The translations under genes and the position numbers were made by a program. This document shows positions 1-37,447 of a DNA stretch of 37,447 nt, piece by piece. The stretch spans positions 1 through 37,447 of the forward strand of contig JAGVGM010000094.1 in assembly GCA_020057065.1 (NCBI GenBank), in the 5' to 3' direction. Source of the stretch: Thermodesulfovibrionia bacterium. Lineage in GTDB: Bacteria > Nitrospirota > Thermodesulfovibrionia > UBA6902. Positions within the stretch are counted from its first letter, which is position 1. Every line of letters starts with the position of its first letter. The notes under the pieces are model-generated. The model ran no database searches and was not told the DNA's origin. It worked only from the letters and a program-made list of their open reading frames with translations.

Positions 1-2740
1 GGATGGCTGGTATGGAGAAAAGTTCAAGCACGTACTGGAGTCTCTTGGTTTTACTGTAGTCAATATTGAATTCGGCAAATGGAAGATGCTCAGGAATATC
101 ACCGTCCACGCAAAGAAAACAATCGGGACTGATAAAGATGTAAACATAGAAGCCGCAAAGAAACTACTCCGTGATAATATGGTAGACGAGTCTGAAAGTG
201 AAGAGCGCATGTGGGAATTGTGGTGTAATAATTTTGAAACTGCACTAACAAAGATAGAATTTATTGCTGAAGCTACAGGCAATGACAAGGCTGTTTCTAA
301 AGAAGTCATCGAGGAGCCAGTCGCTGGAGAAAAGACAGGCGGAATTGCAGGAATAGTTTTCAGCAAAGACAGGGCTATGCAGCTTGATGCGCTTATCAGG
401 TCTTATGATCTTTACTGCAAAGACAAAGAGAATGTTGACTTTAAGATTATCTACAAATCATCAAATGGTTTCCATAATAGTTTATATGCAAAACTCATTT
501 CAAATTATAAATCGGTAGAATTTATCGAAGAAAAAGACTTTAAGCAAGATTTGCTTTCCTGTCTGAAAGATTATCCATATGTGCTTTTCATGGTTGATGA
601 CAATATTTTCATCCGGGACTTCTGCATGTCGGATGCAATCGGGGCGTTGTCAATTGCACAGGATGCACTCGGTTTTTCCCTGCGTTTAGGGACAAATATA
701 AGCTATAACTACCCGGCAGACACAGCGCAAAGCCCGCCTGCTTTTTTAAGTCTTGATGAAAACATTCTCAAATTCGACTGGACAGAATCCAGCGGATATT
801 TCGCATATCCTCTTGAGATCTCAAGCTCTGTTTACAGGACAAAAGATTTGATAGATATGCTGAGAGAAATGGATGTTAGAAATCCAAATACCCTCGAATC
901 AGAGCTCGCAAAGAACAGGAACAGATATGTTCCGGACAAAAAATACCTCCTCTGCTTCAATCATTCTGTTGCGTTCTGCAACCCGGCCAATATCGTGCAG
1001 GAGGTATTTAAAGACAACAGAAAAGGAAATTCAAAAGAATATTCCCCTGATAATCTTGCAAAGTTGTTCGATGAAGGATATTCCGTAGATATCCATAACT
1101 ACATAAATCTTTTACCTGAATCGTGTCATAAGGAAATGAAGTATGATCTTATAAAAGTTATCGATGGAAATTCCAGAAGGCTTTCGGACAGCAAGATATA
1201 CTACGAAACTCAAGACATTGAGCAGCTCGGCTTTGACAACAGCAACTCTGACATAAACGGAGAAGCCGCGCTGCTGCCTCACTTAATCAACCCCGGCGAC
1301 GTAGTTTTTGACGTCGGAGCTGATCAAGGCGAATGGAGCAGAAAGATATTAGCTGTTCAGCCAAGCGTTTCTTTGTATGCATTCGAGCCGGTCGAGTTGA
1401 CATTTAATACGCTTAAGGAAAACATGGCCGACACCGAAGCTAATATTTATAACATTGCTTTATCCAGACGGAGCGGCAAAAAGACATTTTACCATTATAA
1501 CCAGTCAAACCAATTAGCGAGGATGTCCACATTCTATCGCAGAAACAGCGTTGAAGAGAGTCTGAATATGCTACCCATCCTTGTGCAGATAAGTACGAAA
1601 AGTTTATCTTCATTTTGCAAAAGCCATGGCATCGATAAGATAAATTTCCTGAAAATAGATACTGAAGGCGCCGAGCTTGACGTTTTAAAGGGAGCGGCAT
1701 CCCTTCTTCGGAGCAATAAGATTGAGACAATTCAGTTTGAATACGGCGGCGCATATACTGATGCGGGCACAACATTGAAAGAGATATGCGCCCTTCTCAC
1801 GCAATACGGCTATATTATTTTTAGAATCTTGCCTGACGGGCTGGCCTATATTCATTCATGGCATGATTCCCTCGAAAATTACCGCTATTCAAATTATCTT
1901 GCTGTTTCAAGACATGTACTAAAAGATCACCTTTCTGTAAATAAGTCTTTTTTTAAAGCTTGGGAGTCTCATGAAAATGATTATCTTTTTGTCTCGATTT
2001 ATATGGCAGTGTATAATTCCGAAAAATATCTTGCCCAAACACTCGATTCAATATTGAATCAGACATTTCAGGGTCTTGAGCTGGTCATAGCCGATGATGG
2101 GTCTTCGGACAATTCTTTAGACATTCTTAAACAATATGCTTCGAGTGATAAGAGGATCAAACTGCTTAAGCTGAAGCATTCAGGTGTCGTAACTGCCCGA
2201 AACAAGGCAATAAAGAAATGCAACCCCAAATCAAAATATCTTATGAACCATGACAGCGATGACATATCTTTGCCGGATAAAATAGAAAATCTCGTTGAAT
2301 ATCTTGAAATGCACCCGGAGATTTCTGTTGCAGGATGCTTTGCTGAATATTTTGATGACGAAGGAAATATAAAAGGCCAGCCGCCTATCGAGTGGAAGCC
2401 TGAAAGGATACGCGAAACATTCGGCAGCATGAATTCAATGATTCACAGCGCATCGCTGATGCGCAGGGAGGTGGTCGAGAAGATCGGCGGCTATAACGAG
2501 GAATTTCCCGTTGCTCAGGATTATGACTTTTTTGCAAGGGCTCTTATGGCCGGCTTCGAGATGGCGAATATTCCCGAAGTGCTCCATAAGATTCGTTTGC
2601 ACCCGGAAAGTATAGGAAGCTCAAAAACTGAGTTGCAGAATGAGTTGGCAAAGAAAGTGCGGGAGAATTATAATAGCGCAATGAAGGATATGACTACAGA
2701 TGTCTTCATCAAGAGTTCAGATATAGGTGCTGAGGATTGA
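1..2740 (+). CDS. Multidomain glycosyltransferase/FkbM methyltransferase/GT2 protein, 5'-truncated by window edge
   Basis: The reading frame is open from base 2, so the ATG at 86 is probably internal and the gene begins before the window. The residues before that ATG (DGWYGEKFKHVLESLGF) look like the tail of a SAM-methyltransferase-like domain. Counting from the Met at 86, residues ~88-345 form a GT-A-like domain (FSKDR start, VDDN as a possible metal-binding DxD near 170). Residues ~380-625 are an FkbM-type methyltransferase (VVFDVGADQGEWS at ~406; FLKIDTEGAELDVLKGA at ~521). Residues ~638-860 are a GT2 domain (VIADDGSSDNS, then HDSDD near 722). It likely acts in the cytoplasm on surface glycans or glycoproteins; substrates are unknown. 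The stop overlaps the next gene by 4 bases. The FSKDR domain recurs in the next protein, so the two genes share building blocks. Confidence 0.88.
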   Translation, partial: DGWYGEKFKHVLESLGFTVVNIEFGKWKMLRNITVHAKKTIGTDKDVNIEAAKKLLRDNMVDESESEERMWELWCNNFETALTKIEFIAEATGNDKAVSKEVIEEPVAGEKTGGIAGIVFSKDRAMQLDALIRSYDLYCKDKENVDFKIIYKSSNGFHNSLYAKLISNYKSVEFIEEKDFKQDLLSCLKDYPYVLFMVDDNIFIRDFCMSDAIGALSIAQDALGFSLRLGTNISYNYPADTAQSPPAFLSLDENILKFDWTESSGYFAYPLEISSSVYRTKDLIDMLREMDVRNPNTLESELAKNRNRYVPDKKYLLCFNHSVAFCNPANIVQEVFKDNRKGNSKEYSPDNLAKLFDEGYSVDIHNYINLLPESCHKEMKYDLIKVIDGNSRRLSDSKIYYETQDIEQLGFDNSNSDINGEAALLPHLINPGDVVFDVGADQGEWSRKILAVQPSVSLYAFEPVELTFNTLKENMADTEANIYNIALSRRSGKKTFYHYNQSNQLARMSTFYRRNSVEESLNMLPILVQISTKSLSSFCKSHGIDKINFLKIDTEGAELDVLKGAASLLRSNKIETIQFEYGGAYTDAGTTLKEICALLTQYGYIIFRILPDGLAYIHSWHDSLENYRYSNYLAVSRHVLKDHLSVNKSFFKAWESHENDYLFVSIYMAVYNSEKYLAQTLDSILNQTFQGLELVIADDGSSDNSLDILKQYASSDKRIKLLKLKHSGVVTARNKAIKKCNPKSKYLMNHDSDDISLPDKIENLVEYLEMHPEISVAGCFAEYFDDEGNIKGQPPIEWKPERIRETFGSMNSMIHSASLMRREVVEKIGGYNEEFPVAQDYDFFARALMAGFEMANIPEVLHKIRLHPESIGSSKTELQNELAKKVRENYNSAMKDMTTDVFIKSSDIGAED

Positions 2741-5700
2741 ATCCAAATAAATATCAAAGAGTCGATAATATGACACATCTAAAACTGCATCTCGGCTGCG
2801 GTCATATTAGAATAGATGGTTTTGTTAATGTTGACATTGACCCGCAGGTGCCTGCTGTGGATCTTGTTGATAATATTGGAGAACTTTCCCGGTTTTCTTC
2901 TAACAGCGCATCAACAATATATGCATGCCATGTAATGGAACATTTTTCCACTAATGAAGTATTGCCTGTATTACTTCGCTGGTATGATGTGTTAGAACCG
3001 GACGGTGAACTGCGGATATCTGTCCCTGATATTGATAGAATAGTAAAAATTTATTCAAAGAATTGGGAACATTTTCAGACACCGCCCAACACGCCCTGGA
3101 TAGGATTAATCTATGGAGGACAAGGCGATCAATACGATTTTCACAAAACAGGATTCAATTTTGTCTATTTAAAACATTTATTAGAGCAGGCAGGTTTTAC
3201 TGATATAGAGGAATATCCTCACTCACCTCATTGGTTAGGGATCGAGGATGCGTCACTTGCCAATGCACCGTTTAATGAATATTTAAGTCTCAACATTAAA
3301 GCAAAAAAACCTCACTCTCTTTCAAATCTTGGCAAGACTTCAAGTGAGTCTCTCTCTATCCTCCATACTGTCGAATTTTACTACCCCCATATTGGAGGCG
3401 CAGAAATAGTAGTTCAGCAAATATCTGAACGCCTTGCAAGACGGGGACACCGTGTCGAAGTGGCAACCACAAAACTTTCTGACCGCAGTTTTAAACAACT
3501 CAATGAAGTGTTAATTCATGAATTTGAAGTGAGCGGCAATATTGCAAATAGTATTAACGGCTATGATATTCAGCGTTATCAGCATTTTTTGATTAACCAC
3601 CCGTCAGACGTGATGATGAACTATGCTGCCCAGCAGTGGGCGACAGACCTCGCCTTTGATGTCATTGATAAAACAAAATATCGCAGGGCCAATATCATAG
3701 CACCATGTGGCTACTCTGCGCTGATAGATAGTAAAACTCTTCGTTGGAAAGAATGTGAGCATTATTTTAACAGCATTATCCCGAAAGTCATTCCTCTATA
3801 TGATGCCGCAATTTACCATTCTGCCTTATACAAGGATTATAGATACGCGCAAGAACACGGTTTTACAAATAGTATTGTTATTCCAAATGGGGTTGATGAG
3901 AAAGAGTTTACAGATGAGCCTAAAATAAACTTCCGCCATAAATACGGTATAAAAACTAAATTTTACGGCCTTTGTGTTGCAAACTTTTATGGCGGTAAAG
4001 GGCAGGACAGGGTTGTCGAGTGCGTCCGCAAAATGAGTCGAGCTGATTTCACGATGGTATTGATCGGAAAAGAAGGAGATGAACTGCAAAATCTGAAAAA
4101 ACAGGCTGAAGGCTTAAATATTCTTTTCTGCGTTAATATCCCTCGTGAAGATACTATAGCGGCCTATCACGAGGCCGACATATTCCTCTTTGGCTCATAT
4201 ATAGAAGCATCCCCTCTTGTAATTATCGAAGCAAAAGCCTCAAGAACACCCTTTGTCTCCACTGATTGCGGTAATGTCCGGGAATGGAAAGGCGGCATTG
4301 TCTGCGAGCCGGAGGAGATGGCTGCAAATGTAAACAGGATTCTTGACGACGAAGGCTTCAGGAAACAGCTTGCCCATGAAGGCAGGAAGGAATGGAAAGA
4401 TAAACTCACATGGGAATCGGTTGTAGACAGGTATGAAGACCTTTATCTGAAAAAACACCATGAGAAAACCGGACATGAAAAAAGTCTGCATGAAATTGCA
4501 ACGCCGTTAAAATCGTCTGTCACGGGAGTGATTTTCAGCAAAGACCGTCCCCTTCAGCTCGACGCCACTATCAGGTCCTTTCTCTTTCATTGCTGCGATG
4601 CAAATATTGTTGACCTTAAGGTGCTTTACACAACATCAAGCGCAATGCAGCAGGAATTATATGCAGAACTTATAAAGGATTATCCTTCTGTCAGGTTTGT
4701 TAAAGAACAGAACTTCAGGAATGATTTATTATCCTTGCTGAACAGTTCAGATTATATTTTGTTTTTGGTTGATGACAATATCTTTGTTCGGGACTTCAAG
4801 GTCATTGATGTTATAAACAGCTTATCTGATAATTCTGACGCACTCGGCTTTTCTCTCAGACTCGGCAGGAACACAACTTACTGTTACCCCCTCGATAAGG
4901 AACAGCGCCTTCCGGATATTAAACCACTGGAGAAAGCCGGTCAAATCAAATATGACTGGACTACTGCAGAGTATGACTTCGGCTATCCGCTTGAAGTTTC
5001 AAGCTCAGTCTATAGAACAAAGGATATACTGCCGTTTATTTCCGGTCTTCCTTTTTTAAATCCTAACAGTCTTGAAGGATATATGGCAGAGAATGCACAT
5101 TCCTTTAAAATAGCCAATCCTTTGCTGCTTTGCTTTGACCGTTCCATTACATTCTGCGTGCCGCTCAATAAGGTTCAGAACATTGCTGCTGCGAATCGCA
5201 CAAGCAGTAACCCGGCATACAGCCCCGAAAATCTTGTAAAAATATTCAGCGACGGCAATCGGATTGATGTTTCTTCATATAATAATTTTTCGCCGAATGC
5301 ATGTCATCAGGAAGTTGGACTGAAACTTCTTCAGCCTGCTGAAAAGATTGCAATAAGCCGGCCTCTCGTCTCGGTCATAATCCCCTGCTACAATCAGGCG
5401 CAATACTTATCCGAAGCTGTTGAAAGCGTTGTTGCCCAGACATATACAAACTGGGAATGCATTATCGTCAACGACGGCAGCCCCGACAACACCTCTGATG
5501 TTGCAAAAGAACTGATCGCCAGGTATTCCGGCAGGCAGATGCGTTTGCTTGAAAAACCCAATGGGGGCCTTGCTGCTGCAAGAAATTCCGGCATACGGAG
5601 CTCTAAAGGCATATACTGGCTTCCTCTGGATGCAGATGACAGGATAGCCCCCTCGTTCATGGATAAGACCGTCAGATATATGGAAGAACATCCTGAGATC

Positions 5701-8700
5701 GGGTTTGTCTATTCCAATATCCAGCATTTCGGGCTTGAGCATAACATCTTCCTGTATCCTGATTTTGAATCAGACACTTTAGTATATGGAGATAACATAG
5801 TTTCCGTATGCTCCCTTGTCAGGAAGAAGGTGTGGGAAGAGGTCGGTGGTTACAATCAGGACATGCGGGAAGGTTATGAGGACTGGGATTTCTGGATAGG
5901 CTGTGTTGAAAAAGGATGGCAGGGCTATCGCATCCCCGATCCTCTGTTCCTTTATCGAAAGAAAGAGCAGTCCATGCTTAAGGACGCGACAAAGAAACGT
6001 CAAAAGCTGATCTCTCGAATTATTCTGAATCATCCTGCATTATATGGAGAACGCAGATGCCGAATTGCTGAACTCACCCTTGATAATAAAAGTACGGATG
6101 CAATAACTTTAAACGTCTTGATAATATGCAATCATTTCTGGCCGTCTACAGATTTATTGGGCGTCGTCGCAGAAAATATCGGCTTAAGGTTCATAAGAGA
6201 GGGATATAATGTAGATGTTGCAACATTCGATGCCCCCGGACGGTCTTCTTACCCTCATAGAGGAATGAATATTATTGTTCTCAATCAAGGGCACTCATGG
6301 CCGCATATGACCCCAGTATGTTTTTCCCAATTAAGAGATCGCATTCTTTCGGGAAAGTATAAGGCATGTATTCTTCTCAGCTATCCTGATGACCTGACTA
6401 TCTGGGCTATCGAGGATATGCCTATGCCTTTGGTAAGCAACGTTCTGATTCTGCCTGCCTTCATCTCTGACAGCGACAAGCAGTTACTGTTTAATCCGGA
6501 ATTCGTTAAAAGATTTCCTTCCATCCTGAAAAAGGCGGCAGCAGTGATCACGCTTTCAAGTTATGATGAAGAAATGCAATTTTACAAGAAAGAGGGCATA
6601 GCAACAATCCGCATTCCTTCCATTGTTATGATGAGGAGAGATCTTAGCGGACAAGGCATGGCAATGGGTGTCCCTGATGTCAGCGCTGAGGGAATGTTAC
6701 ATTTACACAATGTTATCGCTCCCTTTTTACAGGATGGAACCCGCTCACATACCTTTAACATGCAGGCCTCTCTCGTATCCGTTATCATCCCTTGCTACAA
6801 TCAGGCGCAATACCTTCCGGAAGCTGTCGAGAGCGTAGTTAATCAAACCTATCAAAACTGGGAATGCATAATCGTCAATGACGGTAGCCCTGATAATACC
6901 AGTGATGTAACAAGGGAGCTTATCGCGAAATACCCCGATAATAAAATCATTTTACTCGAAAAACCAAACGGCGGGCTTGCCGACGCTCGAAATTTCGGCA
7001 TACGGCATTCAAAAGGCAAATACATCCTGCCGCTCGATTCAGACGATTTTATGAAGCCCGAGAGAATAGAGAAGATGGTTGCATTGCTGGAGTCTGATAA
7101 GGGAATTGCTATCGCATACACTGATGCGGCCCACTTCGGCAGCGTCAATAAGATAGTAAATGAATGTGAATATGATTTTGGAAGGCTTCGGTTCGAAAAC
7201 CATCTCAATTATTCTTCCATGTACCGTCGAGAGGCATGGGATGCTGCAGGCGGATACAACACAAATATGAAAAAGGGGTATGAAGACTGGGATTTCTGGA
7301 TTTCATGCGGCGAGAAGGGTTTTTATGGGAAAAGAATCCCCGAACCTTTGCTTATGTACCGTGTTAAAGAGAGCAGCATGTATACGGAAGCTCTTGAGTC
7401 CCACGATGAGTTGGTTGCGCGGATTATTTTAAACCATCCCCTTTTATATGAAGAAAAGGATGTTGCCGCTGCCAAAGCAAAGCTTGGCATTGCGGATTCT
7501 AATTCAGGTGCAGTATCTGTCGCCAGCTCGTCAGGCGGAACGCATGAAGACATCGGAAGCAAAATAAGCAATGCGCTTTCAACTATCTCTTCATCAGCGG
7601 GGAAAACAGACAGCATGCCGTCCCAGGTGCATTTTTTGATGAATGACAGGTGTAATGCCAAGTGCATAATGTGCGGCGGTGATTACTTCAGAAGCAAGAG
7701 CGGCAGAACCATTACTTTAGAGAAGTTCAAAATTATGGCTTCAAACCTGCGTCTTCAACATTTCGGAAGCGTCGTCTTTGCCGGCGCAGGAGACCCCCTA
7801 CTGAACCTTGAACTAATCCCGATAATACAATTCGTGAGGAAGACGTATCCCCATCTCAGCATATCCATCACCACCAACGGCATAGCGCTTACTGAAAAAA
7901 TCTCAAAACTCCTGGTTGAAAATAATGTCAACTCTATCAATATATCAATAAATGCAGCCACAAGAAAAACATACAGAAGGATTATGCAGGTTGATTGTTT
8001 TGACAAGGTCTGCGCCAATGTCAGGGAACTGGTCAGGATAAGGGACAAAGCTCATCAATCCATGCGGGTGCAACTTTCAAGCGCAATAAACAGGCTTAAT
8101 ATTGAAGAAGTGCCGGAATTGGTAGAACTGGGCAGGGATATCGGAATTGACAGTATAAACCTGATGTACTGTCGTTTTTATCCTGAAAATATTCGCAATT
8201 TGAACATAGAAATGACCGAGAACAGCTTAAATAACAACGACTCGCTTTTCTATCATCAGGAACTTTCAGACCTGATGATAGAAAAATCTGAAATACTGGC
8301 CAATAATTATCGAATCGGCTTCACCCATGAGCCTCTTTTCAGGAAGAATGCCCTGCCGAAGCCCTGCACATGGCATTTTAATGAAATAATGATCGGTTTT
8401 GTCGGCGAGGTTTATCCTTGCGGAGGCTCTGAAGTCCACTTCAAGGAAAAAGTAGAAACAGGCATCTACAATTTTGGGAATGTTCTTAAAGAGCCGCTTG
8501 AGGCTATATGGAATAATGAACAATACCGGGCATTGCGAATATCTTCAATGCAGGATGGGCCATGCCTCATACCTGAGTGCAGATACTGTGCAAACATAAT
8601 GAGTCCGAACAACGTCAAATCGCATATTATGGACTGGGATGAGAAGCCGTGCGATGTCGTGGAGACAGGCCCGTCAAAGCCCCTTGTCTCTGTAATAGTC

Positions 8701-10296
8701 CCCACATACAACCGTCCTGAGATGCTTGTGGAAACATTAAGAAGCATCCTGGACCAGATATACAAGAACATAGAGATCATCGTTGTAAACGATGCAGGCG
8801 CCGACGTCGAAGGTTTGGTGCAGGGCTTGAACCGGAGCAATAACATCAGATATATCAGGCATACTGAAAATGAAGGTCTTGCAGCCTCAAGAAACACTGG
8901 CCTTAAGGCTGCAAAGGGGAAATACATCGCCTATCTCGATGACGATGATATTTATTATCCCGACCATATCGAAACGCTTGTCAGAATCCTTGAGACAAGT
9001 GATCATAAGGTTGCATATACTGATGCCCTGAGAGCATATCAGGAAATACGGGACGGCAGATATATAACTGTAAAAAAGGAAATAGCGAACACTTCTGATT
9101 TTAATTGTGACCGAATATTACTTGAGAATTATATTCCTGTGCTTTGTTTCATGCATGAAAAATCCTGTATTGACGAAGTAGGGGAGTTTGACGAAACCCT
9201 CGGCGCGCATGAAGACTGGGATTTATGGATGAGGATGTCAAGAAAGTTCAGGATCGCGCATATTAAGAAGGTTACCTGTGAATTTTCATGGAGACAGGAT
9301 GCTTCAACATTAACATTTCGCAATATAGATATTATGGATGCCACCCGGCAGACTGTATTCCAGCGAGGCCTGGCGTTACAGGAGAAAGGGTCCGGCAAGG
9401 TCAATATCCCCTCAACCACCCTCTGCTGTATCGACTGCTACAATCATCAACTTTCGATAAGGGCGCTGGAGTACAGCATGCGCCAATGCGGTTTTGACAG
9501 GGTTGTGTTCTTTACCGACAGGGAATTTGATCTTGAAGAGATTGAAGTGGTTAAAATCCCTACGATAACGACCAAACAGCAGTATTCGTGGTTTGTGCTG
9601 AAGGAATTGAATAAACACGTACATACTGATTTTGTCCTGATGGTGCAGTATGACGGGTTCATAATCAACCCTGAGGCCTGGACGTCTGAATTCCAGAAAT
9701 ACGATTATACAGGCGCAAAATGGCATTGGTACAATGACGGCTATAACGTCGGCAACGGCGGGTTTTCACTGCGTTCAAAACGGCTTTTACAGTCATTAGA
9801 CGATACAGTAAATAATAACGGGATCTCTATGGATTCCGACTCCTTAACCTACGGTGAAGACTCTTTTATCTGCAGGACCTATCGGGGGCTGCTTGAGGAT
9901 AAATACAGCATTAAATTTGCTCCGGAGTTTATAGCAGATAGATTTTCTTATGAACGATCAGAGCCTGTTGGAAGACCCTTCGGTTTTCACGGTCTTTTTA
10001 ATATGTGGCGCTATATAACACCTGAATATCTGACAGATTTTGTTAATACTCTTTCTCCACATACATTAAAATCAATAGAGGCGCTTGAGCTCGGAGTAAA
10101 TTATCATAATGCCGGGCGTTTAAAAGAAGCGGAAACAGTATACCGCAAGATACTGGAATTTCATCCGGACCATCAGGAAGCGCTTTCCATGCTTAAGACG
10201 CTCAAGCAGCCGGTTCAAACAAAAACCAAAACAGGAAGAAATGATCCTTGCCACTGCGGGAGCGGTAGAAAATACAAAAAGTGCTGCGGAGCTTAA
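2737..10296 (+). CDS. Giant multidomain glycan protein: methyltransferase, GT4, GT2s, radical SAM/SPASM, DUF5672, TPR, SEC-C
   Basis: A 2519-residue uninterrupted frame. Approximate domains: 12-190 SAM methyltransferase (LHLGCG); 206-578 GT4, with VIPNGVDEKEF and an E-x7-E-like region (EASPLVIIEAKA); 592-865 GT-A-like FSKDR domain (VDDN ~678); 875-1105 GT2 (VNDGSPDN, LDADD); 1125-1305 what looks like only the N-terminal half of a GT4; 1345-1570 second GT2, close copy of the first; 1629-1960 radical SAM (C1639-x3-C-x2-C) with a Cys-rich SPASM-like tail; 1982-2210 third GT2 (LDDDD); 2227-2440 DUF5672-like; 2447-2485 TPR; 2500-2519 SEC-C (NDPCHCGSGRKYKKCC). I chose the TTG at 2737 because AGGTG (2725-2729) lies 7 bases upstream and it overlaps the previous stop as TTGA. 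ATG 2770 is an alternative. Domain calls are by motif; product and order of action are unknown. Confidence 0.9.
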   Translation: MNPNKYQRVDNMTHLKLHLGCGHIRIDGFVNVDIDPQVPAVDLVDNIGELSRFSSNSASTIYACHVMEHFSTNEVLPVLLRWYDVLEPDGELRISVPDIDRIVKIYSKNWEHFQTPPNTPWIGLIYGGQGDQYDFHKTGFNFVYLKHLLEQAGFTDIEEYPHSPHWLGIEDASLANAPFNEYLSLNIKAKKPHSLSNLGKTSSESLSILHTVEFYYPHIGGAEIVVQQISERLARRGHRVEVATTKLSDRSFKQLNEVLIHEFEVSGNIANSINGYDIQRYQHFLINHPSDVMMNYAAQQWATDLAFDVIDKTKYRRANIIAPCGYSALIDSKTLRWKECEHYFNSIIPKVIPLYDAAIYHSALYKDYRYAQEHGFTNSIVIPNGVDEKEFTDEPKINFRHKYGIKTKFYGLCVANFYGGKGQDRVVECVRKMSRADFTMVLIGKEGDELQNLKKQAEGLNILFCVNIPREDTIAAYHEADIFLFGSYIEASPLVIIEAKASRTPFVSTDCGNVREWKGGIVCEPEEMAANVNRILDDEGFRKQLAHEGRKEWKDKLTWESVVDRYEDLYLKKHHEKTGHEKSLHEIATPLKSSVTGVIFSKDRPLQLDATIRSFLFHCCDANIVDLKVLYTTSSAMQQELYAELIKDYPSVRFVKEQNFRNDLLSLLNSSDYILFLVDDNIFVRDFKVIDVINSLSDNSDALGFSLRLGRNTTYCYPLDKEQRLPDIKPLEKAGQIKYDWTTAEYDFGYPLEVSSSVYRTKDILPFISGLPFLNPNSLEGYMAENAHSFKIANPLLLCFDRSITFCVPLNKVQNIAAANRTSSNPAYSPENLVKIFSDGNRIDVSSYNNFSPNACHQEVGLKLLQPAEKIAISRPLVSVIIPCYNQAQYLSEAVESVVAQTYTNWECIIVNDGSPDNTSDVAKELIARYSGRQMRLLEKPNGGLAAARNSGIRSSKGIYWLPLDADDRIAPSFMDKTVRYMEEHPEIGFVYSNIQHFGLEHNIFLYPDFESDTLVYGDNIVSVCSLVRKKVWEEVGGYNQDMREGYEDWDFWIGCVEKGWQGYRIPDPLFLYRKKEQSMLKDATKKRQKLISRIILNHPALYGERRCRIAELTLDNKSTDAITLNVLIICNHFWPSTDLLGVVAENIGLRFIREGYNVDVATFDAPGRSSYPHRGMNIIVLNQGHSWPHMTPVCFSQLRDRILSGKYKACILLSYPDDLTIWAIEDMPMPLVSNVLILPAFISDSDKQLLFNPEFVKRFPSILKKAAAVITLSSYDEEMQFYKKEGIATIRIPSIVMMRRDLSGQGMAMGVPDVSAEGMLHLHNVIAPFLQDGTRSHTFNMQASLVSVIIPCYNQAQYLPEAVESVVNQTYQNWECIIVNDGSPDNTSDVTRELIAKYPDNKIILLEKPNGGLADARNFGIRHSKGKYILPLDSDDFMKPERIEKMVALLESDKGIAIAYTDAAHFGSVNKIVNECEYDFGRLRFENHLNYSSMYRREAWDAAGGYNTNMKKGYEDWDFWISCGEKGFYGKRIPEPLLMYRVKESSMYTEALESHDELVARIILNHPLLYEEKDVAAAKAKLGIADSNSGAVSVASSSGGTHEDIGSKISNALSTISSSAGKTDSMPSQVHFLMNDRCNAKCIMCGGDYFRSKSGRTITLEKFKIMASNLRLQHFGSVVFAGAGDPLLNLELIPIIQFVRKTYPHLSISITTNGIALTEKISKLLVENNVNSINISINAATRKTYRRIMQVDCFDKVCANVRELVRIRDKAHQSMRVQLSSAINRLNIEEVPELVELGRDIGIDSINLMYCRFYPENIRNLNIEMTENSLNNNDSLFYHQELSDLMIEKSEILANNYRIGFTHEPLFRKNALPKPCTWHFNEIMIGFVGEVYPCGGSEVHFKEKVETGIYNFGNVLKEPLEAIWNNEQYRALRISSMQDGPCLIPECRYCANIMSPNNVKSHIMDWDEKPCDVVETGPSKPLVSVIVPTYNRPEMLVETLRSILDQIYKNIEIIVVNDAGADVEGLVQGLNRSNNIRYIRHTENEGLAASRNTGLKAAKGKYIAYLDDDDIYYPDHIETLVRILETSDHKVAYTDALRAYQEIRDGRYITVKKEIANTSDFNCDRILLENYIPVLCFMHEKSCIDEVGEFDETLGAHEDWDLWMRMSRKFRIAHIKKVTCEFSWRQDASTLTFRNIDIMDATRQTVFQRGLALQEKGSGKVNIPSTTLCCIDCYNHQLSIRALEYSMRQCGFDRVVFFTDREFDLEEIEVVKIPTITTKQQYSWFVLKELNKHVHTDFVLMVQYDGFIINPEAWTSEFQKYDYTGAKWHWYNDGYNVGNGGFSLRSKRLLQSLDDTVNNNGISMDSDSLTYGEDSFICRTYRGLLEDKYSIKFAPEFIADRFSYERSEPVGRPFGFHGLFNMWRYITPEYLTDFVNTLSPHTLKSIEALELGVNYHNAGRLKEAETVYRKILEFHPDHQEALSMLKTLKQPVQTKTKTGRNDPCHCGSGRKYKKCCGA

Positions 10297-10297
10297 A

Positions 10298-12094
10298 GTG
10301 GCAAAGAAGATCAAGATTGTAACAAAGAAGCAGAAAAGCCTCAAAGATTTTGAGGCAGCATTTCATCATTACCAATCAGGCAATTTCAGACAGGCTGAAA
10401 TGATCTGCAGGCAGATATTGCAGAAGCAGCCAAATTATTCCGAAGTATTGCACCTTCTCGGCATCATTACGGCGCAGATCGGGGAGCATGATAATGCCGT
10501 CCGGTATATTGAAAAGGCCATTCAGATAAATCCACATATGTATTTTTACTATAACAGCCTCGGGCTTGTACTTTCAGACAAGGGTCTTTTTGATGAAGCA
10601 ATCGAAAATTATAATAAAACTTTGAAATTAATGCCCGATAATGTCGCAGCATACAATAATCTGGGGCTGGCGCTTGCAGAAAAAGGCCTGCTCAATGAGG
10701 CTGTTGAAAATTATAAAAAAGCTTTAATTCTAAAGCCGGATGATGCCGAGGTATACAACAATCTGGGTCTGGCGCTTGCAGAAAAAGGCCTGCTTGATGA
10801 GGCTGTTGAAAATTATAAAAAGGCTTTAATGTTAGCCCCTGATTATGCTGCAGCATATAACAACCTGGGGAATTCTTTAGCGGATCGGGGTCTCCCTGAT
10901 GAGGCTATAGAGAACTTTAAAATGGCTTTAACATTAAAGTCCGATTATGCAGAAGCATACAGTAATCTTGCAGGTACACTGAAAAACAAGGGCCGTGTGG
11001 ATGAGGCTATAGAAAACTACAATAGGGCTTTGAAACTAAAACCCCATAATGCTGATATGCATAATAATCTGGGAATGGCATATCTCCTTGCAAAGAATTT
11101 TGATAAAGGATGGGAAGAATATGAATGGAGACTGGGAACTATGCACGTTGCGCCCCTCATAAAACCGAAATGGGACGGTGGTTCCCTTGAAGACAAGGTT
11201 ATCCTTGTCCATGCCGAACAGGGATACGGTGATACATTACAGTTCGTTAGATACCTGCCGTTACTGTATGAATCGGGAGCCGGAAAGGTTCTATTCAAAC
11301 TCAACAAACAAGGGTTAGAACAGTTACTCAGAGGAAGCGAACTTAAAGCAGAGATAATCGATCTTTCGATTCCTGATGAAATTCTTGATATCGACACCAA
11401 TATTCACCTTGTGAGTCTGCCCGGAATATTCAAAACAAACCTTGAGAACATTCCTTTTAGGCAGAAAAGGTATCTTAAGGCAAATCCTGAGAGGGTTGAG
11501 TGGTATAGGGAGAGGTATTTCACAGACACCCTTCGACAAGCTCAGGGCGACAATGATGTCGTGGTGAGCATGTCGAACCATGACAGAGCAGCGGACTTGT
11601 CACTCGTCACTCGTCACTCGTCACTAATAAAGATCGGCATCTTCTGGCAAGGAAATCCTACTTTAAAACCTGATCGAAACAGGTCCATGCCGTTACATCA
11701 TTTTTATCCTATCTGTAGATTACCGAACGTAAAGGTATATTCATTACAAAAGGGATATGGTATAGAACAGCTAAACGACCCACCTGAAGATATACAGATA
11801 GTGAATCTTGGCGAAACCTTCAACAACTTTTCAGACACGGCAGCGGCTATAGAGAATTTTGATATAGTAATCACAATTGACACTGCAGTCGCCCATCTTT
11901 CAGGCGCATTAGGAAAAAAGACATGGATACTATTACCATCACATGCTGAATGGCGCTGGCATCTTGATATGGATTACAGCCCCTGGTATGAGGATGTAAG
12001 GTTGTTCAGACATAAGGAACCGGGCAAGAAAGACTGGGATGAGATGATGGAAAGAGTGGTAAGACAGGTAGAGGCAGAGATTAAAAACAGGTAG
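10298..12094 (+). CDS. TPR-repeat glycosyltransferase, GT9-like (heptosyltransferase-type) C-terminus
   Basis: About 598 residues. Eight 34-residue TPRs (typical unit YNNLGLALAEKGLLDEAVEN) lead to a GWEEYEW cap near 271, then a GT-B domain of the GT9/heptosyltransferase type: EQGYGDTLQFVRYLP in the first half, KIGIFWQG at 445 and DTAVAHLSGALGKKTW in the second half. The GTG start at 10298 is preferred. GGAG lies 6 bases upstream (10288-10291), it follows the previous stop directly, and it gives an AKKIKI N-terminus like the next gene's. An ATG at 10241 in the same frame would overlap the SEC-C codons of the upstream gene. The linker before KIGIFWQG carries a 36-residue insert (11522-11629) made of a palindrome and a heptamer array. 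Donor and acceptor are unknown; the TPR arm suggests a protein partner. Confidence 0.88.
   Translation: MAKKIKIVTKKQKSLKDFEAAFHHYQSGNFRQAEMICRQILQKQPNYSEVLHLLGIITAQIGEHDNAVRYIEKAIQINPHMYFYYNSLGLVLSDKGLFDEAIENYNKTLKLMPDNVAAYNNLGLALAEKGLLNEAVENYKKALILKPDDAEVYNNLGLALAEKGLLDEAVENYKKALMLAPDYAAAYNNLGNSLADRGLPDEAIENFKMALTLKSDYAEAYSNLAGTLKNKGRVDEAIENYNRALKLKPHNADMHNNLGMAYLLAKNFDKGWEEYEWRLGTMHVAPLIKPKWDGGSLEDKVILVHAEQGYGDTLQFVRYLPLLYESGAGKVLFKLNKQGLEQLLRGSELKAEIIDLSIPDEILDIDTNIHLVSLPGIFKTNLENIPFRQKRYLKANPERVEWYRERYFTDTLRQAQGDNDVVVSMSNHDRAADLSLVTRHSSLIKIGIFWQGNPTLKPDRNRSMPLHHFYPICRLPNVKVYSLQKGYGIEQLNDPPEDIQIVNLGETFNNFSDTAAAIENFDIVITIDTAVAHLSGALGKKTWILLPSHAEWRWHLDMDYSPWYEDVRLFRHKEPGKKDWDEMMERVVRQVEAEIKNR
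11530..11579. repeat. Imperfect inverted repeat inside coding sequence (CTTCGACAAGCTCAGG type)
   Basis: Arms 11530-11551 and 11558-11579 pair at 16 of 22 positions around a 6-base loop. Core halves are TTCGACA-GCTCA and its complement. It lies in the linker of the TPR-GT9 gene and is translated in frame. It resembles a common dispersed bacterial repeat with the same core, from memory and not checked. Confidence 0.7.
11599..11626. repeat. Heptamer tandem array (GTCACTC)3 GTCACTA within CDS
   Basis: Four head-to-tail 7-base units at 11599, 11606, 11613 and 11620, translated as LVTRHSSL just before KIGIFWQG. Losing one unit puts TAA TAA directly after the array. Gaining one reaches TGA after about 16 codons. 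Confidence 0.95.
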
Positions 12095-12096
12095 AG

Positions 12097-12147
12097 AAAA
12101 AGGCAAGGTAGAGAGGGTAAGAACTTCTTTTCTTTACCTATACCTTT
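12097..12147. repeat. Intergenic imperfect inverted repeat with short A/G- and C/T-rich units
   Basis: Between the two TPR-GT9 genes. The left part (AGGCAAGGTAGAGAGGGTAA) is roughly complementary, with gaps, to the right part (TTTACCTATACCTTTACC). It could form a long imperfect hairpin or be a degenerate short tandem repeat. It does not look like a classical terminator because no T-run follows a GC stem. Confidence 0.45.
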
Positions 12148-12170
12148 ACCTTTCTTATAGTTTTGAGACC

Positions 12171-14084
12171 ATGGCAAAGAAGATAAAAATTAAACCAAAG
12201 AAAAATCTATATTCAGACAAGAGCTTGAAAAATCCGGGCCGATTATTGCCAGGTGACGCAGAAGCCTATTTTCAGACCGGATTTGCACTTCAACAGGCAG
12301 GCAGGCTTAATGAAGCAGTGGCGCATTATAAGAAGGCTATAATGTTAAGGCCGGACAATGCCGAAGCATACAACAATCTTGGAGCGATTTTTCAGCAGAC
12401 CGGTAAACTTGATGAGGCTCTGAAGAGCTTTGAGCAGACCGTCAAACTCAGACCGGACTATGCCGAGGCCTGTTACAATCTGGGATTTGTGCTTCAACAG
12501 GCAGGCAGGCTTGATGATGCAGAGGCGTATTATAAGAGGGCCATAATGCTGAACCCTGCCGATGCCGAGACTTACAATAATCTCGGTACGATATTCCAGC
12601 ATAAAGGCAATGTAGATGAAGCGCTGAAAAATTTCAGTCTGGCTGTAAAATTAAAACCGGATTATGCAGGGGCCTGCTATAATATCGGGTTTGTTCTTCA
12701 GCAGGAAGACCGGTTAGATGAGGCCATGTTGTGCTACGAAAAGTTGCTTGAAATTGAGCCGGATCATTTTGACGCATACAATAATATGGGAATTATACTT
12801 GCTGAAAAAAATAAATTTGATGAAGCAATAGAAAAACATATGAAAGCCCTGGCCTTAAAGCCGGAGTTTCCTGAGGCATATTATAATTTGGGCAGTGTCT
12901 TTACGTACAAAGGCATGACAGAGAAAGCTATAGAGTGCTATAACAAGGCGTTGGCTTTAAAACCTGATTATGCTGATGTATACAATAACATTGGATGTGT
13001 GCTTGCGCTCAATACCAGAGGTTTTATAGATGAGGCGGTAAATAACTACAGAAAAGCTCTGGCCCTAAAACCCGATGACGCCAATATACACAAGAATTTA
13101 GCGATGGCGTATTTGCTCGTAAAGGATTTCGTTAATGGCTGGGAGGAGTATGAATGGAGGCTGAAGACCATTCTGGCTGCGCCCCTCACAAAACCCAAAT
13201 GGGACGGCGGGTTATTAGAAAACAGGACAATAATAGTCTATGCAGAGCAGGGATACGGAGATACTTTGCAATTTGTAAGATATTTACCTGTGCTCTTTGA
13301 GAATTATAAGGCAAAAAAAGTTTTGTTTATCCCTCAAAAAGGACTTGAGCAACTGCTTAAGGATAGTGACTTAAAAGCAGAGATCCTTGATGCAGAGACA
13401 CCGGTTGAGGGTCTTGAATATGACACTAACATACATCTCTTAAGCCTGCCACGCATATTTAAAACCAACCTTGAGAACATGCCGTTCAGGCAAAAGAGGT
13501 ATTTAAAGGCAAATCCTGATAAGGTGAAATGGTATAAAGAGAAATATTTTGACTCTTCACTGTTCACTGTTCACTGTTCACCGGTCTCAAATGACCCGTC
13601 ACTCGTCACTCGTCACTCGTCACTAATGAAGATCGGTATCTTCTGGCAGGGACGTCCCGGTCTGAAACCTGACAGGAACAGGTCCATGCCCCTGAAGCAT
13701 TTTTCTCCCTTGTGCAGGCTGCCGGATGTTAAAGTTTACTCATTGCAGAAAGGTTACGGCATCGAACAGCTTAACAATTTACCTGAAGGCATAGAGATAG
13801 TAAATCTCGGAGAGACCTTTAAAGACTTTTCAGATACAGCGGCGGCAATAGAGAATCTTGATTTAGTGATAACGGTAGACACGGCAATTGGACATTTATC
13901 AGGAGCTCTCGGCAAGAAGACCTGGATCCTCTTGCCGTCACATGAAGAGTGGAGATGGCATCTGGATATGGACTACAGCCCCTGGTATGAGGATATAAGG
14001 TTGTTCAGGCACAAGGAACCAGGGAAGAAAGACTGGGATGAGATGATGGAAAGGGTGGTGGAACAGGTAAAGATAGAGATATAA
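12171..14084 (+). CDS. TPR-repeat glycosyltransferase, GT9-like
   Basis: 637 residues starting MAKKIKIKPKK. About eight TPRs (residues ~25-300; units such as YNNLGAIFQQTGKLDEALKS) are followed by the GWEEYEWRL cap and a GT9-like GT-B domain: EQGYGDTLQFVRYLP, KIGIFWQG at ~487 and DTAIGHLSGALGKKTW. It is the closest relative of the upstream gene; the last ~150 residues are nearly the same. Start ATG 12171 has only a weak upstream GAG, so translation may be modest or coupled. The linker before KIGIFWQG holds a 26-residue insert (13551-13628) coded by two heptamer arrays. The gene ends 14 bases from the stop of the convergent minus-strand operon, leaving no room for a hairpin terminator. Sugar specificity cannot be read from the sequence. 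Confidence 0.88.
   Translation: MAKKIKIKPKKNLYSDKSLKNPGRLLPGDAEAYFQTGFALQQAGRLNEAVAHYKKAIMLRPDNAEAYNNLGAIFQQTGKLDEALKSFEQTVKLRPDYAEACYNLGFVLQQAGRLDDAEAYYKRAIMLNPADAETYNNLGTIFQHKGNVDEALKNFSLAVKLKPDYAGACYNIGFVLQQEDRLDEAMLCYEKLLEIEPDHFDAYNNMGIILAEKNKFDEAIEKHMKALALKPEFPEAYYNLGSVFTYKGMTEKAIECYNKALALKPDYADVYNNIGCVLALNTRGFIDEAVNNYRKALALKPDDANIHKNLAMAYLLVKDFVNGWEEYEWRLKTILAAPLTKPKWDGGLLENRTIIVYAEQGYGDTLQFVRYLPVLFENYKAKKVLFIPQKGLEQLLKDSDLKAEILDAETPVEGLEYDTNIHLLSLPRIFKTNLENMPFRQKRYLKANPDKVKWYKEKYFDSSLFTVHCSPVSNDPSLVTRHSSLMKIGIFWQGRPGLKPDRNRSMPLKHFSPLCRLPDVKVYSLQKGYGIEQLNNLPEGIEIVNLGETFKDFSDTAAAIENLDLVITVDTAIGHLSGALGKKTWILLPSHEEWRWHLDMDYSPWYEDIRLFRHKEPGKKDWDEMMERVVEQVKIEI
13556..13582. repeat. Heptamer tandem array (TTCACTG)3 TTCACC within CDS
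   Basis: Units at 13556, 13563, 13570 and a partial one at 13577, translated as SLFTVHCS. Loss or gain of one unit leads to an in-frame stop within about 15 codons on either shift: TAA at the end of the next array, or TGA in the codons after CCGGTCTCAAA. Confidence 0.93.
13598..13625. repeat. Heptamer tandem array (GTCACTC)3 GTCACTA within CDS, second copy
   Basis: Units at 13598, 13605, 13612 and 13619. The array is identical to the one at 11599-11626 and sits at the same protein position, just before KIGIFWQG. Loss of one unit gives TAA immediately; gain gives TGA after about 16 codons. Confidence 0.95.
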
Positions 14085-14098
14085 AACAGGTAAGTGTA

Positions 14099-15469
14099 TC
14101 AAGGGGTTTTACCAGGCAGCCTGCGCAATTCCTCGGTTACACTTTTTATAACCGCCTTCCAGTTGCCTGGCTCAGGTTGACGGAATAGGCGCATGGTCGG
14201 ATACCAGGGACTATCCTCTTTTTCCAGCAGCCAGCGCCAATCAGGTGAAAAACTTAAAAGGGTCCAAACCGGCCTGGCCATGGCTCCTGCTAAATGCGCT
14301 ACAGATGTATCTATAGAGATAATTAGATCCAGTTTCTCTATAACTGCTGCTGTATCCGCAAAATCATTCAATTCCCTGTCAAGATTAACAAGTGTTATGT
14401 CCCGGGGTGGTTTGTCAGCCTGATCGGCCCAGATCCCTTTTTGCAGGCTGTAGAATGTTAAACCGGATATATTCATTAAAGGAATAAACTCTTCAAAGGG
14501 ACATGAACGCGAACGCTCTTTATCTTTACTGTTTAAAAGGCCGCCGGCCCAAACAATGCCAATCTTGAAATTCTGGTCCCTGCCGAGTCTTATGCGCCAC
14601 TTTTCGGTTAAATCCGGTTCTGCAGTGATATAGGGCACATCAGCAGGTATGGTAGTGAGCCTTGTATTAAAGAGCAGCGGCAGGCTCATCAGTGAAACAT
14701 GAAAATCATATTTTATTGATGCTGTATTAATTGCTGCCAGTTCTATAATTTCATCTATACCCTTACATCCCTTCAATACCGGGAAAAGTTCCTTGTGACA
14801 CGCTAAAATCACATGAACGCTTTGCGCCTTAAGTAAAGGCAGATATCTTGCAAACTGGAATATATCGCCAAAGCCCTGCTCCTCATAGACAAGAACTGTC
14901 CTGTTATCAAGAGGTCCACCATTCCACTGAGGTTTTGTAAAAACATATTCAGGATATTCAATGATCTTCTTTCTCCACTCATACTCCTCCCAGCCTTCTT
15001 TATAGCTGCCTGACAGTAACAACGCAATTGATCTGTTCAGATGTATATCTGCATTATCAGGCTCAATTAAAATTGCGCTGGTATAACTTTCTATTGCTTC
15101 CTTTATCCTGCCCTGTTTTTTAAACACATTGCCCAGGTTGTTATAAGCCATCGCATGCTCCGGATTGAACCTTACAGCATGCATATAATTTGATATTGCC
15201 GTATCAAACCGGTCTTGCTCCTCATACAGTATGCCCAGGTTGTAGTATGCTCCGGCAAAATCAGGTTTAATTGAGATTGCACGTTGATAGCTCACAATTG
15301 CTTCATCAACTCGGCCCGATCCATAAAACACACCGCCAAGATTATTATATGCCTCAGCATGATCCGGTATCTCTTTCAGTATTGTCAGATACAGCTTCTC
15401 TGCCTCATATAGATTGCCGGACTGGCAATGTTTCATGGCCTCCTGTAAAAGACTGTTAATATCTATCAT
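14099..15469 (-). CDS. TPR-repeat glycosyltransferase, GT9-like (short TPR arm)
   Basis: 456 residues from ATG 15469 (MIDINSLLQEAMKHCQSGN). This start lies 2 bases after the upstream stop (TAACAATG). A longer in-frame start at 15523 would overlap the upstream gene by 52 bases and adds an unrelated N-terminus, so I reject it. About four TPRs are followed by GWEEYEWR and a GT9-like domain with EEQGFGDIFQFARYLP, KIGIVWAGG and DTSVAHLAGAMARPVW. The linker before KIGIVWAG is short and has no repeat insert, unlike the plus-strand relatives. It is the last gene of the seven-gene minus-strand operon and converges on the plus-strand TPR-GT9 gene. Substrate unknown. Confidence 0.88.
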   Translation of the reverse strand: MIDINSLLQEAMKHCQSGNLYEAEKLYLTILKEIPDHAEAYNNLGGVFYGSGRVDEAIVSYQRAISIKPDFAGAYYNLGILYEEQDRFDTAISNYMHAVRFNPEHAMAYNNLGNVFKKQGRIKEAIESYTSAILIEPDNADIHLNRSIALLLSGSYKEGWEEYEWRKKIIEYPEYVFTKPQWNGGPLDNRTVLVYEEQGFGDIFQFARYLPLLKAQSVHVILACHKELFPVLKGCKGIDEIIELAAINTASIKYDFHVSLMSLPLLFNTRLTTIPADVPYITAEPDLTEKWRIRLGRDQNFKIGIVWAGGLLNSKDKERSRSCPFEEFIPLMNISGLTFYSLQKGIWADQADKPPRDITLVNLDRELNDFADTAAVIEKLDLIISIDTSVAHLAGAMARPVWTLLSFSPDWRWLLEKEDSPWYPTMRLFRQPEPGNWKAVIKSVTEELRRLPGKTP

Positions 15470-15471
15470 TG

Positions 15472-17331
15472 TTACACAGCTCTGCTCAGTTCCCCGGCTA
15501 CCCGCTCCATCACAGCCTTCCAATTGTATGGTTTAGGCTGTCTGAATAATCGCATGGTCGGATACCACGGACTGTCCTCCCTTTCCAACAGCCAGCGCCA
15601 ATCAGGCACAAAAGGCAAAAGCGTCCAAACAGGTCTTGCAAGCGCACCTGCCAAATGTGCAACTGCGGTATCCACTGAAACAACAAGATCGAGATTTTCG
15701 ATTACTGCTGCGGTATCCGCAAAATCGTTTAACTCCATATCAAGATTGATGATATTCATGCCCACAGGAGGCTCAAGCGCTTGTTCCGCCCGGTTTCCCT
15801 TTTGCAGGCTGTAAAGAGATATTCCTTTTACTTTTGTCAAAGCTAAAAGATCAGCGAGTGAACAGGAACGGGCACGATCTTCTTTGTGTCCAGTGCTTCC
15901 TGCCCAGACAATGCCTATCTTAAAGTGACTATCTGAACTCATCTTTGCTTTCCATTTCTCCACTAATGCCGGCTCTGCTGTTATATAAGGAACATCCGCC
16001 GGTATCGTTGAGAGTGTTGTGTTAAATATCTTTGGCAAGCTTGCAAGCGGTACATGAACATCAAACTGTACAGACGGCTCTCTTGACCATTCTATAATTT
16101 TATCTATCCATTTAATCCTTTGCAGTAATTTACGATAATGTTTCTTATGACATTCAAAAATTATATAACCACCTTTTGCCTTAATTAACGGCAAATATCT
16201 TAGAAACTGAAAGGTATCGCCATAGCCCTGCTCGTCATAAACAAGGATGGTTTTCCCCTTTAAGGAAGCGCCATCCCATCTTGGTTGTGCAAAGGAGCGG
16301 GGTCTGCGTCCTTTCATTCTTAGTCGCCATTCATATTCTGCCCAGCCTTCATTAAAACGGCCTTTTAACAATAATATGACAGACTTGTTGAAATGGGCGT
16401 CAGCAAAGTCAGGAACAAGTGAAACTGCTTTCTCATACTGTATTAAAGCCTGTTCGAACATACCCTGCGCCTTCAAAGCTGTCCCCAAATTACTATAAGC
16501 ATCCGCATAGCCTGGTTTCAGAGAGATCGCTTTTTCGTAGCTTGCCGCAGCCTCGCTAAGCCTTCCTTGCGCCTGAAGCGTCAGGCCCAGATTATTATAA
16601 GCCCCTGCAAAATCAGGTTTGATCGAAATCGCTTTTTTCAGGTTCTCACCCGACTCTTCGTACCTGCCAAGCTCCATAAGTACAAAACCTAAATTGTTGA
16701 GTGTGTCGATATCGTCATGTTTAATAACAAGTACTTTCTTAAAACAGTTATACGCTTCTTCATATCTGCCGAGTTCCTGAAGCACAAATCCCTTCTGGAA
16801 ATATGCTTCAATATGATCCGGGTTGAGCGCAAGCGCTTCTTCGTAGCATGACAGCGCTTCATCAAAAATACCTTGCTCCTGAAACACGTTTCCGAGATTA
16901 TAGTGCGCTTCAAAGTAATCATGCTGAAGTTTGACAGCGTGTTTAAAGCTTTCCATGGCTTCGTTTAATCTACCGAGTTTCTGAAATATGATGCCTTTGT
17001 TGTTGTAGGTCTTGGCAAAGTCAGGCTGAATCAAAATTGTCTGCTCATAGCTTGCCAGTGCTTCATCAAATTTGTCCTGCTGCTGAAATAAAAAACCGAG
17101 ATTATAATGAGCCAGGGCGTAATCGGGTATTAAGTTGACGGCCTGCTGAAGAAATACTTTTGCAGGTTCAAAATTTCCCTTCTGGACATTCAGTATTCCC
17201 AAAAAGCAAAGAGCCTCAGCCTGGTCGGGATGATCTTTCAATATTGCGTGGTACATCTGTTCAGCTTCAGCCGTATTGCCGGCCTGATGATGTTCAAGCG
17301 CTGCTCTCAATAGATCGTCGCTGCCTGTCAT
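15472..17331 (-). CDS. TPR-repeat glycosyltransferase, GT9-like
   Basis: 619 residues. About nine TPRs (e.g. YNNKGIIFQKLGRLNEAMES) span residues ~5-315, then the GWAEYEWRL cap and a GT9-like GT-B domain: DEQGYGDTFQFLRYLP, KIGIVWAGS and DTAVAHLAGALARPVW. The ATG abuts the stop of the preceding gene (TAAATG, no gap), which suggests translational coupling. It is closely related to the downstream neighbour (shared TAEP-x-L-x-EKW and DFADTAAVIE stretches), so the two look like a tandem duplication that then changed TPR number. The TPR sequence differs between units more than in the plus-strand genes, suggesting an older array. No repeat insert is present in the GT linker. Confidence 0.9.
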   Translation of the reverse strand: MTGSDDLLRAALEHHQAGNTAEAEQMYHAILKDHPDQAEALCFLGILNVQKGNFEPAKVFLQQAVNLIPDYALAHYNLGFLFQQQDKFDEALASYEQTILIQPDFAKTYNNKGIIFQKLGRLNEAMESFKHAVKLQHDYFEAHYNLGNVFQEQGIFDEALSCYEEALALNPDHIEAYFQKGFVLQELGRYEEAYNCFKKVLVIKHDDIDTLNNLGFVLMELGRYEESGENLKKAISIKPDFAGAYNNLGLTLQAQGRLSEAAASYEKAISLKPGYADAYSNLGTALKAQGMFEQALIQYEKAVSLVPDFADAHFNKSVILLLKGRFNEGWAEYEWRLRMKGRRPRSFAQPRWDGASLKGKTILVYDEQGYGDTFQFLRYLPLIKAKGGYIIFECHKKHYRKLLQRIKWIDKIIEWSREPSVQFDVHVPLASLPKIFNTTLSTIPADVPYITAEPALVEKWKAKMSSDSHFKIGIVWAGSTGHKEDRARSCSLADLLALTKVKGISLYSLQKGNRAEQALEPPVGMNIINLDMELNDFADTAAVIENLDLVVSVDTAVAHLAGALARPVWTLLPFVPDWRWLLEREDSPWYPTMRLFRQPKPYNWKAVMERVAGELSRAV

Positions 17332-19683
17332 TTACCAATAACAACCGTTTTCAACATTTATGCTTCCTTCAGGAGTTTCACTATCTGAGGGTCGCGCCCA
17401 AAAGGGGTTATATAATTTTGAAATTACCTCATGTTCATCCCATCTTTTCCCTTTTATACCAAATAAAATCTGGGTAGCTCCTCCCATATGAACAGCTTTT
17501 TTGCCGGAGCTTTTTATATATGAGGCAAGTGGTAAACCGTAGGCGCCTGCGCCGATAATGGCGATGTCAAAATCAACTTTATCAATTTCTTTGCACATAT
17601 AACTAAGGGCTTCAAACCAGTCAGAAAAAACTGTTTTTGAACCGGCTATAGATTGGATTGCTTTAACAGATTTTAAATTAAATAATGGCAGGATGTCAGG
17701 GTTTTCGAATAATTTTTTCCTGAATGTATTGTATTGAGAATATATTGTTTCTGCGAAAGGGTGGATTACCAGGATGTTGTATCCTTTTAAATGAATGCTC
17801 CAGGGCTTTTTATGGTAATATGGTTCAAGTGACCTCAATGGCACAAGATGTGCATTCTTACAATAAGAATTACAGATAATGTCTTCATAGTCATTAAACC
17901 ACACTCCTAAAATATCAATATCTTCAATACATCTTAAATATAATTCCGAGAAATCATCCAATAATTTATCACTGACAGGGAAAACCCCCGCATTGTTAGA
18001 CATCGGGAAACGAATATTTTCAGGATATGCTTTTTTGTTTGTTCTGTCTTGTCTTTCCACTATATAAAAACTGATACAGCTTAATTCTACAGCGCCAAGT
18101 CTTGATATCATCATAGGCGAAGATCCAGCTATACTGGTTTTTATTAACTCATTTCCTTCTTCTTCACCGAGAATTGGTTTATGATAAGATATTTTTCTTG
18201 CCTCCTCCTCTGCTTTTTTTACTTCTTCTAACAGGAAGGAGATTTCCTCATCACGGCTGAACTGTAAATAACTCATCAGGAGGTTCTCTGCTTCCCCGAA
18301 GCGTTTTAATGTCATGAGAAGTTCACCGCAATTCAAAATTGCTTCACGGTCGGACGGATTTACGTTAAGGGCCTCTGAAAAGTATTGCAGAGCATTCTCA
18401 ATATTGCCTTCCTGCCAAAAGATAAAGCCGAGATTGGTAAGGGCTGGACTGTATTTCGGAAAACGGTTAATAAGTCCTGTTAAAATAGATTTTGCTTCTT
18501 CAAATTTACCCATCTGAAATTTCAATCTGGATAAGAGGTTGATCAGATCAGGAGAGTCGGGAAAACGCTCCAGCGCCCCTGTAGCGGCGAGATGAGCTTC
18601 CTCCATATGGCCCGCGCTGCTTAAGCTGGATATCTCGTTGACTGCATCGTCAAGTGCGGCTGTTTCAGCAGGGGCGTAATAATTCCAGTCTCCTTCGAGA
18701 CAAACAAGCGCCTTTGAAAGGGTCTCATTATTAATAACATAATGTTTTTTTATAAGAAATGTATGATTTAGTGATAATTCTTCGTTTTGATTGGATCCAA
18801 AACTGAAATCGGAGAAGATAGTTTGAACAGTAGTTAACGCTTCTGACAGGGCCCTTGCATACGGCACAACGCAGAGACGCAGGATATCCTCTGTAAAATT
18901 ATAGATTAAATGTTTTGTCGGCACAATAATTTCAGGTACGGGCAAAACAAGTGCATGAAAGTGATAAAAAATCAAAGGGGACTCATTTACTGAAATCGCG
19001 CCTGAGTCATTTCCGGTGAATGTATACTGCTCATGGTTCCATGGTGCGGCGCCAGCCCCGATATTTTCAAGAACAGACACACCTTCAAACCTTGAGGTCC
19101 AGTCATTCAGATACAACTGATCTGCAAATTTGCCGTTCTCCGGGCGGTTGAAACACCACTCAATACACCGCTCACGCCACCAATGCAAAGCCTTAAGACC
19201 TTTTTTATCATTGCGAAAACAGAGCAGCCCTACATTGTATCTTCCAAATTGTTCAAAATGGATAAGCCGCGGCGGGAACCTATGCTCGTGTATTAATATG
19301 GAGCTGTTTCCAAACTCTTCATAAATAGGATTTGGTGATGAAAAGAAAAAGAGGTCGGCGTCAATATATGTTAAGACATTAATATGCGGATTTTTTTCGA
19401 GAAGGCGAAGAATAATTGACGGCGTGGCAGTCCAGTAATATTCGACTAATGAGCGATCTTTCTTTGCAGCAAGAAGGGGAAAATCACGCTGCTCGATTTC
19501 ATGCATTGGTATAGCAGTTACATTAGGCAGATTGAGTCTGTTCAGAATAAGGCGTGTAAGTTCGTCCATGCAAACGGCAAACAATTGAAAATCGTTTTTA
19601 TCGTGCTTATATAAAGAAGCGATAAGCGCTAAGGCCCTTGTCAGGTAGTTGCGATCAAAATATGTACAATAATATCTTTTCAT
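17332..19683 (-). CDS. Fusion: GT8-like glycosyltransferase, TPRs, GT-D-like C-terminal domain
   Basis: 783 residues. Residues 1-~285 look like a GT-A nucleotide-diphospho-sugar transferase of GT8 style (YYCTYFDRNYLTRALALI; YIDADLFFF at ~106 as the DxD; FGRYNVGLLCFR). Residues ~370-490 hold about three TPR-like repeats. Residues ~510-783 form a separate domain with SRLGAVELS (~526) and IIGAGAYGLPLASYIKS (~708) followed by HMGGATQILFGIKGKRW. This resembles proteins with the GT-D fold found in polysaccharide loci; that match is from memory and less certain. The ATG at 19683 has no clear ribosome-binding site, and the upstream gene ends 31 bases away. Probably two catalytic units joined by a TPR spacer. 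Substrates unknown. Confidence 0.85.
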   Translation of the reverse strand: MKRYYCTYFDRNYLTRALALIASLYKHDKNDFQLFAVCMDELTRLILNRLNLPNVTAIPMHEIEQRDFPLLAAKKDRSLVEYYWTATPSIILRLLEKNPHINVLTYIDADLFFFSSPNPIYEEFGNSSILIHEHRFPPRLIHFEQFGRYNVGLLCFRNDKKGLKALHWWRERCIEWCFNRPENGKFADQLYLNDWTSRFEGVSVLENIGAGAAPWNHEQYTFTGNDSGAISVNESPLIFYHFHALVLPVPEIIVPTKHLIYNFTEDILRLCVVPYARALSEALTTVQTIFSDFSFGSNQNEELSLNHTFLIKKHYVINNETLSKALVCLEGDWNYYAPAETAALDDAVNEISSLSSAGHMEEAHLAATGALERFPDSPDLINLLSRLKFQMGKFEEAKSILTGLINRFPKYSPALTNLGFIFWQEGNIENALQYFSEALNVNPSDREAILNCGELLMTLKRFGEAENLLMSYLQFSRDEEISFLLEEVKKAEEEARKISYHKPILGEEEGNELIKTSIAGSSPMMISRLGAVELSCISFYIVERQDRTNKKAYPENIRFPMSNNAGVFPVSDKLLDDFSELYLRCIEDIDILGVWFNDYEDIICNSYCKNAHLVPLRSLEPYYHKKPWSIHLKGYNILVIHPFAETIYSQYNTFRKKLFENPDILPLFNLKSVKAIQSIAGSKTVFSDWFEALSYMCKEIDKVDFDIAIIGAGAYGLPLASYIKSSGKKAVHMGGATQILFGIKGKRWDEHEVISKLYNPFWARPSDSETPEGSINVENGCYW

Positions 19684-19714
19684 GAGATAAATAACTGTGC
19701 CGAACCCTGTTTAA

Positions 19715-22180
19715 TTACCCTGAATCCGGAACACGTCTGAAAAGGTACGTTGTTTCGTACCTGTCTTCATTCTGGTTTGTGTAATATTCAAGTGTATCAG
19801 CCAATTGGAACCCCCTGGCGGAAAACTCTCTGACCAGTTCCTCTTCGTTGAAAACCAGTTCTACCGTTTCCACCCCATAGGCACATTTTTTGAAGTACTG
19901 TGTCGGTCTTCTACGGCATACGGGGGTTCGGTGCGCAACAGCGAATCTCTGTGCGACCCTTGCTGTTTCCTTAATATGATCTTGATAATTCGGCGTATGC
20001 AATAATATGCATGATGAAATTACTATGAAAAACTGTTTGTCGGCAAAAGACAGGCCGGCTCCGTCAGAGACAAAAAACTTCGCATGGGGATAATAATCCT
20101 TAGCCATGGAAATCAGAGGTTCGGAATAATCAACCCCGGTATAATCTGTTTTCATGTTCAGCAGGTATTCAAGCACCTCATAATAATATCCGCTTGCACA
20201 TCCGACCTCCAGAATAGAACAGCCCGGATATACATAAGGCCGCAGGCAGTCTGATAATACCTTGTAAACTGTAGGAGTATGGCCCCTGTACATATTTTCA
20301 AGCTCTTGCTGTACCAATGCCCTTTGCTTTATGGGAATCTCTTCACTTTTCCATGCTGAAGTTAATTCATCAGTGACATCATTTTTTTCAATATGCTCAT
20401 GTCCATAAGAGATTCTTGACATATCCGGGACCGGATAGAGATCTTTTTCCTGCCTGTACCTTAAATGACGCTCTAAAATTTCGGCAGTTTGCTCCATTCG
20501 TTTTGTATATGTATGATCCCGGAGAGTACGCGCCTGACCGGCATGCGCAATTTTTTCAGCCTCATCAGGATGCGCCATGTAATATTTTATCAGCGCAGCA
20601 CATTCATCCGGGGAACGATAAGCCACAATCTCCTTCCCGATCTCGAATAATTCATTCAGGTTATCCCTGTAATCGGTTATTAATAAGGCGCCGCAGCCCG
20701 TGGCTTCAAAAAGACGCATGTTGTTTGCATTGTTTTCTGCGACATTAATATGATTGTTAATGGTGATAAAAGACCTGTGAAGCACGGAAAACATCTGCAA
20801 GCCCCAGGCCTCTCCATGATAGCGATTCTTAAGAGAACAATGATCAGGCATCAAATCAACTCCATATCCCCAGAAATCGATGGGAACCTGCCCGGAGATC
20901 ATCTCCAGAAAGTCTTTCCTCTCGCTGTGAGCCATGGATATGCCGCCTGCAAATGTCACCTGATACTCTCTCGCTGAGCGCGGTAATTTTTCAAGGACCC
21001 GCGGATCAAAGGCGAGTGGTTGATAATATGCGGTAAGCCCTATCCGGCGGAATCTTTCTGTAAAATGCGGGAAAGATGAAAAAATGATATCAAAGCCATG
21101 AAGGTCAGCCTGAGCAGGCACAGGCGAAGCAATTTGCCCTGCAATTAAATTGGTATACGGCCTGATGGCTGATAAAAAATCTCTTGTGCCTACGCTTATA
21201 TCCTGGAGATAAACAACCTGAGGTTTCATTCTGCGGATCTGTTCGACTGCTATGTCCAGGTCACTGCCTGAACATCCATTTTCTTTGGCCCAGGCCTGCT
21301 GAAGCGGAGAACAATTAATTATCAAGTCCTCCGCATTCCATCCGGCTTTTTTCAGTCCTTCTGAATAAAAGTCGCTGTCGCCGAAAAATTCTGCTTGCAA
21401 TAAATCTTTTTGTATCCGGTATGGCAAAGAAGACAGTCCCGGATTGTCTCTGTAATGCTGTTCTAAGAAAGCAGGATAATAGGTATTGAGGAAAAGGCAT
21501 GAGGGATTTATTGTTTGTTTTTTATCCGGCATGAACACTTCAATATCAGGATAAGATTTAATTTCAACATTGTGCGGCAGTTCTCTCTTAAACGTACAGG
21601 TCATTTTGTTTATTAAATCGTCAGACTTGCTCATAAACAGTAAAGATTTCCCTGCTTCGTGATTGGTCAAGCAGATATAAAAGCAGTTTTGCGGAATACC
21701 CGGGGAGTAAGCATCACGTTCTGCATCATGCAATATCATCAGGCCTGTATTTGTGAGAAGCATCCAGCCGATTTGCATGCATTCCAGGCCGGAGCGTCCG
21801 TCAACAAGAATTAAATCAAATTTTTTATTTAATGTTGTAGGGTAAAGGATGTAATCTTTAAATGTATCGTAATTTCCGTCATCGTCAGTCCCCTCCTTGT
21901 ACTCACTATTAGGATCAACCTGATTTAAGAAAATATTATTAATTCCGACTTCCTGTATAATTTCTTTGACTTTTAGCGACCACTCAAAATTATGTTCAAC
22001 TGAGTGCCATGAGCTGCCTTCAGGGAGATAAGAATTTAAGTACACAGTTGAGTTTCCACTCCCCCACTCTAATGCCTGAACAGGTTTTTGAAGTAATTTC
22101 AGAGATAAAAGAATTGCGGAAATTTCAGGTTTATCCATAAATGGAAGAAAACCATGAAGCTTATCGTTTTGATTTCTCAT
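19715..22180 (-). CDS. Fusion: SAM methyltransferase-like, CgeB-like glycosyltransferase, SAM methyltransferase
   Basis: 821 residues with three parts. Residues ~1-215 are a class I methyltransferase-like domain (LEWGSGNSTVYLNS at ~35; DLILVDGRSGLE at ~121). Residues ~225-585 are a GT-B glycosyltransferase of the CgeB/DUF3880 type (LFLNTYYPAFLEQHY; RLFEATGCGALLITDY at ~487; then a helical tail with HAGQARTLRDHTY). Residues ~610-821 are a second methyltransferase (ILEVGCASGYYYEVLE at ~655; VDYSE; FFIVISSCILLHT). The ATG at 22180 lacks an obvious ribosome-binding site. It would combine sugar transfer with methylation of sugar or protein, perhaps as chain capping; that role is inference. The three parts are usually separate proteins. 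Confidence 0.87.
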   Translation of the reverse strand: MRNQNDKLHGFLPFMDKPEISAILLSLKLLQKPVQALEWGSGNSTVYLNSYLPEGSSWHSVEHNFEWSLKVKEIIQEVGINNIFLNQVDPNSEYKEGTDDDGNYDTFKDYILYPTTLNKKFDLILVDGRSGLECMQIGWMLLTNTGLMILHDAERDAYSPGIPQNCFYICLTNHEAGKSLLFMSKSDDLINKMTCTFKRELPHNVEIKSYPDIEVFMPDKKQTINPSCLFLNTYYPAFLEQHYRDNPGLSSLPYRIQKDLLQAEFFGDSDFYSEGLKKAGWNAEDLIINCSPLQQAWAKENGCSGSDLDIAVEQIRRMKPQVVYLQDISVGTRDFLSAIRPYTNLIAGQIASPVPAQADLHGFDIIFSSFPHFTERFRRIGLTAYYQPLAFDPRVLEKLPRSAREYQVTFAGGISMAHSERKDFLEMISGQVPIDFWGYGVDLMPDHCSLKNRYHGEAWGLQMFSVLHRSFITINNHINVAENNANNMRLFEATGCGALLITDYRDNLNELFEIGKEIVAYRSPDECAALIKYYMAHPDEAEKIAHAGQARTLRDHTYTKRMEQTAEILERHLRYRQEKDLYPVPDMSRISYGHEHIEKNDVTDELTSAWKSEEIPIKQRALVQQELENMYRGHTPTVYKVLSDCLRPYVYPGCSILEVGCASGYYYEVLEYLLNMKTDYTGVDYSEPLISMAKDYYPHAKFFVSDGAGLSFADKQFFIVISSCILLHTPNYQDHIKETARVAQRFAVAHRTPVCRRRPTQYFKKCAYGVETVELVFNEEELVREFSARGFQLADTLEYYTNQNEDRYETTYLFRRVPDSG

Positions 22181-22206
22181 ATTGTAATTAAGAACTTGGG
22201 TACAAC

Positions 22207-23271
22207 TTAAAAATAAACATAACAGAAGTCATACAGGTCCCATTTGGCCAGGAATTTATTCAGATCCGGTTCAAAACGTTTCCTGACCAATTCAGGGTCT
22301 TTTTTGCTCAGATCGTAGTGCATAATAACACTTGTAGGACAATAAATATTCTTATAACCGGCCTGTTGAACCCTGTAACCTAAGTCAGGGTCAATAAAAT
22401 AATGTTCGAACTGTTCATCAAGAAGACCGACTTTTTCAAAGCATTCTTTTTTCATCACGGGGGCATAGCCGTAATCACATTCCCTCGGAAAATAGAATTC
22501 GGGGAAGTTTATCAGATGCTGGCCTGTAACCTTTGCTGTGTCAATATATGACGCCCTGCCGATCCACGGGAAAGTAAAGCTTCTGTAAGGATTATATTGA
22601 CCGGGTGACTGTACCGTTCCGTCCGGATAAATTACCAGCGGAACGCCGCATCCGGCCTCAGGGTCCTCATCAATAGCTGCAACCAATGCCAAATCCCAGC
22701 CCGGCATTACTTCCATGTCATCATTTAAGAGACATATATAATTTCCCGCAGCAGCGCTCAACCCTTTATTCCAGCTTTTGACCGCGCCTGCACGGTATTC
22801 ATTTATTATTACTACTACGTCTCCTTTTCCCTGTTCCTGTTCAAGATACTCTATGGTCCCGTCATTACACGGGTCGCATACAATGATTATCTCTGCAGGA
22901 TAAAAACTGTTCCTGCGGATGCTGTCAACACATCTTTTCAATTCCAAATGCCGGTTGTAAGTGGTAATAGCAACAGAAAATTTAAATATTTTCTTATTGG
23001 AAACATCTTTAGCATTCACAGACGTAAGGTTTCGATAACTGTCTTCATTCAGGGCGTCTGAAAATATGGCTTTGTCAAGAAAGAGCCTGGCTTTCTGAAC
23101 TTCTCCTGCGGAATAAGCAATCTTACCCAGATCATTAAATACCCTGGACCTTATGAAATTTGAGAGGGTCTGGCTTGACAGGAGGCTTCCATACAGTCTC
23201 AGGGCCTCATTGATCTGCCCGCTTTTTGTTAATTCAGAGGCTCTATTGTATACTTCGCTTTCGTTCATCAT
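22207..23271 (-). CDS. GT2 glycosyltransferase with TPR-like N-terminus
   Basis: 354 residues. The first ~85 residues are helical and TPR-like (ASELTKSGQINEALRLYGSL; LGKIAYSAGEVQKARLFLDK). A GT2 domain follows from ~96: FSVAITTYNRHLELKRCVDS, IIIVCDPCNDGTIEYL and LLNDDMEVMPGWD (~180), where NDD is the likely metal-binding motif. The late block GYAPVMKKECFEKVGLLDE and DPDLGYRVQQAGY is typical of family 2 transferases. The start could be either of two adjacent ATGs at 23271 or 23268. It sits 29 bases after the preceding gene in the minus-strand operon. Donor and acceptor unknown. Confidence 0.9.
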   Translation of the reverse strand: MMNESEVYNRASELTKSGQINEALRLYGSLLSSQTLSNFIRSRVFNDLGKIAYSAGEVQKARLFLDKAIFSDALNEDSYRNLTSVNAKDVSNKKIFKFSVAITTYNRHLELKRCVDSIRRNSFYPAEIIIVCDPCNDGTIEYLEQEQGKGDVVVIINEYRAGAVKSWNKGLSAAAGNYICLLNDDMEVMPGWDLALVAAIDEDPEAGCGVPLVIYPDGTVQSPGQYNPYRSFTFPWIGRASYIDTAKVTGQHLINFPEFYFPRECDYGYAPVMKKECFEKVGLLDEQFEHYFIDPDLGYRVQQAGYKNIYCPTSVIMHYDLSKKDPELVRKRFEPDLNKFLAKWDLYDFCYVYF

Positions 23272-23300
23272 ATTCAGAACTTATTCAGGTTTTGATCTTA

Positions 23301-24263
23301 TCATCCGAATATCCTGTTTAATCTGTCAATAAGGTAAACAGCGCGCTTTGTAGTTAAATGTAAACTGCTTAAATGGCTGCGGGCCTCATGAACGACATAA
23401 CCGGTATCAAGTCTGCCGTCAAGTACGTCGTCAATCAGCCTTCTCAGTTCGTCAATATATGAAAACCGCAGGATGTGGCGTCCATTCTCAAAATCATTGG
23501 GAATGAACAGAGGCATTTTCTGCGAGATATGTACAGCGTTGCAGGCGGCGTTCTCCCAGAACCTGAATGTATCATATCCCGCTCCCCGCAGCGACAAAAC
23601 AATTCTGCATTTCTGGAGATTCATATAATAGTCGTTTCTTCCAAACCTTAGTGAGGGATTCGGATTGTCTGTAGAAGGAACCGCTGACGTCTGCAAAAGG
23701 CTGTCAGGATAAAATCTGGCGATCTGCTCAACTATGACTTTTCTTTCATCATAAAAATTGCCTGTGCTTCCAAGGAAACCAATTGAATAGGACTTCGGAG
23801 ATGTGTCATATAATGCAATCCATTGCATTATTTCTTCAGGAAGCGACATCGGCACAGGAATGCTGAAATCCGCTCCGTCTGTTTCACGGCGGCAGATAAC
23901 AAAGGAGCCCGGTTGTATGTGCACAGGAAGGTCTTCACCATCCAAAAGAACTAATCCTTGAGGACATCCCGGGGCGATACTTTGCAAAAAAGAAAAAGCC
24001 CTTATGTCACATATTATATATTTAAAAAAGCCTTTGCTGATTTTAGCATTAATATCATTTCTGTCAATCTCTCCATTATCATGCGGGAACCAATCGGGGC
24101 AAAGCTGGTACTCAGGGCAGATCCCCAGTCCCAAAACGCCCTCGTAAAGACATTCTTTCCTGGGGAAATCCACGACATCAGGTCCAAGCAGTTTCCTGAA
24201 TCCATGCAGTAGCAGGTCCGGCACATAATTTGGGTAAGGATGGGTAACAAACAAAATATTCAT
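23301..24263 (-). CDS. Putative GT-B glycosyltransferase (exostosin/CgeB-like C-terminal half)
   Basis: 320 residues starting MNILFVTHPYPNYVPDLLL, a typical first strand of a GT-B fold. The second half contains SIGFLGSTGNFYDERKVIVE, the stretch YYMNLQKCRIVLSLRG and the following GYDTFRFWENAAC, which matches the conserved region of exostosin-like or CgeB-like transferases (a glycine-rich turn, then the 'E in the active site' position). The start ATG is 1 base after the upstream stop (TGAAATG), so it is translationally coupled. I cannot assign a family number with confidence. The protein is shorter than most GT4 enzymes. Substrate unknown. Confidence 0.75.
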   Translation of the reverse strand: MNILFVTHPYPNYVPDLLLHGFRKLLGPDVVDFPRKECLYEGVLGLGICPEYQLCPDWFPHDNGEIDRNDINAKISKGFFKYIICDIRAFSFLQSIAPGCPQGLVLLDGEDLPVHIQPGSFVICRRETDGADFSIPVPMSLPEEIMQWIALYDTSPKSYSIGFLGSTGNFYDERKVIVEQIARFYPDSLLQTSAVPSTDNPNPSLRFGRNDYYMNLQKCRIVLSLRGAGYDTFRFWENAACNAVHISQKMPLFIPNDFENGRHILRFSYIDELRRLIDDVLDGRLDTGYVVHEARSHLSSLHLTTKRAVYLIDRLNRIFG

Positions 24264-24264
24264 T

Positions 24265-25008
24265 TCACTTCCCGTATATCAACCGGCCCCATTTTTCGAT
24301 AAATTTCTTCCTGTTCTCTGCAAGTATATCGTCACGATGCAACTGTCTTCCAAAATAATTGATGTGAGAGTTCCCGCTAGCGGCCTGTGATACCCCCCAG
24401 TGATGTTCAAAGTCGGTCGCAGGGACCGCATAACAGGCCAGACCTGCCTGCATTACCTGCAGGCCCATATCCCATTCCTCGAAAAAACACGGGCTGAACC
24501 GGATATCAAACATAAGTTTGTGTGAAAGAAACCTCTCGGCGTGAACAGCAAAGAAAAAACCTGAAACGTCATGTGTCTGTACAGGGGCATTAAATGTGCC
24601 TTTTTCAAAATACTTAATCATCTGGAGCTTTTGATAATCGATGTGTGTGCCCTGCGGACCTACAAGCACTGCATTGTGAAGACTGAAAAGATAGTATTCA
24701 AGCATTTCAATAACAGGCAATTTTATTTTCAAGTCTGCATTAAGTATGAAAACCGTCTTGCCTTCAGACAGGTTGATACCGATATTCCACGACCTGCTTA
24801 CGCCGGCATTTAAGTTGTTGAAACAGTACTTGTTTATTCGGTTGTGGGAATGCAATTCATTATAAACTTCAGGGCTGTTGAAAATACAAATTACCTCACC
24901 GGGAATATCTGTAAGGTCCTCAAGTAAAGTTCTTATATTGTATGGACTGTGCGGAGAGAAGTCCAGGACCGGGATAACAAAGCTCCTGACAGGCCGATCG
25001 CTACTCAT
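24265..25008 (-). CDS. GT2-like glycosyltransferase, first gene of minus-strand operon
   Basis: 247 residues. It starts with SFVIPVLDFSPHSPYNIRTL, then EVICIFNSPEVYNEL, NNLNAGVSRSWNIGINLSEG and FILNADLKIKLP (~87; NAD in place of the usual DxD), ending with FFEEWDMGLQVMQAGL and a late His-rich segment. This is the layout of GT2 (GT-A) enzymes, although the first 'DDGS' motif is not conserved. A strong GAGGAGG (25024-25030) lies upstream, but 15 bases before the ATG, longer than usual. It is divergent from the 1199-residue TPR-GT gene across a 162-base intergenic region. Substrate unknown. Confidence 0.82.
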   Translation of the reverse strand: MSSDRPVRSFVIPVLDFSPHSPYNIRTLLEDLTDIPGEVICIFNSPEVYNELHSHNRINKYCFNNLNAGVSRSWNIGINLSEGKTVFILNADLKIKLPVIEMLEYYLFSLHNAVLVGPQGTHIDYQKLQMIKYFEKGTFNAPVQTHDVSGFFFAVHAERFLSHKLMFDIRFSPCFFEEWDMGLQVMQAGLACYAVPATDFEHHWGVSQAASGNSHINYFGRQLHRDDILAENRKKFIEKWGRLIYGK

Positions 25009-25064
25009 ATTTAAAAAAACAAGCCTCCTCGCAATGTTTGATTTAAAAAACCCCGAGATTTATC

Positions 25065-25070
25065 ATTATA
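25065..25070 (-). promoter_or_regulatory. Possible -10 box for minus-strand operon
   Basis: TATAAT read on the minus strand, about 57 bases upstream of the ATG at 25008. No good -35 box lies at 16-18 bases, so the assignment is tentative. Confidence 0.35.
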
Positions 25071-25083
25071 AAAACAATCTGCT

Positions 25084-25113
25084 ATGATAGAGATTCGATT
25101 ATTTTTGTATAAT
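25084..25113 (+). promoter_or_regulatory. Likely sigma-70-type promoter for TPR-GT9 double gene
   Basis: ATGATA (25084-25089; 4 of 6 to the -35 consensus), an 18-base spacer and a perfect TATAAT (25108-25113), about 57 bases upstream of the ATG at 25171. Confidence 0.5.
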
Positions 25114-25170
25114 AACATATATTCCTTCATTTGCGAGCGAACAGTATTAAAAGACATCTGAGAATACATA

Positions 25171-28100
25171 ATGGACAAAAATACCATTAAAACGGCCCTG
25201 CAGTATTTTCAATCAGGGGATATTTACCGGTCTGAAAAGATATGTAAATCCATCCTGCAGAAAGAACCGGATAATTCCGAGATTCTGCATCTTGTCGGAC
25301 TTATAGCGGGTCAAGGCGGAAGATTTGATGAAAGCATCGATTACATCACAAAAGCGGTACGCACAAATCCATATGTATATTCTTATTATAATAATCTCGG
25401 TCTGGCATATAAGTTCGTAAAACGTTTGGATGAAGCGATAGAAAATTTCAGTAAGGCCATAGAACTGTTTCCCGGTTTTGCAGGGGCGTATAACAATCTT
25501 GCAATAGCCCTTGCTGAAAGGGGACAAGAGGATGAAGCGCTAGAGAATTTTAAAAAGGCGTTGACGCTCAAACCTGACTATACTGAAGCGTATTTTAATC
25601 TGGGGAGGATCTATGCAGGCCGAGAGAAAGAGGATGAGGCGATAGAAAATTTCAGTAAGGCTTTAGTATTCAAGCCTGATTATGCCGATGCATATTTCAA
25701 TATCGGGCTTTTATATATAAAAAAAGGGTTGACTGATGAGGGCATCGAAAATTATAAAAAGGCGTTAATATATAAACCGGATTATGCGGAAATATACAAT
25801 AATCTCGGTACTGCGCTCTGGAGCAAAAGGCTGATTGATGAAGCAGTGGATAACTTCAGAAAAGCTTTAAGTTTGAAAACGGATTTTGCTGAAGCATACA
25901 ACAATCTCGGGCTTGCGCTTTCGGAAAAGGGTTTTCTCCATGAAGCTGTTGAGAATTATAACCGTGCTCTTGAGTTAAGACCTGATTTCGCAGAGGCATA
26001 TAACAATCTCGGATATGCTCTTGCAGAAAGCGGCAATTTAGATGAAGCCATAACAAATTGTTTAAAGGCGCTGCAGTTAAAGCCGGATTTTGCAGGAGCA
26101 TATAACAACCTTGCAAATGCCTTTAAAGACAACGGCCTGATACATAAGGCAATAGAAAATTATAACATGGCGCTGATGCTCAAGCCTGATGACCCCGAGA
26201 TACATAAGAATCTTGGAATGACATATCTGCTGATTAAGGATTTTGACAAAGGATGGGAAGAATACGAGTGGAGGCTTAAAACCATCCCGGGTCAGGCCCC
26301 TCCTCTTGTAAAACCAAAATGGGATGGAACTGTTCTTAAAGACAAAGCTATTCTCGTCTATTCTGAACAGGGATGCGGAGACAACATACAATTCGTCAGA
26401 TATTTATCAAAACTCCGGGATGAATACAGCGCAGCAAAAATCTTATTTATCCCTTACAACGGCTTGGAACAATTATTTAGAGAAAGTAATTTGGGAGCAG
26501 AGATACTGGATGCATCAACACCTGTTGAGGACCTTGTGTTTGACACAAACATTCATTTGTTAAGCCTCCCGGGGATATTTAAAACAGATTTTGAAAACAT
26601 ACCGTTCAGGCAAAAGAGGTATCTAAAGGCTAATGAAGAGAAAGTCAGGAAGTATAAGGAGAAGTATTTTAATAACACACCCCTATCCCCTCTTGATAGA
26701 GGGGAATTATGTCCCCCTTTGGAAAAGGGGGATGTAGGGGGATTTTGTAATGATAAACTCAAAATAGGCATCTTCTGGCAGGGGAGCCCGGGATTTAAAC
26801 CTGACAGAAACCGTTCCATGCCCCTGAAGAATTTTTACCCCATATGCAGACTGCCGCATGTTAAGGTTTATTCCCTGCAAAAAGGGGAAGGAATAACGCA
26901 GCTTGACAACCTTCCCGAAGACATAGAAATAGTCAATCTTGGAGAGACCTTTAATGATTTCTCGGACACGGCGGCCGCAATAGAAAATCTGGATATTGTT
27001 ATTACTATTGATACCGGCGTTGCGCATTTATCAGGCGCCTTAGGGAAAAAGACGTGGATACTGCTTCCTTCTTATACAGAATGGAGATGGCCTCCGGATA
27101 TGGATTACAGTCCGTGGTATGAAGATGTGACTTTATTCAGACACAGGGAGCCTGGTAAAAAAGACTGGGAAGAGATGATGCAGCGGGTTAGCGGACATCT
27201 TTTTCATCTTCTCGGTCTCAGAGCATATGAAGAAGGACTATATGACAATGCCATCACTTATATCAGCCGGGCTATTCAGATAAATCCCCGTGAATTTCTC
27301 TACTTCTATAATATCGGAGTATCCTTTGCAGCCAAAAACAGTATAGATGAAGCCTTAGATAGCTTCAGAAAGGCCCTCGATTTAAATCCCTTTTATGCAG
27401 AAGCCTATAATAATCTCGGCCTTGCACTTGCAAATAAAGGCCTGATATCTGAAGCGATTGACAACTACAATAAGGCTCTGGAACTAAACCCCGATTCTGC
27501 AGAAGCCTATAATAATCTCGGCCTTGCACTCGCAAATAAAGGCCTGATATCTGAAGCGATTGACAACTACAATAAGGCTCTGGAACTAAACCCCGATTCT
27601 GCAGAAGCCTATAATAATCTCGGTAATGCTTTTGCGGACCTGGAAATGTTGGATGAAGCGGTAAACAACTTTAAAAAAGCAATAATGCTAAAACCTGATT
27701 TCATAGCGGCTTATTATAATCTCGGCATTGTATTTTCAGACCAGGGGATGCTTCAGGAGGCCATTCAAAATTATGAGAAGGCGTTATCATTAAACAATGA
27801 TTTTGCAGAAGCGCATTTGAATGTAGCATACGTATATCTCCTTTCAAAGAACTTTGAAAAAGGCTGGGAAGAGTATGAATGGAGACATCAGGTTCTTAAA
27901 ACACGTTTGCCCCTGACTTCAAGACCTAAATGGGATGGAAGCTCCCTTGATAATAAAACGATATATATATATCCCGAGCAGGGATACGGGGATACCATAC
28001 AATTTGCCAGATATTTACCCTTACTCAGATCTGCGGGAGTAAAAAAAGTGCTGTTTGAACCGCATAAGGGAATGGAACAGTTATTCAGGGAAAACGATTT

Positions 28101-28770
28101 GAATGCGGAAATCGTCGATCCCTCAATAAACGAGAACTCTCTTGATTTTGATGTGCACTTTCCACTTTTAAGCCTGCCGTTGATATTCAAGACAAATCTT
28201 GACAATATACCCTTCAAACAACAAAGGTATTTTAATGCAAACCCGGAGAAGGTTGCGTGGTACAGGGAGAAGTTCTTCGCCCCTATCCCCTACACCCTAT
28301 CCCCTGCACCCTTTAGGATTGGCATCTGCTGGCAGGGCAATCCTTTGATGGAGCGTGACAGAAAAAGATCTGTGCCTCTGCGCTGTTTATATCCGCTCGC
28401 AAAGATCCCGGGTGTCAAACTTTATTCATTTCAAAAAGGCCCCGGAATAGAGCTGCTTGATAACTTGCCGGAGGATATCGAAATAGTAAACCTCGGCAGA
28501 ACCTTCAATGACTTTTCGGATACTGCAGCAGCATTAGAGAATGTGGACATTTTAATTACCATCGATACAGCAGTCGCCCACTTATCAGGCGCTTTAGGGA
28601 AGAAGACCTGGATACTGCTTCCCTTTTATGCGGAATGGCGATGGTTTTCAGATTCGGACCCAAGCCCCTGGTATGAAGATGTAAGATTGTTCAGGCACAT
28701 GAATAAAAAGGACTGGGATGATATGATGGAGAGGGTAATTGAACGGCTGAAGGAGGAGAAAAATCAATGA
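25171..28770 (+). CDS. Double TPR-GT9-TPR-GT9 glycosyltransferase
   Basis: 1199 residues containing two complete TPR-glycosyltransferase units. Unit 1: about ten TPRs (residues ~4-350), the GWEEYEWRL cap at ~360, then a GT9-like domain with EQGCGDNIQFVRYL, KIGIFWQG at ~531 and DTGVAHLSGALGKKTW at ~614. Unit 2: about six TPRs from ~677, GWEEYEWRH at ~898, then a second GT9-like domain with EQGYGDTIQFARYLP, RIGICWQG at ~1049 and DTAVAHLSGALGKKTW. Unit 1 replaces Y and T of EQGYGDT by C and N, so its activity may differ. The joint is seamless (MMQRVSGHLFHLLGLRAYEEG), consistent with gene fusion. Both GT linkers carry repeat inserts (26671-26760 and 28279-28314). The ATG has a weak ribosome-binding site. 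The stop overlaps the next gene as ATGA. Confidence 0.9.
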   Translation: MDKNTIKTALQYFQSGDIYRSEKICKSILQKEPDNSEILHLVGLIAGQGGRFDESIDYITKAVRTNPYVYSYYNNLGLAYKFVKRLDEAIENFSKAIELFPGFAGAYNNLAIALAERGQEDEALENFKKALTLKPDYTEAYFNLGRIYAGREKEDEAIENFSKALVFKPDYADAYFNIGLLYIKKGLTDEGIENYKKALIYKPDYAEIYNNLGTALWSKRLIDEAVDNFRKALSLKTDFAEAYNNLGLALSEKGFLHEAVENYNRALELRPDFAEAYNNLGYALAESGNLDEAITNCLKALQLKPDFAGAYNNLANAFKDNGLIHKAIENYNMALMLKPDDPEIHKNLGMTYLLIKDFDKGWEEYEWRLKTIPGQAPPLVKPKWDGTVLKDKAILVYSEQGCGDNIQFVRYLSKLRDEYSAAKILFIPYNGLEQLFRESNLGAEILDASTPVEDLVFDTNIHLLSLPGIFKTDFENIPFRQKRYLKANEEKVRKYKEKYFNNTPLSPLDRGELCPPLEKGDVGGFCNDKLKIGIFWQGSPGFKPDRNRSMPLKNFYPICRLPHVKVYSLQKGEGITQLDNLPEDIEIVNLGETFNDFSDTAAAIENLDIVITIDTGVAHLSGALGKKTWILLPSYTEWRWPPDMDYSPWYEDVTLFRHREPGKKDWEEMMQRVSGHLFHLLGLRAYEEGLYDNAITYISRAIQINPREFLYFYNIGVSFAAKNSIDEALDSFRKALDLNPFYAEAYNNLGLALANKGLISEAIDNYNKALELNPDSAEAYNNLGLALANKGLISEAIDNYNKALELNPDSAEAYNNLGNAFADLEMLDEAVNNFKKAIMLKPDFIAAYYNLGIVFSDQGMLQEAIQNYEKALSLNNDFAEAHLNVAYVYLLSKNFEKGWEEYEWRHQVLKTRLPLTSRPKWDGSSLDNKTIYIYPEQGYGDTIQFARYLPLLRSAGVKKVLFEPHKGMEQLFRENDLNAEIVDPSINENSLDFDVHFPLLSLPLIFKTNLDNIPFKQQRYFNANPEKVAWYREKFFAPIPYTLSPAPFRIGICWQGNPLMERDRKRSVPLRCLYPLAKIPGVKLYSFQKGPGIELLDNLPEDIEIVNLGRTFNDFSDTAAALENVDILITIDTAVAHLSGALGKKTWILLPFYAEWRWFSDSDPSPWYEDVRLFRHMNKKDWDDMMERVIERLKEEKNQ
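26680..26745. repeat. REP-like palindromic element inserted in coding sequence
   Basis: Two palindromes: CCCCTCT-TGAT-AGAGGGG (26687-26704) and CCCCCTTT-GGA-AAAGGGGG (26713-26731), then a GTAGGGGGATTTT tail. The second unit and its tail match the element at 37349-37386. It is translated in frame (residues PLSPLDRGELCPPLEKGDVG) in the linker of the first GT9 domain. Confidence 0.9.
27397..27600 (+). repeat. 102-bp tandem duplication of one TPR unit
   Basis: Bases 27397-27498 and 27499-27600 are identical except one synonymous T/C difference (27429 versus 27531). The next 23 bases, up to 27623, continue the match. Each copy encodes one 34-residue TPR (AEAYNNLGLALANKGLISEA...). It is a recent in-frame duplication. 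Confidence 0.95.
28281..28311. repeat. Degenerate heptamer array CCCTATC-CCCTACA-CCCTATC-CCCTGCA-CCC within CDS
   Basis: Four 7-base units plus a partial fifth, coding the proline-rich linker PIPYTLSPAP before RIGICWQG. A one-unit gain gives TAG almost at once; a one-unit loss reaches TGA after about 12 codons. Confidence 0.92.
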
Positions 28771-29927
28771 TATATGTTGTAATGCCGGTCGGAAGTTATC
28801 ATGGCTGGGGCATTTGCGGAAAATATACTGTAAAAGAGCTCTCAAGAATTACTGATGTAAAACTTCTGACAGATGATTTTGATTTTGAGATTATCGGGGA
28901 TGAATATGATTACCGGCTGCTTAAAAGTAAACTTGCACCCGAAGATGAAAGCACTGCCATCATGAAGAATGATATTCAAAAGAATATTGATTATCCGGTC
29001 CTTCAGGGTATATTAGGCAATACAATGCAGCCCCGCTGTCCAAATTTCAAAGGAAGTATAAATGTCGGATATGTTTTCTTTGAGGACAATATCCTGCCTG
29101 AGTCATATATAGAGAACGGCAAACAGTTTTTTGACACAATAGTTGCCGGCTCTTCATGGTGCGAAGAGGTCCTGAGAAATTACGGACTTAAGAATACGAA
29201 GACAGTTATTCAGGGAATAGATACAACCATATTCAATCCTTTTTTCCCGGAAAAGGAGTATTTTTCAGACAAGTTTGTAATATATTCAGGCGGAAAATTC
29301 GAATTCAGGAAAGGTCAGGATCTTGTAATTAGAGCATATAAGGTCCTTCAGGACAAATATAAAGACGTGATGCTTGTGAACAACTGGTACAATCAGTGGG
29401 AATTCAGTTTTAACACAATGGCCGCTTCACCTTATATTAATTTTGCTCCGGCGCCGGGGAATTATCTGGACGTAACTAATAAATTGCTGAATGATAACGG
29501 CATAGACACAGACAGGGTAATTACTCTGCCGCCGTACCCGAATATAATGATGCCGCGTATCTACAGGAACAGCGACCTGGGATTGTTTCCCAACAGATGC
29601 GAGGGCGGTACTAATCTTGTATTGATGGAATATATGGCTTGCGGCAAACCGGTAATAGCTTCCTGCAATAGCGGCCACAAAGATATCTTGTCCGATTTGA
29701 ACAGCATAAAAATATCAAACATGCATCCGGTCACTTTTTCAAATAACAATGAGGTCGCGGCGTTATGGGATGAACCGGATATGGACGAAACGATCGAAAG
29801 ACTGGAATGGGCCTATCATAACCGGGACGCGTTAAAAAAGATCGGCAAAAAAGCGGGAGAGGATTTAAGTAAGCTGACATGGGAAATGACGGCAAGAGGA
29901 TTTTATGATATTCTCAGGCAGAAGTAA
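28767..29927 (+). CDS. GT4 family glycosyltransferase
   Basis: 386 residues, GT-B fold. N-terminal half: MIYVVMPVGSYHGWGICGKY with a glycine-rich acceptor loop, and VAGSSWCEEVLRNYG. C-terminal half: IYSGGKFEFRKGQDLVIRAY (~172) and the donor-binding block EGGTNLVLMEYMACGKP (~279), the classic E-x7-E of GT4 enzymes. The ATG overlaps the stop of the TPR-GT9 double gene (ATGA), with GGAGGAG a few bases upstream, so the two are co-translated. It lacks TPRs. It likely transfers a sugar from a nucleotide donor in the same glycan pathway; the donor cannot be told from sequence. No hairpin terminator is visible after its stop. Confidence 0.93.
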   Translation: MIYVVMPVGSYHGWGICGKYTVKELSRITDVKLLTDDFDFEIIGDEYDYRLLKSKLAPEDESTAIMKNDIQKNIDYPVLQGILGNTMQPRCPNFKGSINVGYVFFEDNILPESYIENGKQFFDTIVAGSSWCEEVLRNYGLKNTKTVIQGIDTTIFNPFFPEKEYFSDKFVIYSGGKFEFRKGQDLVIRAYKVLQDKYKDVMLVNNWYNQWEFSFNTMAASPYINFAPAPGNYLDVTNKLLNDNGIDTDRVITLPPYPNIMMPRIYRNSDLGLFPNRCEGGTNLVLMEYMACGKPVIASCNSGHKDILSDLNSIKISNMHPVTFSNNNEVAALWDEPDMDETIERLEWAYHNRDALKKIGKKAGEDLSKLTWEMTARGFYDILRQK

Positions 29928-29963
29928 TTAAGAAAAACTAAACAACTTATAACCATTTTTTAT

Positions 29964-29992
29964 TTGACTCTTACAGTAATCAATGTGAAAAT
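29964..29992 (+). promoter_or_regulatory. Possible promoter for the cytochrome pair
   Basis: TTGACT (29964-29969), a 17-base spacer and GAAAAT (29987-29992; 4 of 6 to the -10 consensus). It lies in the 147-base gap before the cytochrome genes, which holds no open frame. Confidence 0.35.
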
Positions 29993-30038
29993 TATTTCAA
30001 TGCTTTTTTTCAGTCATCATCCTGCATAAATTATTAAT

Positions 30039-30057
30039 ACGCTCTTAGATAGAGCGT
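30039..30057. promoter_or_regulatory. Perfect 7-bp inverted repeat upstream of cytochrome gene
   Basis: ACGCTCT-TAGAT-AGAGCGT lies 6 bases before the GGGAGGA ribosome-binding site (30064-30070). It could be an operator or a 5' mRNA hairpin affecting translation or stability. Confidence 0.6.
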
Positions 30058-30074
30058 CAAACAGGGAGGAATAG

Positions 30075-30872
30075 ATGAAGAAAATACTACTTCCGGTCAT
30101 ATTTATTTTATTAGTGGTTTTCACATTATCATTTGCACAGGAAAGGGGAGTTAAGAAGAAAAGACCTCTTCCGCAGGATTACGGGAAGATCGTCCTTAAC
30201 AACTTTTCAGAGAAGAACAGGGTGGCTCCCGTTGTGTTCGATCACTGGCTGCACAGGTCGAAATTCACATGCAGATTGTGCCATACAGACCTGGGTTTTG
30301 AAATGAAGACAGGCGCCACCGGGATAAAGGCCGATGATAATATCAATGGATATTACTGCGGCACATGTCATAACGGCAAGAGGGTTTTTGATAATAAAGC
30401 TGTGTTTCGTGCGTGTGATAAGGGAAAGCGTGATGAGGTCTGCGACAGATGCCATTCATTTGGCAAAGACGTCAAGCGGGAGAATAATTTTTCCGAATTT
30501 GCAGCGAAAATGCCTAAGGAGCGCCTCGGGAACGGCATTGACTGGGAACTGGCTGAAAAAGACAATCTGATAAAACTCATTGACTTCCTTGAAGGGATAT
30601 CGGTCAGCAAAAAAACTATGCCGGTACAGAAGGACTTTACCCTTGAACCAAAAGTAGCAGGGCTTCCTGAGATTGTTTTCTCCCACCAAAAACATACTGT
30701 ATGGAACGGATGCGAAGTCTGCCATCCTGATATTTTTACCGGGGTTAAGAAGGGGGCTACAAAATATTCAATGATAGAGATATTTGATGGTAAATTCTGC
30801 GGCGTCTGTCATGGGAAGGTGGCCTTCCCTACTATGGACTGCCAGAGGTGCCATGTGAAACCGGTTTCATAA
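30075..30872 (+). CDS. Six-heme c-type cytochrome, two c7-like triheme modules
   Basis: 265 residues with a clear signal peptide (MKKILLPVIFILLVVFTLSFAQ, likely cleaved after A). Six CxxCH motifs start at residues 66, 95, 123, 213, 242 and 256. They form two triheme modules of the c(7)-type pattern: a distal-His strand (VVFDHWLH; IVFSHQKH), first CxxCH, then an F/Y-C-G-x-CH motif and a third motif. The middle carries GNGIDWELA, shared with the next protein. It is periplasmic or exported and carries electrons. It has a strong GGGAGGA ribosome-binding site and is followed after 1 base by its paralogue. Redox partners are not visible here. Heme-maturation genes are not in the window. Confidence 0.93.
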   Translation: MKKILLPVIFILLVVFTLSFAQERGVKKKRPLPQDYGKIVLNNFSEKNRVAPVVFDHWLHRSKFTCRLCHTDLGFEMKTGATGIKADDNINGYYCGTCHNGKRVFDNKAVFRACDKGKRDEVCDRCHSFGKDVKRENNFSEFAAKMPKERLGNGIDWELAEKDNLIKLIDFLEGISVSKKTMPVQKDFTLEPKVAGLPEIVFSHQKHTVWNGCEVCHPDIFTGVKKGATKYSMIEIFDGKFCGVCHGKVAFPTMDCQRCHVKPVS

Positions 30873-30873
30873 A

Positions 30874-31638
30874 ATGAGAACGTTAGTTATTTTTATCTTT
30901 ATGTTTATCGTTATGAGTATTTTTTTCTCATATCAGGACACCCCTGCCTTCTTCAGTTTCCCTCCCCTTCCGCCTTCTGAACAGTATGGCAACCTCCTGA
31001 TAAGCAGGACCTCGGAAAAACATAATATGAAACCCGTTGCTTTTTCCCACTGGAGCCACCGCATGCATTATACCTGCAGGGTATGCCACCTTGAACTTGA
31101 ATTCAATATGCAGCTTAACACTACAGAAATAACCGAGGAAGACAATAAATCCGGAAAATTCTGCGGGGTCTGCCATGATGGGGAAATTGCATTTGGACAT
31201 ACTAAAGAAAATTGTGATAAATGCCATAATGGGGATATAAGCTATGGTTATGAAAAATTTGTAAAGCTGAAAGATTTTCCTAAAACCAGGTTCGGCAACA
31301 GAATAGACTGGACAGCAGCAATTCAGACAGGATTAATAAAACCAAAAACATTTATTTCGACTCCGCCTGCAGATATGTCGTTTGATAAGGAGCTGGAACT
31401 GAAAGCGGAGAATTTCCTGATACCTCCTGCGGTCTTTCCTCACAGCGCACATGTTAAATGGCTTGACTGCGCAAACTGCCATCCGGACGTATTTAATATA
31501 AAGAAGAAGACCACAAAACACTTTTCAATGTCGTTCTGCCTTAGAGGAGAGTTCTGCGGTTTATGCCATTTAAAAACAGCCTTCCCTCTTAATGACTGCA
31601 AAAGATGCCATCCTGACATGTCAGAGGATATTAAATAA
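30874..31638 (+). CDS. Six-heme c-type cytochrome, paralogue of upstream gene
   Basis: 254 residues. The N-terminus is hydrophobic (LVIFIFMFIVMSIFFSY) with no clear cleavage site, so it may stay as a membrane anchor or be a poorly defined signal peptide. Six CxxCH motifs start at 68, 97, 114, 199, 228 and 242, again as two c7-like triheme modules (VAFSHWSH; AVFPHSAH) separated by RFGNRIDWTAA. It starts 1 base after the previous stop (TAAAATG), so it is co-translated. It is clearly a duplicate of the upstream cytochrome with changed spacing in the first module. The two may form a heterodimer or relay; that is inference. Confidence 0.92.
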   Translation: MRTLVIFIFMFIVMSIFFSYQDTPAFFSFPPLPPSEQYGNLLISRTSEKHNMKPVAFSHWSHRMHYTCRVCHLELEFNMQLNTTEITEEDNKSGKFCGVCHDGEIAFGHTKENCDKCHNGDISYGYEKFVKLKDFPKTRFGNRIDWTAAIQTGLIKPKTFISTPPADMSFDKELELKAENFLIPPAVFPHSAHVKWLDCANCHPDVFNIKKKTTKHFSMSFCLRGEFCGLCHLKTAFPLNDCKRCHPDMSEDIK

Positions 31639-31672
31639 AAAACACATTTTAATTTTTTCCTGTTTTTTATTT
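31633..31672 (+). terminator. A/T-rich hairpin with T-run after cytochrome genes
   Basis: Twelve-base arms 31633-31644 and 31661-31672 (core ATAAAAAACA / TGTTTTTTAT) pair around a 16-base loop and are followed by more Ts. The left arm overlaps the stop codon. The stem has only two G:C pairs at most, so it is a weak terminator candidate. Confidence 0.45.
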
Positions 31673-31750
31673 TTTTATTTGGGCCATCTTGGTTATAATA
31701 ATGCAAACGCAACAGAGGATGTTACGTTTTCCTGTTTATATCAACTTTAT

Positions 31751-31773
31751 TAATACGTTGTATTAGTTATAAT
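31751..31773 (+). promoter_or_regulatory. gspK promoter region with palindrome TAATAC-GTT-GTATTA and -10 TATAAT
   Basis: A perfect 15-base palindrome (31751-31765) ends 2 bases before TATAAT (31768-31773), between the expected -35 and -10 positions. That is a typical repressor-site location. The -35 box is poor. The start codon of gspK is 24 bases beyond the -10. Confidence 0.5.
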
Positions 31774-31796
31774 AGCTTAATATTTATCTTAAACGA

Positions 31797-32756
31797 ATGA
31801 AGCGCATGTCTTCTAAACTTTGGTCTGACAATAAAGGGATTGCCCTCATCATGGTATTGTGGGTGTTGGCTATCCTGATAGTCATTGCCCTTTCCTTTAC
31901 TTTTGCTGTACGGGTTGACAACCATTCCACAATATCCTTCAAAGAAGAATCGGGGAAGGGGTTCCTCGCAGAGGCGGGGATAGAAAGAGGAATTATGGAA
32001 ATTCTCTATCGGGAAGCTAACAAAGGGCAAAATATCACTTTAGAAGGTATGGGGGCATGGAGGATAGATGGCACGCCTTACAGTATTCAGACAGATAACG
32101 GGTTTTTCACTGTCAGCCTCACTGATGAGTCAGGAAAAGTGGACATAAATACAACGCCTGATATAATATTAAGGAATTTGTTAAGAAATCTTGATATTGA
32201 ATTAGAACTTATTGATACCCTTGTGGATTCTATCATGGATTGGAAAGACCCTGATGAACTGCACAGGCTCAATGGCGCTGAAAGCGATTATTACATGACC
32301 CTGCCAAAACCATACAGGGCAAAAAACGAAGCCTTCAGCACATTAGAGGAGTTGTTGCTGGTTAAAGACATAACTCCCGAAATATTGTACGGCAATAAAG
32401 ACAGAAAGGGGCTTCTGGATTTTATTACAGTCCATTCAGGCGCACGCGGAATTAATGTAAACGCTGCGAAAAGAGAGGTCTTGATCTCAATCCCCGGTAT
32501 TACTCAAAAGATCGCAGATGAGATCATAAGCAGGAGACAGACCATGGGAATAAATTATATTGAGTGGATAACCCCTGAAGAATATGCCCTTATAGAGCCT
32601 TATATCAGCATGGAAGAATCCAACATCTTTACCCTTGTTTCTGCCGGGTATATTACCAATAAAAAATCAGGGTACGGGATTAAAGCAATTGTCACTATTA
32701 CGGATGACAATAAATACGAGTATCTCTATTACAAGAAAGGTATAAGCATTAACTAA
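31797..32756 (+). CDS. gspK: Type II secretion minor pseudopilin GspK
   Basis: 319 residues. A type III (prepilin) signal is present: NKG followed by IALIMVLWVLAILIVIALSF. Cleavage would be after G, and Glu5 is absent, as is usual for GspK. The family signature DESGKVDINT lies at ~110-119, followed by helix-hairpin-helix-like segments and the NVNAAKREVLISIPGI region. GspK caps the pseudopilus tip with GspI and GspJ. The ribosome-binding site before ATG 31797 is very weak; ATG 31806 (MSSKLW) is a possible alternative. It is first in a gspK-L-M-C cluster; gspG, H, I and J are not beside it. Its stop overlaps the next start (TAATG). Confidence 0.9.
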   Translation: MKRMSSKLWSDNKGIALIMVLWVLAILIVIALSFTFAVRVDNHSTISFKEESGKGFLAEAGIERGIMEILYREANKGQNITLEGMGAWRIDGTPYSIQTDNGFFTVSLTDESGKVDINTTPDIILRNLLRNLDIELELIDTLVDSIMDWKDPDELHRLNGAESDYYMTLPKPYRAKNEAFSTLEELLLVKDITPEILYGNKDRKGLLDFITVHSGARGINVNAAKREVLISIPGITQKIADEIISRRQTMGINYIEWITPEEYALIEPYISMEESNIFTLVSAGYITNKKSGYGIKAIVTITDDNKYEYLYYKKGISIN

Positions 32757-34303
32757 TGACAGGCGCAATAGCCGTTAAGAAAATAGCATCAGCCGCTTTT
32801 ACATCGGTTTTAAAACTCGGTGAATTTTTGCAGCCCCTCTGTAGAACACTCACTCGCAGCGCTGACAGCGTGTTTTTGCCAAAAAACTTCTTTTGCATAA
32901 GTCTTGATAAGGGAGGCCTTTCAGCCGCTTATGGTTCAAAATTCCTGTCGCTGATAAGAATAAAAGGGACTAAAAGATATCAATACGGGGGATACCCTCA
33001 AACTGAAGAAGCGGCGTCATCAGCGATACTGGCTGTCAGCGAACTGAAGGCTGAAAAAGCAGATGTTACGCTTAACATACCAAAGGAATGGGTGATTATA
33101 AAGACGGCTGAATTGCCTGTTGCCGTCAAAGAAAATCTTCCTGATGTAGTCCAGCGTGAGATAGACCGGCTGACTCCATTCAGCGCTGAAGATGCTCTAT
33201 TCGACTTCAGGGTGCTTAATGAAGACGATAAGAAACTGACAATTTTATTGGCGGCAGCAAAGGCTGATATTGTAAATAAATACATTGAATCACTGAAAGG
33301 GAAAAATATCGTGGTCACCTGTGTCAGTCTGAACCTCTCCTGTATCGGCAGCATGCTTAACTTTGTTTATGGAAATAAAGATTATGTATATATGGAAATA
33401 AACAATGATGGATTTGAGGGCGCATTATTTATGAATGAGGCTTTAAGGGAAGCGTTTACAGGGGACTTTATTGACGGCGACGACAACTCAAAAGCAGAAA
33501 CAGTTTTGGCAAAAATTGCGCTTTCTGCAGATCCCGTTAAAAAAGCAGGACGGACTCCGCAGGTTCTGCTCTCGCTGAATAATATGTCTCCATCTTTTAT
33601 AGAGCTGCTGAAATCTAAAGCAAATATACCATTTAAACTGATCAACGAAAATGATATACGACTCAGGATACACGGAGGCGCCGGTCCCATTCCATATTAT
33701 GCTGTCGGTGGAGTTCTGGAGAGATTATCCGATAAGGCTGAGGGATTCAACCTGCTGACAAAAGGAATCCGTGAAAGACAGAAAACCCCGGTCGTCCTTA
33801 CAGCGGCGCTATTACTGACAATCGCGGCCCTCGGCGTTCTCAACATGGTTATGCCGCTTAAGACAGAACAAAAAAAACTCTTAACAATTGAGAGCGATAT
33901 GGCGCTCAGAAAAAAAGAAGTAAAAAAGTTCGAATGGCTTGCACAGGAAATCAAAACGGTTGACAAGGACAACTCTGATATGAAAAGTTTCAGGGGGAGC
34001 AGACCGCCGTCAATTGATATTATCAGAGAAATTACATCTGTGCTTCCGCAAAATGCCTGGCTCACGAGAATGCATATTTCAGAGACTAATGTTGAGCTCG
34101 AGGGTTATGCTAATCCGGCAACCGCATTGCTGCTAAAACTGGAAGCATCATCCTATTTTAAAAAGGCAGAATTTGCTTCACAAACATTTAAGGATGTTCA
34201 GAAAGGCCTTGACAGATTTCAGATACGCATGGAAATAGACGGCGCAAAGAAAGTAGAGACAACCCCAAAAAATGAAGAAGAGCTGACAGATGAAGAACTC
34301 TAA
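32756..34303 (+). CDS. gspL: GspL-like type II secretion protein (PilM-like + membrane + PilN-like)
   Basis: 515 residues. Residues ~44-330 look like an actin-fold GspL/PilM cytoplasmic domain (FFCISLDKGGLSAAYGS, and REIDRLTPFSAEDALFDF, a segment typical of PilM/GspL). A single membrane segment lies at ~346-367 (VVLTAALLLTIAALGVLNMV). It is followed by a periplasmic coiled segment and a PilN/GspL-type ferredoxin-like domain (WLTRMHISETNVELEGYA). GspL links the ATPase GspE to the inner-membrane platform. The first ~40 residues are an extra N-terminal extension. Start ATG overlaps the gspK stop by one base. The assignment as GspL versus a fused PilM-PilN rests on the adjacent gspK and gspD. Confidence 0.78.
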   Translation: MTGAIAVKKIASAAFTSVLKLGEFLQPLCRTLTRSADSVFLPKNFFCISLDKGGLSAAYGSKFLSLIRIKGTKRYQYGGYPQTEEAASSAILAVSELKAEKADVTLNIPKEWVIIKTAELPVAVKENLPDVVQREIDRLTPFSAEDALFDFRVLNEDDKKLTILLAAAKADIVNKYIESLKGKNIVVTCVSLNLSCIGSMLNFVYGNKDYVYMEINNDGFEGALFMNEALREAFTGDFIDGDDNSKAETVLAKIALSADPVKKAGRTPQVLLSLNNMSPSFIELLKSKANIPFKLINENDIRLRIHGGAGPIPYYAVGGVLERLSDKAEGFNLLTKGIRERQKTPVVLTAALLLTIAALGVLNMVMPLKTEQKKLLTIESDMALRKKEVKKFEWLAQEIKTVDKDNSDMKSFRGSRPPSIDIIREITSVLPQNAWLTRMHISETNVELEGYANPATALLLKLEASSYFKKAEFASQTFKDVQKGLDRFQIRMEIDGAKKVETTPKNEEELTDEEL

Positions 34304-34844
34304 GGCGTTAATTGTAATGATACCCCTCGCAGTCCTCCTGCTTGGTGTAGTCGCGTATCAGTACGGCTACCTGAAAATCAGGTCGGAAATGACCGCTCTC
34401 AAAGAAGAAGAGGAAATGAAGACAAAAATCCTCGGAAAGTACATTAACCTGATATCAAAGATCCCTGAGATGGAAAAGGAATTTACAGAGAAGAGTCATC
34501 TGAGAGAGTTTTATAAAACGGAGCTCTTGCAAGGGGAAACTGATGCAATCGCAGCCGCAGCGCTTCAGGACCTGGTCAAAGGCCTTTTAATCAGCAGGGG
34601 GGGGAAGATATCCCGTGAACTGATCGGTCCGCCTGCTGAAATGGGGAAATTTAAAATTGTAAACATAAGCCTGGACGCCTCGATGCCTGACGTCAGGGTC
34701 CTGAGCGATGCAATCTATTCTGTAGAAACCAATAATAATCCATCGCTCTTTATCAACGATATAGATATAAGAGTTAAAGACCTTAAAGAGCCTCGTGAAC
34801 TTATAGTAAAACTAAATGTATCTGCCATGACAGGCGGAAAATAA
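34290..34844 (+). CDS. gspM: GspM/PilO-like inner-membrane type II secretion protein
   Basis: 184 residues with one N-terminal membrane segment (LIVMIPLAVLLLGVVAYQYGY), a charged coiled-coil (EMTALKEEEEMKTKILGKY) and a C-terminal ferredoxin-like region (KFKIVNISLDASMPDVRVLSDAIYS is its core, shown in part). This is the layout of GspM (T2SSM_b) or PilO, which pair with GspL or PilN. It overlaps the gspL-like gene by 14 bases, so it is translationally coupled. The family call is by size, topology and position rather than a diagnostic motif. Confidence 0.7.
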   Translation: MKNSKALIVMIPLAVLLLGVVAYQYGYLKIRSEMTALKEEEEMKTKILGKYINLISKIPEMEKEFTEKSHLREFYKTELLQGETDAIAAAALQDLVKGLLISRGGKISRELIGPPAEMGKFKIVNISLDASMPDVRVLSDAIYSVETNNNPSLFINDIDIRVKDLKEPRELIVKLNVSAMTGGK

Positions 34845-34859
34845 ATTATAGGGAGCAAG

Positions 34860-35438
34860 TTGAAATATATTAACTATATTATAAAAAACATTAACCTTCT
34901 GAATATAATTCTGCTGACAGCTATTGTCGTGTGGGTATATTATATTATAATGCCTTCTTTAAGAATGGACGTAAGTTACACACTGCCCGCAGTAGAAAAT
35001 AGTGTTGATAATAAAGCTGAAGCAACGCCCGAAATACAAAGTCTGTCTTTTGAAGAATACATGGTAATCGCCGGGGAAAATACGTTTCATCCCGACAGGA
35101 TTATGCCTGTTGAGAAAGTTGAGAAAAAAGAAGAAAAAGCCGCTCCCCCATTGCCAAAGCCCGAGATTGTGCTGTACGGTACGCTGATTTCAGACGATCT
35201 AAGCCTTGCATACATTGAAGATGTAAGCTCTCCGATCACCTCGCCCGGCAGAGGAAAACGGGTACGGGTCATAAAGAAAGGAGCCGATATCGGCGGTTTT
35301 ATATTGAAAGAAATTAAATCCGATATGATAGTGCTGGTAAGAGGTGAAGAAATAATGACGGTAAATCTGGCCTATCCCATAAAGAAGAGGGAGTCTTTTT
35401 CACCTCAAACCTCGTCCCCTCCTAAATCCTCAAATTAA
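34860..35438 (+). CDS. gspC: GspC-like inner-membrane protein of type II secretion (no PDZ domain)
   Basis: 192 residues from a TTG start with GGGAG at 34851-34855, 4 bases upstream. It has one membrane helix (~12-31, NLLNIILLTAIVVWVYYIIM), a Pro/Glu-rich periplasmic linker, and a β-rich 'HR' domain at ~98-172 (EIVLYGTLISDDLSLAYIED; KGADIGGFILKEI). In type II systems this domain contacts the N0 domain of the secretin GspD. The usual C-terminal PDZ or coiled-coil domain is missing; it ends in a short Ser/Pro tail. PilP is an alternative name for the same architecture. Its stop shares TTAA with the stop of the convergent gspD. Confidence 0.74.
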   Translation: MKYINYIIKNINLLNIILLTAIVVWVYYIIMPSLRMDVSYTLPAVENSVDNKAEATPEIQSLSFEEYMVIAGENTFHPDRIMPVEKVEKKEEKAAPPLPKPEIVLYGTLISDDLSLAYIEDVSSPITSPGRGKRVRVIKKGADIGGFILKEIKSDMIVLVRGEEIMTVNLAYPIKKRESFSPQTSSPPKSSN

Positions 35439-37207
35439 TCTTCTTCCTGGTCCTTTGAGGAGTTGTCTATAAATTCGTCTATTTTTTTATCCCTGGCAGA
35501 ATCCTTAAACTTGTTCATGTAATCCGATGTAACACTGCCTGCATCTTTAATATTCTTTATAACATGGGGAGTAAGGAGTATAACGAGCTCTATCTTGTCA
35601 GCAGCCTTTGTAGTACTGCCGAATAAATAACCCAATATAGGTATCTTGCTGAGAAGAGGGATGCCGGTGTTTGTCTTGCTTGTATCTTCTCTCATAAGCC
35701 CCCCGATTATTATCGTCTCGCCGTCTTGTGCGACAAGAAATGTAGAGGCCTCTGTCTTGTTTATAACAGGGGCACCTCCTGCAGCAATATCTGCTAATGA
35801 AGTTGCGGAAGAAGATACCTCCTGCGTTATCTCAAGAGAGACCAGTCCACTTTCATTGACCTGAGGTTTTACTTTGAGTATTATTCCTATGTCCTTATAT
35901 TGGACTGAAGTTATTTGACCACCTGAAGTTGGTATCTGAACTGTTGGAATAGGAATCTGTTGACCTACCTGAATCCTTGCCTCACGATTATCTGATACAA
36001 GTATATGAGGAGCAGCCATGACGTTTACTTTGCCTTCGGATGAAAGCGCCTCAATGCGCGCCCTCAATATCCCGCTTGTGTCTGAAGCAAGAAAGGTAAA
36101 GCCTGTTCCTGAAAGGGTCGCAGGGGCTCCCGATTTATCTACAAGATCAGACGGCCTTTGTCCTGCTTCACCGGTAAGATTAAAATCCTTTGTGAAGGGC
36201 TTTAAGCTGAAATTTAGATCCGTCTTCAGGGACCAGGCAATTCCGAATTTTAAACTGTCTGACAGGTCCACACGTGCGATCAAACCTTCTATCAGGACCT
36301 GTCTCGGTACTATATCAATCTTTTTTATGGTCTCAGATATAAGCGCATAATCCTCCGGGGTCGATAGTATAATAATGGTGTTTGTTAATTCGTCGGGGAA
36401 TATAGTGGTGATGTCAGCAACTAATCCCACGCCTCCAGATGGGGTTACACCCTTCGGCTGCTGGGATGGCGCAGGCTGTGGCGCACCCTTTTCCGATACC
36501 GGTGAAGACGTTTGCTGCCTTGCGCCCAAAAAAATCTGTTGAAGTAAGGCGGCTAAATCTTTTGCCTTGCTGTTCTGAACCGGATATACAAAGACCTGCG
36601 GCTTTATTTTTTTCAGACGTTCGCTGTCAAATATTTCCACAAGCTGAAGGAGCCTTTTTATATTAGCGTCTGTATCTACAATAATCATATGATTGCTCTT
36701 GGGTACATCTACAATAACGGAATTAGATGAAAGAAACGGCGTAAGAATTTTAATCATCTCTGAGGATGAGATATAATCAAGAGGCACAATCTGAAGTAAG
36801 GCCTTGCCGGTAATCCGAACCTTCTCAGCCTCTCTTCCTATGCCGACTGCTGTAGGCTCCTTAGGCATAGCATTTATTGTGACTATTCTGTAAAGATTGT
36901 TTTCCTCTACAACACTGATACCGTTAATCCTTAAAACCACTTCCATCAAAGGCAGCACATCCTTCTTTGATACAGGGGTAACCGTCCTCAAATTTACCCG
37001 GCCTTTTACCTGCGGGTCCACTATATAATTAACCTTGAGAATGTCGCCAAAGATTGTCTGTATTACTGCAAACACATCTTCATCATCAAAATTGAGGGTG
37101 ATCTTTTCGCTGCTGTCACTATCAGACGTGGATCCCTGTGCATAGAGTGAACTTGCATATAAAAAAAGAATTAGTATTAAACCAAAAAGAATTAATTTCC
37201 TGTGCAA
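35435..37207 (-). CDS. gspD: Type II secretion outer-membrane secretin GspD
   Basis: 590 residues from a TTG start with a strong GGAGGAG (37210-37216) just upstream. Signal peptide MHRKLILFGLILILFLYASS. N0 domain ~36-105 (ITLNFDDEDVFAVIQTIFGD); N1 ~130-195; one further N-domain ~203-302 interrupted by a Ser/Pro/Gln-rich loop (~230-257). A secretin core follows at ~305-560, with VPRQVLIEGLIARVDL, VMAAPHILVSDNREA and IPILGYLFGS near the end, then a charged C-terminal tail. It forms the multimeric outer-membrane channel. At 590 residues with apparently three N-domains it is smaller than the ~650-residue, four-N-domain enterobacterial GspD. It is oriented against the gspK-C cluster, so it must have its own promoter. 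Confidence 0.95.
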   Translation of the reverse strand: MHRKLILFGLILILFLYASSLYAQGSTSDSDSSEKITLNFDDEDVFAVIQTIFGDILKVNYIVDPQVKGRVNLRTVTPVSKKDVLPLMEVVLRINGISVVEENNLYRIVTINAMPKEPTAVGIGREAEKVRITGKALLQIVPLDYISSSEMIKILTPFLSSNSVIVDVPKSNHMIIVDTDANIKRLLQLVEIFDSERLKKIKPQVFVYPVQNSKAKDLAALLQQIFLGARQQTSSPVSEKGAPQPAPSQQPKGVTPSGGVGLVADITTIFPDELTNTIIILSTPEDYALISETIKKIDIVPRQVLIEGLIARVDLSDSLKFGIAWSLKTDLNFSLKPFTKDFNLTGEAGQRPSDLVDKSGAPATLSGTGFTFLASDTSGILRARIEALSSEGKVNVMAAPHILVSDNREARIQVGQQIPIPTVQIPTSGGQITSVQYKDIGIILKVKPQVNESGLVSLEITQEVSSSATSLADIAAGGAPVINKTEASTFLVAQDGETIIIGGLMREDTSKTNTGIPLLSKIPILGYLFGSTTKAADKIELVILLTPHVIKNIKDAGSVTSDYMNKFKDSARDKKIDEFIDNSSKDQEED

Positions 37208-37346
37208 TTCTCCTCCGTTAATGTTATCTGTTAATTATTAGAGAATAGATTTTATAAAACTATTGATAAATATAACAAAAGACAGACATAAAAGTCACCA
37301 GAAAAATACATATCCTGGGTAACCCTTCAGTTAAAGGTGGTTATTA
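37208..37346 (-). promoter_or_regulatory. gspD leader region
   Basis: A/T-rich stretch upstream of gspD with several TATAA/TTTATA-like segments and the GGAGGAG site next to the TTG. I see no single convincing -35/-10 pair and no open frame. Confidence 0.4.
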
Positions 37347-37437
37347 CCCCCCCCTTTGGCAAAGGGGGGCGAGGGGGGATTTTTTAAATTCATTCTACAA
37401 AATCTCCCCTAACCCCTCTTTTTCAAAGAGGGGGATA
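37347..37437. repeat. Head-to-head pair of REP-like palindromic elements
   Basis: Unit 1 has CCCCCCTTT-GGC-AAAGGGGGG (37349-37369) and a GAGGGGGGATTTTTT tail. Unit 2 has CCCCTCTTT-TTC-AAAGAGGGG (37413-37433) preceded by AAAATCTCCCCT, i.e. the same element inverted. Spacer is about 15 bases. It is the same family as the element inside the TPR-GT gene at 26680-26745. Confidence 0.92.
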
Positions 37438-37447
37438 GTCCAATCCA

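Follow-up and report, generated by a model that had tools for sequence, protein, structure and literature searches.

Why should DNA repeats of unlike families lie in frame at the same position of several related glycosyltransferase-like proteins? This question is raised by the window analysed here, a stretch of 37,447 nucleotides from a Thermodesulfovibrionia bacterium (Nitrospirota), in which three plus-strand ORFs carry four GT9-like modules. ORF 1 (10241..12094) and ORF 2 (12171..14084) each encode a TPR array and a GT9-like module (module 1, W_2, 11036-12031, and module 2, W_3, 13065-14030), and ORF 3 (25171..28770) encodes two TPR-GT9-like units in tandem (module 3, W_0, 26185-27162, and module 4, W_1, 27796-28716). 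Two TPR-GT9-like relatives are located on the minus strand (W_4, 14099..15523, and W_5, 15472..17331). Counting the hinge from the conserved Y[LI]xA to IGIxWxG, modules 1 to 4 have hinges of 54, 44, 48 and 30 aa, and the minus-strand relatives of 23 aa each. The initial annotation had placed repeat DNA at one homologous hinge in all four plus-strand modules, and a DNA check, TRF and the alignment of the six modules confirm this. The same alignment shows the minus-strand relatives to be free of a repeat insert, as had been claimed, with EKW and KIGIVWAG almost contiguous. The net excess over the minus-strand relatives, 31, 21, 25 and 7 aa, is smaller than the insert sizes first reported (36, 26, 30 and 12 residues).

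The content of each hinge is different. The insert of hinge 1 (11522..11629, plus strand) is formed by an imperfect palindrome of the TTCGACAAGCTCAGG family (11532-11577, spanning 46 bp with arms of 21 nt) and a GTCACTC array (11595-11628), and that of hinge 2 (13551..13628, plus strand) by a TTCACTG array (13552-13586) and a GTCACTC array (13594-13627). Hinge 3 (26671..26760, plus strand) holds the palindromes CCCCTCTTGATAGAGGGG and CCCCCTTTGGAAAAGGGGG / CCCCCTTTNNNAAAGGGGG, a pair lying inside a 64-bp repeat interval (26687-26750), with its last ten bases counted as non-repeat by that interval. Hinge 4 (28279..28314, plus strand) holds a CCCTATCCCCTACA array of degenerate CCCTAC heptads, detected by TRF as 14-bp units at 28281-28312; it falls below our strict heptad test, with a lag-7 identity of 0.71 against a threshold of 0.75. 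The GTCACTC arrays of modules 1 and 2 are equal in length, phase and 3' junction and are absent from both orthologues in the congener G005; furthermore, G005 and the congener G009 each have one array common to two paralogues. Arrays held in common reduce the number of independent captures, and the proposal of four independent insertions therefore stands only in part. A conversion tract wider than the array was rejected for modules 1 and 2, since the sequence just 3' of the hinge shows no unusual identity (66-75 % in each 60 nt). An assembly artefact is unlikely, as 0 of 22 matches contain an internal stop and the pattern recurs in separate assemblies.

The hinge inserts are members of repeat families dispersed in the genome. 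In 601,448 bases of the window's genome, the window included, there are 31 arrays of period 7, against none in each of five first-order Markov controls (two N stretches removed) and 0 to 9 arrays for each other period from 4 to 15. These heptad arrays are dispersed 7-bp tandem units of the kind seen in STRR, the heptanucleotide tandem repeats of cyanobacteria; inverted pairs of such arrays, considered as a general element, involve only 3 of the 31. The CCCCCTTTNNNAAAGGGGGA palindrome has 173 plus-strand and 176 minus-strand matches in the genome at no more than one mismatch (reversed pattern, 1/2), and most sites match both strands, giving about 175 sites, with the same estimate for CCCCCTTTNNNAAAGGGGG. 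At the same stringency TTCGACAAGCTCAGG has 10 genome sites and its reversed control none. On the other side, exact GTCACTC triplets (GTCACTCGTCACTCGTCACT) occur only at hinges 1 and 2 in the whole genome, and elsewhere the unit is accompanied by variants. These counts, set against the reversed and Markov controls, rule out chance composition as the source of the inserts.

Comparison within the genus shows that two repeat families are found at hinges in line with their abundance in the genome. For the CCCCCTTT palindrome, the window's genome has 173/176 matches and three congeners have 7/7, 3/3 and 9/11; the palindrome sits at a hinge in the window, and at none in the modules read from the other three genomes. 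CCCTAC arrays number 2/2 in the window's genome against 14/18 in G005 and 14/14 in G009, and the filled hinges of G005 (two) and G009 (two) all bear CCCTAC. The GTCACTC arrays break this rule, with counts of similar magnitude in the four congeners, 12/10, 5/10, 7/16 and 7/18 (reversed control in the window's genome 10/9, which is high), and with hinge copies only in the window's genome among the modules read; this counts against the explanation that we favour below. All six modules have orthologues in G005 with the order kept and a support of 0.90 to 1.00 for the six pairs. The hinge differs in each of the four plus-type pairs: W_0/L238_8 with 48 and 30 aa, W_1/L238_9 with 30 and 23 aa (empty in G005), W_2/L239_11 with 54 and 23 aa (one CCCTACACCC unit remaining in G005) and W_3/L238_10 with 44 and 37 aa. 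G005 thus has CCCTAC arrays in two of these hinges, and of the other two one is empty and one nearly so. The minus-type pairs, W_4/L238_7 and W_5/L238_6, are alike at 23 aa in both species. Across the genus 10 of the 12 plus-type modules, as defined by the tree, are filled, and CCCTAC-type units are found at hinges in all four congeners, mostly with a common 3' end, e.g. CCCTTAAA or CCCTTTA.

We extended the comparison to 192 modules that have the [EQ]QGx[GS]D and xxWY motifs and are not cut off at a contig end. Among the partial modules outside the counts are L094 (SURF_11), whose hinge carries TTGCAAC/TTTCAAC, L097 and L104. Hinges of at least 28 aa are found in 10 of 17 modules of the window's genus and 22 of 50 in Cyanobacteria, in neither of the two modules from other genera of the same family, and in 4 of the remaining 123. 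The initial annotation named a conserved, non-repeat hinge of the same length in homologues as a refuting result; 115 of those 123 modules keep to 21-24 aa, close to the usual length of about 23 residues, and the insert is therefore a derived state. The tight length outside the repeat-bearing genomes could reflect constraint rather than a missing supply of repeats. The inserted hinges are 28 to 119 aa long and differ in sequence, and a tree built without the hinge gives 20 all-inserted clades and 14 Fitch changes. Insertions of at least 8 aa affect the hinge (then at least 31 aa) in 26 of 192 modules, whereas the remaining 271 consensus columns taken together show one in 11 of 192. Of 36 inserted hinges, 19 pass a strict test for heptads or palindromes; a similar though not identical test is passed by 6 of the 350 control windows taken from modules that lack an insert. 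The 17 inserted hinges that fail include module 4, and some of them hold a repeat by count (L128_73). In Cyanobacteria the hinge repeats belong partly to other families than in the Nitrospirota genus, e.g. the GGGCTGAAGCCCTACTACGAAC repeat, with 310/287 matches (at most two mismatches) in the cyanobacterium G061 and none in the window's genome.

The hinge is not the sole acceptor of repeats. A second loop of a module carries a palindrome in G005, and the 601-kb sample (406 ORFs, 496,614 bases, two N-made false ORFs excluded) contains 24 other in-ORF repeat sites; a simple ORF caller places 10 of its 25 heptad-bearing sites well within ORFs of at least 150 aa. The CCCCCTTT copies are likewise found in other ORFs, making this a dispersed palindromic family inside genes, in the manner of the Rickettsia palindromic elements (RPE). 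Coding positions outside the hinges hold repeats too, though at a much lower density.

In an AlphaFold model both halves are confident and the insert forms a low-confidence loop, with a pLDDT of 53 for residues 171-190 where the model averages 90.8, although the low value may be due in part to the few alignment rows covering the insert. Among the matches listed, at least three of the five window proteins score above the cut-off of 22 for the Pfam profile Glyco_transf_9, with 31.9, 24.0 and 27.2 bits, and they match the profile in its C-terminal part. The four top-ranked Foldseek hits are 3tov, WaaC and WaaF chains (3tov with an E of 5.7e-9 and a TM of 0.57), and the model accordingly shows the GT-B fold of heptosyltransferases. 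These GT9 fold matches have 10-14 % identity, and no PDB chain was matched by sequence profile at E 0.01; 2vsn, an OGT homologue, is a weak fold match (E 3.4e-3). The window enzymes are predicted to be GT9-like glycosyltransferases of the GT-B type placed behind a TPR array, with the hinge connecting their two Rossmann-like halves.

In-frame repeats occur at this hinge in several species of one Nitrospirota genus and in Cyanobacteria. We propose, with a probability of about three in four, that they result from untargeted capture filtered by the tolerance of the protein, followed by copying between paralogues. Dispersed repeats, both short palindromes and 7-bp tandem arrays, would enter genes at many places and most would be removed, whereas at an exposed flexible hinge an in-frame, stop-free insert would survive, so that the hinge would fill with the repeats active in that genome. 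Arrays may later grow or shrink and may be copied between the hinges of paralogues; short-tract recombination, with the conserved IGIFWQG-coding DNA as its anchor, is a conceivable route. The insert itself is most likely harmless and otherwise of little consequence, although it may alter the flexibility of the hinge slightly. The tolerated landing pad suggested at the outset is supported by the recurrence in congeners and Cyanobacteria, by the differences between orthologues and by the low-confidence loop between confident halves.

The other suggestion made at the outset, active targeting, in which a hinge motif, secondary structure or resident repeats would attract further repeats at the DNA level, found no support and seems to us improbable. 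Repeats do nest: where about 0.07 neighbours per element would be expected, 11 of the 25 heptad-bearing sites have at least two elements inside 150 bp. Two or three unlike elements occur together in the hinges of modules 1 and 2 and in several cyanobacterial ones, and arrays are common to paralogues with the same junction in three genomes. The flanks of filled Nitrospirota and cyanobacterial hinges are however not alike: upstream only 1 of 283 9-mers is common, the best common words of the IGIxWxG-coding downstream flanks occur in 1 and 2 modules, and mean identity is 0.22 upstream and 0.48 downstream (IGIxWxG) against 0.64 in the EQGxGD control. Moreover, other loops and genes hold repeats as well, and the minus-type paralogues of the same cluster are empty in both species. 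The boldest proposal, unlikely though deserving more weight than targeting, is that the hinge became a true hot spot of repeat capture and exchange. A resident repeat would serve as a homology anchor to which other repeats are attracted and by which arrays spread from paralogue to paralogue. The TPR-GT9 family would then have an evolvable linker whose content is dictated by the repeats of each genome, and this linker would have arisen separately in the Nitrospirota and in the Cyanobacteria.

Selection for function is a little less likely than such a hot spot. A longer proline/threonine-rich or hairpin-coding hinge might be favoured, for example because it alters domain motion or substrate range or makes translation pause between the two folding halves, and the filling of most plus-type modules in the genus, the suitability of PTPYTLHP-like peptides as flexible linkers and the modelled position of the hinge at a domain boundary would agree with it. 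Against this stand the empty and nearly empty G005 orthologues, the spread of lengths and sequences among inserts and the short hinge kept by nearly all remaining modules. Least probable of all, and by a wide step from capture, is a single ancestral CCCTAC hinge array altered by slippage, point change and conversion without repeated capture: the CCCTAC-type units with their mostly common 3' end would fit, but the palindromes and the GTCACTC, TTCACTG and TTGCAAC/TTTCAAC units look underivable from CCCTAC by slippage, and further families occur in Cyanobacteria. Since the hinge palindromes belong to families with copies elsewhere in the genome, such an array is untenable as the sole account, and it was likely the first step within the genus.

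These hinges represent a natural, replicated experiment in the conversion of repetitive non-coding DNA into protein. Repeats of unlike families have entered one homologous position of a large family in two distant groups, whereas elsewhere in the family the position mostly stays at about 23 residues, and repeat supply, set by the genome's repertoire, is separable from tolerance, set by the protein position, both being measurable. There is also a warning for annotation, as a peptide like VTRHSSL, PTPYTLHP, SPLDRGE or VIPAKAGIQ in a protein can be a translated genome repeat.

In-frame repeat capture is already known, and our literature searches gave no description of its recurrence at one homologous hinge. 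Two reviews describe RPEs and other MITEs as dispersed palindromes in frame inside unrelated protein genes, RPEs being ~105-150 bp with a conserved peptide (PMC10969869, PMC2229807). The hinges share with them the dispersed palindromic DNA in frame within genes, but in place of one family with terminal inverted repeats and a conserved peptide they show a 46-bp palindrome, a 64-bp palindrome pair and heptad arrays, with unlike families and peptides at one homologous hinge. For the TAACTGA repeat of Beggiatoaceae, 10 sets are reported to lie within ORFs, an RNA polymerase beta'-like protein is reported to carry units in one of its surface loops, and tolerance between subunits of modular proteins is raised as a possibility (PMC4679880); in another study heptanucleotide repeats are given as under-represented in coding regions (PMC4692102). 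Like STRR, TAACTGA and the GGGAATC repeats of Xanthomonas and Nostoc, our arrays are dispersed 7-bp tandem units; the known ones, as far as the accessible texts go, are single families and mostly intergenic, whereas here many 7-mers meet at one hinge in two phyla. The window enzymes resemble the GT9 heptosyltransferases (WaaC, WaaF, TibC, 3tov) in fold and in the Glyco_transf_9 profile, and differ from them by the N-terminal TPR array and the repeat-coded hinge. O-GlcNAc transferase (OGT, GT41) combines a TPR array with a two-lobed GT-B enzyme bearing extra sequence between the lobes, an architecture that the window enzymes share; its intervening domain is folded and conserved, whereas the hinge inserts differ from one another, vary, and form a low-confidence loop in the model.

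The window, a single contig of 37,447 bases in an assembly of 4.16 Mb and 377 contigs, carries four TPR-GT9-like modules in three plus-strand ORFs and one each in two minus-strand ORFs. Repeat DNA fills the hinge between the two halves of all four plus-strand modules, as the initial annotation had proposed, and both its position, between a helix ending in Y-[RK]-E-[RK]-[YF]-F and a strand beginning with [KR]-IGI-x-WQG, and its in-frame state are established. On the plus strand, module 1 (11522-11629) contains a TTCGACAAGCTCAGG-type palindrome and a GTCACTC array, module 2 (13551-13628) a TTCACTG and a GTCACTC array, module 3 (26671-26760) two C/G-rich palindromes and module 4 (28279-28314) a CCCTATCCCCTACA array; together they comprise no fewer than five dissimilar kinds of element. 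The module alignment revealed no repeat insert in the hinges of the minus-strand relatives W_4 and W_5, in agreement with the same annotation. Elsewhere in the window, a 102-bp tandem duplication with 99 % matches within the TPR array of ORF 3 (27396-27623) is a recent gain of TPR units, and positions 31797-37207 hold genes which, judging from their translations, we take to resemble components of type II secretion (K-, L- and D-like).

An AlphaFold2 model (58 sequences; mean pLDDT 90.8) shows a helix at residues 151-162 followed by a loop, with a pLDDT of 53 over residues 171-190, and then the strand 192-197 that starts the second half. The insert is thus predicted to be a low-confidence loop, few alignment rows in this region lowering the confidence in themselves. 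Foldseek placed the GT9 enzymes 3tov, WaaC and WaaF at ranks 1-4, TibC lower, and an O-GlcNAc transferase homologue as a weak match; a sequence-profile search of PDB chains gave no match at E 0.01.

The window's hinge inserts are dispersed genome repeats, and repeat identity is established for these hinges and several others. Allowing one mismatch, the CCCCCTTTNNNAAAGGGGGA palindrome has 173 plus-strand and 176 minus-strand matches genome-wide (reversed control, 1 and 2), corresponding to about 175 sites, most of them matching on both strands, and TTCGACAAGCTCAGG has 10 (control, 0). Arrays of the form TCACTNN gave 46 overlapping matches at the same tolerance, for which the reversed control is uninformative, being the identical pattern. 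Exact GTCACTCGTCACTCGTCACT occurs in the genome only at the hinges of modules 1 and 2, its variants being dispersed. In a sample of 40 sequences (601,448 bases; the window and 39 other stretches of its genome) we found 31 period-7 arrays, built on many different 7-mers, versus none in five Markov controls and 0 to 9 arrays for every other period in the range 4 to 15; the 9 of period 14 are partly of the same kind. The repeat density of this sample may be high, since many of the larger stretches come from contigs known to bear repeats.

Matches at E 1e-40 or better were found in 6 of the 61 genomes searched: that of the window itself, its congeners G002, G005 and G009, and two further members of the family. 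By motif we collected 192 distinct modules from the window, its congeners, 79 loci (from the best 80 of 561 relatives) and cyanobacterial loci, the latter from the order of the genome containing the cyanobacterial locus L128, where 29 of 194 genomes matched at E 1e-60. Counting from the conserved Y[LI]xA to IGIxWxG, the hinge reaches at least 28 residues in 10 of the 17 modules of this genus, in neither of the two modules that represent other genera of this family, and in 4 of the remaining 123 (three Azospirillum modules and one of Spartobacteria), 115 of which have 21-24 residues; this remainder belongs mostly to other phyla, with one Gastranaerophilales locus and a small number whose titles read Nitrospirae, Nitrospira or Nitrospiraceae. 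For Cyanobacteria the fraction, 22 of 50 modules from 28 loci, is no unbiased rate, because the genomes were chosen as relatives of L128, whose hinge had already been seen to be filled, and fetching five of them further on account of their several modules adds to the bias. This comparison demonstrates that filled hinges recur in congeners and Cyanobacteria, and recurrence in a second phylum is established.

The hinge is not the only acceptor. Insertions of at least 8 residues outside it occur in 11 of the 192 modules (13 sites in 271 columns), versus 26 modules whose hinge exceeds 23 residues by at least 8. The clearest such case, L238_10, the G005 orthologue of module 2, bears, in a loop of the N half that is a second acceptor, a palindromic insert of 40 residues, together with a CCCTAC array at the hinge. 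An N-terminal-half loop insert like that of L238_10 (contig C63) was also seen at loci L106 and L095. Repeat elements of the own-genome sample merge into 122 sites, which a simple longest-ORF caller placed as 74 intergenic, 27 well within ORFs of at least 150 residues and the other 21 at the ends of ORFs or within short ones. The 27 include three of the window's hinges; the remaining hinge, whose period is 14 bp, escaped the detector. If the 27 were evenly spread over the 406 ORFs (496,614 bases, stretches of N removed), four 69-nt hinges would hold 0.015 sites, against the three observed; this figure was computed after the pattern had been noticed, so that congeners and Cyanobacteria provide the better test. 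The other 24 in-ORF sites show that repeats are not confined to hinges. With Pfam matches from ten scanned ORFs as a guide, we take the proteins bearing these other sites to include PrmC-, AddA-, AddB-, Mfd-, EPSP synthase- and MurJ-like proteins and one of cytochrome c type. In frame within the PrmC-like methyltransferase ORF (L225:13476-14489, contig C90 of the same genome) are a pair of heptad arrays at 13845-13920 and, at 14111-14162, a REP-like palindrome. At L251:9894-9956, immediately ahead of the BcrAD_BadFG domain in a 1451-residue ORF, a GCAGTCA array runs directly into a GTAGGGGCGGGTTT palindrome.

Hinge content was compared with each genome's repertoire (plus/minus matches). The window's genome has an amplified set of CCCCCTTT palindromes (173/176, versus 7/7 in G002, 3/3 in G005 and 9/11 in G009) and, judging from the modules read in the four congeneric genomes, is the only one with this palindrome at a hinge. 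CCCTAC arrays, with 14/18 matches in G005 and 14/14 in G009, are present in both filled hinges of each, and are rarer in the window's genome (2/2) and G002 (5/2). In the cyanobacterium G140 this pattern has 891/853 overlapping matches and occupies three of five hinges, and in the cyanobacterium G061 a GGGCTGAAGCCCTACTACGAAC repeat with 310/287 matches is also found at a hinge. GTCACTC departs from the repertoire pattern, its counts being similar in magnitude across the four congeners. The G140 locus L248 has five modules with nested hinge repeats, three alike (GGGTGTA and CCCTACA in opposite sense) and two with other heptads; two modules carry C-half loop inserts of 15 and 23 residues, the latter of 12-bp repeats.

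In a tree with hinge columns left out, the six window modules pair with six of G005 (support 0.90 to 1.00), in identical order along both contigs. Hinges of modules 1 to 4 measure 54, 44, 48 and 30 residues in the window and 23, 37, 30 and 23 in G005, those of W_4 and W_5 being 23 in both; differences between orthologues are thus established, and all plus-type hinges, but no minus-type hinge, have been altered since the species split. On the tree of all 192 modules the inserted state requires 14 changes (20 all-inserted clades), compared with 28 to 36 in 200 shuffles of the labels; it is therefore partly inherited. The elements are indeed unlike, but the proposal of four independent insertions fails as one event per module: modules 1 and 2, 70 % identical in DNA, have in common a GTCACTC array of equal length, phase and 3' junction, missing in both G005 orthologues. 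The G005 modules L238_8 and L238_10 likewise have a CCCTAC array end in common, and the two G009 modules an array. Array sharing most likely arose when paralogues recombined over short tracts, with the conserved DNA that codes for IGIFWQG as the anchor.

As to active targeting, also suggested initially, no common DNA target is visible when filled hinges of the genus are compared with those of Cyanobacteria, given a mean identity of 0.22 over 45 nt upstream and 0.48 over 45 nt downstream (EQGxGD control, 0.64) and one of 283 upstream 9-mers in common. In the own-genome sample, 11 of 25 heptad-bearing sites have at least two elements within 150 bp, where about 0.07 neighbours are expected; existing repeats may therefore aid the entry of further ones. 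We favour a process in which repeats would enter genes untargeted, harmful insertions would be lost and those at the hinge would persist.

Hinge filling is a real, reproducible pattern whose recurrence in orthologues and across phyla is surprising, though its cause is likely ordinary. Our literature search, covering few subscription papers, found no report of repeated repeat capture at one homologous hinge. In-frame palindromic elements are reviewed for Rickettsia genes (PMC10969869, PMC2229807), G-rich heptamers are described as under-represented in coding regions (PMC4692102), and sets of heptamers are reported inside ORFs, with tolerance suggested between the subunits of modular proteins (PMC4679880).
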